A stretch of 64,000 nt of DNA, from the NCBI RefSeq assembly GCF_001273845.1, contig NZ_JHBW01000110.1:62001-126000 (forward strand), written 5' to 3'. Below, piece after piece: positions 1-64,000 of this stretch. Positions within the stretch are counted from its first letter, which is position 1, and every line of letters starts with the position of its first letter. The position numbers and the translations under genes were made by a program. This stretch comes from Leucobacter musarum subsp. musarum. Lineage in GTDB: Bacteria > Actinomycetota > Actinomycetes > Actinomycetales > Microbacteriaceae. The notes under the pieces were generated by a model that was not told the DNA's origin, searched no databases, and worked only from the letters and a program-made list of their open reading frames with translations.

Positions 1-2526
1 CTTGCTGGGGCGGGTCGCTGCGGGAGTGTGCGACCGGAGCAGCTCGATTGAACGCTGTGCTGAATTGCCGCGCTCCTCGGAGCTGAAACGCTCGGTGAGT
101 GGGGCGTAGGAATCAACGAAAGCGTCACGGTCAGCAACCGCCGCGAGCAGATGCTCACGCGCCTCGGCCAGCGATGCGGCATTCGCGCCAGGAATCTCGT
201 CGGCCGAGAAGTACAGTCCGCGATCGGCACGATACGCGTCGAGGTCTGCGGTGAGCTTCACCACGGGAACGCCGACCGCGGCGGCATCGAACAGCACGCT
301 CGAGAAGTCGGTCACCACGGCGTCTGCCGCGCCGATGAGTTCGTTCGTGTCGAACTCCGGCGGCACGAATACGAATCCCTCGGGCGCCGCGGCACCGCGG
401 AACGACTTGCTCACGTAGTGGTGTGCGCGCACGGCGACGGTCAGCCCGGCCGCACCCAGACCGCGGGCCGTGTCGATGACCTCCTGCACCTCAGCGTTTC
501 GCTCCGAGAACGTGCCTTTCCACGTCGGCATGTATAGTACGAGCGAGCCGCCCTCCGGTACACCGAGTGTCGAACGAATCGCGTCGCGCTCCTCCGAGGG
601 AAGATTCACCGCGAGGTCGTTTCGCGGATAGCCGCTGCGCACGAAGATCTCGGGTCGGAGCTCGTCGAGATCATGACCGCGCGATAGCACGTCGAGGGTG
701 TGCTCATCGGGACCGAGCACGACGTCGGCGTGCAAGAAATTACGGGTGATGTTGCCGTAGGCGAACGGCTCCGATTTGTTGTCTCGGCCCATCGTCTTCC
801 ACGGAACCCCGTGCCAGGTGTTCAAGTAGCGCTGTCCCTCGCGCTTCACGAAGTTGTACTCGATCGTCGAATTATTGATGATCGAGCCCGCGCAGGCCAG
901 ATAACGGAAGTGACCCGACGAGCCCTTGCGCACAAAGATCACGTTGGGGAGATCTCGAAGCGAGGGGTGCACGATGGCATTGGCATCGATGCTCCAGACA
1001 TGCAGCATGTCGGCATTCTCGGGGTCTTTCAAGAACTCGCGGCAGATCGCCAGCGGGTTGCAGGTCGTCGACGCTCCGAGCGACGACTCGTAGAGCACGG
1101 TTCGCTGCTGCAACGGCTCGGTCTCGGCGCACTCGTGATAGTAGATGTTGCGGGCGGAACCGAGGCGAGTCCACTTCGGGAGCGTCAATTGGATTGACGG
1201 GAGCCGCTTGTATTGCGCAGTGCGAGTCGCTTCCCAAGCCTCGTCCCACTCCTCGGCATCGGCCAGCTGAGCCGCCAAGCGCATCGACGCCTGCCAGCGC
1301 ACCTTGCGGCTGCTGGCACGGAGCGCAATCTGGCGCAGATGCTCGACGCGGAGGGGATAAACGAGTCGTCGGTTGTATTGTTCGACGAGATCGACGATCT
1401 GCGGGTCGACCTCGTGCTCGAGGTCATCGGGCGGGATCGTCTCGGGCAGATTGAGATCTTCGAGGTAGCTCAGTACGGCAGCCTCGGCCCCCTCAGATTC
1501 GGCGAGGAGCGAGGCGAGCCGGAATCGATGCAGCAGCGAGCGTTCGCGCGGCTGCGCTGAGCGGTACGCCTCGATTGCATCTTCGTGGCGTTCGAGCAGC
1601 TCGAGGAGCTGACCCAGATGCGACTTCATCGCACGTGGCGCATCGGCCCGGTGCATGGCAATCTGCGCGTGTGCGATGCCCGTGTCGAACTCGCCGAGCT
1701 GCACCCGCGCGCGGAAGCTCAGATCGAGCAGATGCGTTTCGGCAGTCGCATCGAGATGCTGAAGCAGCTTCGCTGCTTCGTCAGCATGCTGGTACTCCTC
1801 GAGCTGCAGCTGCGCCACCGCGAAGACATCAAAGCCATCGGCTGTCGGCGCGAACTCGCGGTACAGTGCCTCGACATCCGCATTCAGTCCGAGCGACCGG
1901 GCGCAATACGCTGCGATCAACAGCCGCTTGTCGCCTGCGGGAAGCTTCGGGAAGGTGCGAAAATCCTCCCAAGCCTCTTCGAACCGGCCCTGCTTCATCA
2001 GTACTTCGATGCGCCAACCCCGCCAATGGAGTTGCGTCTCGGAGTCACGGGCAAGTTCGATCGAGCGCTCGACGGCGTACAGTTCGCGGTGGATATTGCC
2101 GCGCGCGCGTTGGTTCCAGGCCTCCTCGTCATAGATGCGCGGGAGCGTGGGCTCAAGTGCTTTGGCGCGCTCGAGCAACTGGTCGCCCCAAGAGAGCGAG
2201 TTGCGGACGTAGTGGAACTTTGCCACTTCAACGAGTACGGCCGCGTTCGTCTCCGGACGGTCCGCAATCGCGCGACCGTGGAGTTTTGCCCCTTCACTGC
2301 CGCGATGGGTGGCGAGGTAATTGAGGTACGGGAAGACCGCTTCCGGGTTGCGGTTCAGATCGGACTCAAACCGTGTGCGGGCCCGCACCGTGATCGCGGC
2401 GTCTTCACCCCAGAGCGCAGTGAACTGACGCATCAGGAAGAAATGGCGACGCCAGGGCTGTTTCGTATCGAGCAGCAGCCCGATTCCTCGGGAGATCGAC
2501 GGGGGAAGCGGTGGCACGAATCTCAC
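1..2526 (-). CDS. CDP-glycerol:polyglycerophosphate glycerophosphotransferase-type protein with helical-repeat N-terminus (3' end outside window)
   Basis: Open for 842 codons from a GTG (2526-2524) directly after the TGA of the exporter ATPase gene, and running off the left edge. The C-terminal half carries glycero/ribitol-phosphotransferase hallmarks: NTWHGVPWKTMG near residue 570, YPRND, and ADAVVTDFSSVLFDA near residue 742. This family moves polyol phosphate from a CDP-polyol to a growing teichoic-acid-like chain at the inner face of the membrane. Residues about 70-430 are helical, with TPR-like repeats such as EEAWEDFR and DEAWEATR, making it longer than a typical TagB/TagF. Being last in the exporter operon, it probably builds the exported polymer. 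Substrate (glycerol or ribitol) is not readable. The family call is firm and the repeat class less so. Confidence 0.85.
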   Translation of the reverse strand, partial: MRFVPPLPPSISRGIGLLLDTKQPWRRHFFLMRQFTALWGEDAAITVRARTRFESDLNRNPEAVFPYLNYLATHRGSEGAKLHGRAIADRPETNAAVLVEVAKFHYVRNSLSWGDQLLERAKALEPTLPRIYDEEAWNQRARGNIHRELYAVERSIELARDSETQLHWRGWRIEVLMKQGRFEEAWEDFRTFPKLPAGDKRLLIAAYCARSLGLNADVEALYREFAPTADGFDVFAVAQLQLEEYQHADEAAKLLQHLDATAETHLLDLSFRARVQLGEFDTGIAHAQIAMHRADAPRAMKSHLGQLLELLERHEDAIEAYRSAQPRERSLLHRFRLASLLAESEGAEAAVLSYLEDLNLPETIPPDDLEHEVDPQIVDLVEQYNRRLVYPLRVEHLRQIALRASSRKVRWQASMRLAAQLADAEEWDEAWEATRTAQYKRLPSIQLTLPKWTRLGSARNIYYHECAETEPLQQRTVLYESSLGASTTCNPLAICREFLKDPENADMLHVWSIDANAIVHPSLRDLPNVIFVRKGSSGHFRYLACAGSIINNSTIEYNFVKREGQRYLNTWHGVPWKTMGRDNKSEPFAYGNITRNFLHADVVLGPDEHTLDVLSRGHDLDELRPEIFVRSGYPRNDLAVNLPSEERDAIRSTLGVPEGGSLVLYMPTWKGTFSERNAEVQEVIDTARGLGAAGLTVAVRAHHYVSKSFRGAAAPEGFVFVPPEFDTNELIGAADAVVTDFSSVLFDAAAVGVPVVKLTADLDAYRADRGLYFSADEIPGANAASLAEAREHLLAAVADRDAFVDSYAPLTERFSSEERGNSAQRSIELLRSHTPAATRPSK

Positions 2527-3672
2527 TCAGGAAAGTGTACTCGGAGTGAACTGTACGCCGTTGGCCTTCGTGTAGGTGGCTAATCCATGCTGGAACTGCA
2601 GGGTGCGGGTGCCGCTGTCGCGCAGCCGTCCCTTCGGCTCACCAGCGAGGAATCCCCAGGGCCCATCAGGCCCGTCGTTGTCGAGATACGCCTGCAAGAA
2701 CGAGCCACTCGGGAGCCCGAAGGTCTGCCCCGTCGCGGTGCTGCGGGTGATGACGCCACTCTCGAATCGCTGGAACAGGCCACCGCCGTTCTGCGAGACC
2801 TCAAACGCGTTGTGGAGTGGGCGCCCGAACTTGCTGCGATCCCGCTCGTACCGCGTCTTGATCTCGCCCCGCACTGTGTAGCTCACCGGGCCATCGGGAA
2901 TCTTGCCGGATCCCGGCTTGACGAACTCGACAGCCTCGTCGATCGGGCCATCGAAGATCACCTTGCCACGCTGCAGCACGACACCGCGCTCGCACAACTG
3001 CTGCACCTGGCTGGCGCTATGGCTCACCACGAACATCGTCTTGCCCTGCGACCGCAGCAACTGCATGCGTTCTGCGCACTTCGCGCGGAACGCCGCGTCG
3101 CCCACTGACAGAATCTCATCGACGAGCAGAATGTCGAGTTCGGTGTGCACCGCGACGGAGAACCCCAAACGCGAGTACATGCCCGAGGAGTAGAATTTCA
3201 CCTCGGTGTCGATGAACTCACCGATCTCCGAGAACTCAAGAATGTCGTCGAACCGAGCCTCGGTCTCTTCTCGGCTCATGCCGAGAATTGCCGCGTTCAA
3301 GTACACATTGTCGCGACCCGTCAAATTGGGGTTGAAGCCGGCACCGACCTCGAGCAGCCCAGCGATGCGGCCACGAGTGCGAATCCACCCCGTATCCGGG
3401 CGCAGTACTCCCGACAGCATCTTGAGAGTCGTCGACTTCCCCGAGCCGTTGCGACCCATCAACGCGATCGACTGGCCCTCGGGCACATCGAGACTCAGCC
3501 CGTCGATCGCGGTGAATTTCGAGCTCGTCTCTTTGCGCTGCAGTGCGGCGACAAAGGTCTCTTTCACCGAAGTCGCGTGACGAATCTTGAACGTCTTGCT
3601 GATGTTGTTGATGACGATCGCAGGCTTCGCGGGCGTCGCTGCGTCGACGGGCGAATCAGAGGTACTGGGCAA
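2527..3672 (-). CDS. Polysaccharide/teichoic acid ABC exporter ATPase (TagH/Wzt-like) with LGFP-like C-terminal domain
   Basis: Energises export of a lipid-linked glycan with the permease gene just upstream. Walker A GRNGSGKST is at 73-81, the signature YSSGM at 161-165 and Walker B ILLVDE at 181-186; YSSGM is characteristic of the TagH/Wzt/RfbE subfamily. The start is TTG at 3672, preceded by GGAGGG, overlapping the permease gene by 17 bp. Residues about 270-381 are not part of the ATPase fold. They resemble LGFP repeats (GGGLFQRFESGVI, GPDGPWGF, LQFQHGLATY), which are normally found in extracellular wall proteins. A C-terminal extension in Wzt proteins recognises the glycan, so the same role is a reasonable inference here. 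Confidence 0.92.
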   Translation of the reverse strand: MPSTSDSPVDAATPAKPAIVINNISKTFKIRHATSVKETFVAALQRKETSSKFTAIDGLSLDVPEGQSIALMGRNGSGKSTTLKMLSGVLRPDTGWIRTRGRIAGLLEVGAGFNPNLTGRDNVYLNAAILGMSREETEARFDDILEFSEIGEFIDTEVKFYSSGMYSRLGFSVAVHTELDILLVDEILSVGDAAFRAKCAERMQLLRSQGKTMFVVSHSASQVQQLCERGVVLQRGKVIFDGPIDEAVEFVKPGSGKIPDGPVSYTVRGEIKTRYERDRSKFGRPLHNAFEVSQNGGGLFQRFESGVITRSTATGQTFGLPSGSFLQAYLDNDGPDGPWGFLAGEPKGRLRDSGTRTLQFQHGLATYTKANGVQFTPSTLS

Positions 3673-4522
3673 AGGACCCCTCCAGCTTTCGGAAGGTCAA
3701 CTGACCGATGATGAGGGTGATGATGGCGATGCCGAGCGCGATGAGCGCGTTCACGATCAGCCCATCCGGGCGATCTGAACCAGGAGCGATCGGCAGCCAG
3801 AACACATTGTGGAAGAGCTCGACTGCTGCGGTCACCGGGTTGAGCATGTAGATCTCGTAGAGCCAGCCCGGCGCGAGGTTCTTGATCATGCTCGACGAGT
3901 ACAGCACGGGTGAGGCCCAGGTCGAGAACATCAGGATCAGCCCGACCACGTTGTGCGCGTCGCGATACGCGACGTTCAACGCGCCGAAGAACAGACCCAG
4001 GCCGAGCGCGAAAATGATGACGACGAGCAGCCCGAGAATGAAGGCAACGACCTGCATCACCGTGATGGTCCAGCCGAGGAACATGCAGATGATGAGCAGC
4101 ACCGCGGCCTGCGGCAGAAAGTGCGTAATCGCGCCGCCCACGGCGGCGACCGGGAAGAGCTCGCGCGGCAGGTAGATCTTCTTGACCAGTGACGAATTGT
4201 CAGTGATCGAGCTGGTCGTATTTCGGAGCACCTCGCTGAAGAGGCCGACCGTGATCAACCCGCAGAACAGGTAGACCGGAAAATACTTGACGTCTTTGTG
4301 CATGCCGAGCACGACACCGATGACGACGTAGTACATCAGGAAGTGGGCGACGGTCTGCACGTACGACCAGATCCACCCGAGTGCCGATCCGTAATAGCGG
4401 GTCGTCACACTCTTCTTGAGCAGTAGGGACAGCAGATAGCGATGTCCGAACACATCCCAGAGTCCCCGGCTCTTGCCCGGAGTATTGAACTCCGGGTCCG
4501 TGAGCGCAGCTTGGTAAGTCAC
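3656..4522 (-). CDS. Polysaccharide/teichoic acid ABC exporter permease (TagG/Wzm-like, ABC-2 family)
   Basis: Integral membrane half of the exporter whose ATPase is encoded next. The 288-residue product has about six hydrophobic segments and the ABC-2 O-antigen/teichoic export pattern: an N-terminal amphipathic stretch (GHRYLLSLLLKKSVTTRYYGS), then LGWIWSYVQ and a late ASPVLYSSSMI. GTG at 4522 gives the usual family length and leaves a 40-bp gap after the preceding gene; an in-frame ATG at 4609 would add 29 residues and overlap that gene by 47 bp. The 3' end overlaps the ATPase gene by 17 bp, consistent with translational coupling and subunit stoichiometry. Confidence 0.88.
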   Translation of the reverse strand: MTYQAALTDPEFNTPGKSRGLWDVFGHRYLLSLLLKKSVTTRYYGSALGWIWSYVQTVAHFLMYYVVIGVVLGMHKDVKYFPVYLFCGLITVGLFSEVLRNTTSSITDNSSLVKKIYLPRELFPVAAVGGAITHFLPQAAVLLIICMFLGWTITVMQVVAFILGLLVVIIFALGLGLFFGALNVAYRDAHNVVGLILMFSTWASPVLYSSSMIKNLAPGWLYEIYMLNPVTAAVELFHNVFWLPIAPGSDRPDGLIVNALIALGIAIITLIIGQLTFRKLEGSFAQYL

Positions 4523-4562
4523 AACCGTGCAGTCTACTTCGTGTCGCTGAAGAGAAGCAGCG

Positions 4563-5294
4563 TCAACCTGCGAGCGCGGAAGAGACCGGTGTGAGATCCC
4601 CTTGCGCACGCCACCAGGTCACCGCCGAGGCAAGTGTCCCGAGGTTGGCAGCGAGGTCGCCGCTCCCAACAAAAAACTCGCCCGCCGCATAGTGCCGTGT
4701 CAACACCTCGGCGAGTGCAGCATCGTGCCCGGCGCGTTCGACGCCAACGGCATTGACGCCGGTGAGCCTCGGGGGCGTGCCGTACACCTTGGCGAACGGG
4801 GGAACGTCGCGGGTGACCGGCGTGCCCATGCCCACCATCGCGCCGGGAGCGATGATGCGGCGCTGATGCACGACCGCGTTCATGCCGATGTTGACTCGGT
4901 CGCCGATCACGCAGTGCCCCCCGACGGAGACTCCGGCCGAGACCGTCGAATCGGCGCCGAGCAGCACGTCGTGTGCGAGATAGGCGCGGTTGAGCACCCA
5001 GCTTCGTGCGCCGACCGTCGTTTCGCGATAGGTGCCCTGGTGAATGACCGCTCCCTCACGAATCACCGCGCCGGCACCGATGCGCACGCCCGCGTGCTGC
5101 AGGTCGCCGTTCCACGCAGTGTTCTGGGGCAGACTCGACATCTCGGGCGGTGCGCCGATCTGTGCGCCGGGGCCGATCCACACCCCGTCTTCGACCGTGC
5201 ATGGCCCGAGGAGCACTGCGCCCGGGCCGATCTTCACGTCGGCACCCAGGGTGACGCCGTCGCCGATGAATGCGAGTGGACTGATGTCGTTCAT
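4563..5294 (-). CDS. LpxA-like left-handed beta-helix acyltransferase
   Basis: The 243-residue product is built of hexapeptide repeats throughout residues 1-190, as in acyl-ACP:UDP-GlcNAc acyltransferases. LpxA-type landmarks are visible: AYLAHDVLLG (catalytic His region), GGHCVIGD, GMNAVVHQ, VGMGTPVTRDVPPFAKVYG and LTGVNAVGV. LpxA proper makes lipid A, which a Gram-positive lacks, so this member probably acylates a nucleotide sugar for the surface glycan encoded around it. ATG at 5294 has AGGAG six bases upstream; the frame is also open upstream but would overlap the neighbour. It lies in the exporter operon, 25 bp after the DUF6541 gene. Whether it uses acyl-ACP or acyl-CoA cannot be told. 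Confidence 0.85.
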   Translation of the reverse strand: MNDISPLAFIGDGVTLGADVKIGPGAVLLGPCTVEDGVWIGPGAQIGAPPEMSSLPQNTAWNGDLQHAGVRIGAGAVIREGAVIHQGTYRETTVGARSWVLNRAYLAHDVLLGADSTVSAGVSVGGHCVIGDRVNIGMNAVVHQRRIIAPGAMVGMGTPVTRDVPPFAKVYGTPPRLTGVNAVGVERAGHDAALAEVLTRHYAAGEFFVGSGDLAANLGTLASAVTWWRAQGDLTPVSSALAG

Positions 5295-5319
5295 GCTTCT
5301 CCTGTGAATTGCGCGGGCG

Positions 5320-7311
5320 TCAGCAGCCCGAAATGCGATAGAGCACGGCGTCACCCTGCCGGTCCACCTCAGTGAGCACGGGGGATCGATCGAGATGCTG
5401 CATGTTCGCGAACGGAACGCCGCGGGGGCCGGGATCAGGGATCACGAACTTCTGACCGAAGTCGATGACATACGAGATGTCGAGCTCGTGAGAGAGCGTG
5501 CACGCGCGTTGCGGGTCACGCACGAGCGCATTCACGAACTCGTAGTCGCGCGGGTCGTAGATGCCGCCGGAGTGCGGAAACGTCACTTCCCGGTCGGCGA
5601 GCGCGTACGTCAGCGCACTGCCGTTGAGCGGGTTGTTCGCGATGACTTCGCCTTCGGGTACTTCGTCATCGAGCCGCTCGAGCAGTTGGAGCTCGTCGTC
5701 ACTCACCAGCAGCGACTGCTTCGCGTCGTAGCTCTCGGTGACGATCTGCTGAATGCGGAACGTGCCCGACTGGCCAACGGCCACGAACGCGGCGATCGAG
5801 AGCACGGCGAGGAACCGGAAAGCTCGACGCGGGCGCGATGCAAAAGCTCGGGTCGAGCGTCGCAGCACGGGCCGCAGCCACGCCCAGATCGCTCGGCCAC
5901 CGAGCACCATGAGTGGGAGTGCGCCGAACGGCACCAGCGCCGCGAGACGTCGAGGGTCGTTGTACCAGGGGCTCACGAACAGGGTGCGCCACTCAGAGGT
6001 GGGGAAGCCGTCGGCGATGACGTACAGCAGCGCGAGCGCTGCTGCGCTGCCAATGACCCAGCGCAGCGAGCGCGAACGCCACGCCAGTAGCGCGCCGAGC
6101 AGCACGACGGCGGAGACGGCCCAGGCGTGACCCTGAATATGCGGGGTGCCGCCGATCAGCTGGAAGAGGGCGCTGCGCGGCCCGAAGAAGCCCTGCCACG
6201 CATTGTCGGTGGTGCGACCCCCGACCCAGGCGACGACGACCGCCGCTGCGAAGATGCCGAGACCAATCACGGCTCCGACACCGCGCACCTCACGCGAGAA
6301 TCGCGGAAGCGCCGAGAGGCCTTCGGTCGTCGGTACGGGCCGACCGCGAAGCGCGCGAATGGCGGCGAACAGCACCGGGAACGCACCCCAGACGAGCAGC
6401 ACGTGCACCACGCTCGGATGCGCGAGTGATGCGGCTCCCAGCGCGCCGATGAAGAGCAGCCAACGGGTCGCGGGCGTGAGCGGTTGCGCGCGTCGGGCGG
6501 GCCCGAGATTGAGCAATTGCAGGCCGGCGACGAGCACGTAGGGAAGCAGAATCAGCGCGAGGATGTTGGGGTAGAGTACCCCGTACCCGGCGAGGAAGAG
6601 CGGGAAATTCGGGAATGCCGCAGCCGCGGCGCCCGAGATCCAGAGCACGGCAACGCTAGGGCCGGCGATCGCGCGACCGAGTGCGACGATGCCGATGGGC
6701 CAGACGACGCATGCAGTAGTGAAGAGCACAGCATTGGTGGCGACGGGGATGCTCGCGCCGCTGAGCTGCACGACCAACGCGACGAATGCGTGCCAGAGCG
6801 TCGGGTAGAACACCGGTGAGCCGGGTGACGTGAGATCCATCGAGAAGGGTGAGGCTGAGCCGCCGTCCAAGATGTATCGCACCGCATTCAGGTGGAAGTT
6901 CGCGTCGAACGTTTGCGAGATGGCGTCAGGCTGCTTGATCGCGGAGAAGAGCGCGATCGCGAGCACGAGACCGCCGACCGCCGCCGCCGCGAGGCCGACC
7001 CACAGGTCTGCCCAGCCACGGTGGCCGCCCGCGCCTCGAACGGCTGCGGGGGCAGCGAACCAGCGACGCAGCAGACAGAGGATCGCGCCGAGTACCAGGG
7101 CGACCACCACCGGGGGAAGCACCCCCCAGCGGACCTGCGCGAACGGTGCCACGATGCTCGTAGCCGCGAGTACCGCGAATCCGGCAGGCACGGCAACCGT
7201 CACGAGCGCGAACCCGCGCAGTCGCAGCGCGAATGCCGACGGCAGGCCGAGCACCGCGATGATCGCGATCGCGACGATCACGGGCAGCGCGAACGCAAGC
7301 CATGCGGTCAT
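5320..7311 (-). CDS. DUF6541 family polytopic membrane protein, probable GT-C-like glycosyltransferase
   Basis: 663 residues with many hydrophobic helices over positions 1-500 and a soluble C-terminal tail of about 150 residues ending in an aspartate-rich exoplasmic-looking domain. DUF6541 proteins are actinobacterial polytopic proteins found in glycan loci; their architecture resembles GT-C enzymes that use polyprenyl-phosphate sugars outside the membrane. The adjacent DUF2304 protein (4-bp ATGA overlap) and the polyprenyl-phosphate GT2 upstream fit a lipid-linked donor pathway. Function is inferred from architecture and context; no catalytic motif was assigned. Confidence 0.75.
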   Translation of the reverse strand: MTAWLAFALPVIVAIAIIAVLGLPSAFALRLRGFALVTVAVPAGFAVLAATSIVAPFAQVRWGVLPPVVVALVLGAILCLLRRWFAAPAAVRGAGGHRGWADLWVGLAAAAVGGLVLAIALFSAIKQPDAISQTFDANFHLNAVRYILDGGSASPFSMDLTSPGSPVFYPTLWHAFVALVVQLSGASIPVATNAVLFTTACVVWPIGIVALGRAIAGPSVAVLWISGAAAAAFPNFPLFLAGYGVLYPNILALILLPYVLVAGLQLLNLGPARRAQPLTPATRWLLFIGALGAASLAHPSVVHVLLVWGAFPVLFAAIRALRGRPVPTTEGLSALPRFSREVRGVGAVIGLGIFAAAVVVAWVGGRTTDNAWQGFFGPRSALFQLIGGTPHIQGHAWAVSAVVLLGALLAWRSRSLRWVIGSAAALALLYVIADGFPTSEWRTLFVSPWYNDPRRLAALVPFGALPLMVLGGRAIWAWLRPVLRRSTRAFASRPRRAFRFLAVLSIAAFVAVGQSGTFRIQQIVTESYDAKQSLLVSDDELQLLERLDDEVPEGEVIANNPLNGSALTYALADREVTFPHSGGIYDPRDYEFVNALVRDPQRACTLSHELDISYVIDFGQKFVIPDPGPRGVPFANMQHLDRSPVLTEVDRQGDAVLYRISGC

Positions 7312-7721
7312 GCTGGGGGAGCTCCGTGCGAACCGGTGTCACCGTCTCCGAGCGACGTCGGTGGGGCGGCATCTCGGTGCGCCTGCGCCTCGAGCATGCG
7401 TGCCTCCATCAGCGCGACCGATCGAGCAAGTTCTGTCACGCGGGCGTCGCTGCGAGCCTTCGCGCGGACGACGGTCGCCGCGAAGATGAGCATGGCGACG
7501 ATGAAGAGGTAGAGCAGCAGATCGGTGCCGCGGCCGATGCCGAAGAAGATGGCAACGGTGGTGAGCACGCCAGGGAAGAGGATCGCGGCGGCGGCGGCCA
7601 GCACGAAGAGGATGGCAAAGATGCGTTTGAGCGCGAGCGAACGTTCGCCCGGCAGAAATCGAACCGCGAGCGACGCGGCGACCACGACGACCGCGATGAG
7701 CAGAACTTGAAAGATAGACAT
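7308..7721 (-). CDS. DUF2304 domain small membrane protein
   Basis: 137 residues with three hydrophobic segments (about 1-20, 32-55, 63-87) followed by a charged helix. This is the pattern of DUF2304 proteins, which usually sit next to DPM1-like polyprenyl-phosphate glycosyltransferases, as here (6 bp downstream of that GT2). Its TGA overlaps the ATG of the DUF6541 gene. It may anchor the GT2 at the membrane or help handle its lipid-linked product; this is inference from gene neighbourhood. Confidence 0.75.
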   Translation of the reverse strand: MSIFQVLLIAVVVVAASLAVRFLPGERSLALKRIFAILFVLAAAAAILFPGVLTTVAIFFGIGRGTDLLLYLFIVAMLIFAATVVRAKARSDARVTELARSVALMEARMLEAQAHRDAAPPTSLGDGDTGSHGAPPA

Positions 7722-7727
7722 GGGCGC

Positions 7728-8426
7728 CTAACGAATGATGAGGTCCACGAGGATGTTCACGGAGTTGAGCAGCGACTGCCCCTTGGCCTTCGAATAATCG
7801 GTGTAGATGACCTCGACGGGAAACTCGGTGTACGGCAAGCCGGTCTTACCGAGTTGCACGACGATCTCGGTGCCGTGGGCCATGCGATCTTGCCGCAGCT
7901 TGATGCGCGAGGCCGCATCGGCGCGAATGACGCGCAGCCCATTGTGGGCGTCGGTGAGGCGCGTGCGCGTCGTCACGTTCGTCACCCACACTGCGGTCTT
8001 GAGCACGATCTTCTTGAGAATGCCCGGGTTGGTGCGGTCGTCGAGAAACCGCGATCCGAACACGATCGCCATGTCTTCGTCGCGCGAGACCTGCAGCATG
8101 GCCGAGGCGTCGACCACGCGGTGCTGACCGTCGGCGTCGAACGTCACGATGTATCGCGCCCCCCGCTCAAGGGCGTAGCGGAAGCCCGTCTGCAGCGCGG
8201 CACCCTGGCCGAGATTGATGGGGTGGGTGACGATACGGGCTCCCGCTGCGCGCGCCACGTCGGCAGAACCATCGCGCGAACCATCGTCGATGCAGACAAC
8301 GTTCGGGAAGACGGGGATCAGTTCCGAAACGACCCCGCCGATCACCGTCGCCTCATTGAAGAGCGGGATGACGACCCACGTGTCAGTGTTGGCGGTCGCG
8401 CCTGAGAGCGCGGGGTCGAGCGTCAT
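7728..8426 (-). CDS. GT2 polyprenyl-phosphate glycosyltransferase (DPM1-like)
   Basis: 232 residues from ATG 8426. The GT-A fold is clear: VVIPLFNEATVIGGVV at the N-terminus, DDGSRDGS, then TFDADGQH as the DXD-bearing motif, and FGSRFLDD followed by a short amphipathic C-terminus. This is the small GT2 type that loads sugar from an NDP-sugar onto polyprenyl phosphate on the cytosolic face. The adjacent DUF2304 and DUF6541 genes are its usual partners. The nature of the sugar is not readable. A longer frame extends to 8684 but would run into the upstream acyltransferase gene. Confidence 0.88.
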   Translation of the reverse strand: MTLDPALSGATANTDTWVVIPLFNEATVIGGVVSELIPVFPNVVCIDDGSRDGSADVARAAGARIVTHPINLGQGAALQTGFRYALERGARYIVTFDADGQHRVVDASAMLQVSRDEDMAIVFGSRFLDDRTNPGILKKIVLKTAVWVTNVTTRTRLTDAHNGLRVIRADAASRIKLRQDRMAHGTEIVVQLGKTGLPYTEFPVEVIYTDYSKAKGQSLLNSVNILVDLIIR

Positions 8427-8455
8427 GCGTCCATTCTGACAGACCGGTGGCGTGT

Positions 8456-10636
8456 TCACGGGGTTGGCGCCGCAACGAGCCCGGCGAGTTGCGCATTGAA
8501 CCAGCGTGCGAGCGAGAGCGAATACATGCCCGTGAGGTGATTGTCGTCGGAGTACATGATCAAGTCGCCCGTGATCATGTGGCAGGTGCCGTCGGGGCAG
8601 GTGACCGCGTAGGTGTCGATGACGGGCACATTGAGCGAGTTCGCGTCGGCGACGAGCCAGTCGGCGAACTGCGGATCGGGCCACGCGCAGACATCATCGG
8701 CCGCAGGGATCGCGAGCACGCAGCCCGGGCCGGTGAAGGCATCGCCGTTGGCGTCGCGCGCGCCGACCGAGGGCACGTCGCGAATCACGATGACCTGTTT
8801 GCCGGCGTCGACGAGCTGCTGCAGCCCGACCCGCGCCGCGTCTCCGAGATCGTAGAGATTCGTGCGCAGGCTGACCAGCACGGTGTCCACGGTCGGGTCA
8901 TTCGCGATGTCGGATCGCAGGGCCGCGCCCCACTCGGCGCAGCGGGCCGCATTCTCGTCGTCGGCTGCGCTCGGTTCGGTGAACAGCCCGCACGATGCCC
9001 GACTCTCGAGACGCAGCGACCAGTCGTTGGCCGCAGCGACGCGCTGGATCGGTGCGAAGATGTGCTCGGCGTGGGAGTCGCCGATCATGACGACACCGGG
9101 AGCGCTCGCATCGCCGTTCGACTCCGGAAAATCGCAGGAGCGCTCCTTCCAAGAGCCAACGGTGGTTGCCGTGCAGTGCTCTGCCCCGATACCGGAGTCG
9201 AACCAGAACCAGGGGCGATCCTGCTCGGCGAATGCCGGGTCGATTGCGGCGGTGTACTCGTGCGGATTCGCGCAGTCATCGAGTATCGCGGAGGCTCCGA
9301 CGCAGCTCGCGGGCTGTACTCCGGCAGCATCGAGGGATTCGCCTTCGAGGAGCGCCTGGATCTGCGCACGCCGATGGTCCACGTCGGCGTTGATCGCCGC
9401 GGTCTGCCCGACCACGAGCCCGATGATGGCGAGCATCGCGACCGCCATGCCGCCGAACGTCGCCCAGCGCGTGCGCAGCACCCCGGGCGCGCGGCGGATC
9501 GGTTCCTCGACGAATCGCTGCGTGAGCCACGCGAGCACGATCGTGACCGGCAGCACGATGAGTGCGAGTCGCCAGTGCGGCTCGGCCCCCGAACGGTCGC
9601 CGAGCATGATCGGAAGCACGATGATCAGCGGCCAGTGCCAGAGGTAGATGGCGTACGACGTGTCGCCGATGAACTGCACGGGTCGCAGATGCATGAAGCG
9701 CTGCGGGCTCCCGGTGAATGCCGCCTCGCCGGGGGAGCGATCGCCGAGCCAGATGAGTGCGGCGGTCGCGCCGACCGGCAGCAGCGCGATCCATCCCGGA
9801 AAGGCGGTCGCCGCGTCGAACGCGACCGCCGACCCGACGATGACGACGAGTGCGATCCAACTGCCGACGAGCTTCATCCCCGGAGCCCAGCGCGACGCCG
9901 GAATGAGCGCGATCAACCCGCCGAGTACGAATTCCCAGGCCCGGGTCGTGGTGAAGAAGTAGGCCGTCTGCTGCGAACGTGCGGTTTCGATCATTGAGTA
10001 CGCGAGCGAGGCGACGAATACGACGAGCAGGAGTGCGAGCACGATGGTGCGCAGGCGCGGGCCGCCGCGCTTCGCCGCGATCAACGCGAGACTCGCGGCC
10101 ACGGCGATGAGAATCGGCATCACCAGGTAGAACTGCTCTTCGACCGAGAGCGACCAGTAGTGCTGCGCCAGCGACGGCGGGTTCGCGGCGTTCAGATAGT
10201 CGACCGCGTCGGCCGCGAGGTGCCAGTTCACGATGTAGCCGGCCGCGAACCCGATGTCGCCCAGATTCTGCGTCCGGCTGATCGAGGGCATGACGGTCAG
10301 GGTCAGGATCGCGGAGACCGCCAGCACCAGGAGCGCCGCGGGCAGCAGCCGCCGCACTCGCCGGGCCCAGAACTCCACGACTCGCACGCGGCCGGTGCGC
10401 TCTGCTTCACGCAGCAGGTGCCCTGTGATGAGGAAGCCGCTGATCACGAAGAAAACATCGACGCCGATGTAGCCGCCGGGGAGCCGGTCTGGGAAGAGAT
10501 GGAAAGCGACGACGAGCGCAACAGCGAGTGCGCGGAAACCCTGGATGTCGCGCCGTTTGCCCCGCTGGGACGAGGCCGCTGCCGGGGCAGGATCGTGTCG
10601 CGGGGTGGTCTGCAGTGGTGCGTGCTGGGAGTCGAT
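8456..10636 (-). CDS. OafA/YrhL-type membrane O-acyltransferase with C-terminal SGNH domain; non-canonical start
   Basis: An acyltransferase-3 membrane domain is followed by a periplasmic-side SGNH hydrolase-like domain with MIGDSHAEH near residue 517 and a late SDDNHL block near 697. Such proteins transfer acyl groups to surface glycans. The conserved N-terminus (DIQGFRALAV, GGYIGVDVFFVISGF) lies upstream of the first available GTG at 10447, so that GTG cannot be the true start. Between an in-frame TAG (10645-10643) and that GTG there is no ATG, GTG or TTG. ATC at 10636 lies six bases after a TAGCCT -10 hexamer and would give a leaderless 726-residue protein; CTG at 10615 is the other candidate. 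The gene is certain and its start is not. Confidence 0.8.
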   Translation of the reverse strand: MDSQHAPLQTTPRHDPAPAAASSQRGKRRDIQGFRALAVALVVAFHLFPDRLPGGYIGVDVFFVISGFLITGHLLREAERTGRVRVVEFWARRVRRLLPAALLVLAVSAILTLTVMPSISRTQNLGDIGFAAGYIVNWHLAADAVDYLNAANPPSLAQHYWSLSVEEQFYLVMPILIAVAASLALIAAKRGGPRLRTIVLALLLVVFVASLAYSMIETARSQQTAYFFTTTRAWEFVLGGLIALIPASRWAPGMKLVGSWIALVVIVGSAVAFDAATAFPGWIALLPVGATAALIWLGDRSPGEAAFTGSPQRFMHLRPVQFIGDTSYAIYLWHWPLIIVLPIMLGDRSGAEPHWRLALIVLPVTIVLAWLTQRFVEEPIRRAPGVLRTRWATFGGMAVAMLAIIGLVVGQTAAINADVDHRRAQIQALLEGESLDAAGVQPASCVGASAILDDCANPHEYTAAIDPAFAEQDRPWFWFDSGIGAEHCTATTVGSWKERSCDFPESNGDASAPGVVMIGDSHAEHIFAPIQRVAAANDWSLRLESRASCGLFTEPSAADDENAARCAEWGAALRSDIANDPTVDTVLVSLRTNLYDLGDAARVGLQQLVDAGKQVIVIRDVPSVGARDANGDAFTGPGCVLAIPAADDVCAWPDPQFADWLVADANSLNVPVIDTYAVTCPDGTCHMITGDLIMYSDDNHLTGMYSLSLARWFNAQLAGLVAAPTP

Positions 10637-10642
10637 CGGACC

Positions 10643-10648
10643 AGGCTA
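10643..10648 (-). promoter_or_regulatory. -10 hexamer TAGCCT of the OafA-type operon
   Basis: Six bases before the ATC at 10636. This is the spacing of leaderless genes in this window. Confidence 0.55.
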
Positions 10649-10673
10649 ACAGGGCGCAGCGCGGCGGTGCCGG

Positions 10674-10679
10674 TATCCT
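10674..10679 (+). promoter_or_regulatory. -10 hexamer TATCCT of the aminotransferase gene
   Basis: Gives a leader of about 38 bases containing AAAGGTGA before ATG 10725. Confidence 0.5.
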
Positions 10680-10724
10680 GGCAGCTGACGATCCGCATAA
10701 CCGTGCGCGAAAGGTGATACTTCT

Positions 10725-11834
10725 ATGTCTGACTTCATTCCTGCTGCCAAGCCCCTGATCGGTGACGAGGAGCGCGAGGCGGTCGACCGGGTGCTGCGTT
10801 CCGGAATGATCGCGCAGGGACCCGAAGTCGCGACGTTCGAGCAGGAATTCGGTGCGCACTTTGCCGAGGGCCGCCCCACGGTGGCCGTGAACTCGGGTAC
10901 GAGCGGTCAGCACCTCGGCCTGCTCGCTGCGGGCGTCGGTGCGGGCGACGAAGTCATCGTGCCGTCATTCACCTTCGCCGCGACCGGCAACTCCGTCGCG
11001 CTGACCGGGGCCACCCCGGTCTTCGCCGATATCGAGCCCGACTCGTTCACGCTCGACCCCGAGTCGGTCCGTGCTGCGATCACGCCGCGCACCAAGGGCA
11101 TCATGCCGGTGCACCTCTACGGCCACCCGTTCCTGGTCGATCAGATCGAGGCGATCGCGCAGGAGCACGGACTCGCAATCTACGAAGACGCCGCGCAGGC
11201 CCACGGCGCTTCCTGGAAGGGACGTCCGGTCGGCACCATCGGCGACTTCGCCATGTTCAGCCTGTACCCGACGAAGAACATGACCTCGGGTGAGGGCGGC
11301 ATGGTCACGTGCGCCACCGAGGAACTCGCTCGTGGAGTGCGCCTGCTGCGCAACCAGGGCATGGAGACCCAGTACGCGAACGAGGTCATCGGGTTCAACG
11401 CGCGCATGACCGATGTGCATGCCGCGATCGGCCGCGTGCAGCTGACCAAGGTCGACGCCTGGACGGCGCAGCGTCAGGCGAACGCCGCGGCGCTCAACGT
11501 GGGTCTTGCGGGCCTCGACGGTGTCACCACTCCGATCGTCGCCGACGGTGCGGTGCACGTCTACCACCAGTACACGATCCGTGTCGATGCCGACGAGCGC
11601 GACCGTCTGCGCGACGCGTTGAAAGAGGAGCATCAGGTGGGCTCGGGCGTGTACTACCCGATCCCGAACCACCGCCTGCCGTCGCTCGCACACTTCGCCC
11701 CGGGGCTCGACCTGCCCGAGACCGAGCGCGCCGCCGCCGAGGTGCTCTCGCTGCCCGTGCACCCCTCGCTGACCGAGGGCGACCTCGAGCGCATCATCGC
11801 CGGCGTGACCGCGGTACTGCGAGCCGGAGCCTAA
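10725..11834 (+). CDS. DegT/DnrJ/EryC1/StrS family PLP-dependent sugar aminotransferase
   Basis: 369 residues of the fold-type I sugar aminotransferase family, which transaminates keto-sugar nucleotides from glutamate. Family features are AVNSGTSG (53-60), the GDEVIVPSFTFAAT block, EDAAQAHGA, and the PLP-binding lysine in FSLYPTKNMTSGEGG (Lys184). The start ATG has AAAGGTGA upstream. The sequence resembles the WbpE/GnnB branch, which makes 3-amino sugars from 3-keto UDP-HexNAc. The Gfo/Idh/MocA oxidoreductase at 26448 would supply that ketone. The exact sugar is inferred, not shown. It is divergent from the OafA operon. Confidence 0.9.
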   Translation: MSDFIPAAKPLIGDEEREAVDRVLRSGMIAQGPEVATFEQEFGAHFAEGRPTVAVNSGTSGQHLGLLAAGVGAGDEVIVPSFTFAATGNSVALTGATPVFADIEPDSFTLDPESVRAAITPRTKGIMPVHLYGHPFLVDQIEAIAQEHGLAIYEDAAQAHGASWKGRPVGTIGDFAMFSLYPTKNMTSGEGGMVTCATEELARGVRLLRNQGMETQYANEVIGFNARMTDVHAAIGRVQLTKVDAWTAQRQANAAALNVGLAGLDGVTTPIVADGAVHVYHQYTIRVDADERDRLRDALKEEHQVGSGVYYPIPNHRLPSLAHFAPGLDLPETERAAAEVLSLPVHPSLTEGDLERIIAGVTAVLRAGA

Positions 11835-11873
11835 GCCAGGTACGCCCGCGCTCGCGGGTCGCCTGACAGCATC

Positions 11874-13679
11874 ATGAAACACATCTGGACCACTCTCCGT
11901 CAACTGCTGCCGCTGCTGCCGGATGGCGCGCAGCGCTACTTTGTCGGCTACATCGTCGCAACGAGCCTCATCACGGCGCTCGACGCGATCGGCATGGCGA
12001 TCCTCGCCGTGACCATCGGCCCGATGCTCGCCGGCAACGCGATCACCGTGCCCGTGCTCGGCAAGATCGGCGTCGAATCGGCGCCGCTGCTCGTGCTCAT
12101 CGCGCTCGCGCTCATGATGCTGAAGTCGTTGCTCAACGTCATTCTGCAGTGGTTCGCCACGCGCCGCTTCGCGAAGTACGAGCTCGAGGTGGGCGACCGC
12201 CTGTTCCGCGCGTACATCGGGGCGAGCTGGGAGGAGCGCTCGAAGCGCACGGTCGCGGAGATCACGAGAATCGCCGACGCTGGCATCGCGAACGCGATGG
12301 CCGGGTTCGTGCTGCCGCTCATGCGGGTGCCGAGCGCCTTCTTCACCTTCATCCTGGTGCTCGGCGTGCTCGTGGTCTCGGATCCGGCGACCTCAGTCAT
12401 CGCGTTCGTCTACCTCTCGCTCGTCATGCTCCTCGTGCACTTCGTGGTCACGAACCGCTCACTCGAGGCCGGCCAGGTGAACCGCGACTACAGCTACCGC
12501 GTCGCGAATCTCATGACCGAGATGATCGACGCACTCAAAGAACTCAGCCTGCGCAACCGGCTGGGCGAGGTCGCCGACCTCGTGACCGACAACCGACGTC
12601 ACGGCACTCGTGCTCGCGCGAACGGCTCGTTTCTCGGCGTGCTGCCCGGCTTCGCGTTCGAGATGGCGCTGCTCGGCGGCATCGCGCTCATCGGTGTCAG
12701 CGCGTACTTCTTCCAGGGTGGTGTGCAGGGTGCGCTCTCGTCGGTCGCGCTCTTCGCCACGACGGGCTTCCGACTGATTCCGGCGCTCACCGCGCTGCAG
12801 GGCGGCATCGTTCAGGCGACCGCGAGTCTGCCGGGTGCCCGAGACGTGGTCGGTGACCTGATCGCCTCGGAGCGCGACGTGCAGACCTCGCAGACTCCGG
12901 CCGACACCGCCGAGCTTGCTGAGAACCCTCGCTTGCTGCGCCTCGACGACGTGCAGTTCCGCTACCCGTCGGCGGACGCCGACGTGATTCGCGGCATGTC
13001 GCTCGATGTGCCGCTTGGAAGCTCCGTCGGCATCGTCGGCCCGTCGGGTGCCGGTAAATCGACGCTGATCGATCTGCTGCTCGGGCTCAGCCAGCCCTCT
13101 CAGGGCGCGATCGAAATCGACGGCGACCCCATGCAGTCCGTGCTGCGGCAGTGGCGCGGCCGGGTCGGGTACGTGCCGCAGCGCGTGGCGCTGTTCGACG
13201 GCACCATCGCTCAGAACGTGGCGCTCACCTGGGGCGAAGAGATCGATCGCGACCGGGTGATCCACGCGCTGGAGCGCGCGCAGCTCGGTTCGCTCATCGC
13301 CGACCGCGCTGGCGGCATCGATGAGCGCATCGGCGAGCGCGGTATGTCGCTCTCGGGCGGCCAGCAGCAGCGCCTGGGCATCGCTCGCGCGCTGTACACC
13401 GACCCGCTCGTGCTCGTGCTCGACGAAGCGACGAGCTCGCTCGACACGAAGACCGAAGACGAGGTCACGAAGTCGATTCGCAGCCTGCAGGGTGAGGTAA
13501 CGCTGATCTCGGTGGCGCACCGCCTGTCGACGATCAAGGATTACGACCGCATCTGCTACCTCGACGAGGGCATCATTGTGGCGCAGGGCACGTTCGCCGA
13601 GGTCGCGAAAGCGCACCCGCCGTTCGGCGAACAGGTCGCGCTCGCGGGGCTCGGTTCGCTGTTGCGCGATCCGAAGTAG
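11874..13679 (+). CDS. ABC transporter half-molecule, permease fused to ATPase (PglK/MsbA-like flippase)
   Basis: 601 residues: a six-helix exporter membrane domain (about 20-310), then an ATPase with Walker A GPSGAGKST near 389, signature LSGGQQQRLG near 492 and Walker B LVLDEATSSLD near 512. Type IV exporters of this kind flip lipid-linked saccharides or lipids and work as homodimers. It follows the sugar aminotransferase by 39 bp in the same direction, so a role in flipping a lipid-linked glycan intermediate, like PglK, is likely. A multidrug or lipid substrate cannot be excluded from sequence alone. Confidence 0.88.
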   Translation: MKHIWTTLRQLLPLLPDGAQRYFVGYIVATSLITALDAIGMAILAVTIGPMLAGNAITVPVLGKIGVESAPLLVLIALALMMLKSLLNVILQWFATRRFAKYELEVGDRLFRAYIGASWEERSKRTVAEITRIADAGIANAMAGFVLPLMRVPSAFFTFILVLGVLVVSDPATSVIAFVYLSLVMLLVHFVVTNRSLEAGQVNRDYSYRVANLMTEMIDALKELSLRNRLGEVADLVTDNRRHGTRARANGSFLGVLPGFAFEMALLGGIALIGVSAYFFQGGVQGALSSVALFATTGFRLIPALTALQGGIVQATASLPGARDVVGDLIASERDVQTSQTPADTAELAENPRLLRLDDVQFRYPSADADVIRGMSLDVPLGSSVGIVGPSGAGKSTLIDLLLGLSQPSQGAIEIDGDPMQSVLRQWRGRVGYVPQRVALFDGTIAQNVALTWGEEIDRDRVIHALERAQLGSLIADRAGGIDERIGERGMSLSGGQQQRLGIARALYTDPLVLVLDEATSSLDTKTEDEVTKSIRSLQGEVTLISVAHRLSTIKDYDRICYLDEGIIVAQGTFAEVAKAHPPFGEQVALAGLGSLLRDPK

Positions 13680-13727
13680 TCGTTCGGCGGCGTCGAAACC
13701 CGGTGCGGACCGCCGCCGAACATCGCT

Positions 13728-13733
13728 TAGGCT
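13728..13733 (+). promoter_or_regulatory. -10 hexamer TAGGCT, leaderless start of the acyltransferase
   Basis: Six bases before ATG 13740. Confidence 0.55.
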
Positions 13734-13739
13734 GGAATG

Positions 13740-14933
13740 ATGGTCCGCGCAGCACAAACCTCCGTTTCCCGGCGGCCTCGATTCCTCCTCCTTGATCTCC
13801 TGCGACTGCTTGCCGCGATTGCGGTGCTTTGGTACCACTACACGGCTCGCAACAGCAGTGCATGGGATGCGGCCGCAGCTGACGAGTTCGGGCTCGCGTC
13901 ACGATTCACCGCATATGGCTTCCTTGGCGTGCAGCTGTTCTTCGTGATCAGCGGGTTCGTGATCCTCTTGTCGGCTGAGGGGCGGAGTCTCGGTCAGTTC
14001 GTCTCCGCACGGGTGTCGCGGCTGTACCCCGCCTACTGGGCCGGGGTACTCCTCACCACATTCCTCATAGTTGTGGTCACACCGCAGTTCGACCGTCAGA
14101 TCACCTTCGCCGACGTACTCACGAACCTCACCATGCTCCAGACTGCGTTTGGCGTGCGACACATCGACGGCGTGTATTGGACGCTCTGGATCGAGCTGCT
14201 GTTTTACGTACTGATCGCTCTGCTCATCAGTGTGCGCCTCACGGAGGCGAAGGTGCTCGCGTTCACGTTCCTCTGGCCGGTCATCGGTGCGATCGCAAGC
14301 ACGTCGGAATCGACCTTCTTGACCGCGCTGCTCTCGCCCGCCTATGCGTCACTCTTCGCGGGTGGAATGGTGCTGTACCTGATCCACTCTCGAGGGCACA
14401 GCCTGCTGCGCTGGCTGCTGCTCATCATGAATGTGTGCCTCGCCGTGCAGCAATCGGTCACGCAGAGCTTCATGGTGGCGGTGCCGCGAGATACCGAGGT
14501 CGACCCGTCGGCGTCGATCGGGTCGGTGCTCGTCGTGCTGATCTTCGTGATCGTCGCGCTGGTCACGATCACCCCGTTGAAACACGCCGGTTGGTCATGG
14601 ATGACGTACGCCGGGTCGCTCACCTACCCGCTGTATCTCGTGCACGAGTACTGGGGCTGGTGGGTGATCAGCACCGTGGACCCGATCGTGGGCAAGTGGG
14701 GAGCGGTAGCCGCCGCGTTCGCCGTGAGCTTCGGGCTCGCCATCATCATCGAGCGCTGGGTCGAGCGCCCGCTCCGGCCCCGCATTCGTCGAGCTCTGCA
14801 GCGGTCGTTCGACGCCCTGCCGAGCACGACCCACCACCGCGATGACTCGAGAGACCTCATCGACTCGCGCTCGGCATCGGTCAGCGGCGCCCGCGCCACT
14901 GAGCCCGCCGAAACTCGGCGCGACGTCGGCTGA
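13740..14933 (+). CDS. Acyltransferase-3 family membrane protein
   Basis: 397 residues with about ten hydrophobic helices. The family motifs are present: FLLLDLLRLLAAIAVLWYHY at the N-terminus (Arg and His of the active region) and GFLGVQLFFVISGFVI. These proteins O-acylate cell-surface sugars or lipids. It has no SGNH domain, unlike the one at 8456. ATG 13740 lies six bases after a TAGGCT hexamer (13728-13733), the leaderless spacing seen at many genes here; ATG 13737 is three bases after it and is less likely. The acceptor is unknown but the glycan locus is the obvious candidate. Confidence 0.88.
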   Translation: MVRAAQTSVSRRPRFLLLDLLRLLAAIAVLWYHYTARNSSAWDAAAADEFGLASRFTAYGFLGVQLFFVISGFVILLSAEGRSLGQFVSARVSRLYPAYWAGVLLTTFLIVVVTPQFDRQITFADVLTNLTMLQTAFGVRHIDGVYWTLWIELLFYVLIALLISVRLTEAKVLAFTFLWPVIGAIASTSESTFLTALLSPAYASLFAGGMVLYLIHSRGHSLLRWLLLIMNVCLAVQQSVTQSFMVAVPRDTEVDPSASIGSVLVVLIFVIVALVTITPLKHAGWSWMTYAGSLTYPLYLVHEYWGWWVISTVDPIVGKWGAVAAAFAVSFGLAIIIERWVERPLRPRIRRALQRSFDALPSTTHHRDDSRDLIDSRSASVSGARATEPAETRRDVG

Positions 14934-14948
14934 CGCCGCGCCGAGGCG

Positions 14949-15821
14949 CTACTCGGCTGCCTCGAAGATCTGGCCGACGGCTTCGCGCTTCTCCGCTTGG
15001 AACCCGTCTTCCGCGCGGCCCAGCGCCCAGTAGGCGGAGAGCGAGAGCGCGCGGCGCTCGATTCCCCAACCGTTGTGCAGCAGCACGCGGAGCGCCTTCA
15101 TCGCCCCGCGCTCGCCGTGCGCGAAGACTTCGGGGAGCACCTCGGGCACCGGCAAAGCCTGTGCGGCCGCGACGAGCACGGTGCCGTGCGTCGCGTGCGT
15201 CCCGTCAGGCTGCTCGCGGTGCAGCCAGCGCACCTCGATGCCGTGCGGGTGCCGCAGTTCGATCTCGTCGTCGGCGTTCCCCACCTCGATGAGCACGAGC
15301 CCGTGTGCACTCGCCGGCACCTCTTCGAGCGCCGCCGCGATCGCGGGAATCGCCGAGTCATCACCCACAAACAGGCGGGGCACCTGTGCATCGAGCGTCG
15401 GCGCGAACTGCCCGCCCGGGCCCGAGAAGGTGACCAGGTCGCCCGGCTGCGCGGAGGCCGCCCAAGGCCCGGCGATGCCCTCGTCGCCGTGCACGACGAA
15501 GTCGATCGCGAGGGTGTCGGTCGCGGTATCGATCGATCGGATCGTGTAGGTGCGGCGCACCGGCAGATCTTCGAGCGGGAGGCGTTCGCGCAGCGCTTCG
15601 AGGTCGTAGGGCGGCTCCAGGCCGAGCTCGGGCTTCGCGAACAGCAGCTTCACGTATTTGTCAGTCTGGGCGAGTCGCTCGGGGTCGGCCTCACCGAGGA
15701 ACGCCGCGAAGTTCTCGCCTCCGAGATGCACGCGTACCAGGTGCGGGCTGATGCGCTCGGTGCGGTCGACGGTCAGAACACGAGCGGGGGCGCCGCGACG
15801 GCGGGGAGCGGATTCATTCAC
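14949..15821 (-). CDS. Siderophore-interacting protein, FAD/NAD(P)H ferric-siderophore reductase
   Basis: 290 residues of the SIP family, cytosolic flavoproteins that reduce ferric siderophores to release iron. The FAD-binding RRTYTIR is at 89-95, followed by a central DFVVHGDEG and GPWA block and a C-terminal NAD(P)H-binding half. An alanine-rich C-terminal tail contains WALGRAEDGFQAEKREAVG. It is a single gene, convergent with the acyltransferase and divergent from the aminopeptidase gene, and appears unrelated to the surrounding glycan genes. An IdeR/DtxR-type operator was looked for upstream but none was convincing. Confidence 0.92.
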   Translation of the reverse strand: MNESAPRRRGAPARVLTVDRTERISPHLVRVHLGGENFAAFLGEADPERLAQTDKYVKLLFAKPELGLEPPYDLEALRERLPLEDLPVRRTYTIRSIDTATDTLAIDFVVHGDEGIAGPWAASAQPGDLVTFSGPGGQFAPTLDAQVPRLFVGDDSAIPAIAAALEEVPASAHGLVLIEVGNADDEIELRHPHGIEVRWLHREQPDGTHATHGTVLVAAAQALPVPEVLPEVFAHGERGAMKALRVLLHNGWGIERRALSLSAYWALGRAEDGFQAEKREAVGQIFEAAE

Positions 15822-15902
15822 TGTCTCACCGTAGCGCCGCTGACGCCTGCGTCTCTAGCAACATCGGACGAATCTCAGGATCCCGGGAGCGATGGCGGCG
15901 AG

Positions 15903-15908
15903 TACGAT
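15903..15908 (+). promoter_or_regulatory. -10 hexamer TACGAT of map
   Basis: Eight bases before ATG 15917. Confidence 0.5.
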
Positions 15909-15916
15909 GGACCCCG

Positions 15917-16690
15917 ATGATTGAGATCCTGAACGACGACCAGTTGAGCCGAGCCCGACGCGCGGGGGCGCTCGTTGGCAACATCCTCCAGGCGCTGCGC
16001 GAGCGCGCCGCCGTCGGGGTGAACCTGCTCGAGCTCGACCGGCTCACCGGTGAACTCATTCGTGAGGGCGGCGGGGTCTCGTGCTACGTCGACTACGCTC
16101 CGTCGTTCGGCAACGGCCCCTTCGGGCACTACGTGTGCACCGCGGTCAACGACGCAGTGCTGCACGGCATGCCGCACGACTACGCACTCGCCGACGGCGA
16201 TCTGCTGACGCTTGATCTCGCGCTGACCGTCGACGGGATCGCAGCCGACGCGGCGATCAGCTTCATCGTCGGCGAGCGACGCGACCCTGCCGACGAGGCC
16301 CTGATCGCCGCGACCGAGGAGGCCCTGCGCGCGGGCATCGCAGCTGCGAAGGCCGACGCCCGCATCGGCGACATCTCGAACGCGATCGGCAAGGTACTCA
16401 AGGGGGCCGGGTACTCCGTGAACATGGAGTTCGGCGGTCACGGCATCGGGTCGACCATGCACCAGGATCCGCATATCGCGAACAGCGGCCGCGCCGGTCG
16501 CGGGTACCGCCTGCGGCCCGGTCTGCTGCTCGCCATCGAGCCGTGGGTGATGGCCGACACCGACAAGCTCGTGTTCGACGCCGACGGGTGGACGCTGCGC
16601 AGCGCGACCGGGAGTCGCACCGCGCATACCGAGCACACCGTCGCGATCACCGAGAACGGTGCTGAGATTCTGACGTTGCCCACGCGCTAG
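15917..16690 (+). CDS. map: Methionine aminopeptidase, type I
   Basis: 257 residues that remove initiator methionine from nascent proteins. The dinuclear metal site is intact: Asp in LTLDLALTVDG and in ADAA, His in GGHGIG, Glu in AIEPWV and Glu in HTEHTVAIT, with the substrate-pocket His in VLHGMP. The start ATG lies eight bases after a TACGAT -10 hexamer, so the mRNA is probably leaderless. It stands between glycan genes without an operon partner, and actinobacteria commonly carry a second map in the ribosomal protein region, so this may be the accessory copy. Confidence 0.95.
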   Translation: MIEILNDDQLSRARRAGALVGNILQALRERAAVGVNLLELDRLTGELIREGGGVSCYVDYAPSFGNGPFGHYVCTAVNDAVLHGMPHDYALADGDLLTLDLALTVDGIAADAAISFIVGERRDPADEALIAATEEALRAGIAAAKADARIGDISNAIGKVLKGAGYSVNMEFGGHGIGSTMHQDPHIANSGRAGRGYRLRPGLLLAIEPWVMADTDKLVFDADGWTLRSATGSRTAHTEHTVAITENGAEILTLPTR

Positions 16691-16747
16691 AGGGTTTCAG
16701 GCCCTCCGATGCGGGCGGGCGCGACGCCGAGGCGGTTGGCTGAGTGC

Positions 16748-17827
16748 TCAGCCCCGCATGATGCGGTAGCCTGCGAAGAGCGTGCGGAACGGCGCCTGTG
16801 CGTGGAACGCGCGGAGGGGGTTTCGCGTGAGTAGGGTCGGCACCGACAGGTAGCGGTGACGCACCTCAAGCAGCGCGGCGATCGATTCGGGCGTGGCGCC
16901 CGGGTCACGGAGCCCGTCGAAGACCGCGCGATCCGCCAGTGACAAGTACGCTGCCGCGCCCGGAGCGAGCCCGAGAAGTCGATCGATGAGCGACAGCAGC
17001 GGCGCGCGGTTGGCACGCACATCTTCGATCGTGCGTGATCGGGCGAGAATCGCATCGAACACGTGGATACGCACGAGCTTCACGACGATCGCGAGCCGAT
17101 CCACGGATGTGGCATTCACGAACCAGGGGAGCGACTCGAGTTCGTCGAGGAATGCGAAATCCTGGGCGACCGGTCGCGGGGCGAAGGTGACGCGATCGCC
17201 GGCATCCGCATTGATCACGTATGCCGGGCCATGCAGATCGTACGCGAGGGCCTGGGCGGTGTACCAGACGGTGAGCGAATACGTGAGATCCTCACCCGAT
17301 GGCAGGCCCTCGGTGAGACGCAGTTCGCCGAATCGTGCGCGACTGATCAGGCCCAGGGGGGCGCTGCGGTAGGCGAGGCGATCTTTGCGGGGGTGCAGAC
17401 GCTCGGTGCGCCGGCCGAGTCGCACGGGCGGGTACGGATCGGTGCGACCGGTGTCGAGCTGGATCTTGGCGAGCACCGCTTCGGCGCCCGTGCGCTGCGC
17501 GATTGCGAGCCACGAATCGATGGCGCCCGGTGCGAGTTCGTCGTCAGACCCCATCACCGAGAGATAGGGCGCGGTAGAACTCGCGAAGCCGTGGTTCATC
17601 GGCCCAGCGGGCGACTTGATGCCGTCGCGCAGTTCGAGCAGCCGCAGCCGGGGATCATCGGCGTACGCGCCCAGGTTCGCTCGGATGATCTCGGGGTCGA
17701 TGTTGTGCGCGACCACGTTCACGCGCACGGCCGCGCGCGTGTGATCGAGTACCGAGGCCGCAGCCCGGGTGATCGGCCGCGAGGCTGAATGGACGGCGAT
17801 GGTGAGGTCGACGAGCGGCTCGGTCAT
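16748..17827 (-). CDS. GT2 family glycosyltransferase, paralogue of the next gene
   Basis: 359 residues with a GT-A N-terminal domain: LVDLTIAVHSASRPITRA at the N-terminus and GSDDELAPGAIDSWL as the acidic donor/metal motif near residue 94. The C-terminal half is helical and shares long stretches with the product of the adjacent upstream gene (SGEDL, GPAYV, DAGDRVT, LTRNPL), showing tandem duplication. The ATG follows TAGCAT by six bases, giving a leaderless start despite only 9 bp of spacing from the upstream gene. Donor and acceptor are unknown; a role in surface glycan assembly is inferred from the locus. Confidence 0.85.
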   Translation of the reverse strand: MTEPLVDLTIAVHSASRPITRAAASVLDHTRAAVRVNVVAHNIDPEIIRANLGAYADDPRLRLLELRDGIKSPAGPMNHGFASSTAPYLSVMGSDDELAPGAIDSWLAIAQRTGAEAVLAKIQLDTGRTDPYPPVRLGRRTERLHPRKDRLAYRSAPLGLISRARFGELRLTEGLPSGEDLTYSLTVWYTAQALAYDLHGPAYVINADAGDRVTFAPRPVAQDFAFLDELESLPWFVNATSVDRLAIVVKLVRIHVFDAILARSRTIEDVRANRAPLLSLIDRLLGLAPGAAAYLSLADRAVFDGLRDPGATPESIAALLEVRHRYLSVPTLLTRNPLRAFHAQAPFRTLFAGYRIMRG

Positions 17828-17833
17828 GTTTCG

Positions 17834-17839
17834 ATGCTA
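17834..17839 (-). promoter_or_regulatory. -10 hexamer TAGCAT of the GT2 gene
   Basis: Six bases before ATG 17827. It partly lies in the stop region of the upstream paralogue. Confidence 0.5.
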
Positions 17840-18901
17840 GACCGTCATATCGCGCAGGGTGCGCCGTGGCCCCTGGCGGTGCAGCGAGAGCAGCGGATTG
17901 CGCGTCAACTGGGAGTCGATGCCGCCGGCCCAACGCAGATCGAGCAAGTGCCGCACCGTCGCGGCGTCGCCAGTCGGATCGAGCACGGCGTCGATGGCCG
18001 CCCGGTCGCGGCGCGAGAGGACTGAGATCGCGCCCGGCGCAATTCGTCGAATGCGCTGCACCAGAGCCGCGAACTCGTCGCGGTGCGCCGCGAGCCCGCC
18101 ATCGGTGTCGAGGCGCGCGAGCACCGCATCGAAGAAGTGCAGGCGAAACACCTTCGCCCCGAACACCAGCCTCTGGCGCCGCGAGAGCGCACGGAACCAG
18201 TCGCTCGCGACAATCGCTTCGAGAAAGGCGAAGTCGTCGGCGAGCGGGCGACGTTCAGCGGTGACCCGGTCACCGGCATCGGCGCCGAAGACGTACGCGG
18301 GACCGGTGCGGTCGTAGGCGAGCGACGCCCCGCTGTAGGCAATTCGCGCCGAGACCTCAAGGTCTTCGCCGGAGCGCAGCGACGGGGTGTAGCGCAGATC
18401 GCCGAAGCGGTCGCGGGAGAGCAGCCCCACGGGTTCGGAGCGATAGGGCAGGCGATCCCGCACCGCATCAAGTCGCTGAATGCGGCCGGGGCGTGTCGGC
18501 GGAAGCGGGTCGGGCGTGTCCGAGCCCTGGCGCTCGATGCGTGCGAGCACCGCGTCGGAGCTGCTCGACAACGCGAGACGCAGCCACGAATCGAGAGCGC
18601 CGGGTGCGAGCCAGTCATCGGAGTCGAGCAGGCTGAACCACGGAGCCGACATCAGACCGAGACCATGATTGCGGGGCCCTGACGGCGAGGCGACGCCATC
18701 ACCAAGCTCGTGCAGTTCGACGCGAGGGTCGTCAGCCGCGCCCCCGAGCGCCTCGCGAATGCCCGCGACCGGGGTGTTGTGCGCGATCACGAGCACGCGC
18801 ACCTCAGCCGCCGTGTGGTCGAGCACTGAGGCGACCGCGCGCGCGATGGGGCGCGTCGGCGTGTGCACAGGAACGATGACGTCGACGAGGGCGTGGCTCA
18901 T
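17837..18901 (-). CDS. GT2 family glycosyltransferase, paralogue of the preceding gene
   Basis: 354 residues from ATG 18901, which lies six bases after TACCAT. The N-terminus LVDVIVPVHTPTRPIARAV and the acidic motif LLDSDDWLAPGALDSWL identify a GT-A type family 2 enzyme. The C-terminal half (SGEDLEVSARIAYSG, ADAGDRVT, LTRNPLL) aligns by eye with the neighbouring paralogue over the full length. The frame is open further upstream but the extra residues are unlike the family. The pair may add successive or alternative sugars in the same polymer. Confidence 0.85.
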   Translation of the reverse strand: MSHALVDVIVPVHTPTRPIARAVASVLDHTAAEVRVLVIAHNTPVAGIREALGGAADDPRVELHELGDGVASPSGPRNHGLGLMSAPWFSLLDSDDWLAPGALDSWLRLALSSSSDAVLARIERQGSDTPDPLPPTRPGRIQRLDAVRDRLPYRSEPVGLLSRDRFGDLRYTPSLRSGEDLEVSARIAYSGASLAYDRTGPAYVFGADAGDRVTAERRPLADDFAFLEAIVASDWFRALSRRQRLVFGAKVFRLHFFDAVLARLDTDGGLAAHRDEFAALVQRIRRIAPGAISVLSRRDRAAIDAVLDPTGDAATVRHLLDLRWAGGIDSQLTRNPLLSLHRQGPRRTLRDMTV

Positions 18902-18907
18902 GCGTCG

Positions 18908-18913
18908 ATGGTA
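18908..18913 (-). promoter_or_regulatory. -10 hexamer TACCAT of the GT2 gene
   Basis: Six bases before ATG 18901. Confidence 0.55.
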
Positions 18914-18987
18914 GCGGCCCCCACGATCTGGGCTCGTGGCGAGCGCAGGTATTCTAGAGGGCGCTGCCCGCACCCGATTGGACCCCC

Positions 18988-20139
18988 GTGACCCGCACCG
19001 CTGAACTGCGCGCCTCGACGACGCTCGCCGAGCCGACCCCGCGCCTCGACGCTCTGACCGGCCTGCGCTGGTGGGCCGCCTTCATGGTCTTCCTCTTTCA
19101 CATGGAGGTCTTCGCGCCGCTCCCCGGCCGCATCTCAGACGTCTTTCACCAGGGGTACCTCGGGGTCACGTTCTTCTTCGTGCTTTCCGGTTTCGTGCTG
19201 ACCTGGTCGATGCGACCGGGCGTCTCGAAGTCGACGTTCTACTGGCGACGGTTCGCGCGCATCTGGCCGGCACACATGGTCGCTCTGCTCTTCGCGATCC
19301 CGGTGTTTTACACCCTCGCCCCGGTGCCCGAGGGCAGCTTCTTGAAACCGTTCGATATCGGCCTGCTCCTGCTTTCCGTGCTCTTGCTGCAGGGCTGGTC
19401 GGCGAATTCGGCCGTGCTGTTCTCGGGCAACCCGGCTGCCTGGACACTCACCGTCGAAGCGCTCTTCTACGCGCTCCACCCCTGGATCTCGAAAGTGCTG
19501 CTGCCGCTCAGCCGGCGCGGCGCCCTGTGGCTCGGCGTGTTCGCGCTCGTGTGGGCGTTCGCCTACCGTGCAGGGGTGCTGCTCTGGCCCGAATCGTGGC
19601 TCATCCACGTGCCGATGCCGATCACGCGCGTCCCCGAGTTCCTGCTCGGCATGGCCCTCGCCTGGGCCGTGCGTCTGGGGTGGCGTCCACGCGTGCATCC
19701 GGTGCTCGGGATCGCGGCGCTCGCCGTCGTGGTGCTCGGTATCGTGGCCTCCACCACGCGCCCGAGCATCTTCCTCTTCGGATTCTTCGGGAATGAGATC
19801 TTCACCGTTGCGGTGGGGCTCGCGATCGTGTCGCTCACCGCGCACACACTGCGCGGAGGCCGCACCTGGTTCGACGCGCGTTGGCAAGTGAAACTCGGTG
19901 AATGGTCGTTCGCGTTCTACCTGGTGCACGCGACCGTGATTTATCTGGCACTACGCATCTTCGGGTTCCAAGACGCATCGTGGCGCAATCTCGGCTGGCT
20001 CGTCGTGCTGCTCGCCTGCGATCTGCTGCTCGCCTGGGTGCTCCACCGTTTCGTGGAGCACCCGCTCGAACGACGAATGCGGAAGTGGAAAGATGCGCGA
20101 AGCGGGCGTCGACGTTCGTCGTCAGTGCGCAGCGCGTGA
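18988..20139 (+). CDS. Acyltransferase-3 family membrane protein
   Basis: 383 residues with about ten membrane helices and the family motifs LDALTGLRWWAAFMVFLFH (family Arg and His) and GYLGVTFFFVLSGFVLTW. The GTG start at 18988 follows a TATTCT hexamer by about 33 bases. It is the third such membrane acyltransferase in the locus and is immediately followed by an acyl carrier protein and a ketoacyl synthase gene. This raises the possibility that its acyl donor comes from that pair. Known family members generally use acyl-CoA-derived donors, so that link is a hypothesis. Confidence 0.88.
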   Translation: MTRTAELRASTTLAEPTPRLDALTGLRWWAAFMVFLFHMEVFAPLPGRISDVFHQGYLGVTFFFVLSGFVLTWSMRPGVSKSTFYWRRFARIWPAHMVALLFAIPVFYTLAPVPEGSFLKPFDIGLLLLSVLLLQGWSANSAVLFSGNPAAWTLTVEALFYALHPWISKVLLPLSRRGALWLGVFALVWAFAYRAGVLLWPESWLIHVPMPITRVPEFLLGMALAWAVRLGWRPRVHPVLGIAALAVVVLGIVASTTRPSIFLFGFFGNEIFTVAVGLAIVSLTAHTLRGGRTWFDARWQVKLGEWSFAFYLVHATVIYLALRIFGFQDASWRNLGWLVVLLACDLLLAWVLHRFVEHPLERRMRKWKDARSGRRRSSSVRSA

Positions 20140-20150
20140 CTGTGGATTGC

Positions 20151-20156
20151 TAATCT
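20151..20156 (+). promoter_or_regulatory. -10 hexamer TAATCT of the ACP gene
   Basis: Six bases before ATG 20163, just after the upstream acyltransferase stop. Confidence 0.55.
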
Positions 20157-20162
20157 GAGTCC

Positions 20163-20378
20163 ATGGAAAAGAACTCCCTGCTGCAACTGGTCGCCGAAAT
20201 TCTCGAGGTCGACGCCGTGTCTGAGACCGAGAGTCTCGAGAACCAGGGTTGGGATTCTCTTGCGAACCTCTCGTTCATCGCGGAAGCCGACATGCGCGCG
20301 GGGATCGAGATCAATGCCGATGAGCTGGCAGACGCTCAGACGGTGGAAGATCTGTTCGCCCTCGTTCAGCGCGCATAA
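20163..20378 (+). CDS. Acyl carrier protein, dedicated (non-FASI/FASII housekeeping context)
   Basis: 71 residues with the four-helix ACP pattern and the phosphopantetheine attachment Ser32 in GWDSLANL; canonical ACPs have DSL at this site. The protein is acidic. A TAATCT hexamer six bases before the ATG gives it a probable leaderless promoter inside the end of the upstream acyltransferase gene. The ketoacyl synthase III gene follows 26 bp later. Such a private ACP usually carries an acyl group for a specialised product rather than bulk fatty acids. Confidence 0.9.
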   Translation: MEKNSLLQLVAEILEVDAVSETESLENQGWDSLANLSFIAEADMRAGIEINADELADAQTVEDLFALVQRA

Positions 20379-20404
20379 TCGCTGACCCTCGGTCGGAGCC
20401 TGGA

Positions 20405-21439
20405 GTGTACGCGCGCGTCGCCGCCGTCGAATATCACCTGCCCGAGCAGGTGCTCACCAACGCAGGCCTCGCCGAGGAGTTTCCGGAGTGGAGCGTCGAC
20501 AAAATCGCGGCCAAGACCGGCATTCATCGGCGACATATTGCGGCGCCCGACGAGTATTCTTCGGATCTCGCGATTGCTGCTGGTCGCCGACTGATCGAAC
20601 GCGACGGCATCGACCCTGAAACGATCGACTACGTGCTCGTGGTCACGCAGACGCCCGACTATCTGCTGCCGACGACGGCATGCATCGTGCACGAGGGGCT
20701 CGGGCTCCGCGCCTCGGCAGGCGCTGCCGACATCAACCTCGGCTGCTCCGGGTACATCTACGGCCTGGGCCAGGCCAAAGGGCTGATCGAGTCGCGCCAG
20801 GCGACGCGCGTGCTGCTCATCACCACCGACACCTACACGAAGCTCGTCAACCCGCGTGACAAGAGCGTGCGCACGATCTTCGGTGACGGTGCTGCAGCGA
20901 CCCTCGTCGAGGTCGAAGAGGCCGAAGAGGTCGACGCGGCCGACGAGGCCGTGGAACGCATCACCGCGATTACCTACGGCACGGACGGCAGCGGCGCTGG
21001 GCGACTCGTCGTACCCCACGGTGGACTCCGCGGCGGCGCAGATCTCGAGCCCCGGTCGACCGCCGCAGCGCGTGAGCTGGAGAGCAACGGGTATGACCTC
21101 TACATGGATGGCCCCGAGATCTTCAACTTCACCCTGCGCGTCGTTCCCGAGTCCGTGGACGCCGTGCTTGAGAAGGCGCAGGCCGGTCTCGACGATATCG
21201 ATCTCTTCGTCTTCCACCAGGCCAACGCGTTCATGCTTGAACACCTGCGCAAGAAGCTGAAAGTGCCTCAGGAGAAATTCTTCGTGTCTCTCGCGGAGAC
21301 CGGCAACACCGTGTCATCGTCAATTCCAATTGCGCTCACCGACGCCGTGTCAGCCGGGACGCTGCGCCCGGGCATGCGGGTCATGCTGCTCGGGTTCGGC
21401 GTCGGCCTCTCGTGGGGCGGGCTCGTACTGACCTGGTAG
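20405..21439 (+). CDS. 3-oxoacyl-ACP synthase III (KAS III / FabH-like)
   Basis: 344 residues of the thiolase-fold KAS III family. The catalytic triad is complete: Cys114 in NLGCSGYIYG, His271 in FVFHQANAF and Asn301 in ETGNTVSSS. These enzymes condense an acyl-CoA starter with malonyl-ACP. GTG start. With the adjacent ACP it forms a two-gene cassette that could make a short beta-ketoacyl-ACP; no ketoreductase or dehydratase is in the window, so any further processing would need other enzymes. The gene is convergent with the glycosyltransferase operon, 7 bp away. Confidence 0.92.
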   Translation: MYARVAAVEYHLPEQVLTNAGLAEEFPEWSVDKIAAKTGIHRRHIAAPDEYSSDLAIAAGRRLIERDGIDPETIDYVLVVTQTPDYLLPTTACIVHEGLGLRASAGAADINLGCSGYIYGLGQAKGLIESRQATRVLLITTDTYTKLVNPRDKSVRTIFGDGAAATLVEVEEAEEVDAADEAVERITAITYGTDGSGAGRLVVPHGGLRGGADLEPRSTAAARELESNGYDLYMDGPEIFNFTLRVVPESVDAVLEKAQAGLDDIDLFVFHQANAFMLEHLRKKLKVPQEKFFVSLAETGNTVSSSIPIALTDAVSAGTLRPGMRVMLLGFGVGLSWGGLVLTW

Positions 21440-21446
21440 CAGGTAG

Positions 21447-22685
21447 TTACTTGGCCGAGCCGGTGTCCGTGATCCAGTGCTCGAGCAGGGTTCCGGCGCT
21501 CAAGCGCCCCGAATGCACGGCCTCCACGAACTCGGGTCCGTCGACGGCGATCCGCTGCGCGCGCTCCGGGTCGGCGAGGAGATCCTCGACCACGGCGAGC
21601 AGGGTGTCGGGGGTGGCTTCCACGATGGGGAGTTCCAGCCCGGATTGCGCGCGGACGTACTCGCGCGCGAACGGCATGACGTGCCCGACCACCACGCGAC
21701 CGGCCGCCAACGCCTCACAGGCGGCGACCCCGTACGACCCGGCTCGGAACTGGTCGATCACGACGTCCGCCGCCGCGAACGCCGCAGGCATGAGCGCCGA
21801 CGGGGTGCCGGTGATGAGCGTGTACTCGACCGCGCCCGAGGCGATCAGCGGGGCGAGGGCGGGCTCGATGTAGTTGCTGCCCTTGACGAGCGGGTCGCTC
21901 GGCGCATGGGCGATCCTGAGCGGTCGACCGGAGAAGCTCGGGGACGCGGGTGCGCGAAAGCGTTCGACATCGACGACAACCGGGCACCAGCGCGCGTCGG
22001 GCACGTCGGCGACGAGATCCGGAGTCGAGATGAAGACCGGCAGGTCGAAACCGGCAATGAGTGCGGCATTTGCGCGCGCGTCGGCTTGGAGCTGGGCGGT
22101 GCGCGGATCTTCCGGATACATCGACCACGGGGTCAGCTCCGCGTGCCTCTCGGGGTCGCGTATGTCGGTGCCGTGGCAGAGGAACGCGACGCTCACTCCG
22201 GCGTCGCCCAGCGCCGTGATCTCCGCGGCGAGATCGCGCTGGAAGCGTTTGCCGAACATCGGCCGCTCGGCCTCGACCAGTACGTGCGTGAACTGCCGTG
22301 CAGCCTCCCACTCGGCCTCGGCCCACTCGCCCGAAGCGTTGACCGAAGCGATAGGCACCAGGGTGTCGGCAGGAAACGCGAAGCCGCCCGGCAACTCGAT
22401 CGCCGCGTTGCGCGCGGCAACGTCGGTGCCGAACTCTTCAAGCGCTCGGGCCCAGCGGAACCCCTGGCCGGCGTAGTTGGTCGGTGCGATGTACACGCGG
22501 GTGCCGGCGTCAGGCACGCTCGTCGTGGGTGCCGGGCCGCCACCGCCGAGCAGACGACCCGCGATACGACCCACGAAGCCGTCGGGGTTGCGAGCCGCTG
22601 ACTCCATGAGCCGTTGCGTCCAGCGGGGGAGCTTGGAGCGGTGCGCCACCGCCCAGCCCGCGGCTCGCGCGAACCAGCCGCTCAC
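21447..22685 (-). CDS. GT-B-like glycosyltransferase, NYAGQG paralogue A
   Basis: 412 residues from GTG 22685, overlapping the upstream gene by GTGA. The C-terminal half has a GT4-like donor-site pattern (VIDQFRAGSYGVAACEALAAG); the N-terminal half has YIAPTNYAGQGFRWARALE, FLCHGTD and VFISTPDLVAD. The genes at 23845 and 25004 share all of these blocks, so they form a three-member paralogous set. It is the last gene of a four-gene coupled operon. Donor and acceptor are unknown; the enzyme class rests on the C-terminal pattern and the context. Confidence 0.78.
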   Translation of the reverse strand: MSGWFARAAGWAVAHRSKLPRWTQRLMESAARNPDGFVGRIAGRLLGGGGPAPTTSVPDAGTRVYIAPTNYAGQGFRWARALEEFGTDVAARNAAIELPGGFAFPADTLVPIASVNASGEWAEAEWEAARQFTHVLVEAERPMFGKRFQRDLAAEITALGDAGVSVAFLCHGTDIRDPERHAELTPWSMYPEDPRTAQLQADARANAALIAGFDLPVFISTPDLVADVPDARWCPVVVDVERFRAPASPSFSGRPLRIAHAPSDPLVKGSNYIEPALAPLIASGAVEYTLITGTPSALMPAAFAAADVVIDQFRAGSYGVAACEALAAGRVVVGHVMPFAREYVRAQSGLELPIVEATPDTLLAVVEDLLADPERAQRIAVDGPEFVEAVHSGRLSAGTLLEHWITDTGSAK

Positions 22686-23845
22686 GCGGTGCTCCGTTCG
22701 GCGGCGACGGCGACGATCTCGCGCGCCACACGATCGGTCACCGCCTGCATCGAATGGTGGGCTGCGGTCCACGCGGCGAGCTCTCGCCGTTGCTCCGCGG
22801 TCGGCGGTCGGTCAGCTGCCCGACGCATCGCCTCGGCGATCGACGAGACGTCGTACTCGACAGCCTGACCCACCGTCACGTCGTCGGACGCGCGCTCGAG
22901 GAACGCCGCGGTGGGGCCCGGGCCGGCGAAGATGACGGGGCACCCGGTCGCCATCGAGGAGTAGATCTTCGACGTGAAGGCGTATTCGTACCCGCCCCCG
23001 GGCAGTAGGGTCGCCAGGCTGGCGGTGGCCGCCGCGAGCTCGGGGCGAAGCGCTGCAGGCAGCACGGAATCGCGCATCTCGACCTGCGCGCTGACTCCGA
23101 GATCGCGCGCGCGATCCTCAATTGCTTGCCGCTCGGTGCCGTTGCCGATGAATCGCAGTGTGAACCCGGGGTGCGTGCGCGAGAACTCCGCGAACGCGTC
23201 GACGAGTACGACCGCACCGTGCAAGTTGCTGAACGTTCCGGCATAGACGAAGGTGCGCTGGATCGGCCGCTCCTCGTACACGAACGAGTCGGTATCGGCC
23301 CCGAAGCCGGTCACCGCCATCGGCGTCTGCACTCCGAGTGCTCGCGCGCGTTCCACGACTCCATCGGAGATCGTGACCATGCGTGCGGCACCGCGCATCG
23401 CGAATCGCTCGAACGCACGCAGCACCGTCACCACCGCGCTCGAGCCGGTGGCACCGGATGCCGCATCAGACCACACGTCGGCCGCGTCATACACGTAGGG
23501 TATGCGGCGCAGCGCGCACACAATGCGCACGACCGCTCCGGTGGTGGGCGGTGGCTCGACGAAGACGGCGTCGGATCGCCGAGAGAACAGCAGACGGAAC
23601 GCCAGGGGCGCGTCGAAGCTCAGATACTGCAGATATCCGCGAACGTAACCGGTGCGATCACGCAGCACGGGAAACGTACGCACGCGCTCTCCGCGGGAAC
23701 CACTGCCCTGTCCGGGAAGCGGGCGTGCAGTCAGCACCTCGACCTCGTGTCCCTGCGCGAGGAGCGAGTCTGCCACGCCGCCCAGAAACAGCGACGCGGC
23801 GGAGGGCTCGGGCCGGTAAATGCGGCTCGCGATCGTAATGCGCAT
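22682..23845 (-). CDS. GT4 family glycosyltransferase (WbuB-like)
   Basis: 387 residues with a GT-B fold: N-terminal MRITIASRIYRPEPSAASLF and a glycine-rich GGVADSLLAQGHEVEVLT, middle YDAADVWSDAASG, and C-terminal donor region VYAGTFSNLHGAVVLVDAF with EYAFTSKIYSSMATGCPVI. This matches the WbuB/WcaI type that adds an amino sugar to a lipid-linked intermediate. Its ATG shares one base with the stop of the gene upstream, and its stop overlaps the next start by 4 bp, so it is translationally coupled on both sides. Confidence 0.87.
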   Translation of the reverse strand: MRITIASRIYRPEPSAASLFLGGVADSLLAQGHEVEVLTARPLPGQGSGSRGERVRTFPVLRDRTGYVRGYLQYLSFDAPLAFRLLFSRRSDAVFVEPPPTTGAVVRIVCALRRIPYVYDAADVWSDAASGATGSSAVVTVLRAFERFAMRGAARMVTISDGVVERARALGVQTPMAVTGFGADTDSFVYEERPIQRTFVYAGTFSNLHGAVVLVDAFAEFSRTHPGFTLRFIGNGTERQAIEDRARDLGVSAQVEMRDSVLPAALRPELAAATASLATLLPGGGYEYAFTSKIYSSMATGCPVIFAGPGPTAAFLERASDDVTVGQAVEYDVSSIAEAMRRAADRPPTAEQRRELAAWTAAHHSMQAVTDRVAREIVAVAAERSTA

Positions 23846-25020
23846 CAGTCGAGGTCCAAGAACTCGCGCATCAGAACTTCGCGCGAGAAGCCCCCGCTGT
23901 GCAGGCGGCGAACGAACTCCGGTCCGAGAGCCGCGACCTCACGGTAGTGGTCTCGACGGTCGGCGATGTCGCGGATCACCGATTCGAGATTCTCGACCGT
24001 GGCTTCGGGAATCGGCAACGGCATGCCGGCGGCCGCCTCGACGGTCGACCGCACCTGGTCGCTCACGTGCGCGAGCACAATACGCCCGGACGCCATCGTC
24101 TCGCAGGCCGCGACTCCGTAGTCGCCGACCCGGAACTGGTCGAGCACGATGTCCGCGTCGGCGAACACGCTCGGCATCTCGTCGTTCGGGATACCCCGCA
24201 ACTCGACGTATTCGATGACGCCCTCGTCGTGCAGCTTGCGCGCAATCGGCTCGATGAACCCGGTGCCCTTGACGATGGGGTTCGTCGGAGCGTGCACCAC
24301 CTTGAGGCGCGGGCGTTCGAGCAGCGGTGACGTGTTCGCCCATTTGCCAGGGTTGATGATGACACCGAGGAAGTGGGCAGCGGGCAGGTCGAGCAGTAGC
24401 CCGGCTGTCGACACGAACGTGGGGAGCGCGAGGTCTTCGATGAGTTGTAGGTTCTCAGCGACGACCTTTTCCACGAGTTCGGGTGCGACCCATTCGTCGT
24501 CGCGGAAGAACGACCACTGCTCCAGCTCGGCGTGCCGAGAAGGCAGACGAACATCGGTGCCGTGGCCCACGAACGCGACCTTTAGGCCGGCATCTTGCAT
24601 GAGCGAGATCTGCTTGCGCATGTCGCCGGCGTACAGCCCGCCGAGCACCGGGAAGCACGCCTCGACGAGCACGTGCGTGTAGTTCTTTCGCAGTGCTTCG
24701 ATCATCGCTCGCTGCCAGGCGCGCGAGTGCTCCGCCGTTCGCCAAGACACGGTGTAGTCGGCCGCGTAGCCGAGCGGGTTATTGGCCTCGTGCACGTAGT
24801 TGCGCGCCGACACCTGGCCGGTTGTCTCGACGGCGCGCGACCACTGGTACCCCTGGCCGGCGTAGTTGACCGGACCGACAAGCAGCCGAGTGGGCCGAGT
24901 GGTATCGGGCACCGGGGGTGCCGGAGGAACAATGCCCTGCGCGCGGTCGACCGCCGACGCGATGGCGTCTTGCGCAAACTTCGGGGCGATCTTCCAAAGA
25001 CGCTCAGCGACGGGGTGCAC
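23845..25020 (-). CDS. GT-B-like glycosyltransferase, NYAGQG paralogue B
   Basis: 391 residues from GTG 25020, which has AAAGGA eight bases upstream; ATG 25029 is an alternative only just downstream of that same AAAGGA. The paralogue blocks LLVGPVNYAGQGYQWSRAVE, FVGHGTDVRLPSRHAEL, TFVSTAGLLLDLPAAHF and VLDQFRVGDYGVAACETMASG are all present. It overlaps the upstream paralogue by 17 bp. Each paralogue differs most in the segment between residues about 70 and 130, which may set acceptor specificity. The activity itself is inferred. Confidence 0.78.
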   Translation of the reverse strand: MHPVAERLWKIAPKFAQDAIASAVDRAQGIVPPAPPVPDTTRPTRLLVGPVNYAGQGYQWSRAVETTGQVSARNYVHEANNPLGYAADYTVSWRTAEHSRAWQRAMIEALRKNYTHVLVEACFPVLGGLYAGDMRKQISLMQDAGLKVAFVGHGTDVRLPSRHAELEQWSFFRDDEWVAPELVEKVVAENLQLIEDLALPTFVSTAGLLLDLPAAHFLGVIINPGKWANTSPLLERPRLKVVHAPTNPIVKGTGFIEPIARKLHDEGVIEYVELRGIPNDEMPSVFADADIVLDQFRVGDYGVAACETMASGRIVLAHVSDQVRSTVEAAAGMPLPIPEATVENLESVIRDIADRRDHYREVAALGPEFVRRLHSGGFSREVLMREFLDLD

Positions 25021-26239
25021 CTCGGCCATCCTTTCGGTCGGGCAGCGAAATCCAGTGATCCAAAAGCGCACGTGCTGCAAACGCGCCGTCGTGCACGTGC
25101 CGCACGAATGCGATGCCACGGGCTCGAGCAGCTCGGAGATCGGGATCTTGGGCGAGGCTCCGAAGCGCCGCCTCAAGGGTAGCCGGTGTCGCCTCGGTAA
25201 TCGGGAGCTCATCTCCGGACGCGTCGCGGACGGCCGATCGCACCTGGTCGGAGACCTGGCCGATGACGAGACATCCGGCGGCGAGCGCCTCGCACGCTGC
25301 GACACCGTATGAGCCGGCGCGGAACTGGTCGAGCATCACATCGGCGGCAGCAAACTTCGCCGGCATCTCACTCGATGGGACGCCCTGAATCAGCTCGAAG
25401 GTGATGATTCCGGCCTCGCGCAGCCGCTCGAGCACCGGCACGATCAGGGGCGTGCCCTTGTACGCGGCGACCGATGGCGCATGCACGACATGCAGGGGGG
25501 CGCCGGGGCGTCGTTCGCTCCGAGACCGCGCGGCCCAGCGCTCGGGGTCGACAGTCACTGGGCACCACACAGCGTTCGGCAGATCCACGAGCAGATCAGG
25601 GGTCGACACGAACGCGGGGCGCCCGCTCGACTCGACGAGCGCGATGTTGCGCGAGGCCAGCTGTTCCGCTCGGGGAAGATACACCGCATCGTCTGCGTAG
25701 TAGGACAGCGGGTTGTGCTCGATATGGCGCGACGGGAGGCGGGCATCTGTGCCGTGAGCCAAGTAGGCGACGCTCACCCCTGCCTCCGCAAGCGCGCGCG
25801 CCTGCGCGCCGACTGATCGGCGCATCAGGCGCCCGAACGGTGGCTCCTCGGCTTCGATGAGTACGTGGGTCGCCTGAGCGGCAGCCGCGAACTGGCGTCG
25901 TTGCCAGTCGGGGTCGTTGTGATAGGTGCCTTGCGGTACGACGAGATCCGCATCGAACGAGAACCCGCCCGGCACATCGATTGCCATATTCCGCGCTGAG
26001 ATATCGTTCTCGGCGCGTTCGAGCGCGCGAGCCCACGCGATGCCCTGCGCCGAATAGTTCACCGGGGCGATGAGTACCCGAGTCGGCTTCTGATCGAACT
26101 CGGTCGCGAGAACGCTGCCGCGCGCCGCGGGCCGGCCCAGCCGGCGAGCGGCGATCCGGCCCAGCGGACTCATCGGCGCATCCGCGAGTCGATCGATCGC
26201 CCAGTTCACCCAGTGCGGCAACCGGTTGCGGTTTACCAC
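25004..26239 (-). CDS. GT-B-like glycosyltransferase, NYAGQG paralogue C; first gene of operon
   Basis: 411 residues from GTG 26239, with GGGAG upstream and a TAGTAT -10 hexamer at 26276-26281. Blocks shared with paralogues A and B are VLIAPVNYSAQGIAWARALE, YLAHGTDARLPSRH, AFVSTPDLLVDLPNAVW and MLDQFRAGSYGVAACEALAAG. The N-terminal 45 residues (HWVNWAIDRLADAPMSPLGR) form an amphipathic helix-like segment also present in paralogue A, possibly for membrane association. As first gene it sets expression of the whole four-gene glycosyltransferase operon. Confidence 0.78.
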   Translation of the reverse strand: MVNRNRLPHWVNWAIDRLADAPMSPLGRIAARRLGRPAARGSVLATEFDQKPTRVLIAPVNYSAQGIAWARALERAENDISARNMAIDVPGGFSFDADLVVPQGTYHNDPDWQRRQFAAAAQATHVLIEAEEPPFGRLMRRSVGAQARALAEAGVSVAYLAHGTDARLPSRHIEHNPLSYYADDAVYLPRAEQLASRNIALVESSGRPAFVSTPDLLVDLPNAVWCPVTVDPERWAARSRSERRPGAPLHVVHAPSVAAYKGTPLIVPVLERLREAGIITFELIQGVPSSEMPAKFAAADVMLDQFRAGSYGVAACEALAAGCLVIGQVSDQVRSAVRDASGDELPITEATPATLEAALRSLAQDPDLRAARARGIAFVRHVHDGAFAARALLDHWISLPDRKDGRGAPRR

Positions 26240-26275
26240 TCGTCACTCCCACCGCGCCGAAACTGCATGCTCTCC

Positions 26276-26281
26276 ATACTA
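26276..26281 (-). promoter_or_regulatory. -10 hexamer TAGTAT of the glycosyltransferase operon
   Basis: About 36 bases before GTG 26239; the leader carries GGGAG. Confidence 0.5.
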
Positions 26282-26447
26282 ATTGTCTGCAGGCAGGGGC
26301 GACCTTCGAGTATCGGAGCACACGTGACGCGAGTCTGGAACGCGAGGACGGGCTCCAAAACCCTGCTTGCCGGTGCCGTCCCCGTAAACTGTGAGGGTTC
26401 GCCTCTGGCGAGCCGTACGAAACGCAGTCGACTTGGAGGATGATTCC

Positions 26448-27404
26448 GTGGCGCAACCCAATGTGGTCCTGTTCGGTGCTGGCACGATGGGGCGCAATCA
26501 CGCGCGCATCATCTCGACGTCGGCGCGTGCCAACCTCGTCGGTATCGTCGACCCGTTCGAAGCGAACGGGCGTGCGGCGACCGATCAGTACGGCGGCGAA
26601 TGGTACGCCACAGCCGAAGACGCCCTGAAGCACGCTGACGCGGTCGTCGTCGCGGCGTCGACGGAATACCACTACGACATCGCGCGCGAGATCCTCGATG
26701 CGGGGCTTCCGGTGCTCATCGAAAAGCCGATTTGCCCCTCACTGGAGCAGACCGAAGAGATTCTGGCGACGGCCGAGCAGCGCGGCGTGCCGGTGCAGTG
26801 CGGCTTCCTCGAGCGCTTCAACGCCGGTGTCATCGCCGCGCAGTCGCTGATCGAGTCGGAGCCGGTGTATGTGCGGGCCGAGCGCCACTCACCGTACTGG
26901 TCGCGCATCAAAACCGGTGTGGCATGGGACGTGCTCGTGCACGACGCCGACCTCATCTCACGCATGTTCGGCTCGCAGACGCCCGAGCGCGTCAACGCCG
27001 AACTCGGCTACTTCCACCCCGAGTCGCTTGAGGGCGCGGAAGACGTGATCGACCTCACCCTGCGGTTCCCCGGCAACGGCATTGCCTCGGCCTCGGCCAG
27101 CCGCATCGGTCAGCGCAAGGTGCGCCGCCTCACGATCCAGTCCCTCGGCTCCATGGTCGAGGTCGACCTGCTGCTGCGCGGCGTGACGAAGTATCGCCAC
27201 GCGAACATCGAGGGCACCGACGGTCGCGCCGGGTTCAAGCAGATGACCGAGATGGAGGTCCCCGAGGTCTCCGGGCTTGAGCCGCTCGCCGCGCAGTTCG
27301 ATCACTTCGTCGATCTCGTCGAGGGCAAGATCGACGCCGACGAAGAGCGCCGCAGCATTCTTCCCGCCCACCGCATCATCGCCTCGGCGCTGCAGCAGGG
27401 CTGA
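26448..27404 (+). CDS. Gfo/Idh/MocA family NAD(P)-dependent sugar oxidoreductase (WbpB/GnnA-like)
   Basis: 318 residues from GTG 26448 with TTGGAGGATG upstream. The Rossmann motif is VVLFGAGTMGRNHARI; the catalytic-region EKPI is in VLIEKPICPS; the His-containing block is WDVLVHDADLI. CGFLERFNAGVI resembles the GHxERFNP block of WbpB/GnnA-type UDP-sugar 3-dehydrogenases. Such an enzyme would oxidise C3 of UDP-GlcNAc or its uronate for the DegT aminotransferase at 10725. It ends in a hairpin shared with the convergent gene. The substrate is inferred from family branch and locus content. Confidence 0.87.
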   Translation: MAQPNVVLFGAGTMGRNHARIISTSARANLVGIVDPFEANGRAATDQYGGEWYATAEDALKHADAVVVAASTEYHYDIAREILDAGLPVLIEKPICPSLEQTEEILATAEQRGVPVQCGFLERFNAGVIAAQSLIESEPVYVRAERHSPYWSRIKTGVAWDVLVHDADLISRMFGSQTPERVNAELGYFHPESLEGAEDVIDLTLRFPGNGIASASASRIGQRKVRRLTIQSLGSMVEVDLLLRGVTKYRHANIEGTDGRAGFKQMTEMEVPEVSGLEPLAAQFDHFVDLVEGKIDADEERRSILPAHRIIASALQQG

Positions 27405-27417
27405 GACCTCTCGCCCG

Positions 27418-27441
27418 GGTCGGGGATGCGAATCCCTGACC
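27418..27441. terminator. Bidirectional terminator-like hairpin
   Basis: Ten-base arms (27418-27427 and 27432-27441, one G-T pair) around a GCGA loop lie between the convergent oxidoreductase gene and META-domain gene. No long T-run follows on either strand, so termination is likely but not certain. Confidence 0.6.
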
Positions 27442-27455
27442 CGATCGATCGGGCG

Positions 27456-28274
27456 CTACGACACCCGCTCGAGCGTCACCGCGGTGTCGGCGTCGCGCTC
27501 AGCGTCTCCGGTCGAACGGACGAGCGCGACGCGATCCGCATCGATGAAGGCCAGGTGCGTGGCTTCGGAGAATAGCCGCATGTAATCGCGTTCAGCATTC
27601 CCGGCGCAGCCGACCTGCGTATAGCCCTGCACCCCCGCGTTGAAACGTCCGGGCAACAGATTGGCTGCCGATGCGGGCTCGCCGTATTCGAGGGCCGGAA
27701 CCAGCGTCCAACTGCCGGGAGCGCCATTGCACCCGTCAGTCGCGACGAGCTCGGTGTCGGTCGTGAAATCGATCTGAGGCCCGGCGACGGCGTCGATCGG
27801 CTGCCACGACCCGACGAGCGAGACGCTGTCGGAGCGTGTGTGATCCAGCGTCATCGCGTCGCCCGTCTCGGTGGTGAGCGTGAGGCGGCCGCCCGCGATC
27901 TCGGCCGATGCGGCCTCGGCGACCGTCATCGGGATGTCGACGTTATCGCACCACATGAGGGTCATCGCTTTCGAACCGTGAATCTCGAGCTCACCTGCAT
28001 CGTCGATCGCCCAGGTGCCATCGAGCCCGTTGCAGCCGTCTGACGCGAACCACAAGCCGTACTGCGTGAACTCGACGAACGCATCCTGATTCGCCGGCTC
28101 CGGAGCCTGCCAACGGCCCACGAGTGTGGCGGCTGTCGCCGGCTCGTTCGCGGATGCTTCGTGACGGGAATCGGTGGCCGAGGCTGGGCTGAACGCAACG
28201 GCCGCACCCACGCCGCCGAAGGCAATGACACCTGCGAAGAGCATTCCGAGCGCGTGCTTGATCGTCTCTGACAT
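27456..28274 (-). CDS. Secreted protein with two META/HslJ-like repeats
   Basis: 272 residues. An N-terminal hydrophobic segment (about 10-31, ending ASA) looks like a signal peptide or signal anchor. Two repeats follow, each with the META-domain core: WFASDGCNGLDGTW near 75-88 and VATDGCNGAPGSW near 183. META/HslJ domains occur in secreted or envelope proteins, often linked to stress or antibiotic resistance, without a known catalytic activity. GAGGGAGC precedes the ATG. Neighbouring leftward genes are 31 bp upstream, so it may be the last gene of that unit. Confidence 0.75.
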   Translation of the reverse strand: MSETIKHALGMLFAGVIAFGGVGAAVAFSPASATDSRHEASANEPATAATLVGRWQAPEPANQDAFVEFTQYGLWFASDGCNGLDGTWAIDDAGELEIHGSKAMTLMWCDNVDIPMTVAEAASAEIAGGRLTLTTETGDAMTLDHTRSDSVSLVGSWQPIDAVAGPQIDFTTDTELVATDGCNGAPGSWTLVPALEYGEPASAANLLPGRFNAGVQGYTQVGCAGNAERDYMRLFSEATHLAFIDADRVALVRSTGDAERDADTAVTLERVS

Positions 28275-28305
28275 GGTTGCTCCCTCGTGCGAAGACGCTT
28301 CGATT

Positions 28306-28752
28306 CTATGGGTGCGTCGAATCGATCAGGTGCGCAGAATTGATCAGTGGAATCGCGGCTCGGGGTCGATAGATGCGGTGCCGGCCGACGATCACGCCGC
28401 GGATTGACACCCTGAGGTGCGTACACCACACGATCGCCTGGCACAGCGCAAATAACAAGAAGACCGGAGTGAAGGAAGCGCGGTCGAACATCGTATTGAT
28501 TGCCACGAAGCACACGCCCGAGAACGTCAGCATCGTGACCGTCAGCATCCAGTTTGCGGCCCACCGAGTGTTCTCGCGGACGCGTGCATCGACCTCATTG
28601 CGGAATCTGACAGCGAATACGGAGAGCACAATCGGGGCAATGATCGCCCCGAGTACGGGCACGAACCACAGTAACCCCAGCGCCCACGGCCTCGCGCTGG
28701 CGCGGGAAGTAACGGAATACGGTTCAGCGCTCGCGCCCGTCGGGTCGCTCAT
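28306..28752 (-). CDS. Small polytopic membrane protein, DUF4870-like
   Basis: 148 residues with three or four hydrophobic helices (about 23-48, 68-90, 94-110) and the pattern RENTRWAANWML between the first helices, which recalls DUF4870/Tic20-like proteins. Its ATG overlaps the stop of the preceding coiled-coil gene (ATGA), so it is translated as part of the LicD-methyltransferase operon. No function can be assigned. Confidence 0.65.
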   Translation of the reverse strand: MSDPTGASAEPYSVTSRASARPWALGLLWFVPVLGAIIAPIVLSVFAVRFRNEVDARVRENTRWAANWMLTVTMLTFSGVCFVAINTMFDRASFTPVFLLFALCQAIVWCTHLRVSIRGVIVGRHRIYRPRAAIPLINSAHLIDSTHP

Positions 28753-28960
28753 GACTTCGGGGTGAACGATTGCTCCGCAAGATCGATGAGTTCGGCGACG
28801 CGCAGACTGTCGCGACGCAACTCATCGAGCTCGGCTTCGAGACGCGTGATGCGCTCGCGTTCCACCTGCAGCTCGGCCTGGAGGTGTGCGACGCGCTCAA
28901 GCGTGGGGTTGAGCGCTCGTCGCGCGCGGCTGGCAGCCCGACGGACGATGTTGCGTTCGG

Positions 28961-28964
<4 letters not shown>
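28749..28964 (-). CDS. Small coiled-coil protein of 71 residues
   Basis: A short gene overlapping both neighbours by 4 bp (ATGA at each end), which is good evidence that it is real. Residues about 22-60 form a heptad-like coiled coil (VAHLQAELQVERERITRLEA). The N-terminus is basic (RRAASRARRAL). Nothing in it suggests catalysis. It may oligomerise or tether the fused LicD-methyltransferase enzyme encoded just upstream to the membrane protein encoded downstream. Confidence 0.7.
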
Positions 28965-31856
<2,892 letters not shown>

Positions 31857-31870
31857 CCGCGAACCACTGA

Positions 31871-31912
31871 CGCACGAGTGCCCCGCTGTTCACCCAGCGG
31901 GGCACTCGTGCG
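31871..31912 (+). terminator. Rho-independent terminator after glf
   Basis: Perfect 18-bp arms (31871-31888 and 31895-31912) around a six-base loop, 14 bp after the glf stop. A short T-rich stretch TCTTTT follows at 31921. Confidence 0.9.
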
Positions 31913-31971
31913 TGTGGGGGTCTTTTCGTCTCTCTCACCTACCGCGTACTCAGGAATCACTCAGATTCGAC

Positions 31972-31977
31972 TATGCT
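31972..31977 (+). promoter_or_regulatory. -10 hexamer TATGCT of the metalloprotease gene
   Basis: Implies a leader of about 37 bases with GGGGAA before ATG 32021. Confidence 0.5.
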
Positions 31978-32020
31978 GACCCTCGGAGTTTGGGGATTGG
32001 CTCTGAGCTTCGGGGAACGA

Positions 32021-34564
32021 ATGGGAATGAACGTGAAGTCGATCTGGAGACCACTCGGTGGCGTCGCTTTGGCCGCGCTCCTGGTATTGACCGCGGTGCC
32101 CGCGCAGGCTCTGGACGCGGTGAACGATGTGACCGGTGCGGAGAGCGCTAGCGCTGATGCACACGGTGACGTGGCGCAGCCGGCAGATGCCGATGCGGTT
32201 GATGCGGCTGCCGACGCCACCGCTGAAAGCGATGGGGCTGCCGGTGGCGTGGACGCTGACGCCGGGGCCACTGCCGATGACGCTGCAGGCGAGACCGCCT
32301 CAGACGTGGAAGACGCCGATGGTGTCAGCGCGAGTGCGGATGGGCACGCACACGATCACGATGCTGCGGCGACGGATGACTCACTGCGCACCGTCGAGCC
32401 GGTCGAAGAAGCTGCGCCGCTTCCGGAACCAGGGGACGTCACGGAGGTGCCTGATACGGTCGTGCTCAACGGCCGCGTCATCCTGCTTCCCGATGAGCCG
32501 AGCGTGTCGGAACCCGGTGCGTCTGTTGGTGGAGGGGTGTTGATCGGTACCGATGATGGCACCTTCGTGCCGGTCGACGCGGATTCGTTCGGCAGCGCGC
32601 TGCAGCCCGATGCGCAGTTCGCGGGAGTGGCGACTCTCAACGCGACGGCGCGAGATGCGGTCGCAGCGAGCCTTGCGGCCTCCGAAACGGGCTCGCTCAG
32701 CGCGGACGATGTGCTCGAGGCGGTCAGTGCATCGGTTGGTGAATCTGAGGAAGCGTTGCCCGTCACCGGTGAAACTGCGGCGCCCGAAGCCGAACCGTTC
32801 GCAGAGTCGGGCGATGCAGCAGGGGCTCCGCTTGGCGGTGCACCGGCAGCGCGCGCGCACACGGTTGACGCGGTCTACTTCACGGGAAGCACGTCGAGTT
32901 ACGGCAACCGAGCCTTCACCGAGTCGCAACTGAAGAGTCTCGTCACGCAGTCGGGGAGCTATTGGAAGACACAATCCGATGGTTCGGTGCCGAGCATCAC
33001 GACCAGTCGCTTCAAGAAGCTCACTGCAACAGCATCATCGTGCACGCCTTCGTCGCTCTGGACCCAGGCAGCGAAGGCCTACGGAACAAATGCAAACAGC
33101 TACACGAATGGGCGGCACCTCGTCGTGTTCGTGGACTCGCGGTACGGCTGCAGCATGGCGGGCCTCGCGGGCATCGGAACGAGCATTCACACCGGCGGAA
33201 CGGTCTGGGTTGATCTGGGATCCTACGGCGGTCGGGGCACCGCGGCGAACCAGGACACGGTCAATAAGTCGTTGACGACCCTCGCACACGAGCTCGGCCA
33301 CAATATGAGCCTCGGTCATGCGCAAGCGCGAGTCTGCTCGGGCACGACCACGGATCAGCGCGTCGGCTGGTATGCCGACTCGCAAAACCCCAATACGCTC
33401 CGCGTACTGAAGCCATCGGGCAGCCCATGCCAAGACGTCGAATACGGCGATACCTGGAGCCTGATGGGCTCGGGCGGGTCGGCGAACTCAAAGCCCCCGG
33501 CCTTGGGTGTCGCGCATCGCACCGCGCTCGGCGTGAATCCCTCGGGATCCGTGCGCACGGTTGTCGTGAAGGGAGGACGCTCGCAGACGTTCACCCTGAA
33601 CGCGCTGGGGAGCGCGAACGGGCTTCGCGGACTGAAGATCACGAACAACTTCGGCGAAGTCTTCTATGTGGAGTATCGAGGAAGCACCGGCCAGGATTCG
33701 CAGTTGATGGGCGGCCGCTCGTCGTTCGCCTCGCCGTACGGCGGTTCCATCGTCTCGACCGGTGTGCAGGTGTCGAAGAGCTATCCGACGGCTCAGGCTC
33801 GGTGGTCGGACGGGGTATACCGGCCGTATGCGGCGAAGCGCAGTACATCGCTGACCGCGAATCAGGCCGGGAAGAAGGCGCTCGACTTCAAGGCTGGAAC
33901 GGTGTCGCTGCCCATCGACAGCAACGCGCGTGTGCGCGTGACTCAACTCACTTCGACCACAGCGAAGGTCACCGTCGAATTCTCGCCGTTCATCGATATC
34001 CCCTACAACCACAAGTTCGGGACCGAGATCAACTGGATGAGTTCGTCGGGCCTGTCGACCGGCATCAATGCCGGATCTGGTCTGCGCAAGTACGACGCGA
34101 AGTCGAACGTGACGCGTGAAGCGATGGCCGCGTTCCTCTATCGCCTCAACACCCCGAAGGGTGCGACGGCGCCGAAGGGGTACAAGATTCCGAAGAAGTC
34201 GCCGTTCATCGACGTGCCGACGAACCATAAGTTCTACAAAGAGATCGCGTGGATGTACACGTCGAAGCTGTCCACGGGCATCTCGACGCCCAGCGGTCGC
34301 GCCTACGCCCCCAAATCGGGTGTGACGCGTGAAGCGATGGCGGCGTTCCTCTACCGCATGGACAAGTCGACCTACAAGGGCGCCTCGACGTCGCAATTCT
34401 CGGATGTGCGTCGCGGTGACAAGTTCTACAAGGAGATCTCCTGGATGTACCAGTCCGGGCTCTCCACCGGTGTGAAGCAGCCGTCGGGCAAGCCGCAGTA
34501 CCAGCCGAAGAACAACGTATCCCGTGAGGCCATGGCGGCGTTCATCTACCGCTACAAGCACTAA
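32021..34564 (+). CDS. Secreted zinc metalloprotease (M11/reprolysin-like) with three C-terminal SLH-like repeats
   Basis: 847 residues from ATG 32021 (ATG 32027 is nearly as good; GGGGAA precedes both). The order is: Sec signal peptide ending AVPAQA; an acidic Ala/Asp-rich stretch with a His-containing HAHDHD; a propeptide-like region; a metzincin domain with HELGHNMSLGH near 424-434 and a Met-turn SLMGSGG; then three repeats of about 60 residues (near 655, 725, 790) each ending NVTREAMAAFLYR or similar. The repeats resemble SLH domains that bind wall polysaccharide. Ser replaces the usual Gly in the metzincin HExxHxxGxxH. It probably acts anchored to the wall glycan made by this locus. Confidence 0.88.
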   Translation: MGMNVKSIWRPLGGVALAALLVLTAVPAQALDAVNDVTGAESASADAHGDVAQPADADAVDAAADATAESDGAAGGVDADAGATADDAAGETASDVEDADGVSASADGHAHDHDAAATDDSLRTVEPVEEAAPLPEPGDVTEVPDTVVLNGRVILLPDEPSVSEPGASVGGGVLIGTDDGTFVPVDADSFGSALQPDAQFAGVATLNATARDAVAASLAASETGSLSADDVLEAVSASVGESEEALPVTGETAAPEAEPFAESGDAAGAPLGGAPAARAHTVDAVYFTGSTSSYGNRAFTESQLKSLVTQSGSYWKTQSDGSVPSITTSRFKKLTATASSCTPSSLWTQAAKAYGTNANSYTNGRHLVVFVDSRYGCSMAGLAGIGTSIHTGGTVWVDLGSYGGRGTAANQDTVNKSLTTLAHELGHNMSLGHAQARVCSGTTTDQRVGWYADSQNPNTLRVLKPSGSPCQDVEYGDTWSLMGSGGSANSKPPALGVAHRTALGVNPSGSVRTVVVKGGRSQTFTLNALGSANGLRGLKITNNFGEVFYVEYRGSTGQDSQLMGGRSSFASPYGGSIVSTGVQVSKSYPTAQARWSDGVYRPYAAKRSTSLTANQAGKKALDFKAGTVSLPIDSNARVRVTQLTSTTAKVTVEFSPFIDIPYNHKFGTEINWMSSSGLSTGINAGSGLRKYDAKSNVTREAMAAFLYRLNTPKGATAPKGYKIPKKSPFIDVPTNHKFYKEIAWMYTSKLSTGISTPSGRAYAPKSGVTREAMAAFLYRMDKSTYKGASTSQFSDVRRGDKFYKEISWMYQSGLSTGVKQPSGKPQYQPKNNVSREAMAAFIYRYKH

Positions 34565-34571
34565 GCGAACG

Positions 34572-34613
34572 GCAACGGCCCCGAATCTCCTGAAGGAGGT
34601 TCGGGGCCGTTGC
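34572..34613. terminator. Strong bidirectional terminator hairpin
   Basis: Nineteen-base arms (34572-34590 and 34595-34613) with one G-T pair and a TGAA tetraloop lie between the convergent metalloprotease and galactofuranosyltransferase genes. Confidence 0.9.
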
Positions 34614-34639
34614 GTTTCCTACGAGGCGCCTGGCCGGGC

Positions 34640-36544
34640 TCAGCGGCCTTCGAACGTACGCTTCCACTCGTCGACCGAGGTGATCTTCGGAAGAGCGGCG
34701 CGGTATTCCGCTGCTAGCCGATCCCAGTTCTTCTCGATCTCGCGGGTGAGCGCGCGCGACTCCTTGAGGAGACGGCGGAACTTCGCGCGGTCGTGCCGGT
34801 ACCACATCTTGCCGCTGCCGTCGGCGGCGCCGACGATCACGCTGGAGTGGTACGGGATGCGCCACCACAGTGCGTCGGCCTTCGCGTACTCGAGTTCCGG
34901 GGTCCGCGCGTCGGCTTCGTTGACCGTGCGACGCCAATGCTTCGGCAGCATGCGTGCGGTGAAGGCCGCGAGGCGCACTCCGGTCGGGTAGTCATTCGGC
35001 TTCTCGAGGAGCGGCAATGCGCGCCCGCCGCGGGCGTGAGGCGTTTCGGGGTCGCCAGGTCGGTACACCTTCGTCTCGGGGAACTCTGCGGCCCGGGCGC
35101 GGGCCTCGGGCATCACCCGCGAGAGATCGTCGTGGAGCCCCTCCGGCCCGCGCAGCACCGAACGCATGCCATCGACGGCGAGTTGCGTCGCGTAGTACTG
35201 CATGTTGAGCAGCTTCTTGATGTCTTGGCGGCCGCTGTTCTGCAAGAGCTTGCCGCCGCCCTGCTGGTCGGAGTGCAACAGCCCAGCGATGATGCGGTTG
35301 CGCGTGTGGAAGTAGGCCTGCCAGTCTTGCGAATCGTCTTTGTCGAGCCACGAGATGTGCCACAGTGCGACGCCCGGCAGCGATACCGTGCGGTACCCGG
35401 CGTCGCGCGCGCGAAGCCCGTACTCAGCGTCGTCCCACTTGATGAACACGGGGAGCGAGAGCCCGATCTCCGCGATGATCTTCTTCGGGATCATGCACAT
35501 CCACCAGCCGTTGTAATCGGCGTCGAGTCGCGCGTGCATCCACTTCGTCTGGCGCAGGTTGCGCTTGCGGAAGTCGTGACGGAACTGCTCTTCGAACGAC
35601 GGGCCCCACATGAACGGCCCTGGGCGCACGACCTCCGACCACGCGTGCAGCACGGGCTTGTCGAGCAGGTCGAACATGTGCCCGCCGACGATGACCGGGG
35701 TGCGGCTGAACCGGCCGAACTGGAGGGCGCGAAGGGCGCTCTCGGTCTCGAACTCGACGTCGTCGTCGAGCAGCAGGAGGAAGTCGGTGTCTTCGCGCTC
35801 CAGCGTCTCGGCCATCGATCGAGCGAAGCCGCCCGAGCCGCCGAGGTTGCCCTGCTCAATGACCTGCAGCTTTTCGCCCAGCGCAGCCGCGACGTCGTCG
35901 TACCCCTGCTCGTCGCGCACCTTCTGTGTGCCCTGATCGACGAGGAAGATGCGGTCGATGCCCTCGAGCAACTCCGGGTTCTCGGAGATGTTGCGCAGGG
36001 TACCGACGCAGTAGTCGGGCTTGTTGTAGGTCGTCATGCCGAGGCTCAGCTTGCCGGTCTCCACGGCTTCGGCCTCGGTCGACCAGCGGCCGCCGTCGAG
36101 TACCAGATCTTCCATGCTGGCGATGAGGTCGAACCAGTACCAGCCGCCGTCGCTGAATGAGCGCAGCGGCAGGTCGAACGTCGAGGTGGCCTCGCCGGTC
36201 ACGCTGCGGGAGTCGACGCGCTGCTGCACCCCAGACGCGTTCGAGCGGTAGACGATGATGGTGCCGGGGCCAGTGGTGCGCAGTTCGAGCTGCACCTGGT
36301 CGACGACCGTCCACCGCTGCCAGTACGACGCCGGGAACGCGTTGAAGTAGCTGGCGAACGAGACGCGATTGCCCGACCGCACCCGAGTGCTGTCGCGCGA
36401 GAGCACGTTGTCGATGTGCGCGTTCTCGCTGAGGCGCACCGGCTTGCTGCGCACGGTCGTCCACGTCTCGGCGTCGGCATAGAGCGGCAGGACGTCTGGG
36501 TCCTTGGCAACGGGGAACACAACGTTCTGCAGAATGGTCGGCAT
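34640..36544 (-). CDS. glfT2: Galactofuranosyltransferase, GlfT2-like
   Basis: 634 residues, the length of mycobacterial GlfT2, which polymerises UDP-galactofuranose into galactan on the cytosolic face. Domains are an N-terminal beta-sandwich (1-160), a GT-A core with LLLLDDDVEFE near 256-258, WDDAEY near 371 and LWHISW near 396, and a helical C-terminus. These positions correspond closely to the catalytic Asp and His residues known from the mycobacterial enzyme. glf lies upstream across the metalloprotease gene. Only one GlfT is present here; mycobacteria need GlfT1 to prime the chain. A TAGACT hexamer sits about 46 bases before the ATG. Confidence 0.93.
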   Translation of the reverse strand: MPTILQNVVFPVAKDPDVLPLYADAETWTTVRSKPVRLSENAHIDNVLSRDSTRVRSGNRVSFASYFNAFPASYWQRWTVVDQVQLELRTTGPGTIIVYRSNASGVQQRVDSRSVTGEATSTFDLPLRSFSDGGWYWFDLIASMEDLVLDGGRWSTEAEAVETGKLSLGMTTYNKPDYCVGTLRNISENPELLEGIDRIFLVDQGTQKVRDEQGYDDVAAALGEKLQVIEQGNLGGSGGFARSMAETLEREDTDFLLLLDDDVEFETESALRALQFGRFSRTPVIVGGHMFDLLDKPVLHAWSEVVRPGPFMWGPSFEEQFRHDFRKRNLRQTKWMHARLDADYNGWWMCMIPKKIIAEIGLSLPVFIKWDDAEYGLRARDAGYRTVSLPGVALWHISWLDKDDSQDWQAYFHTRNRIIAGLLHSDQQGGGKLLQNSGRQDIKKLLNMQYYATQLAVDGMRSVLRGPEGLHDDLSRVMPEARARAAEFPETKVYRPGDPETPHARGGRALPLLEKPNDYPTGVRLAAFTARMLPKHWRRTVNEADARTPELEYAKADALWWRIPYHSSVIVGAADGSGKMWYRHDRAKFRRLLKESRALTREIEKNWDRLAAEYRAALPKITSVDEWKRTFEGR

Positions 36545-36589
36545 CGGGAACGAGCCTCTCTCGGCGTGCGGCGGTCGGAGTACCGGGTC

Positions 36590-36595
36590 AGTCTA
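36590..36595 (-). promoter_or_regulatory. -10 hexamer TAGACT of glfT2
   Basis: About 45 bases before ATG 36544; a GAGAGAGG stretch lies in the leader. Confidence 0.5.
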
Positions 36596-36672
36596 CCGGC
36601 GCGCACTGGTGTCGATACTGGGGCGCCGCTGGAGTCGAGAGCCGCTGGAGTGAGCTGGGGGCCGTCTCCGAT

Positions 36673-36686
36673 TGCTCGTACGAGCA
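36673..36686. promoter_or_regulatory. Palindromic operator 1, TGCTCGTACGAGCA
   Basis: A perfect palindrome upstream of the ABC/catabolic operon. Its centre is 31 bp, about three helical turns, from that of operator 2, suggesting cooperative binding. The regulator encoded within the operon (SorC/DeoR-like, 40462) is the likely ligand. Confidence 0.7.
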
Positions 36687-36703
36687 CTTCTGGGCACACT
36701 TTC

Positions 36704-36717
36704 TGCTCATGTGAGCA
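36704..36717. promoter_or_regulatory. Palindromic operator 2, TGCTCATGTGAGCA
   Basis: Six-base perfect arms TGCTCA/TGAGCA around TG. A third half-site TGCTCA lies at 36724-36729. Same phase on the helix as operator 1. Confidence 0.7.
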
Positions 36718-36800
36718 AAGCGATGCTCATAAGTTGTAACACGCTCGTAACCGCACCTACGCTTCCCGAGGGACACCAGTTACTGATCAAGGAGGCTCAG

Positions 36801-37790
36801 GTGAAACTTCGGAAAACAGGTCTGCTCGTGGCAGGCTTCGCTGCAGCGGCACTCATGCTGTCGGGCTGCTCGGTTTCGACCACCCCGGGGGGTGGCAGCG
36901 GAGATGAGGCGGGTTCGTCGAGCGACGAGCTCTCGATCGGCTTCAGCCAGGCGACACAGCAGTCGCCGTTCTACGTGGAACTCGGCGAGGGCGTGAAGAA
37001 CGCCGCCGAGAGCAACGGTGCGTCGCTCGAGTACGTCGATGCCAACGGCGACGTGACGAAGCAGAACAACGACATCGAAGACCTCATCACCCGTGGCGTC
37101 GACGTGCTGCTCATCAACCCGGTCGACCCGCAGGGCATTGCGCCGAGCATCGCATCGGCAAAGGCCGCAGGCATTCCCGTGGTCACGGTCGACCGCTCGG
37201 CCGAAGGCGCCGCGGCACATGTGGGCCGCGACAACGTCGCCATGGGTGAGCTTGTGGGCGAAGCCGTGAGCGACGCGCTCGGCGACGCCGGTGGCAAGAT
37301 CATCGAGATCCAGGGCGACGCCGGCGGAACGGTGGCGATGGATCGCTCCGAGGGATTCCACCGCGCCTTCGAGGGCAACGACGCCGTGCAGATCGTGGCC
37401 GGCCCGTATGCCGAGTACATCCGCGCGAATGCGGTCACCGCGATGCAGGATCTGCTGCAGGCGAACCCCGATGTGAAGGTCGTCTACGCGCACAACGATG
37501 ACATGGCGCTCGGTGCGCTTCAGGTGCTTCGCGAGAGCGGTCGAGAAGACGTGCTCGTCGCAGGGGTCGACGGCCTCATGGAAGCGGTCAAGGCGATCGC
37601 CGATGGCAAGCAGTACGTTGCGACCTCGCTGAACGACCCGATCGCGCTCGGGCGCACGGCCGCCGAAACCGCGCTCTCGGCCGCCGCCGGCGACGACGTC
37701 GAGGCCGAGATCGACGCGGGCACCGAGCTCGTGACCGCGAAGAACGCTGCCGACTACGTCGGCGACACCCTGTTCGCCGAGTCCAAGTAG
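36801..37790 (+). CDS. Sugar ABC transporter substrate-binding lipoprotein (RbsB family)
   Basis: 329 residues from GTG 36801 with AAGGAGG upstream. The N-terminus KLRKTGLLVAGFAAAALMLSGC is a lipoprotein signal with lipobox LSGC. The mature part is a type I periplasmic-binding fold: IGFSQATQQSPFYVELGEG, INPVDPQGIAPSIASAKAAG, VTVDRSAEG and AHNDDMALGALQVL are typical of ribose/galactose-class binding proteins. It captures the substrate for the RbsA/RbsC-type ATPase and permease encoded at 41406 and 42932. A hairpin after its stop may raise its expression relative to the downstream genes. Confidence 0.95.
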   Translation: MKLRKTGLLVAGFAAAALMLSGCSVSTTPGGGSGDEAGSSSDELSIGFSQATQQSPFYVELGEGVKNAAESNGASLEYVDANGDVTKQNNDIEDLITRGVDVLLINPVDPQGIAPSIASAKAAGIPVVTVDRSAEGAAAHVGRDNVAMGELVGEAVSDALGDAGGKIIEIQGDAGGTVAMDRSEGFHRAFEGNDAVQIVAGPYAEYIRANAVTAMQDLLQANPDVKVVYAHNDDMALGALQVLRESGREDVLVAGVDGLMEAVKAIADGKQYVATSLNDPIALGRTAAETALSAAAGDDVEAEIDAGTELVTAKNAADYVGDTLFAESK

Positions 37791-37801
37791 GCCCCGGCGA
37801 C

Positions 37802-37835
37802 GCAGCGATCGGGGCGGGCAGGCCCCGATCGCTGC
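37802..37835 (+). terminator. Intercistronic hairpin after binding-protein gene
   Basis: Perfect 14-bp arms (37802-37815, 37822-37835) with a six-base loop and no T-run. Either a partial terminator or a 3'-end stabiliser for the binding-protein message. Confidence 0.75.
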
Positions 37836-37872
37836 ACCGCACAGATTTGCTGCCCCTGGAGGAGAAGAGAAC

Positions 37873-38916
37873 ATGACGCGAACGATGACCGCTGCGGTCA
37901 TGCACGAGCCCGGCGATATCCGCGTTGAGCAGGTGCCGGTCCCCGAGATCACCGAGGGTGACGTGCTGCTGCGGGTCGAGGCCTGCGGCGTCTGCGGATC
38001 CGACATTCCGCGCATGAATTTTGCCGGTGCCTACTACACCCCCATCATCTGCGGTCACGAGTTCTCGGGCACGATCGTCGAGGTCGGCGACGCGGTCGAG
38101 GGCCTCGCGGTCGGGCAGCTGGTCACGGTGCCCCCGCTCATTCCTTGCTACACCTGCGACAGCTGCCTGGCGGGGCACTTCAGTCTCTGCGAGGACTACG
38201 GCTACTTCGGAAGCCGGCAAGAGGGCGCCTACGCGCAGTACGTCGCGGTGAACGCCGCAAATGCGTTCCCCATGCCCGAGGGCGTTGACCCCCGAGCAGC
38301 CGCAATGATGGATCCGTCAGCCATCGCGCTCCACGCCATTTACCGCACGAAGCTCGGGGCTGGAAGCCGAGTCGCTGTGACTGGTGCCGGGCCGATCGGC
38401 CTGTTCGCGATTCAGTGGGCTCGCCTGCTCGGTGCCACCGAGGTGCTCGCCGTCGACCTGAGCCCGGAGAAAGCGGCGATGGCTCGTGAAGCCGGCGCCA
38501 CGATGACGGCGAACAACGACGCTGAGGCCCTCGATCAGGCGGGCCTGGGATTCGACGTCGTCATCGAGTCGGCCGGTGCTGCGCAGACGGTCGCGCTGGC
38601 GACCCAGCTCACCGCGCGACACGGCGAGGCGGTGTTCATCGGGATCCCCCACACGCCGGTCGAACTCGCGAAGAGCACCTTCAGTCACTTCCTGCGCCGT
38701 GAGGCATCGCTGCACGGCAGCTGGAACTCGTTCTCCGCGCCGTTCCCCGGCCGCGAATGGGTGGAATCGGCGCGAGCCTTCGCCGACGGTTCATTGAAGT
38801 GGGAGTTTATGATCACTCACGAGCTCGGGCTCGAAGCGCTTCCTGAAACCATGAGGCAGCTCGGTGAGCGCTCCATCTTCAGTTCGAAGGTGCTCTTCAT
38901 GCCGAACCAGGGCTGA
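37873..38916 (+). CDS. Zinc-dependent polyol (phosphate) dehydrogenase, GatD-like
   Basis: 347 residues of the medium-chain dehydrogenase family. Catalytic zinc region ACGVCGSD and GHEFSG; structural zinc cysteines in PCYTCDSCLAGHFSLC; Rossmann motif VAVTGAGPIGLFAIQWA. Resemblance to galactitol-1-phosphate 5-dehydrogenase is marked (GSRQEGAYAQYVAV, LHGSWNSFSAPFPGREW). It would oxidise a secondary hydroxyl of the imported polyol or its phosphate, using NAD(P)+. GGAGGAGAAGAG precedes the ATG. It stands between binding protein and kinase in the operon. Confidence 0.92.
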   Translation: MTRTMTAAVMHEPGDIRVEQVPVPEITEGDVLLRVEACGVCGSDIPRMNFAGAYYTPIICGHEFSGTIVEVGDAVEGLAVGQLVTVPPLIPCYTCDSCLAGHFSLCEDYGYFGSRQEGAYAQYVAVNAANAFPMPEGVDPRAAAMMDPSAIALHAIYRTKLGAGSRVAVTGAGPIGLFAIQWARLLGATEVLAVDLSPEKAAMAREAGATMTANNDAEALDQAGLGFDVVIESAGAAQTVALATQLTARHGEAVFIGIPHTPVELAKSTFSHFLRREASLHGSWNSFSAPFPGREWVESARAFADGSLKWEFMITHELGLEALPETMRQLGERSIFSSKVLFMPNQG

Positions 38917-38938
38917 AGCGCAGCAGGAGGCAGACAAC

Positions 38939-40465
38939 ATGTTCGTACTCGCGATCGATATCGGCACCGAGGGCGCTCGCGCCGGAGTCTTCGACGAAAC
39001 GGGAGCGCGGCTCGCCGACGCGTCGGCGTCGTACCCCACGCACTTCCCGGCCCCGGGGTGGGCGGAGCAGCATCCGACCGACTGGTGGGCTGCGGCCGTG
39101 CAGGCGTCGCGTTCGGCGCTCGCCGCAGCCGGCGCCGTGAGCGTCGCGGCGGTCAGCGTCGCCACCACGGCGTCGTCGGTGGTCGTGGCGGGCGCCGACG
39201 GTGAGCCGCTGCGGCCCGCACTGCTCTGGATGGATGGGCGTGCCGCACAAGAGGCGGCGCTCACTACGCAGATCGATCACCCGGCTCTACAGTTCGCCGG
39301 AGGGTCAGATAGCGCGGAGTGGCTCGTGCCAAAGGCGATGTGGATCGCGAAGCACGAACCAGAGGTCTACGCGGCGGCGCACCGCATCGCCGAGTCGGTC
39401 GACTACTTGACCTTTAAACTCACGGGCGACTGGGTCGGTTCGCGCATGAATGCCACCTGCAAGTGGAACTACGACCACCGCGGCGACGGGCTGCCCGAGG
39501 ATCTGTACCGCGAGCTCGGGGTTGCCGGGCTCTCGGAAAAGTTGCCGCAGCGCATCTTGCCGGTCGGCGCGATCGCGGGCGAGGTCAGTGCGCGCGCGGC
39601 GGGGGAACTCGGCATCGCGCCCGGCGCCGCGGTCGTGACCGGCGGCATCGACGCGCACCTCACGCTGGTCTCGCTGTGGGGGCGCAGCGCGAACCCCGTG
39701 GCGATCGTCGCGGGAACGTCGAACGCGTTCATCGCAGAACTCGACGATCCGGTTTTCTCGCCGACGATCTGGGGCCCATACCCCGGCGCGTTGCGCGAGG
39801 ATCGATGGCTGATCGAGGGCGGGCAGATCTCGGCCGGGGCGGCGCTGTCGTGGCTGTCCGAGCGCGTGCTCGGCGTCGGGCGCGAACGCATCGGCGAGCT
39901 CGTCGCTCGTGCGTCTGACGTGCCGGCGGGCCAGCACGGCTTGATCGTGCTCGATCACTTCATGGGCAACCGCACCCCACTCCGCGATCCCAAACTGCGG
40001 GGCGCGGTGCTCGGCCTGACCCTGGGCACGACGCCGGAAGAGCTCTACCGGGCGACCGTCGAGTCCGTCGCCTACGGCACGCGTCAGGTGCTCGAATCGT
40101 TCGAGCAGGTCGGCGTGAACACTGCCGATACATTCCTCACCGGAGGGATCCGGCACAACCCGCTCTGGTTGCGCACGACCGCCGACGCACTCGGCCGCCC
40201 GGTGAAGCTTGTCGCCGGTGAGAACTTGACCACCCGTGCCCTCGCCGTGCTGGGGGTCGCCGCAATCTCGAGCGAGGCGCTGGAGGCCGTTGCCGGCCGC
40301 TTCGCACCCGAATGCACGACGATCGAACCCGACGACAGCGCCACCGCGGCGCTCGACAACGGGTACGCGGCGTATCTGGAGGCGACCTCGGCGCTGACCG
40401 AGATCAGCCACCGGCTCGCCGATTCCGTCGCGGCGCGCGGCCAGCGCGTGGAGGTGGGGGCGTGA
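38939..40465 (+). CDS. FGGY family carbohydrate kinase
   Basis: 508 residues from ATG 38939 with AGGAGG upstream. The ATPase-fold motifs of the FGGY family are present: LAIDIGTEGARAGVFDETG (phosphate 1), LLWMDGRAAQ, VTGGIDAHLTLV, GTSNAF and the FGGY signature region FLTGGIRHNPLWLRTTADAL. It phosphorylates a sugar or ketose made by the neighbouring dehydrogenase. Family resemblance is to xylulose/ribulokinase-like members, but the substrate cannot be read off. The stop overlaps the regulator start by GTGA. Confidence 0.92.
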   Translation: MFVLAIDIGTEGARAGVFDETGARLADASASYPTHFPAPGWAEQHPTDWWAAAVQASRSALAAAGAVSVAAVSVATTASSVVVAGADGEPLRPALLWMDGRAAQEAALTTQIDHPALQFAGGSDSAEWLVPKAMWIAKHEPEVYAAAHRIAESVDYLTFKLTGDWVGSRMNATCKWNYDHRGDGLPEDLYRELGVAGLSEKLPQRILPVGAIAGEVSARAAGELGIAPGAAVVTGGIDAHLTLVSLWGRSANPVAIVAGTSNAFIAELDDPVFSPTIWGPYPGALREDRWLIEGGQISAGAALSWLSERVLGVGRERIGELVARASDVPAGQHGLIVLDHFMGNRTPLRDPKLRGAVLGLTLGTTPEELYRATVESVAYGTRQVLESFEQVGVNTADTFLTGGIRHNPLWLRTTADALGRPVKLVAGENLTTRALAVLGVAAISSEALEAVAGRFAPECTTIEPDDSATAALDNGYAAYLEATSALTEISHRLADSVAARGQRVEVGA

Positions 40466-41409
40466 AGACCGATGACGACACGCTGGCGGTGCGGGCCGCC
40501 GAGCTCTATTACCAGGATGACAAGAACCAGGCCGAGATCGCGGCGATCCTCGGGATCAACCGGTGGAAAGTCGGCCGCCTGCTGAGCTACGCCAAAGAGC
40601 GGGGCTACGTGCAGATCGAGGTGATCCATCCGCGCGCTCGCCGTCTGCCGCTCGAGCGGGCCCTGCGCGACACGTTCGGCCTGCGCGACGCCGTCGTGGT
40701 GCCGCAGGCGGCGAACGAGCGCGAGTCATTCCAGCGCACGACCATGGCTGCGGCGGAATTTCTCGCGACGATGCGCCCGGTTCCGCGGAGCCTCGGCATC
40801 AGTTGGGGGCGCACGCTGCAGCAGATCGCCACCGACCTGCCGGAGGCCTGGGCATCGGGCATCGAGGTGATCCAGATCAATGGCGGCGTCACCGTGAATC
40901 GCAAGGCGGGCATGGCCTCGTCGACCGCCACCACCATCGCGCAGAAGGGCGGTGGCACGGTCACGCTGCTGCCGAGCCCGGCCATTCTCGAGCAGGCGTC
41001 GACGCGCGAAGCGATCGAGGGCGACCGCACGGTCGCCGGCATTCTCGAGGCCGCGCGCGAGGCGTCGGCCTACGTGTTCAGCGCCGGTGCCGTCGGCGGC
41101 GACTCGGTGCTGGTGAGCAGCGGCTATCTCGAAGCCGCGGACCTCACCCGACTGACCGAGCTCGGCGCCGTCGGCGACGTGCTCGGCCGCTACATCGATG
41201 CCGACGGCAACATCGTCGATCCCTCGTTGAACGCCCGCACCCTCGGGCTGACCATCGCCGATCTGCAGTCGGCCGACACCGCGATCGCGGTGATCTCGGG
41301 GCGGGCGAAGTGGCCCGTCTGCCGCGCGGTTGTGCGCAGCGGCACCTGCTCGGTACTCGTCACCGACGAGGACTGCGCCACTCACCTGTTGAAGGAGCAC
41401 ACATCGTGA
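40462..41409 (+). CDS. SorC/DeoR (B. subtilis-type) transcriptional regulator
   Basis: 315 residues from GTG 40462. The N-terminal HTH is in QAEIAAILGINRWKVGRLL; the rest is the SorC sugar-binding domain (LGISWGRTLQQIATDL, IQINGG, YVFSAGAVG, DVLGRYIDADG). Overall architecture matches Bacillus DeoR, which responds to deoxyribose-5-phosphate and controls deoC; a deoC gene closes this operon. It probably binds the two TGCTCN-N2-NGAGCA palindromes at 36673 and 36704 and is induced by a phosphorylated intermediate. Confidence 0.9.
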   Translation: MKTDDDTLAVRAAELYYQDDKNQAEIAAILGINRWKVGRLLSYAKERGYVQIEVIHPRARRLPLERALRDTFGLRDAVVVPQAANERESFQRTTMAAAEFLATMRPVPRSLGISWGRTLQQIATDLPEAWASGIEVIQINGGVTVNRKAGMASSTATTIAQKGGGTVTLLPSPAILEQASTREAIEGDRTVAGILEAAREASAYVFSAGAVGGDSVLVSSGYLEAADLTRLTELGAVGDVLGRYIDADGNIVDPSLNARTLGLTIADLQSADTAIAVISGRAKWPVCRAVVRSGTCSVLVTDEDCATHLLKEHTS

Positions 41410-42935
41410 TCAACACCTCCACTGCCGAGGCCGTCATCGACGACGCCGCGGCACCGCTCTTGCGCATGCGCGGTATTCGCAAGGGTTTTCCCGGCACGCT
41501 CGCACTTTCCTCGGTCGACCTCGACGTGCACGGGGGAGAAGTGCATTGCCTGCTCGGCGAGAACGGCGCAGGGAAATCGACCCTGATGAAGATCTTGGCC
41601 GGCTCCTACATTCCCGATGCGGGCACCATCGAGATTGCGGGATCGCCCGTCGTGATGCAGCGCCCGCTCGATGGCATTGCCGCGGGCATCGCCGTCATCT
41701 ATCAGGAGCTCGACCTGTTCCCCGACCTCACTGTGGCGCAGAATCTCTTCCTCGGGCACGCGCCGTCGCGCGGTGGCATCGTGCAGCGCGGTGAACGTCG
41801 CCGCTTGGCACTCGACGCCCTTTCGCGTGTGGGAGCAGTCTTTTCGCCCGATGCGCGCGTGGCGGATCTCTCGATCGCCGATCAGCAGCTCACAGCGATC
41901 GCCCGGGCGCTCACGACGGACGCGCGCATCATCGTGATGGACGAACCCACGGCGACGCTCGGCGAGGCCGATGTCGAAAACGTGTTCCGCGTCATCCGCC
42001 GACTCACTGAAGAAGGCCGTGCGGTCATTTACATTTCTCACCGACTCGACGAGATTCGGGCGATCGGTACGCGCATCACCGTGTTGCGTGACGGGGTGGG
42101 CGCGGCCAGGTACGCCGTCGCAGACACCGATGCCGAGCGCTGGATCTCGGACATGATCGGCGACAAGAAGGCCGAGCTCACCGAGCACCGGGAACGCCGG
42201 GAGTTCTCCGATGACGTCGCACTCGGCATCGACGAAGTTTCCATTCCCGGCTTGATCGATATTCGTGGCATCGAGGTGCGATCCGGCGAGATCGTCGGTC
42301 TCGCGGGTCTCGGCGGCGCTGGACGCACGACGCTGCTTTCCGCACTATTCGGTGCACGGCCCGCCGCAAGACGCCTTCGGGTGCTCGGCAAGCCCGCGTC
42401 GATCCGTTCGGTGAAAGACGCGATCGGGCACCGCTTCGGGTTGGTGCCTGAGAGTCGCAAGACCGAGGGGCTGCTGCTCGGGCTCTCCGTCGCCCGCAAC
42501 GCGGGCCTCGCGGCTCTGCGAGGAACGGGGTGGTTGCGGCCCCGAGAGCGATCGGCGGCTCGCACGGCGCCGATCCTGCGCGATCTCGCGGTGAAGCACG
42601 CCAACGGCAACCAGGCCGTCGGCCTGCTCTCCGGCGGCAACCAGCAGAAGGTCGTACTGGCCAAGTGGCTCGCACGCGACACCCGCGTGCTGCTGCTCGA
42701 TGAGCCCACGCGCGGCCTCGATATCGGCGCGAAAGCCGACCTGTATCGGCAGGTGCGCGCTCTCGCCGACCAGGGCGCAGCCGTGCTCGTCGCATCGAGC
42801 GAGCTCGGCGAGCTCATGGCGAATGCGGACCGCATCGTCGTGCTGCACGAGGGGCGCAACATCGGAGAATTCGATCCGATCGTCGACACCGAAGAGACGA
42901 TCAGTCACGCGATTATCAGCGGAAAGGCATCATGA
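41406..42935 (+). CDS. Sugar ABC transporter ATPase, duplicated domain (RbsA/MglA-like)
   Basis: 509 residues from GTG 41406, overlapping the regulator stop by GTGA. Domain 1 has Walker A LLGENGAGKST, a variant signature LSIADQQL and Walker B IIVMDEPTATL. Domain 2 has a degenerate Walker A GLGGAGRTTLL with a canonical LSGGNQQKV and LLLDEPTRGLD. The split of a canonical and a degenerate site is normal for the family. It powers import by the adjacent RbsC-type permease. Confidence 0.95.
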   Translation: MINTSTAEAVIDDAAAPLLRMRGIRKGFPGTLALSSVDLDVHGGEVHCLLGENGAGKSTLMKILAGSYIPDAGTIEIAGSPVVMQRPLDGIAAGIAVIYQELDLFPDLTVAQNLFLGHAPSRGGIVQRGERRRLALDALSRVGAVFSPDARVADLSIADQQLTAIARALTTDARIIVMDEPTATLGEADVENVFRVIRRLTEEGRAVIYISHRLDEIRAIGTRITVLRDGVGAARYAVADTDAERWISDMIGDKKAELTEHRERREFSDDVALGIDEVSIPGLIDIRGIEVRSGEIVGLAGLGGAGRTTLLSALFGARPAARRLRVLGKPASIRSVKDAIGHRFGLVPESRKTEGLLLGLSVARNAGLAALRGTGWLRPRERSAARTAPILRDLAVKHANGNQAVGLLSGGNQQKVVLAKWLARDTRVLLLDEPTRGLDIGAKADLYRQVRALADQGAAVLVASSELGELMANADRIVVLHEGRNIGEFDPIVDTEETISHAIISGKAS

Positions 42936-43948
42936 ACGCAACGCAGACCGCACCGAAGCCGGTGCAGACGGACACCGTCGTCCGACCGACCTGGAAGCAG
43001 CGCAGTTCCGGGTGGCTCATCAAGGGCAACCTCTTGATCGTCTTCGTGGTGATCTGCGCGATCGCCGCGCTGCTCAGCCCCGACTTCCTGACGGTGCGCA
43101 ACATCTCGAACCTGCTGCAGCAGTCGAGCCTCACCGGCATCATCGCCATCGGCATGACGCTGGTCATTCTGACGAGCGGTATCGATCTGGCAGTCGGCTC
43201 GACTGCCGCGCTGAGCGGCATGCTCGTCGCGATCCTGCTCGATGGCAAGATGCCCATCGCGTTCGCGGTCATCGTCTCGCTCGCCGCTGGCATCGGTATC
43301 GGCCTGCTCATGGGGGCGGTGTCGTCGTGGATCAGGCTGCCGGCGTTCATCGTGACGCTCGCCGGGCTCACCGCGGTGCGCGGGTGGGCCTACACCCTGA
43401 CCGACGGTCGACCGGCTGGCTCGGGGCTGCCCGACTCCTTCACGATCATCGGCGGCGGTTATCTGGGGATCCTGCCGCTCACCGGGCTTATTTTCATCGC
43501 GGTGACGATCGGCACGGCGCTCATCCTGCGCTACACGACCTTCGGCGAGTACATCTACGCGGTCGGCAGCAATGAGGAAGCCGCGCGGCTCTCGGGCGTT
43601 CCCGTGAACTGGGTCAAGACCGCGGTCTTTGGCTTCTCCGGACTGACGGCGGCGCTGGCTGGCGTGCTACTCACGAGTCGACTCACGATTGGTCAGCCGA
43701 CCGCCTTCCAGGGAGCCGAACTCGACGCGATCGCGGCGGTCGTGCTCGGCGGCACGAGCCTCTTCGGTGGGCGCGGTAGCGTGGGCGGTACCTTCGTCGC
43801 GGTGCTGCTGCTCTCGGTGTTGAAGAACCTCTTCAACCTCATGGGCATCGGATCGTTCGTGCAGATGATCGCCACCGGCCTGATCCTCGTACTCGCACTC
43901 ATCTTGAACAAGGTTCTGGACGCTCGCGCTCAGGCCGCCGCCCGCTGA
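42932..43948 (+). CDS. Sugar ABC transporter permease (RbsC-like)
   Basis: 338 residues with about nine hydrophobic helices. Family landmarks are [23 protein letters not shown] and [17 protein letters not shown] overlaps the ATPase stop (ATGA). The N-terminal 30 residues are cytosolic and hydrophilic. It forms the channel for the substrate delivered by the lipoprotein at 36801. Confidence 0.95.
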
Positions 43949-43970
43949 CCCGTCACTGAGGAGAACACCC

Positions 43971-44648
43971 ATGAACAGCGCATCTCTCGACCTCGCCCGC
44001 ACCATCGACCACACGTTTCTCAAGCCCGAGGGGCGTCGCGCCGACGTCGAGGAAGCGGTCGCCGAAGCTGCCGCCCTCGGCACATACAGCGTGTGCGTCT
44101 CGCCCTCCGAGCTGCCGCTCGTGCTGCCCGAGGGCAGCTCGCTCAAAATCACCGCAGTGTGCGGGTTTCCGAGCGGCAAGCATCAGTCGTCGGTGAAAGC
44201 GGCGGAGGCGGCCCTCGCCGTGACGCAGGGTGCCGACGAGATCGATATGGTGATCGATTTCGGTGCCGCGCTCGACGGGCGCATCGATGCCGTCGAGGCC
44301 GACATTCGCGCGGTGCGCGAGGCCGTGCCCGCACCCACAGTGCTCAAGGTGATCATCGAATCGGCGGCGCTCGACGACGCCACGATCACCGCCGTGTGCG
44401 GTGCGGCGGAGGCGGCTGGGGCCGACTTCGTGAAGACCTCGACGGGCTTCCACCCGGCAGGCGGCGCGACCGTGCACGCGGTCGAGGTGATGCGTGCCGC
44501 AGTGGGGGATCGCGTCGCCATCAAGGCATCCGGCGGCATCCGCAATCGCGACGATGCCGAGGCTATGCTGCGCGCCGGAGCGTCGCGTCTCGGCCTGTCG
44601 TCGAGCCGCACCGTGCTCGACGGCGGCACCGGCAACGCGTCGTACTGA
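43971..44648 (+). CDS. deoC: Deoxyribose-phosphate aldolase
   Basis: 225 residues; cleaves 2-deoxyribose-5-phosphate to acetaldehyde and glyceraldehyde-3-phosphate through a Schiff base. The catalytic lysines are in FVKTSTGF and VAIKASGG, the Asp in [20 protein letters not shown] precedes the ATG, 22 bp after the permease gene. Active-site blocks are those of true DERA rather than of a diverged relative, so the operon should feed acetaldehyde and triose phosphate into metabolism, or the enzyme accepts a related ketose phosphate. Confidence 0.94.
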
Positions 44649-44661
44649 CGTAGCCCGCTTC

Positions 44662-44689
44662 GGGTGTTGGGTGTTGGGTGTTGGGAGTT
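44662..44689. repeat. 7-bp tandem repeat, GGGTGTT x3 plus GGGAGTT
   Basis: Four direct units between deoC and the DUF222/HNH gene, the last with one change. Confidence 0.9.
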
Positions 44690-44783
44690 CGGTGCTTTGC
44701 TGTGGTGAGCTGCACTGAGCGCTTGCCGCTGCAACTGTTGAATGCTCAACAACGATTCCGTGAAAAATTGGGAATCTGATCTG

Positions 44784-44811
44784 CGGCGTGCGGCGTGCGG
44801 CGTGCGGCGTG
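44784..44811. repeat. 7-bp tandem repeat, CGGCGTG x4
   Basis: Four perfect units followed by CGGCGG, just before the likely start of the DUF222/HNH gene. The period is not a multiple of three, so unit gain or loss would shift frame if translation began at ATG 44742. Confidence 0.9.
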
Positions 44812-44819
44812 CGGCGGCG

Positions 44820-46292
44820 ATGAATGTCGGTGGTGGGTCTCATGCTGGAGGTATGGACGCAGCAGAGATCTTCCCCGAGCCGCAGGGTGGCGCGCTCGAC
44901 TGCGTGTTGCGTGAATTGGCGGGCGTCGAGGCTGAAATTCGCGCGGCCGAGGGGCGCAAGCGTGAGCTGCTCGCCGAAGTGCGGAGGCTCAGTGACGAGG
45001 TCTGCGACGCGCGAAGGCGGTCTGGCGCCGCTGCCGAGATGGTGTACCGGGCGGCGGCGGCCGAGGTGGGGTTCACGCTCTCCATCTCCGATCGCAGTGC
45101 TGAGGCACTCATCGCGCGCTCGCGTGAGCTGAGCGTGGAATTTCCTGCGGTGCTGGAGTCGCTCGGCGCCGGGCGCATTTCGGCGGCACACGCTGCAGCG
45201 GTCGCTGATGCCGGAGCACTTGTGCAGGGCGCGGCCGCGCGCCGGGACTACACCGAGGCGGCGCTGCGTGTGGCAGAGGGTGAGACCCCGAATCGCACCC
45301 GTCGTGCGGCGCGGGTGCTCGCTGCTCAATTCGCGGAGGCGAGCTTTTCGGAGCGTTACGCACGTGCAGCGGAGCATCGTGCGGTCTGGGTGACCCCGCT
45401 TGACGACGGCATGGCTGAGTTGCACGCCGTGGTCGACGCTGCGGCGGCGTCCGCGTTGCATGATCGGTTGACTCGGGGTGCCCGGGCACAGCTCGACGCT
45501 GCGGCACGCGCGGCAGTCGCCTTGCCGAACGCCAGCGCCAGTCAGAATGCCGGAGCCAGCCTGAACGCCAGCAACCCCTCGGCCATTGGTCCCGTCCGCA
45601 CGCTGGCACAAGCTCGTGCCGACCTCTTCGTTGAGCTGCTGCTCAACGGCGACCCAACTTCGGCCTGGCAGTCTCAGGGTGGGGTCAGCATGAGCGGTAT
45701 CGACGCACGGGTGCAGGTGGTCGTTCCTGCGCAGATGCTCGGCGGAGCGGCGAGCCCACTGTCTGCCGAAGACCTCGGCCAGTCACAGCATCCCCAACGA
45801 GGGGCAGCGGGTGATGTTCCACCGGTAGGTATCGCGGAACTCGACGGGTACGGGCCGATCCCGGCAGCACGAGCGCGACTGCTTGCGGGGCTCGCGAAAA
45901 CCTGGGATCGCGTGGCGGTCGACCCCGAGACCGGGGAAGTGCTGGCCGTCGATCGATATCGTCCGTCGGAAGAACAGCTCAGATTCTTGCGGGCACGCGA
46001 CCAGCATTGTCGGTTCCCCGGGTGCACCATCGTGCCGTTCAGAGCCGACATCGACCACACTCGCGATGCGGTGCTCGGTGGCGAAACCTCGATCACCAAT
46101 CTCGCCGTGCTCTGCCGTCGGCATCACACCATGAAACATCACGCGGGCATGAACATGGTGCAGCACGCCAACGGAACGATCGACTGGACGTCGCCACGGG
46201 GTCAGCGCCAACGCGAACGACCTCCCTCTCGAGTGCGGTTCGCGCGTGTACCGATCGAACCGCCATTCGGCGAAGCCGAGCAGGCGGCATAG
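44820..46292 (+). CDS. DUF222 (13E12-type) protein with C-terminal HNH nuclease domain
   Basis: 490 residues from ATG 44820. ATG 44853 and ATG 44742 are in frame; none has a good ribosome-binding site, since GGAGG lies only one base before 44853. Residues about 10-330 form the helical DUF222 domain (VEAEIRAAEGRKRELLAEV, RISAAHAAAVADA). The C-terminus has the HNH core: RDQHCRFPGC, DIDHTRD, NLAVLCRRHHTMKHH. Such proteins are abundant and repeated in actinobacteria, and their role is not established. The extended low-complexity segment NASASQNAGASLNASN (about 240) is unusual. Confidence 0.88.
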   Translation: MNVGGGSHAGGMDAAEIFPEPQGGALDCVLRELAGVEAEIRAAEGRKRELLAEVRRLSDEVCDARRRSGAAAEMVYRAAAAEVGFTLSISDRSAEALIARSRELSVEFPAVLESLGAGRISAAHAAAVADAGALVQGAAARRDYTEAALRVAEGETPNRTRRAARVLAAQFAEASFSERYARAAEHRAVWVTPLDDGMAELHAVVDAAAASALHDRLTRGARAQLDAAARAAVALPNASASQNAGASLNASNPSAIGPVRTLAQARADLFVELLLNGDPTSAWQSQGGVSMSGIDARVQVVVPAQMLGGAASPLSAEDLGQSQHPQRGAAGDVPPVGIAELDGYGPIPAARARLLAGLAKTWDRVAVDPETGEVLAVDRYRPSEEQLRFLRARDQHCRFPGCTIVPFRADIDHTRDAVLGGETSITNLAVLCRRHHTMKHHAGMNMVQHANGTIDWTSPRGQRQRERPPSRVRFARVPIEPPFGEAEQAA

Positions 46293-46365
46293 CGAGGCGC
46301 CGCGGTGCCGCGGTGAATCAGCGCCCCGGTGAATCGGCGGAGCACCGCGTACGCTGCGCCGACGT

Positions 46366-46731
46366 TTAGTGAACCCGCAGCTCCTGACCGGCGCGCCAGA
46401 CGGCGACCGTCAACGGGGGAGCGCTCAGCGCGATCTCTCGCAGCAGCTCGAACTCGACGCGGTCGGCATTGCGCCGATGGATCTCTGCGTCCGCGCCTCC
46501 GGCACGCGCTGCCAGCCGAGCGAGGCCGAACTCCGCGAGCAGGCCGCGCTCTTCGAGCATCTCGTCGCGCAGCGCGAGGACCACGAAATCGTCGACGTCG
46601 GGAACCTCGGCAAAAGCTTCTGCCGGATCCTCACCATCGCGTACCCGGTGTTCGAGGATGGTTTGCCGCTCCAGCCGCGCGTCCGAACGGAGCTGCACGA
46701 GCCGTTCCGTCGTCAGGTGCAGGGTCGTCAT
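46366..46731 (-). CDS. Conserved-looking 121-residue protein of unknown function
   Basis: Starts at an ATG overlapping the stop of the polymerase gene (ATGA), which supports it as a real gene. The product is hydrophilic, rich in Leu, Arg and acidic residues, with an amphipathic helix near LALRDEMLEERGLLAEFGLA and no signal peptide or membrane helix. The C-terminal PPLTVAVWRAGQEL could be a beta strand pair. No family was recognised. Coupling to the O-antigen-ligase-like protein suggests a cytosolic partner. Confidence 0.65.
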   Translation of the reverse strand: MTTLHLTTERLVQLRSDARLERQTILEHRVRDGEDPAEAFAEVPDVDDFVVLALRDEMLEERGLLAEFGLARLAARAGGADAEIHRRNADRVEFELLREIALSAPPLTVAVWRAGQELRVH

Positions 46732-48164
46732 CGTGATGCCTGCTGTCGTGCTTGCGCGGCCTGCTCGTCACCCGATGCTGCAGCCGAGCCGCGCGCTACA
46801 CGGATCGCGCCCGTGTCGTGCGTGATGGGCACGCGCCGCCACGGGATGAGCGTGGGTTCTGCCTCGAGCGAGGGCAGAGCGAAGTCGAACCGCGACTTGA
46901 CCGCGAGAAGCACGAGCAGCAGCCAGTTGCCCTCGATGAGCAGTCGGCTCTCGGTGAGCGACTGCACCAGCAGCGCGACGACGAGCAGGAACGGCCAGAG
47001 CGCACTCGTCGCGTAGGGCAGCGGCGGGCCGTAGCCACGACGCGGCGGATCGACGGCGCGGAACCACACCCGCCACGTGGTCAGCACGATCAGCGGCGCA
47101 AACGCGAGCACCCCGACGATGCCGAGCTGGAACCAGACGTCGAGCCAGGCGTTGTGCGCACTCATGACCGAGACACCGGCCTTGACATCGAGCGACTTGA
47201 AAGGCTCTGCCCAGGGCGCCCAGTAGCTCACCCAGCCCCAGCCGAACCAGGGCCGCTGATCCGCCAATTCGATGACCTTGTGCCAGGTCTCGACCCGGCC
47301 CGTGAGGTCTCCGCTCTTGCCGAGCAGCCCGAAGACGAAGTCGCGGGCGAACAGCGCCGCCCCGATCGCGGCGGCGAGCAGCACACCGCCCGTCGCGTAG
47401 AGCGGCACGCGGCGCTCCGGGCCGAGGCGACGCGCCCACAGCGCCAACGCAAGCGCGACGAGTACCGCGGCGAGTGCCACCCACACGGTGGCGGCGCGGG
47501 TGAGCAGAATGATGCCGAACGACACCGCCACCCAGAACCAGCCCCAGACGGGGCGCACGAGCCCCGCTCGCAGTTGTATGCCGAAGATGATGACGCCGAG
47601 CAATGCGAGGAAGCCGAGCAGCACCGAGCTCGCGACGAGACCCTGGATCGGCCCGCCGGCGAACAGCAGGTCCCGGCTCCAGTAGAGCAGCTTCGGGATG
47701 CGCCCCTCAGGGATAGGAATGAAGTTCTGCAGCAGCGGTTCGCGCACGATCACCGCGACGAACAGCTCGAAGACGAGCGAGAGCCCCAGCAGATAGCGCA
47801 GGGCCGTGCCGAGCGTGCGCAGCACCTCGTGCCACGAGAGTACGAACGCGATCACCACGGCGAGGAGCGTGGTCGCCAACTGGGCGAGCACGCCGAGCAC
47901 GCTCTCGACGCGGTACTGCGACCATGCGATGGACAGGATCGCGAGGCCGAGGAACCAGTAGAGCGGAGCGGGCAGCCGGTACCAGCGGAACCGATCCGGG
48001 CGCTCGCGCACGAAGATGACGACGCCCCAGACCACGAGCGCGGCGGCGAGCCCCAGAAAACCGGGCCAGTCGACCATGTTGCGCAGGCCGTTGGCGCCCA
48101 AAGTGAGGATGAACACGCAGATCGCGTACGCGCTCACTCCGAGTCTCGTCTTGCTCTCCGACAT
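46728..48164 (-). CDS. O-antigen ligase / Wzy-like polymerase family membrane protein
   Basis: 478 residues with 10-12 membrane helices. The Wzy_C-type exoplasmic loop is recognisable: GRVETWHKVIELADQRPWFG and, after it, SAHNAWLDVWFQLGIVG. Enzymes of this family polymerise or ligate undecaprenyl-linked oligosaccharides outside the membrane. ATG lies seven bases after TACCAT, so it is probably leaderless. It is divergent from manA and separated from the main glycan locus by about 10 kb, but its product could act on the same polymer. Its arginine-containing C-terminal tail is cytosolic. Confidence 0.87.
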   Translation of the reverse strand: MSESKTRLGVSAYAICVFILTLGANGLRNMVDWPGFLGLAAALVVWGVVIFVRERPDRFRWYRLPAPLYWFLGLAILSIAWSQYRVESVLGVLAQLATTLLAVVIAFVLSWHEVLRTLGTALRYLLGLSLVFELFVAVIVREPLLQNFIPIPEGRIPKLLYWSRDLLFAGGPIQGLVASSVLLGFLALLGVIIFGIQLRAGLVRPVWGWFWVAVSFGIILLTRAATVWVALAAVLVALALALWARRLGPERRVPLYATGGVLLAAAIGAALFARDFVFGLLGKSGDLTGRVETWHKVIELADQRPWFGWGWVSYWAPWAEPFKSLDVKAGVSVMSAHNAWLDVWFQLGIVGVLAFAPLIVLTTWRVWFRAVDPPRRGYGPPLPYATSALWPFLLVVALLVQSLTESRLLIEGNWLLLVLLAVKSRFDFALPSLEAEPTLIPWRRVPITHDTGAIRVARGSAAASGDEQAAQARQQASR

Positions 48165-48170
48165 AGTCGG

Positions 48171-48177
48171 TATGGTA
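48171..48177. promoter_or_regulatory. Overlapping divergent -10 hexamers (manA / O-antigen-ligase-like gene)
   Basis: TATGGT on the plus strand (48171-48176) and TACCAT on the minus strand (48172-48177). The minus hexamer is seven bases before ATG 48164. Confidence 0.5.
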
Positions 48178-48235
48178 GTTCATGCTTCACGGGGGACCAT
48201 GTGCAGCTGACGCCTGCGGGCAGCGGAGGAAAGAC

Positions 48236-49573
48236 GTGCTGATCTTTATCGAGAACACCCCGCGAGCATACGCATGGGGGTCGACCGACGCCCTCCCGCA
48301 GATGCTCGGCACCGCCCCGACCGGCGAGCCGCAAGCGGAACTCTGGCTCGGTACCCACCCCGGGAGCCCGGCACAGGTCGCCAAGGCGACTCCGGTGCAG
48401 CACACGCTCATCGACCTCGTGCAGAGCGACCCCGAGCGTTACGGGGTGAACGGCGGGCCACTGCCGTTCCTGCTCAAAGTCCTCGCCATCGGCGCGCCGC
48501 TCTCGCTGCAGGTACACCCGAATCAGGCGCAAGCGGCGGCGGGATACGCGGCCGAAGAAGCCGCGGGCGTGCCTCGCGACGCGGCGCACCGCAATTACGG
48601 CGACCCCACCCATAAACCCGAACTGCTCGTCGCGCTCGGCAAGGTGTCGGCGCTGAGTGGATTCCGAGATCTCGCGACCGCCCGGGAAGACTTGCTACTG
48701 CTCGCTGCCGCGGCGCGCGAGGTCGGGCGTGCCGCGGGGGCCGCGGGTCTCGAGCGCGCCGCCTGCCGGCTTGTCGGTCGCGACCCGCGCGAGCTTCGCC
48801 GCGCGTTCCTCACCTGGGTGTTCAGCGACGAGGCGAGCATCACGGACGCATTGGAGTGCTTGCCCGCGGTGCTCGGTGCCGCGGAGCACGGCGACATCGA
48901 TTTCTGGGAACGCGCGCTCGCGGAGGGCACGGTCGATGCGGATCGCCTCACCGCGCTGCGGGCGCTCGCCGCAGCGCACCCGGGCGACCCGGGAGTGCTC
49001 GTCTCAGTGCTGCTGCACCTCGTGCACCTCGAACCCGGCGAAGCGATCTATCTCGGCGCGGGTCAGCTGCACGCATACCTCGGAGGCATCGCCGTCGAAG
49101 TCATGGCCTCTTCCGACAACGTGTTGCGAGCCGGTCTCACCTCGAAGCATGTCGACATCGATGAGCTCTGCCGCATCGTCGATACCGGTGAGCTCGCCGA
49201 CCCCCGATTCCCGGCACTGCGCGTGCGCGCCGGCGTGCTCGCCTGGCGACCCGAGGTGCCCGAGTTCCAACTGGTGCGCGTGCGCGTGCGCGAGGAGGGC
49301 GTCGACGCCTCCGGCGATCCGACAGCACTCGATGCCGCGCCCGTCGTAGAACTGCCCGTGCTCTGCCCCGTGGTGCTCATCGTGACCGCCGGCAAAGTAC
49401 GCATCGAACGCCCTGAAGCCGTGCTCACCGAGGTGGCGACTGCCCGTCGCGGCCAGTCGCTGTACATCTCGGCGGGCGAACCGGTGCGCATCACCGGCAA
49501 CGGCGAGGTGTTTCTCGCCAGCGTGGGCGCGGAAGTCACCGACCGTCTGGAGCAGCAGCGCGCTGACGTGTGA
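48236..49573 (+). CDS. manA: Mannose-6-phosphate isomerase, class I
   Basis: 445 residues from GTG 48236 with GGAGGAAAG upstream; an upstream in-frame ATG at 48182 would add 18 residues. The zinc-site motifs are in place: QVHPNQAQA, HKPELLVAL (Glu, His) and IYLGAGQLHAYL. It interconverts fructose-6-phosphate and mannose-6-phosphate, feeding GDP-mannose for glycans. It is divergent from the O-antigen-ligase-like gene, with -10-like hexamers overlapping on the two strands at 48171-48177, so the two may be expressed together. Confidence 0.95.
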   Translation: MLIFIENTPRAYAWGSTDALPQMLGTAPTGEPQAELWLGTHPGSPAQVAKATPVQHTLIDLVQSDPERYGVNGGPLPFLLKVLAIGAPLSLQVHPNQAQAAAGYAAEEAAGVPRDAAHRNYGDPTHKPELLVALGKVSALSGFRDLATAREDLLLLAAAAREVGRAAGAAGLERAACRLVGRDPRELRRAFLTWVFSDEASITDALECLPAVLGAAEHGDIDFWERALAEGTVDADRLTALRALAAAHPGDPGVLVSVLLHLVHLEPGEAIYLGAGQLHAYLGGIAVEVMASSDNVLRAGLTSKHVDIDELCRIVDTGELADPRFPALRVRAGVLAWRPEVPEFQLVRVRVREEGVDASGDPTALDAAPVVELPVLCPVVLIVTAGKVRIERPEAVLTEVATARRGQSLYISAGEPVRITGNGEVFLASVGAEVTDRLEQQRADV

Positions 49574-49594
49574 GCTCGGCGCGGCGCAGGCGAG

Positions 49595-49600
49595 TACACT
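49595..49600 (+). promoter_or_regulatory. -10 hexamer TACACT of the membrane protein-ribF pair
   Basis: Seven bases before GTG 49608. Confidence 0.55.
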
Positions 49601-49607
49601 GATCCGC

Positions 49608-50084
49608 GTGTCGAATGCCGAATCACGAGCCACCGCCTCACCCGCAACACCCGTCGCGCCGGGCGCCCAGCGCGCCGATCGTCTCGGCGGCTTGGGGCGT
49701 GTGCTGATCACGGTCTACATCGTGCTCGCCATCGCGGCGACCTTCCGCTCGGTCTACCAGATCATCGCGAAGTTCGACGAGGCACCACTGGCGTACTCAT
49801 TGTCGGCACTCTCGGGTGTCGTCTACATCGTCGCGACGATCGCACTGATCAAGCGTCGCGGCATCTGGCGCACGATCGCCTGGGCGGCACTCATCTTCGA
49901 ACTCACCGGTGTGCTCGTCGTGGGCCTCCTGAGCGTGATTGAGCCCCAGCTCTTCGGCCACCCGTCAGTGTGGTCGTTCTTCGGCAGCGGCTACGTCTTC
50001 ATTCCGCTGGTGCTTCCGGTGCTCGGCCTGCTCTGGCTGCGCAGCACGGGCAAGGCGGAACGCGCTGCAGCAGGGTCTGCGTAA
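49608..50084 (+). CDS. Four-helix membrane protein of unknown function
   Basis: 158 residues from GTG 49608, seven bases after TACACT (leaderless). After a 28-residue Ala/Pro-rich cytosolic stretch there are four hydrophobic segments (about 31-50, 62-83, 90-113, 122-145). The WRTIAWAALIFELTGVLVVG block is common in actinobacterial proteins of this size that have no assigned function. Its stop overlaps the ribF start by one base (TAATG), so the two genes are co-translated. Confidence 0.72.
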   Translation: MSNAESRATASPATPVAPGAQRADRLGGLGRVLITVYIVLAIAATFRSVYQIIAKFDEAPLAYSLSALSGVVYIVATIALIKRRGIWRTIAWAALIFELTGVLVVGLLSVIEPQLFGHPSVWSFFGSGYVFIPLVLPVLGLLWLRSTGKAERAAAGSA

Positions 50085-51022
50085 TGCAGATCATCGAATC
50101 GATCGACGCGATTGACCCCGCGGATTTTGCCGCCGGGAGCTGCGTCGCAGTCGGCAAGTTCGACGGACTGCACATCGGGCACCAGGCGATCCTCGAGCGC
50201 ATGCGCGTCGCAGCGACTGAAGAGGGGACCCGCAGCGTCGCCTTCACCTTCGCGAATCACCCGCTCGGGTTTCTGAACCCCGAGTCGTGCCCGCGACCGC
50301 TGATGAGTCGCACCCAGCGCCTCGAAGCGATCGCGGCGCTCGGTCTCGATGCGTGCGTCATGGTCGAGTTCGACGCCGACTTCGCGTCGATTTCGGCGGA
50401 GACCTTCGTGGTCGATGTGCTCGTCGGCCGTCTCAACGCAAAGCACATCATCATGGGCGGCGACTTCCGCTTCGGGCATCGTGGAGCCGGTGACGGCGAC
50501 TTGCTGCGTGCGCTGGGGGCTCAGCACGGGTTCGTCGCAGAGGTGCTCGACTTCGTCGAAGACGATGAGGCAGGGCAGGTGTCGTCGTCGCGCATCCGCA
50601 CCGCGGTGCTTGCCGGAGACGTGGAGGCGGCGGCGCGCATGACCGGGCGACCGGTGGCGGTGCGCGGCGAAGTCGTGCACGGCGATGCCCGCGGTCGCGA
50701 ACTCGGGTTCCCCACTGCAAACCTCGGCGGCGCGCTCGAGGGTCTCGTGCCTGCCGATGGTGTCTACGCCGGCTGGGTCGTCATCGACGGAGAGCAACGA
50801 GCGGCGGCGATCTCTGTCGGCAACAACCCGACGTTCACCCCCGATGAGGTCTCGCGCGTCGAAGCGTTCATTCTTGATTTCTCGGGCGACCTCTACGGGC
50901 GCGTTATGGAGGTGCGCTTCGCTCACCGTCTTCGCGGCATGGTGCGCTTTGACTCGCTTGACGCGCTCATCGAGCAGATGGATGACGACGTCGCGCGTGC
51001 GCGGCAGCTGCTTGCCAACTGA
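50084..51022 (+). CDS. ribF: Bifunctional riboflavin kinase / FAD synthetase
   Basis: 312 residues; converts riboflavin to FMN and FMN to FAD. The N-terminal adenylyltransferase domain has VAVGKFDGLHIGHQAIL (HxGH), GGDFRFGHRGAGD and VSSSRIRTAV; the C-terminal kinase domain has GRELGFPTANL, PADGVYAGWV and SVGNNPTF. The ATG shares a base with the stop of the upstream membrane-protein gene. The usual neighbours truB and rpsO are not here; an SNF2-family helicase follows. Confidence 0.95.
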   Translation: MQIIESIDAIDPADFAAGSCVAVGKFDGLHIGHQAILERMRVAATEEGTRSVAFTFANHPLGFLNPESCPRPLMSRTQRLEAIAALGLDACVMVEFDADFASISAETFVVDVLVGRLNAKHIIMGGDFRFGHRGAGDGDLLRALGAQHGFVAEVLDFVEDDEAGQVSSSRIRTAVLAGDVEAAARMTGRPVAVRGEVVHGDARGRELGFPTANLGGALEGLVPADGVYAGWVVIDGEQRAAAISVGNNPTFTPDEVSRVEAFILDFSGDLYGRVMEVRFAHRLRGMVRFDSLDALIEQMDDDVARARQLLAN

Positions 51023-51074
51023 TCGCAAGCTTCGCATTCCGTCATCGTTGGGCCGAACGCAGCGAGGCGAATGC

Positions 51075-51080
51075 TAGAAT
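51075..51080 (+). promoter_or_regulatory. Probable -10 hexamer TAGAAT
   Basis: A good -10 match in the 186-bp gap after ribF. It implies a leader of about 120 bases for the SNF2 helicase gene. Confidence 0.5.
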
Positions 51081-51208
51081 CGTGAGCACGGTCGCGCTTT
51101 CTGCGGTTCGTGAGTCCCATGCCGCGCATGAGGTCAGGCTCCGAACCCGCGAGCGGCCCGCGACTCGGTACGCGTTCCGAGACTGCAACTCGCCGATCAG
51201 GAGATCCT

Positions 51209-53368
51209 TTGGCAACCACCACTGCCACGCGCCAGTCCCAGCAAAAGGGCGGCGCTCAGCGCGGTCAGTCGCGCTCGAACGGCCGCCGCAAGCACACGCA
51301 CAACGAGGGCATCATTCCGCTGCTCGCGCGTGCCGTGCGCGAGGTCGAATCGTCGGCGCAACGGGGCAAGGCCACCCCGGCGAACCGCACCAAGTTTCAC
51401 GTTATCGCGCTGCTCATGCGCGAAGAGCGCGCTCGGGTGAAGACCGATGATCAGGTCAGCGACTCGGAGCGCGCAGAGACGCTCAAGCGTCTGGACGGCG
51501 TGGCAGCGATCCTCGCCAAGACCGCTGCCCGAGACACCAGCCTCATCACGCTGCTCGAACCGACCGCAGCGATCACGGAGGCCACTCGACTCCTGAAGCG
51601 CAAGATGCTGGGTCAGGCGGGCATCGAACTTCCCGAGGAAGAGAAGGTGGCACCCGAGCCCGCACGCGCGATCGTGCCGCCCGAGCTCGCCGAGCGCCAG
51701 GTCGAGCCCGCGGGCATCGAGGCCCGCATGCTCGCGAACCCGTTCTTGTCACCCGACCTCGCCCCGCCGAAGCAGCCGACCCCGGTCGTGCGCCTCGCGA
51801 ACTGGGAGTTGCTCGGCCCGCTGCTCAAATCGTTCGAGCAGGGCGGTGGCGGGTCGGCGTGCATGGATCTTCCGGCGCCCCCGGTGCCGGATCGCCTCGC
51901 CCCCGCCGGGCGCGAACTCATGCCGCACCAGGCCCGCTTCCTCGCCGGTGTGCGCGAAGGTCACCGCAGCTTCTTGCTCGCCGATGAGCCGGGCCTCGGC
52001 AAGACTGCGCAGTCCGTGCTCGCGGCGTCGGTTGCCGACGCCTACCCGCTGCTCGTCGTCGTGCCCAACGTCGTGAAGATGAACTGGGCGCGCGAGGTCG
52101 AGCGGTGGACGCCGCAGCGTCGAGTCACGGTCATCCATGGCGACGGACAGAACGTCGATGCCTTCGCCGATGTGTTCGTCGTGAACTACGACATCCTTGA
52201 TCGCCACCTGAGCTGGATCTCAGACTTCGGATTCAAGGGCATGGTCGTCGATGAGGCGCACATGATCAAGAACGTGCAGTCGCAGCGCTCGCGCAACGTG
52301 CTCGCCATCTCGGAGCGCATTCGTGAGCGCACTCCGGGCGTCTCGCCCCTGCTGATCGCGCTGACGGGCACACCGCTCATCAACGACATCGATGATTTCC
52401 GCGCGATCTGGCGCTTCCTCGGGTGGACCGAGAGCGACAAGCCGGGCTCCGATTTGATGGCGCGTCTCGAGAACAACGGGTGGACGCCGGCTGACCAGTC
52501 GTTCTACCGCGAAGCGCGCCAGAGCGTGATCGATATGGGCATCGTGCGCCGCCGCAAGATCGACGTCGCCGCCGACCTGCCCGCGAAGCGCGTCGTCGAC
52601 CTGCCCGTTGAACTCGACGACGAACTCGGCCGCGGCATTCGCGAGGCCGAGGCGCAGCTCGCGAAGAAGCTGCTCGACCGCTTCCGCGTCGTCAAGCGCG
52701 GCAAGCTCGGCGAGAAGCTCGATGACACCGCGATCATTCGTATGGTCGCCGCACAGGAGCTGGAAGAGTCGAACTCGTCTGCTGACGGTCTCAATGTCTT
52801 CACCATGGTGCGCCAGATCGGCCAGGCGAAGGCCGCGCTCGCCGCGGACTACGCGGCGCAGCTCGCGCGATCGGTCGGCAAGGTCGTCTTCTTCGCGAAG
52901 CACATCGACGTCATGGATCGTGTCGAGCGACAGCTCGCAGAGGCCGGGCTCAAGACGGTCTCCATTCGCGGTGATCAGACCGCGGCGTTCCGTCAGGAGC
53001 AGATCGACGCGTTCAACCAGAACCCCGAGATCTCGGTGGCGGTGTGCTCGTTGACTGCCGCCGGCGTGGGCGTGAACCTGCAGGCATCGTCGAACGTGGT
53101 GCTTGCCGAGCTCAGCTGGACGGATGCCGAGCAGACGCAGGCGATCGACCGCGTGCACCGTATCGGCCAAGACGAGCCGGTTACCGCGTGGCGCATTGTC
53201 GCCGCGCAGACCATCGACGCGAAAATCGCCGAGCTCATCGACGGCAAGGCTGGGCTCGCCGCTCGTGCACTCGACGGAGCCGCGGCTCCGGCGGAAGACG
53301 CCGACTCGGTGCAGCTGCAGGCGCTGGTCGGCGTGCTGACCAAGGCCGTCGAGCAGTCAGGGGAGTAG
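51209..53368 (+). CDS. SNF2-family DEAD/DEAH-box ATPase/helicase
   Basis: 719 residues from TTG 51209 preceded by AGGAGA. The N-terminal 220 residues are basic, low-complexity and specific to this group. The SNF2 core follows: motif I LLADEPGLGKTAQS near 258, motif II VVDEAHMIKN near 346, motif III ALTGTPLIND, and the C-terminal lobe with LTAAGVGVNLQASS and IDRVHRIGQDEPV. A usual motif I reads DEMGLGKT; here Pro replaces Met. Such proteins remodel nucleoprotein, and stand-alone actinobacterial members have no settled role. Confidence 0.9.
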   Translation: MATTTATRQSQQKGGAQRGQSRSNGRRKHTHNEGIIPLLARAVREVESSAQRGKATPANRTKFHVIALLMREERARVKTDDQVSDSERAETLKRLDGVAAILAKTAARDTSLITLLEPTAAITEATRLLKRKMLGQAGIELPEEEKVAPEPARAIVPPELAERQVEPAGIEARMLANPFLSPDLAPPKQPTPVVRLANWELLGPLLKSFEQGGGGSACMDLPAPPVPDRLAPAGRELMPHQARFLAGVREGHRSFLLADEPGLGKTAQSVLAASVADAYPLLVVVPNVVKMNWAREVERWTPQRRVTVIHGDGQNVDAFADVFVVNYDILDRHLSWISDFGFKGMVVDEAHMIKNVQSQRSRNVLAISERIRERTPGVSPLLIALTGTPLINDIDDFRAIWRFLGWTESDKPGSDLMARLENNGWTPADQSFYREARQSVIDMGIVRRRKIDVAADLPAKRVVDLPVELDDELGRGIREAEAQLAKKLLDRFRVVKRGKLGEKLDDTAIIRMVAAQELEESNSSADGLNVFTMVRQIGQAKAALAADYAAQLARSVGKVVFFAKHIDVMDRVERQLAEAGLKTVSIRGDQTAAFRQEQIDAFNQNPEISVAVCSLTAAGVGVNLQASSNVVLAELSWTDAEQTQAIDRVHRIGQDEPVTAWRIVAAQTIDAKIAELIDGKAGLAARALDGAAAPAEDADSVQLQALVGVLTKAVEQSGE

Positions 53369-53456
53369 CGCTGCAGGGGGCCGAGGTGATCGACTCCCTG
53401 GCCGCATGCGTCTCCATTTTGGCACGAACATGAACGTGCGCGAGGATCCCGCCAGC

Positions 53457-53462
53457 TAAGCT
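53457..53462 (+). promoter_or_regulatory. Probable -10 hexamer TAAGCT for pfkA
   Basis: Lies 65 bases before the pfkA ATG. The resulting leader contains an inverted repeat with seven-base arms at 53467-53473 and 53490-53496. Confidence 0.45.
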
Positions 53463-53527
53463 GGACTTCGGGCGCCGTGGCACACGTCTGCCCGAAAGTG
53501 TTCGCGCGTCGAAGGGTGAGGTGCCGC

Positions 53528-54565
53528 ATGCGTATCGGTGTGTTGTGCTCAGGCGGGGATAGCCCCGGAATGAACGCGGCCATCCGTGGGGCGGTGCTCC
53601 GCGGGGTCGAGGTCCACGGGTTCGACATGGTCGGCTTCATGGACGGCTGGCGCGGCTTTCACGAGGGCGACCTCGTGCCGCTCGATCGTGCGGCGGTGCG
53701 CGGCATTTCACCGCTCGGTGGGGTGATCCTCGGCACGAGCCGGGTGCAGCCCTTCCTTTCGGGGCGCGGCGACGCCGCCGACATTCAGGCGATTCGGGAT
53801 CGCGTCGCCGAATACGGGGTCGACGCGTTCTTGCTGATCGGCGGCAACGGAACCCAGACCGTCGCGCAGCTGCTCACCGATCACGGCATCCCCGCGATCG
53901 GCCTGCCCAAAACCATCGACAACGATCTGGGCGGCACCGACTTCACCTTTGGCTTCGACACGGCCGTGTCGATCGCGTCGGAGGCCATCGACCGTCTGCG
54001 CACCACGGGCGAATCGCACCGTCGCTGCATGGTGCTCGAAGTGATGGGCCGCGATGTCGGTTGGATCGCCCTGCACGCCGGTATGGCGGGCGGTGCGCAG
54101 GTCACACTGATTCCTGAGTTCCCCGAATCGATCGAGCAGATCAGCGAGTGGGTGCTCAGTGTGCGCGACCGCGGCCGATCATCACTGGTGGTCGTCGCGG
54201 AGGGATTTCGGCTCGCGGGTGAAGCGGCGCAGACGACGCGCCAGGGGCTCGACGGCTTCGGGCGTCCCCGGCTCGGCGGGATCGCCGAGGTGCTCGCGCC
54301 GCTCATCGAGCAGCACACCGGCATCGAGACCCGCGCCACCGTGCTCGGGCACGTGCAGCGCGGCGGATCGCCGACGGCATTTGACCGCGTGCTCGCGACG
54401 CGCACCGGCATCGCGGCGGCCGACGCCGCGGAGGCGGGGCAGTGGGGCACGATGGCGGGGCTGCGAGGCGATCGCATCGAAATGGTGCCGCTCGCCGAGG
54501 CGGTCGGGCACCTGAAGACGGTGTCAGATGCCCGGTACGAAGAGGCGCGCCTCAACTTCGGATGA
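53528..54565 (+). CDS. pfkA: 6-phosphofructokinase
   Basis: 345 residues from ATG 53528. The family motifs are GVLCSGGDSPGMNAAIRG, GGVILGTSR, IGGNGTQT, GLPKTIDNDLGGTD and EVMGRDVGWIALH. It phosphorylates fructose-6-phosphate in glycolysis. Gly in GGNGT (where pyrophosphate-dependent enzymes have Asp) indicates ATP as donor, while Lys in PKTIDND is shared with the pyrophosphate type, a mixture typical of actinobacterial ATP-PFKs. Its 5' leader carries a hairpin. No operon partner. Confidence 0.95.
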   Translation: MRIGVLCSGGDSPGMNAAIRGAVLRGVEVHGFDMVGFMDGWRGFHEGDLVPLDRAAVRGISPLGGVILGTSRVQPFLSGRGDAADIQAIRDRVAEYGVDAFLLIGGNGTQTVAQLLTDHGIPAIGLPKTIDNDLGGTDFTFGFDTAVSIASEAIDRLRTTGESHRRCMVLEVMGRDVGWIALHAGMAGGAQVTLIPEFPESIEQISEWVLSVRDRGRSSLVVVAEGFRLAGEAAQTTRQGLDGFGRPRLGGIAEVLAPLIEQHTGIETRATVLGHVQRGGSPTAFDRVLATRTGIAAADAAEAGQWGTMAGLRGDRIEMVPLAEAVGHLKTVSDARYEEARLNFG

Positions 54566-54591
54566 GCCGAACACTGCCCAGGTAGGGCGGG

Positions 54592-54867
54592 TCAGGAGTT
54601 CAGGCGATCCTGCACGTCTTTCAGTGACGGGTTCGTCGCGGTGGACCCGTCAGGGAATACGAGTGTCGGCACGACCGCATTGCCGCCGTTGACCGACTTG
54701 ACGAGTTCTTCGGTGCCGGGCGTCTCCTCGATGTCGACCACGGTGTAGCCGATACCCGTCTTGTCGAGCATGAGCTTCAGACGCTTGCAGTACCCGCACC
54801 AGACGGTGGAGAACATGGTGACGGTGCCCGACTCAGGCGTGAAATCGGTGAGTGCTGCGGTGCTCAT
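54592..54867 (-). CDS. Mycoredoxin (glutaredoxin-like, mycothiol-dependent)
   Basis: 91 residues with a thioredoxin fold. The active site WCGYC is followed by KRLKLML, and the cis-proline loop is AVVPTLVFPDG with a terminal TNPS, the combination seen in mycoredoxin-1 of actinobacteria. It reduces mycothiol mixed disulfides on proteins. Convergent with pfkA, 26 bp away. Presence of a mycoredoxin is consistent with mycothiol as low-molecular-weight thiol in the host. Confidence 0.9.
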   Translation of the reverse strand: MSTAALTDFTPESGTVTMFSTVWCGYCKRLKLMLDKTGIGYTVVDIEETPGTEELVKSVNGGNAVVPTLVFPDGSTATNPSLKDVQDRLNS

Positions 54868-54930
54868 GTGGTCCTCTCGATCGACCTCACCAGCGTACTC
54901 CGGGTGGCTGTGCGGCAGCAGGTCTCGACC

Positions 54931-54952
54931 TCTAGGTGAACGACAGGTGAAC
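54931..54952 (+). promoter_or_regulatory. PHO box (PhoP-type direct repeat)
   Basis: Two adjoining 11-base units, TCTAGGTGAAC and GACAGGTGAAC. On the other strand each reads GTTCACCTNNN, the core of the actinobacterial PHO box. It lies about 160 bp upstream of the phosphate transporter gene. Confidence 0.75.
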
Positions 54953-55034
54953 TCGTCGGCTCAGCTTGACCTGCCGTGAGCCAGATGTAACCATGATGTA
55001 CGGCGCTTGCGCAGTGACTCTCGAGCCTCACGGA

Positions 55035-55056
55035 AACGTGAACACGAGGTGACTTC
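55035..55056 (+). promoter_or_regulatory. Degenerate PHO-box-like pair
   Basis: 11-base units GAAACGTGAAC and ACGAGGTGACT, matching the upstream PHO box at the GTGAAC/GTGACT core. It is 55 bp before the transporter start. Weaker than the first pair. Confidence 0.4.
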
Positions 55057-55110
55057 GCCGGTGTGTACCGGAAGGCCCGACAGGGTCCCGCTCCCGAACG
55101 AAAGACGCCG

Positions 55111-56457
55111 GTGGAACTCACCCTCATCGTGCTGCTGGTCATCGTGCTGGCCCTCTTCTTCGACTTCACGAACGGCTTTCACGACACCGCGAATGCGATG
55201 GCGACGCCCATCGCGACCGGTGCGCTCAAGCCGAAGACCGCGGTGCTGCTCGCCGCGATTCTGAACCTCGTGGGCGCGTTCCTCTCGACCGAGGTCGCCA
55301 AGACGATCTCGGGCGGGCTCATCAATGAGGGCGGTGATGGCGTACTCATTACGCCCGAGCTGATCTTCGCGGGCCTCATCGGTGCGATCGTTTGGAACCT
55401 CGTCACGTGGCTCTACGGCCTCCCCTCGAGTTCGTCGCACGCGCTCTTCGGCGGTCTCATCGGTGCGGCGATCGTCGGTGCCGGGGTCGCAGCGATTAAT
55501 GGCGGCGTCTTTCTCTCCAAGATCCTGATCCCGATGGTCGCGGCACCGCTTACGGCCGGCATCGTCGCCTTCACCGCGACGAAGGTCGCGTACGCGATCA
55601 CGAAGCGCAACGACGGCAAGAAAGACGGCCGCGGTCGATTCCGCTACGCCCAGATCGCGTCGTCGTCGCTCATCGCGCTCGCGCACGGCACCAATGACGC
55701 GCAGAAGACGATGGGTGTCATTACCCTGACGCTCGTCGCCGCGAACCTGCAAGAGCCCGGCACCGGCCCGCACCTCTGGGTCGTCGTCGCCTGCGCGTTC
55801 GCTATCGCGCTGGGTACGTACTCGGGCGGCTGGCGCATCATTCGTACGCTCGGTGCGGGTCTGACCCAAGTGAAGCCCGCCCAGGGATTCGCCGCCGAGA
55901 CGAGCACCGCGGCAACGATCCTCGCGTCGAGCCATCTCGGCTTCGCGCTCTCGACGACGCAGGTCGCGTCGGGCTCCGTCATCGGTTCGGGTCTGGGGCG
56001 CCGCGGGTCGAGCGTGCGCTGGCGCACCGTTGGGCGCATCGCCTCGGGCTGGTTGTTCACGCTTCCGGCTTCCGGTGCTGTCGGCGCCATCGCCGCGGCG
56101 ATCGCACACACCGGGTTCGTCGGCGTCATCATCGATGCCGTACTCGGACTCGCGTTCATCCTCTTCATCTTCTGGCGCTCGAGCCGCAACAAGGTCGACC
56201 ACGGCAACGCGATCCCGGTGCCCGACGTCGCCGAGTCGGGCTACGCCGTGCGCATTCGCAAGGGCAAGGTGAAGCCGGTGAAGACGGAGACCGGAACTCT
56301 GCCTCCGCTCACCTCCGTGGCGCAGGCCGCCGTGCTCGACGACATTGCTGCGAAAGAGGCGGCGCGCGAAGCGGAGCGGGCGGCCCGTGAAGCCGCGCGA
56401 GCGGAACGTGCTGCGCAGCAGCAGGAGAACGCGGCAAACGATTCGAAGGGCGAATGA
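55111..56457 (+). CDS. pit: Inorganic phosphate transporter, PiT family
   Basis: 448 residues from GTG 55111. It is a cation-coupled phosphate permease with two inverted halves carrying the PiT signatures: FDFTNGFHDTANAMATPIA and ALAHGTNDAQKTMGVITLT, plus LPSSSSHALFGGLIGA. About ten membrane helices are followed by a charged C-terminal coiled tail of about 70 residues (EAARAERAAQQQE). The upstream PHO box suggests control by a PhoP-type response regulator under phosphate limitation, as for pitH2 in Streptomyces. Its stop overlaps the next gene (ATGA). Confidence 0.95.
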   Translation: MELTLIVLLVIVLALFFDFTNGFHDTANAMATPIATGALKPKTAVLLAAILNLVGAFLSTEVAKTISGGLINEGGDGVLITPELIFAGLIGAIVWNLVTWLYGLPSSSSHALFGGLIGAAIVGAGVAAINGGVFLSKILIPMVAAPLTAGIVAFTATKVAYAITKRNDGKKDGRGRFRYAQIASSSLIALAHGTNDAQKTMGVITLTLVAANLQEPGTGPHLWVVVACAFAIALGTYSGGWRIIRTLGAGLTQVKPAQGFAAETSTAATILASSHLGFALSTTQVASGSVIGSGLGRRGSSVRWRTVGRIASGWLFTLPASGAVGAIAAAIAHTGFVGVIIDAVLGLAFILFIFWRSSRNKVDHGNAIPVPDVAESGYAVRIRKGKVKPVKTETGTLPPLTSVAQAAVLDDIAAKEAAREAERAAREAARAERAAQQQENAANDSKGE

Positions 56458-56753
56458 TGATCGACTGGATGGCCTTCCTGATCGTATTCGGCGCCGCACT
56501 CTTCTCGGCAGTGTTTGTCGTTGCTCTGTACTCGCTCGGATTGCGCTTTCTCGCGACACCGGCGCCTCGCGCCCGGTTGGCCGATGGATCGCTCGAGCCG
56601 AACGGACCCTCGCGCGACGATGAAGACGACGATGTCGACGACATCGGTCGCCCCCGCTGGGCGACAATCGCCGCGAACGTTTGCTTTGGGCTCTCCGTGC
56701 TCGTGGTGCTGATCGGCATCTTCCTGATCATTCCGGCTCTGCACTTCTGGTGA
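56454..56753 (+). CDS. Small two-helix membrane protein downstream of pit
   Basis: 99 residues: a hydrophobic helix at about 5-33, an acidic loop RDDEDDDVDDIGRP at 53-66, and a second helix at about 72-97. It begins at an ATG overlapping the transporter stop, so it is translationally coupled to pit. No family was recognised; a regulator or stabiliser of the transporter is a guess from position. Confidence 0.75.
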   Translation: MMIDWMAFLIVFGAALFSAVFVVALYSLGLRFLATPAPRARLADGSLEPNGPSRDDEDDDVDDIGRPRWATIAANVCFGLSVLVVLIGIFLIIPALHFW

Positions 56754-56789
56754 TTCCCTGACCTTGCGCGCGTGCTGAGATGCGGTGCG

Positions 56790-56795
56790 TAAGGT
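56790..56795 (+). promoter_or_regulatory. -10 hexamer TAAGGT of the aldehyde dehydrogenase gene
   Basis: Six bases before ATG 56802. Confidence 0.55.
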
Positions 56796-56801
56796 GGCCG
56801 T

Positions 56802-58217
56802 ATGAACGGCACGACGCTTGAGCGGATTCCTGACATCGTCGCTGGTCTGCGACACTCCTTCGCAGCGGGCCTGACCCGGCCAGAGTCCTGGCGACGCGAG
56901 CAGCTGCGGCGACTCAGAAGTGCACTCGTCGAGCGCTCGGACGAGTTCGAGGCGGCATTGCACGCGGATCTCGGCAAATCGGGTACCGAGGCGCAGCTGA
57001 CCGAAATTGGTTTCGTCATCGCCGAGATCGATCACGCTCTGCGGCATCTGCGTCAGTGGATGCGGGCGCGGCGCGTGCGCGTGCCGCTCGCGGTGAAGCC
57101 GGCCGCCGCCCGTGTCGTTGCGGAACCCCTCGGCGTCGTGCTCGTCATCGCGCCCTGGAACTACCCGCTCATGCTCGCGCTCTCGCCGGTCGTCGGTGCG
57201 CTGGCAGCGGGGAATGCCGTCGTGATTAAGCCCAGCGAGCTGGCCCCCGCGACGTCTGCGCTGATCGGTCGTCTGGTGCCCGAGGTACTCGACCGACGCG
57301 CCGTCGCGGTGATTGAGGGCGGGGTGCCCGAAACGACGGCGCTGCTCGCCGAGCGATTCGATCACTTGTTCTACACGGGCAATGGGCGAGTGGGGCGCAT
57401 CATCGCGCACGCGGCGGCGGATCACCTCACCCCGGTCACCCTCGAACTCGGAGGCAAGTCCCCGGTCTACATCGATACGACGACGTCGCTGGCGGATGCG
57501 GCTCGCCGCATCGCCTGGGGCAAGTTCATGAACGCGGGCCAGACGTGCGTCGCACCCGACTACGTGCTCGGAACGCCGACGGTGCTCGCAGCGCTGCAGC
57601 GACACCTCGTCGATGCGATCCACGAACTGTATGGCAGCGCGGTCCACGCGAACCCCGACTACGGGCGGATCGTGAGCGACGCGCAGTTCGCACGCCTGGT
57701 CGGGTACCTCGGCGATGGAAAGGTGGTGTCCGGGGGAGAATACGAATCCTCGACGCGCTTCATCGCACCGACGGTGCTCGCGGATGTCGACCGCGGGTCA
57801 TCGGTCATGAGCGACGAGATCTTCGGGCCGATCCTGCCGCTCGTGCCCGTGACAAGTCTCGACGACGCGATCGCGTTCGTGAACACCCGCGACAAGCCAC
57901 TCGCCGCCTACGTCTTCAGCGGGGACGCCGCGGTGCGACGGCGCTGGGAACGGGAGACGAGCTCGGGGGCGCTCGGGTTCGACGTGCCGGCTCTGCACCT
58001 CGTCGTGCCCGATCTACCGTTTGGCGGAGTCGGGCAGAGTGGAACCGGTGCCTACCACGGCGAGCGATCGTTCCGGTTGTTCAGCCACGAGAAGGCGGTG
58101 CTCGCGAAGCCGCTCGCACCCGACACCCTCGCGTCGACGATCATGCCGCCGTACACCGCCGGCAAAGATGCGTTCGCGCGACGGTGGCTCGGCAAACTGC
58201 TCGACCGCAGCGTATAA
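56802..58217 (+). CDS. Aldehyde dehydrogenase family protein (class 3-like)
   Basis: 471 residues oxidising an aldehyde to the acid with NAD(P)+. Catalytic residues are Cys in [13 protein letters not shown] and Glu in LELGGKSP, with the Asn in APWNYPLML. The short length and the late [14 protein letters not shown] block place it with the class 3 / fatty aldehyde type. ATG lies six bases after TAAGGT (leaderless). It is a single-gene unit and its physiological aldehyde is unknown. Confidence 0.93.
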
Positions 58218-58240
58218 GCGGTTTCGAATCTGCCCGTCGC

Positions 58241-58246
58241 TAGGAT
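58241..58246 (+). promoter_or_regulatory. -10 hexamer TAGGAT of the AI-2E/ilvA operon
   Basis: Six bases before GTG 58253. Confidence 0.55.
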
Positions 58247-58252
58247 TGGCCT

Positions 58253-59461
58253 GTGGAAGAGCGCAGAAGCACCGCCGCTGAGAGCGGCGTGGAAGCCGAG
58301 GGTACGAACGCTGCCCAGGAGTTGCCACTGGGTGTCAGGGTCGCCGCGGCGTGGTCATGGCGATTGCTGCTGATCGGCATCGCCCTGGCGGGGTTCCTCT
58401 GGCTGGTCGTGCAGGTGCGGATTATCGTGATTCCGCTGCTGATCGCGATTCTGCTCACGGCGTTGCTCACCCCGATCGTGCACTGGTTCGAGCGGCAGAA
58501 GCTGCCGCGGTGGCTCGGCGTCGTCTTTGCTCTGGCGATCTTCGGCGCCTTCGTCTGGGTGCTGCTCACACTCATCATCACGCAGTTGCGAGATGGTTTG
58601 GGTGACGTCGCCGCGCGCTCAGAAGAGGTCTGGTGGGAGATGCTGCGCTGGGCCGAAGCGACCTTCGGCATCTCGGCGAAAGAGATCGGCGGTTACACCG
58701 ATCAGCTCTGGAAGGCCGTCGAGGGGCATCAATCGGAGCTCTGGAACGGCGCGCTCGGCATCGCGACGTCCGCCGGTCAGTTCGTGACCGGTCTGCTCCT
58801 CACCATCTTTTCTCTGATCTTCATGCTCATCGACGGTCGACGCATTTGGAACTGGGTGCTCGGGTTTCTCCCCGCACGTGCGCACGCTCCCGTTGACGCG
58901 GCGGGCCGCGCGGGATGGGTCTCGGTCGGGCAGTACGTGCGCGTGCAGATCTTCGTCGCGTTCGTCGATGCCGTCGGTATCGGTGTGGGCGCGGCGATCC
59001 TCGGTGTGCCGCTCGCGATCCCGATCGCAATCCTCGTCTTCCTGGGGTCGTTCATCCCGTTCCTGGGTGCGATCAGCACCGGTCTCCTCGCAGCGTTCAT
59101 CGCTCTCGTATACAACGGACCGGTGAACGCGCTCATCATGCTCGGCGTGGTGATCCTCGTCAATCAGATCGAGGGCCATGTGCTGCAGCCGCTCGTCATG
59201 GGCAGCGCGGTGCGCGTGCACCCGCTCGGCGTCGTGCTCGCGGTGTCGACCGGCGCACTGGTTGCGGGCATTCCCGGTGCACTCTTCGCCGTGCCACTGG
59301 CCGCAGCCGCGAACTCGATCGTCAACACCCTGGTGAAGCGGCAATGGGAGGCGGGGACCGACCCGGTCGCCGAATACCATCGCAATGATCACGCCCACCA
59401 AGAGGCCCGGCAGCGGGCCCGCAGTATCGCCAAACTCCGTCGCAAGGGAGGACGTCCATGA
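58253..59461 (+). CDS. AI-2E family transporter (PerM-like)
   Basis: 402 residues from GTG 58253, six bases after TAGGAT (leaderless). About eight hydrophobic helices flank a soluble helical segment (about 115-165). The conserved family region FLGSFIPFLGAISTGLLAAF and NQIEGHVLQPLVMG is present. Members export small molecules or ions by unknown mechanisms, and the autoinducer-2 name does not prove that substrate. Its stop overlaps the ilvA start (ATGA), so the two are co-translated. Confidence 0.88.
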   Translation: MEERRSTAAESGVEAEGTNAAQELPLGVRVAAAWSWRLLLIGIALAGFLWLVVQVRIIVIPLLIAILLTALLTPIVHWFERQKLPRWLGVVFALAIFGAFVWVLLTLIITQLRDGLGDVAARSEEVWWEMLRWAEATFGISAKEIGGYTDQLWKAVEGHQSELWNGALGIATSAGQFVTGLLLTIFSLIFMLIDGRRIWNWVLGFLPARAHAPVDAAGRAGWVSVGQYVRVQIFVAFVDAVGIGVGAAILGVPLAIPIAILVFLGSFIPFLGAISTGLLAAFIALVYNGPVNALIMLGVVILVNQIEGHVLQPLVMGSAVRVHPLGVVLAVSTGALVAGIPGALFAVPLAAAANSIVNTLVKRQWEAGTDPVAEYHRNDHAHQEARQRARSIAKLRRKGGRP

Positions 59462-60699
59462 CCGAACAGAAGACGGCACCAGTACTCGCAGATTTCGAGC
59501 GTGCGCTCGAGAACGTGCATCGGGTCACGCAGCACACGCCGCTCGAGACGTCGCGCTATCTCGCCGAGATTCTCGGCGTTCCGGTGTACATGAAGTGCGA
59601 GAACCTGCAGCGCACGGGCGCCTACAAGCTGCGCGGAGCCTACAACCGCCTCACGCAATTGACTGCGGACGAGCGTGCTCGTGGTGTCGTCGCGGCGTCG
59701 GCCGGGAATCACGCCCAGGGCGTCGCCTTCGCGGCGCGCGAACTCGGCATCAAGGCGACGATCTTCACCCCGCTCGGGGTCGCGCTGCCTAAGTTGCAGG
59801 CCACGCGCGGCTACGGTGCCGAGGTTGTGCTCGAGGGTTTGACGTTCCACGAGACGAATGCCGCTGCGCAGCGTTTCGTCGAAGAAACGGGCGCGACGTT
59901 CATTCCGCCGTTCGACCATGAGGCGGTGATCGAGGGGCAGGGTACGGTCGCGCTCGAAATCCTCGATGAGGCGCCCGACGTCGAGACCATCGTCGTGCCG
60001 GTCGGTGGCGGTGGGCTCGTCTCGGGCGTCGCCGTCGCCGCGAAGCTTCGCGCAGAGCGCGATGGGCGACCTATGCGCATCATTGGCGTGCAGTCGGAGA
60101 ACGCGTCGCCGTTCGTCGCCTCACTCGACGCGGGTGAACCGGTCACCATCACGACGAAGCCGACGATCGCCGATGGCATCGCCGTCGCGCGCCCGGGCGA
60201 TCGCAACTTCGAGCTCGTGCGCGAGTTCGTCGACGAGGTCGTCACCGTGAGCGATGACGACATCGCACGGGCCATCGTGATGCTGCTCGAGCGGGCCAAA
60301 CTCGTCGTCGAGCCCGCAGGAGCTGCCGGCGTGGCCGCGATGCTCGCGGGCAAGGCGAACGTGAGCGGGCCGACTGCGGTGATTCTGTCGGGCGGAAATA
60401 TCGATCCGCTGCTGCTGCAACGCGTCATCGGTCACGGCCTCGCGGCGTCTGCTCGGTACATGAAGCTGCGCATCTTGCTGCCTGATGTGCCGGGTCAGCT
60501 CGTGCGCACCGCGTCGATCGTCGCCGAGAATAATGCGAACGTCGTCGAGGTGATTCACACTCGCCACGCGACCGAGCTGCCGATCAGCGAGGTCGAGCTG
60601 GAACTGCACATCGAGACCCGTGGGCACGATCACGGCGAGGTCGTCGCGCAGGCGCTGCGCGACGCCGGCTACACCGTGCGGGTGGGCGAGCGCTACTAG
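59458..60699 (+). CDS. ilvA: Threonine ammonia-lyase
   Basis: 413 residues; PLP enzyme deaminating threonine to 2-oxobutanoate. PLP lysine is Lys57 in TGAYKLRGAYN; SAGNHAQGVAFAA and VGGGGLVSG form the phosphate-binding regions. A C-terminal ACT-like domain (about 335-413) makes this the short IlvA/TdcB type with a single regulatory domain. Translationally coupled to the AI-2E gene. The final codons are copied into a downstream tandem repeat (see 60693). Confidence 0.93.
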   Translation: MTEQKTAPVLADFERALENVHRVTQHTPLETSRYLAEILGVPVYMKCENLQRTGAYKLRGAYNRLTQLTADERARGVVAASAGNHAQGVAFAARELGIKATIFTPLGVALPKLQATRGYGAEVVLEGLTFHETNAAAQRFVEETGATFIPPFDHEAVIEGQGTVALEILDEAPDVETIVVPVGGGGLVSGVAVAAKLRAERDGRPMRIIGVQSENASPFVASLDAGEPVTITTKPTIADGIAVARPGDRNFELVREFVDEVVTVSDDDIARAIVMLLERAKLVVEPAGAAGVAAMLAGKANVSGPTAVILSGGNIDPLLLQRVIGHGLAASARYMKLRILLPDVPGQLVRTASIVAENNANVVEVIHTRHATELPISEVELELHIETRGHDHGEVVAQALRDAGYTVRVGERY

Positions 60700-60920
60700 G
60701 AGCGACACGCATCGCGTGGCGCCGTAGCGCTCGGTGCCGCCCACGGCGGCAGCCCACGGAGCGAAGCGCGGGGTGGAGCGCTACTAGGAGCGACACGCAT
60801 CGCGTGGCGCCGTAGCGCTCGGTGCCGCCCACGGCGGCAGCCCACGGAGCGAAGCGCGGGGTGGAGCGCTACTCGGCGGCGCCAGGCATCGCGTGGCGCC
60901 GAAGCGCTCGGTGCCGACGG
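60693..60920. repeat. 88-bp tandem direct repeat, about 2.6 copies, starting in ilvA 3' end
   Basis: CTACTAGGAG recurs at 60693 and 60781, and the diverged CTACTCGGCG at 60869, with a constant 88-bp period. Copies 1 and 2 are nearly identical; copy 3 is shorter and diverged. The first unit includes the ilvA stop codon. Each full unit holds a hairpin with seven-base arms TGCCGCC/GGCGGCA (first at 60735-60751). It fills most of the 231-bp gap before the TetR gene. Confidence 0.95.
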
Positions 60921-60930
60921 TCACTCGCGA

Positions 60931-61533
60931 TCAGGCGACCGGCAGCGGAGCCCCCGCCTGCTGGGCGTAGAGCGCGATCGCGGCGCGCGCGTCGGCAACG
61001 GTGATGCTGCCGCCGCCTGTGATGTGCAGGCCGTACGCGTCTTCGAGTGCCACGAAGTTCATGGCGACGACTTCGAGCGGGCCGGTGAGGTCGAAGTCTC
61101 CGGCGGCGACGCCCTCCGTGAGAATGTCGCGGTAGAGTCCGAGCTGCTCCCGGTACAGCTGCTGCACGAGTTCGTCGTGCAGGTGCGACTTGCCGCCGAG
61201 TACGTCGAACTCGTAGAGCAGGCTCATGAGGGCGTCGTCGGGTCCGGTCGGCAGCCCCGCGGTGATGGCGACGTCGAGCTTCGCTGGCGCGCCCGTTTGT
61301 TGTGCGACGAGGGCGACGCGCTCCGAGCCGACGCGCGCGAGGCCCGCGGCATGGGCTTCGACGAGGATCGCGTCGAGGTCGTCGTAGTAGTACAGCAGGG
61401 CGCCGCGCGTGACTCCGGCCTGGTTCGCGACGTCGGTCAACGAGAGGCTGCGAAGCCCGTGCTCGGCCGCCGCCGCGAGGGCCGCATTGACGACCTCCTT
61501 GCGGCGCTGCTGCTGGGTGCTCGGTCGTGCCAT
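60931..61533 (-). CDS. TetR family transcriptional regulator
   Basis: 200 residues from ATG 61533, seven bases after CATACT. The N-terminal HTH is LSLTDVANQAGVTRGALLYYYDD; the C-terminal helical domain should bind an effector. It is divergent from the amidohydrolase gene across a 38-bp dyad, which is its likely operator. Effector unknown; probably the substrate or product of the amidohydrolase or the permease. Confidence 0.92.
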   Translation of the reverse strand: MARPSTQQQRRKEVVNAALAAAAEHGLRSLSLTDVANQAGVTRGALLYYYDDLDAILVEAHAAGLARVGSERVALVAQQTGAPAKLDVAITAGLPTGPDDALMSLLYEFDVLGGKSHLHDELVQQLYREQLGLYRDILTEGVAAGDFDLTGPLEVVAMNFVALEDAYGLHITGGGSITVADARAAIALYAQQAGAPLPVA

Positions 61534-61609
61534 GCCTGCCAGTATGCCAGGGGAGTGGGCGATCCGGCGCACCGCAAGCGGCAAGAACCAGCCGAGCACA
61601 GCGCCATTA

Positions 61610-61647
61610 TTTGACATCTGAGTAAATTAACTTACTCTTGAGTCAAA
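61610..61647. promoter_or_regulatory. 38-bp dyad, likely TetR operator overlapping divergent promoters
   Basis: Arms TTTGAC (61610-61615) and GTCAAA (61642-61647) enclose GAGTAA (61620-61625) and TTACTC (61632-61637); the layout is fully symmetric. TTGACA and TTGACT, one on each strand, match a -35 element, so binding here would block both promoters. Confidence 0.8.
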
Positions 61648-61691
61648 GAACTCGCCGGGGAGGCCGGCGAGCCGAGCGCGCAGGAGCAGAC

Positions 61692-63425
61692 ATGGCCGTC
61701 GACACCCTCTTCACCGGCGGAAGAATCCGCACCTTCGACCCCGCACAGCCGTGGGCCGAGGCCCTCGGGGTGACCGGCGATCGCATCAGCTACGTGGGGT
61801 CGGCCGCTGACGCGCCCGCCGCCCGCCGCACCGTGCATCTCGAGGGGCGCCTGCTCACGCCGGGCGTCGCCGATACCCACAACCACCTGCTGCTCGGCTT
61901 CGACGACCTCGCGGTCAGCCTCGACCAGGTGCAGAGCCTCGACATCGTGCGATCCCGCATCGCCGCCTTCGCCGAGACGCACCCCGAGCTCGACTGGATC
62001 TGCGCCGAAAACGCCCTCTACTCCGTCGTCGAGGGACGCCGCCCGCGCGCCGACGACCTCGTCGGCGTCACCGACAAGCCGGTATTCATCACGACCTACG
62101 ACCAGCACTCGGTCTGGCTCAACCGCCCGGCACTCGCGAAGCTTGGCATTCTGCAGGGCGCCGACATTGCCTGGGGCAACCCCGAGATCGACGACGTCAC
62201 CGGCGAACCCACCGGCTGGGTCACCGACTTCTACACGAGCGCGATGACCATCGACGGGCTCGCCGAGCTGCAGCGCGACATCCCGATGTACTCGCCCGAC
62301 CGGCGCTACCGCAAGATCACGAACAGCCTGGAGATGGCCGCGCGATCCGGCATCACCACCGTTGTCGAACCGCAGGTGCCGCTCGCCGAGCTCGACCTCT
62401 TCGCCCGCGCCGAGCGCGAGGGCAAGCTCACGAGCCGCACCATCGCCGCGATCTACCACCCGGTCGGCGCCGACGGAGACTTCCGCGCACGCATCACCGA
62501 AGCGATTCGTGAGACGCCGCAGCACGAGCGCTTCCGTCTCGGCCCGGTGAAGCTGTACGCCGACGATGTCATCGAGCCGCACACCGCGGCGATGCTCGAG
62601 GACTACGCGAACCGCCCCGGCCACCGCGGCCGCCCGAGCCTTGAACCCACCGAGTTCACGAAGCTGTTCGTCGAGCTCGACCGTCTCGGCTACCAGGTGC
62701 ACACGCACGCGACGGGGGACTGGGGCATTCGCCTCACGCTCGATTCGATCGAGGCCGCGCAGCGCGCGAACGGGCGCGGCGGAGTCGCGGCCGACACGCG
62801 CCACGGCATCGTGCACGTCGAATGCCTGGCCCCCGAAGACCTCGCGCGCTTCGCCGACCTCGGCGTCGTCGCCGCGATGCAGCCCCGCCACGCGTCGCCC
62901 GACCTCGTCGCCGGCACCTGGATGGAGAACGTCGGCGAGGTCCGGTGGGATCGCGCCTGGCGCTTCAAGTCGATGATCGAGTCGGGCGCCCGCGTCACGT
63001 TCTCGAGCGACTGGCAGGTGGGCGAGATGGATCCGCTGATCGGCCTCTACAGCGCCATGACCCGCGCCCGCCTCGACGGCGGCGACGCCTGGACCCTCGA
63101 TGAGCGGCTCGACCTCGACCGCGCGCTCCGCGCCTACACGCTGGGCGGCGCCGAGGCGTTCCACCGTGAAGACGCCTTCGGCGTGCTCAAGGTCGGTGCG
63201 CTCGCCGATGTCGTCGCGTGGTCCGGTGATCTGTACGCGATGGAGCCCGCCGAACTGCTCGAGCACCGCGCCGAGCTCACGGTCGTCGGCGGCACCGCGA
63301 TCCACGACGTGCGCGGTGAGCTCGACGGCGTCGCGGCCGCGGCGCGGGTGCAGGATCCGGCCGGCGCCGGCCAGGTCTGCGCCGAGCCCGCCGACGATCA
63401 CCACTGCCACGCGCACGCGCACTGA
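61692..63425 (+). CDS. YtcJ-like amidohydrolase (Amidohydro_3)
   Basis: 577 residues from ATG 61692 with AGGAG upstream. The metal-binding DTHNHLLLG follows the small N-terminal beta domain; later metal-site blocks are HTHATGDWGIR, HGIVHVECL and FSSDWQVGEMDP. The superfamily hydrolyses amide, ester or similar bonds; the YtcJ branch has few known substrates. The product ends in DDHHCHAHAH, a His-rich tail that may bind metal. It is followed by an amino-acid permease gene, which suggests a substrate imported or released as an amine or amino acid derivative. Confidence 0.9.
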   Translation: MAVDTLFTGGRIRTFDPAQPWAEALGVTGDRISYVGSAADAPAARRTVHLEGRLLTPGVADTHNHLLLGFDDLAVSLDQVQSLDIVRSRIAAFAETHPELDWICAENALYSVVEGRRPRADDLVGVTDKPVFITTYDQHSVWLNRPALAKLGILQGADIAWGNPEIDDVTGEPTGWVTDFYTSAMTIDGLAELQRDIPMYSPDRRYRKITNSLEMAARSGITTVVEPQVPLAELDLFARAEREGKLTSRTIAAIYHPVGADGDFRARITEAIRETPQHERFRLGPVKLYADDVIEPHTAAMLEDYANRPGHRGRPSLEPTEFTKLFVELDRLGYQVHTHATGDWGIRLTLDSIEAAQRANGRGGVAADTRHGIVHVECLAPEDLARFADLGVVAAMQPRHASPDLVAGTWMENVGEVRWDRAWRFKSMIESGARVTFSSDWQVGEMDPLIGLYSAMTRARLDGGDAWTLDERLDLDRALRAYTLGGAEAFHREDAFGVLKVGALADVVAWSGDLYAMEPAELLEHRAELTVVGGTAIHDVRGELDGVAAAARVQDPAGAGQVCAEPADDHHCHAHAH

Positions 63426-63477
63426 CCGCGAGCCCCACTCGCGAATCCTGAACACCTGAAGAAACCGAGGAACCCTG

Positions 63478-64000
63478 ATGTCGACGTTGCCATCGCACTC
63501 CGCAGTCGCCGCCGGTGACGACCAGAGCGCGCACGCGATCACCGGAACTCCGGGCACCGAACCCGGTGGGCTCAAGCGCACACTGAAGCTGCGCCACCTG
63601 GTGTTCATCGGGCTCGCCTACATGGCGCCGCTCGCGGTCTTCGACATGTTCGGGATCGTGGCCGACGTCACCGGCGGTCACGTGCCGCTCGCGTACCTCG
63701 TTGTCATGATCGCGGTGCTCTTCACCGCTTTCAGCTACTCGCGGATGGTGCGCTTCTTCCCGATCGCGGGGTCGGCGTACACGTACACGAAAGAGGCGAT
63801 CAACGCTCACCTCGGGTTCCTCGTCGGTTGGGTCGCGACGCTCGACTACCTGCTGCTGCCGATGATCAACGCGATCCTCTCGGCGATCTACATGACCGCG
63901 GTGATTCCCGGGGTTCCGTTCTGGGTGTGGGTGCTGCTCACGGTCGCGATCTGCACCGTGCTGAACCTCGTCGGCGTGAAATTGGCGGCGAGCATGAACG
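63478..64000 (+). CDS. APC family amino-acid/amine permease (3' end outside window)
   Basis: 174 codons visible from ATG 63478, with GAGGAA upstream. After a 30-residue cytosolic stretch come helices with the APC hallmark LVFIGLAYMAPLAVFDMFGI (unwound GLxxMAP region of TM1), then TAFSYSRMVRFFPIAGSAYT and GWVATLDYLLLP. It takes up amino acids or amines and is probably in one operon with the amidohydrolase, 52 bp upstream. The substrate cannot be judged from this part. Confidence 0.9.
   Translation, partial: MSTLPSHSAVAAGDDQSAHAITGTPGTEPGGLKRTLKLRHLVFIGLAYMAPLAVFDMFGIVADVTGGHVPLAYLVVMIAVLFTAFSYSRMVRFFPIAGSAYTYTKEAINAHLGFLVGWVATLDYLLLPMINAILSAIYMTAVIPGVPFWVWVLLTVAICTVLNLVGVKLAASMN

Follow-up and report, generated by a model that had tools for sequence, protein, structure and literature searches.

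A probable mosaic pathway to a 2,3-diamino sugar, with an LpxA-fold acyltransferase, in a glycan locus of Leucobacter musarum

GnnA, GnnB and LpxA of Acidithiobacillus ferrooxidans and Leptospira constitute a system in which UDP-GlcNAc3N is made for lipid A. A second group comprises the Wbp/Wlb route (WbpA-WbpB-WbpE-WbpD-WbpI), which runs in Gram-negatives and in Thermus (PMC10622841), and, in Streptomyces, the utr genes (PMC13274773); with the pathway proposed below, these systems share C3 oxidation, transamination by a DegT enzyme and 3-N-acetylation. The Streptomyces report, published in 2025, describes walls containing ManNAc3NAcA/GlcNAc3NAcA, indicating that this class of sugar is already known in Actinobacteria, and ties a polymer with such a sugar in Streptomyces griseus to killing by an antibacterial toxin particle, to which mutants of its gene cluster are resistant (PMC13274773). 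Among the matches listed in our literature search, none concerned glycan loci of Actinobacteria with an LpxA-like gene, or a Leucobacter wall polysaccharide with a 3-amino sugar, both weak absences given that subscription papers were mostly beyond reach. The new elements proposed here are the use of an LpxA fold for the acylation and a swapping of parts between modules.

We analysed a window of 64,000 nucleotides from Leucobacter musarum subsp. musarum, with the following features.

2527..3672, minus strand: ABC ATPase (Wzt/TagH-like) whose C-terminal part contains an LGFP repeat; context
3656..4609, minus strand: ABC-2 permease (Wzm/TagG-like), encoded downstream of the LpxA-like protein; context
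4563..5294, minus strand: candidate LpxA-fold sugar N-acyltransferase, 243 aa (open reading frame listed as 4563-5354)
5320..7311, minus strand: DUF6541 membrane protein, encoded immediately upstream of the LpxA-like protein and in the same orientation; context
10725..11834, plus strand: DegT/DnrJ/EryC1 aminotransferase of a WbpE-like clade, predicted UDP-sugar 3-aminotransferase
20163-21439: ACP (PF00550) and KAS III (PF08541/PF08545)
26391..27404, plus strand: Gfo/Idh/MocA dehydrogenase (Gfo1), GnnA-like, predicted UDP-GlcNAc(A) 3-dehydrogenase

Translation of the LpxA-like protein probably begins with the ATG at 5294, preceded by AGGAGA, which would give the length of 243 aa. We consider it probable that the three enzymes form one pathway, encoded in a mosaic locus, to UDP-2,3-diacetamido-2,3-dideoxyglucose, or to the corresponding uronic acid, destined for a surface glycan. 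In this scheme, Gfo1 would use NAD+ to oxidise UDP-GlcNAc (or UDP-GlcNAcA) at C3, the DegT enzyme would convert the resulting 3-keto sugar into the 3-amine by transamination, and the LpxA-fold protein would then N-acetylate this amine, most likely from acetyl-CoA. The product, in its neutral or its uronic acid form, would enter the surface glycan, and the neighbouring ABC permease and ATPase probably export this glycan.

The three family assignments of the first-pass annotation (LpxA-like, DegT and Gfo) were borne out by Pfam and NCBIfam profile matches. Gfo1 matched PF01408 at 4.3e-24, its conserved part beginning at about 26448, and its best NCBIfam model was the archaeal UDP-GlcNAc 3-dehydrogenase model, on which it scored 128.2 bits, below the cut-off of 450; Gfo2 proteins, the dehydrogenases of Wbp-type operons, scored 184-219 bits. 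In a search with the predicted structure of Gfo1 (mean pLDDT 94.6), five chains of GnnA (7bvj/7bvk) ranked first, with the EKP block present and an identity to GnnA of only 21-22%. The titles of these entries, and of 3hsq among the matches of the LpxA-like protein, belong to the GnnA/GnnB/LpxA system. An ERFN block, previously read as WbpB/GnnA-like, is indeed present in Gfo1, but it is absent from solved GnnA in the alignment and is thus not a mark of GnnA.

The LpxA-like protein matched the Pfam Hexapep model (1.7e-23) and, partially and just below the cut-off, the Pfam model of LpxA domain 2. It differs from LpxA in falling below the cut-offs of both NCBIfam LpxA models, with 140.3 bits (cut-off 226) and 133.9 bits (cut-off 231.05). 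Its predicted structure (mean pLDDT 96.4) has a left-handed beta-helix fold, for which Foldseek, by E-value, placed LpxA chains on top, and 8e62 at ranks 27-33 with a low identity of 30-31%. The nearest solved relative by sequence, top in both phmmer and hmmsearch, is this last protein, Pcryo_0615 of Psychrobacter cryohalolentis, an N-acetyltransferase for a diacetamido sugar; with 99 bits for 8e62 and 25 bits for 3mqg (WlbB), the LpxA-like protein is not closest to WlbB. Equivalents of E. coli LpxA H125, the catalytic histidine, H160 and Q161 are kept in 46/46 aligned relatives, and that of H144 in 45/46. The HQR motif (R145 in 37/46 relatives) and an N..G.E(R/K).G stretch are common to the LpxA-like protein and Pcryo_0615, and the C-terminal GVN..G..R.G stretch of LpxA is kept in the LpxA-like protein. 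Pcryo_0615 differs in its Gram-negative host and its length (189 aa against 243 aa), its solved chain stopping before the last helix of the LpxA-like protein. Relatives were found in Leucobacter, Lentzea, Cellulomonas, Leifsonia, Agromyces, Microbacterium, Rhodococcus and others.

The locus shares with the GnnA/GnnB/LpxA system a dehydrogenase, Gfo1, whose best structural match is GnnA, and an enzyme that retains both the fold and the catalytic histidine of LpxA; it differs in the Gram-positive host, the glycan locus with an ABC exporter, and a transferred group that is probably acetyl rather than a long acyl. At first pass, an unusual acyl amide had been suggested in view of a private ACP and KAS III (20163-21439); in its full form, this proposal would have the LpxA-like enzyme load the 3-amine with an acyl chain from that ACP, primed by KAS III. 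Both genes are present in the locus as described there, the C-terminal stretch of LpxA is retained and the acyl-ruler residues are compatible with a medium chain. However, this KAS III type (threshold E <= 1e-85) was found in 7 of 299 genomes of the family and, among the 24 with an LpxA-like gene, in the window's own genome only; a KAS III is near in 1/80 named loci, and in the window the ACP and KAS III genes line up instead with one for an acyltransferase-3 (18988-21439). The closest solved sequence relative, moreover, is an N-acetyltransferase that also keeps the C-terminal stretch. The acyl-ACP proposal was not upheld: we rejected the private ACP and KAS III as acyl source on co-occurrence, and regard the proposal as very unlikely. 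An N-acetyl product fits better than a fatty-acyl one, and we found nothing here for a fatty acid on the sugar. At the two acyl-ruler positions (M156 and P174), Pseudomonas aeruginosa LpxA and Pcryo_0615 have identical residues in our alignments, so the ruler cannot tell acetyl from longer acyl, and we dropped it as a sign of acetyl. We infer that the LpxA-like protein is a 3-N-acetyltransferase, with acetyl-CoA the most likely donor.

The DegT enzyme (PF01041, 6.4e-122) is the only full-length member of its family found in the genome, the remaining PF01041 matches reaching at most 33.7 bits. Against solved aminotransferases it scored 272 bits for DesV, 256 for perosamine synthase, 229 for ArnB and 227 for WbpE; solved 3- and 4-aminotransferases score alike, so similarity alone cannot make it a 3-aminotransferase, and we set aside the ranking as a classifier. 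It is 63-76% identical to the DegT proteins of ten Wbp-type operons and nests with their aminotransferases in our tree, with ArnB and WecE outside, in a topology in which both E. coli rows are long-branched and WbpE, QdtB and GnnB references are not included. The operons of this clade contain hexapeptide-type and Gfo2 genes and mostly also a 6-dehydrogenase.

We investigated the distribution of these genes in the 299 genomes, using a threshold of E <= 1e-70 for Gfo1. The LpxA-like gene is present in 24, each of which has exactly one type of Gfo, with Gfo1 in 15, Gfo2 in 9 and both in none. All 15 genomes with Gfo1 in the sample carry the LpxA-like gene (Fisher p 1.8e-19, a value that ignores the kinship of genomes). 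The LpxA-like, DegT and Gfo genes are neighbours, in a compact triad, in 11/24 genomes; Gfo2 directly adjoins the LpxA-like gene in 8/24, and in 7 relatives lies between the DUF6541 gene and the LpxA-like gene. In 80 named LpxA-like loci (flanks up to 10 kb), DegT genes of two clades are near in 64, Gfo1 or Gfo2 in 65 (40 Gfo1, 25 Gfo2, none with both), and DegT and Gfo together in 57. Looser thresholds on the same loci gave 71 for DegT, 66 for Gfo and 62 for both, any DegT above 150 bits being counted, distant paralogues included. The association is found in many genera, indicating that it is not due to chance. In a relative, G208, Gfo1 and the LpxA-like gene are on different contigs, and DegT was not found in the stretches examined (C8:108001-146482 and C19:54000-66000).

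These data weigh on whether the three genes belong to different sugar pathways and share the locus only by accident, the DegT enzyme being a 4-aminotransferase. The 21 kb between the LpxA-like gene and Gfo1 in the window, and the equally high scores of solved 4-aminotransferases, are in keeping with this view, and the distance had raised the same doubt in the first-pass annotation. The doubt is not sustained in relatives, in which the triad genes are neighbours and Gfo1 and Gfo2 are exactly complementary, nor by the gene content of the operons of the DegT clade, and we judge separate sugars to be very unlikely. The idea of a GnnA-like, GnnB (WbpE)-like and LpxA-fold set for a 3-amino sugar, on the other hand, is supported by the restriction of Gfo1 to genomes with the LpxA-like gene (15/15), by the triad, and by GnnA as the best structural match.

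Compared with the Wbp and utr systems, the window has a DegT enzyme of the clade that occurs in such operons within the same bacterial family, yet it has Gfo1 where these have Gfo2 and, where they have a hexapeptide protein of the WlbB/WbpD type, an LpxA-fold enzyme from a different protein family. In genomes with Gfo2 and no LpxA-like gene, a hexapeptide-type gene is beside DegT and Gfo2 in 10/10 sampled, and in the one such operon compared with solved structures, its product has 3mqg as best match (123.5 bits). The locus has the appearance of a mosaic, combining two actinobacterial modules for 3-amino sugars. Its DegT enzyme probably derives from a Wbp-type module of WlbB/WbpD-like acetyltransferase, DegT and Gfo2, which often adds a 6-dehydrogenase and sometimes a WbpI-type epimerase, and Gfo1 and the LpxA-fold enzyme probably derive from a second module, Gfo1-DegT-LpxA-like. 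If the single mosaic pathway is correct, 2,3-diamino sugars would occur in the walls of many Actinobacteria, the gene sets would be a signature for predicting the sugar from the genome, and a relative of LpxA would be open to study outside lipid A. More tentatively, the Gfo1-DegT-LpxA-fold set might be an actinobacterial counterpart of GnnA/GnnB/LpxA that makes acylated UDP-GlcNAc3N straight from UDP-GlcNAc, without uronic acid or lipid A, and has swapped parts with the Wbp-type module. The first acyl transfer of lipid A and a step in a Gram-positive wall sugar would then be homologous variants of one chemistry.

Finally, the three enzymes could belong to a full uronic acid route, as in the Wbp pathway of Pseudomonas aeruginosa and the Utr pathway of Streptomyces, with an upstream 6-dehydrogenase and 2-epimerase leading to UDP-ManNAc3NAcA; we consider this unlikely. 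A 6-dehydrogenase (L093:13943-15214) and an epimerase (L093:10211-11296) are encoded on the same contig, 5-10 kb upstream of the window, but the former is just 32-35% identical to the 6-dehydrogenases of relatives, and in the latter the position recognising the 3-substituent is occupied by Arg, where six relatives have Trp. In G208, Gfo1 directly follows a 6-dehydrogenase, with a Trp-type epimerase near, whereas G047 (97% complete) has DegT, Gfo1 and the LpxA-like gene and no 6-dehydrogenase match over the cut-off. ManNAc3NAcA/GlcNAc3NAcA are present in Streptomyces TUA (PMC13274773), and Trp at the recognition position marks a 3-NAc substrate (PMC10622841).

The upstream epimerase, the only one of its family found in the genome, carries Arg305 at this position (T. 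thermophilus 307, Trp in the WbpI type), and so should act on a 3-OH sugar. Its scores against a Thermus enzyme of the WbpI type (278 bits) and against the UDP-GlcNAc epimerase of M. jannaschii (285 bits) are close, and both far exceed those for WecB/MnaA (at most 148 bits). These scores by themselves do not separate the two readings, and, with the Arg residue pointing to a 3-OH substrate, we rejected it as WbpI. Searches of the window's genome found neither a Trp-type 2-epimerase nor Gfo2, a further difference from the Wbp and utr systems. The NCBIfam wecB model is passed by both WecB and WbpI and does not separate them, and the NCBIfam models did not separate the types of 6-dehydrogenase. 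In other genomes with the LpxA-like gene, epimerases above 230 bits have Trp in 6/6, suggesting that the 3-N-acyl group in those genomes is probably acetyl. Further epimerases were matched in G291, G269, G055 and G121, and the two of them compared at the same position have Arg (G291) and Gln (G269).

We confirmed by family matches that the three enzymes placed by the first-pass annotation in a GnnA/GnnB/LpxA-like route to an acylated 3-amino sugar are real genes of this genome (G000; 3.4 Mb, with the window at C18:62001-126000):

4563-5294, minus strand: LpxA-like acyltransferase, probable start ATG at 5294 behind AGGAGA, same strand as the DUF6541, permease and ATPase genes
10725-11834, plus strand: DegT aminotransferase, the sole full-length DegT found in the genome
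26391-27404, plus strand: Gfo/Idh/MocA dehydrogenase of the window's type (Gfo1)

The LpxA-like gene directly follows the DUF6541 gene and precedes those of the ABC-2 permease and Wzt/TagH-like ATPase, all on one strand. This ATPase (2527-3672) carries an LGFP repeat in the C-terminal portion, which may serve glycan recognition. The closest named relatives of the LpxA-like gene come from Leucobacter, suggesting that genus for the host.

We investigated the distribution of these proteins in 299 genomes sampled across the family. The LpxA-like protein had some match at E <= 0.001 in 272 genomes, and a strong match (E < 1e-40) in only 24, the next best being 2.8e-15. Using a profile of the window's type with a cut-off of E <= 1e-70, we found Gfo1 in 15 of the 299 genomes, spanning 11 genera, and all 15 lay within the 24 with the LpxA-like gene. 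A second dehydrogenase type, Gfo2 (23-32% identical to that of the window), occurred in 58/299 genomes, including the other nine of the 24, so that no genome of the 24 had both types. Neither type was found in G096, a genome of the same genus without a strong LpxA-like match. Association with the LpxA-like gene gave Fisher p values, uncorrected for kinship, of 1.8e-19 for Gfo1 and 0.03 for Gfo2.

Gene order pointed to the same grouping. In 11/24 genomes Gfo1, DegT and the LpxA-like gene are neighbours (the compact triad), with Gfo1 and DegT divergent from the LpxA-like gene. In 8/24, Gfo2 lies directly beside the LpxA-like gene, with DUF6541 on its other side in seven, and DegT either adjoining (G247) or no more than 11 kb away. 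Among the remaining five, Gfo1 lies 13-21 kb from the LpxA-like gene in the window's genome, G291 and G047; Gfo2 and DegT lie about 28 kb away in G241; and Gfo1 is on a different contig in G208, where no DegT was seen in the stretches fetched from its contigs. We additionally examined a separate collection of named loci (the best 80 of 311 relatives, with flanks of up to 10 kb, shorter than the full 10 kb on both sides in 23), from genera including Lentzea, Saccharothrix, Cellulomonas, Leifsonia, Agromyces, Microbacterium, Cryobacterium and Rhodococcus. A DegT from either clade described below (> 430 bits) was present in 64 of these 80, Gfo1 or Gfo2 in 65 (40 + 25; never both types), DegT and Gfo together in 57 and neither in eight; looser thresholds gave 71, 66 and 62 for DegT, Gfo and both, and at these thresholds 55/80 loci had a DegT or Gfo frame no more than 400 bases from the LpxA-like frame. 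Seven of the loci with DegT and without Gfo are from Leucobacter, a situation matching the window, where Gfo1 lies beyond flank distance. Both the grouping of the three enzymes and the 3-amino sugar are thus well supported by co-occurrence and gene order.

The structure model of Gfo1 (mean pLDDT 94.6) gave as top matches five chains of GnnA, the UDP-GlcNAc 3-dehydrogenase of Acidithiobacillus ferrooxidans (E 6e-26 to 3e-24, 21-22% identity), followed by an inositol dehydrogenase (E 8e-22). The 50 matches listed included none with WlbA or WbpB in the title. UDP-GlcNAc 3-dehydrogenase was also the best NCBIfam model of both Gfo1 and Gfo2, under cut-off in each case. For the LpxA-like model (mean pLDDT 96.4), LpxA chains came first, with 8e62 (Pcryo_0615, by its entry an N-acetyltransferase required for a diacetamido-2,3- sugar) among them at ranks 27 to 33, whereas 8e62 was on top in the sequence search (99 bits versus 78 for the best LpxA) and scored 178 bits versus 173 for LpxA in the family-profile search. 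Equivalents of E. coli LpxA H125, H160 and Q161 were found in 46/46 aligned relatives and of H144 in 45/46, while that of K76 is not conserved; the F162 position is Arg in 37/46, likewise in Pcryo_0615. In all 46, M156 and P174 occupy the acyl ruler positions G173 and H191.

We examined 18 kb from each of ten hand-picked genomes of the 49 with Gfo2 and no LpxA-like gene. A hexapeptide-type frame lay beside DegT and Gfo2 in all ten, a 6-dehydrogenase was present in seven, and a 2-epimerase with Trp at the Thermus thermophilus Trp307 position (Trp type) in three. One of the hexapeptide proteins best matched 3mqg, presumably WlbB (123.5 bits); for seven the best NCBIfam model was a NeuD-type sugar acetyltransferase, under cut-off, and the remaining three frames were identified solely through weak similarity to the LpxA-like family. 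The window DegT is 63-76% identical to the DegTs of these ten genomes, and in a maximum-likelihood tree of 46 hand-picked rows it nests among them in a 21-row clade (support 96/95). Of 16 triad-labelled rows, 15 fell in a sister clade (100/100) and one, L142, within the window's clade; paralogous DegTs, ArnB and WecE lay outside both, with long branches flagged by the program. The window locus therefore joins a Wbp-type DegT to a dehydrogenase and an acyltransferase from the other module, and the mutual replacement of such parts suggests that these parts perform the same chemistry. Streptomyces wall glycans with GlcNAc3NAcA and ManNAc3NAcA have been known since 2025 (PMC13274773), so that the novelty lies in the enzyme variant and not the sugar class: the new part is a predicted LpxA-fold N-acyltransferase and GnnA-like dehydrogenase in Gram-positives, swapped with Wbp-type parts.

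A long acyl chain on the amine, earlier proposed to come from a private ACP and KAS III, is unsupported. KAS III of the window's type was found in 7/299 genomes, of which the window's own is the sole member of the 24. Among the 80 named loci (best 80 of 311), a KAS III was near one, and the short ACP, small enough to miss, was seen in none. Six LpxA-like genomes (G014, G158, G241, G253, G051 and G208) have a Trp-type epimerase, and Trp307 replaces the Arg that contacts the 3-hydroxyl in UDP-GlcNAc epimerases (PMC10622841); judged from this residue, UDP-ManNAc3NAcA should be expected there, with the LpxA-like enzyme as the likeliest 3-N-acetyltransferase. Further hexapeptide genes are present in the six, two of them fairly close to the loci: in G253 a 146-aa frame lies about 7 kb away, and in G241 a 324-aa frame is separated from the 6-dehydrogenase by about 10 kb.

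The window's acyltransferase-3 gene, 71-aa ACP and KAS III stand in line on one strand (18988-21439) and might form a separate system for an unusual O-acyl decoration; the six other genomes with KAS III relatives (51-66% identity) all lack the LpxA-like gene.

A single clear 6-dehydrogenase occurs in the genome of the window; it lies about 9 kb away from the LpxA-like gene and shares 32-35% identity with the enzymes of relatives. In 9/11 compact-triad genomes no 6-dehydrogenase over cut-off was found up to 60 kb from the triad on its contig, although the contigs of G044 and G261 measure just 11 and 16 kb; in G191 and G269 such a gene lies 17-26 kb away. G047 carries all three genes but gave no match over cut-off in its genome. 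The triad thus seems not to need this enzyme, which in genomes of this kind favours UDP-GlcNAc3NAc.

Upstream of the window, a UDP-GlcNAc 2-epimerase-like protein (L093:10211-11296) has mixed specificity residues: its Tyr and Ala match the Thermus UDP-GlcNAc3NAcA epimerase, but the Trp307 position holds Arg. It may epimerise UDP-GlcNAc or UDP-GlcNAcA. We also observed an SLH-domain protein at 31973-34564 and, upstream, a polysaccharide pyruvyl transferase (PF04230; L093:17254-18807). Since pyruvylated ManNAc polymers are described as bound by SLH domains (PMC6030368), the epimerase may serve such a polymer.

The protein encoded at 28961-30823 has a LicD piece and a methyltransferase domain, and in several related genomes its relatives are found close to the 6-dehydrogenase. 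Finally, we identified a UDP-galactopyranose mutase and a GlfT2-like galactofuranosyltransferase (30438-31856 and 34640-36544), indicating that a glycan with galactofuranose is probably among the strain's products as well.
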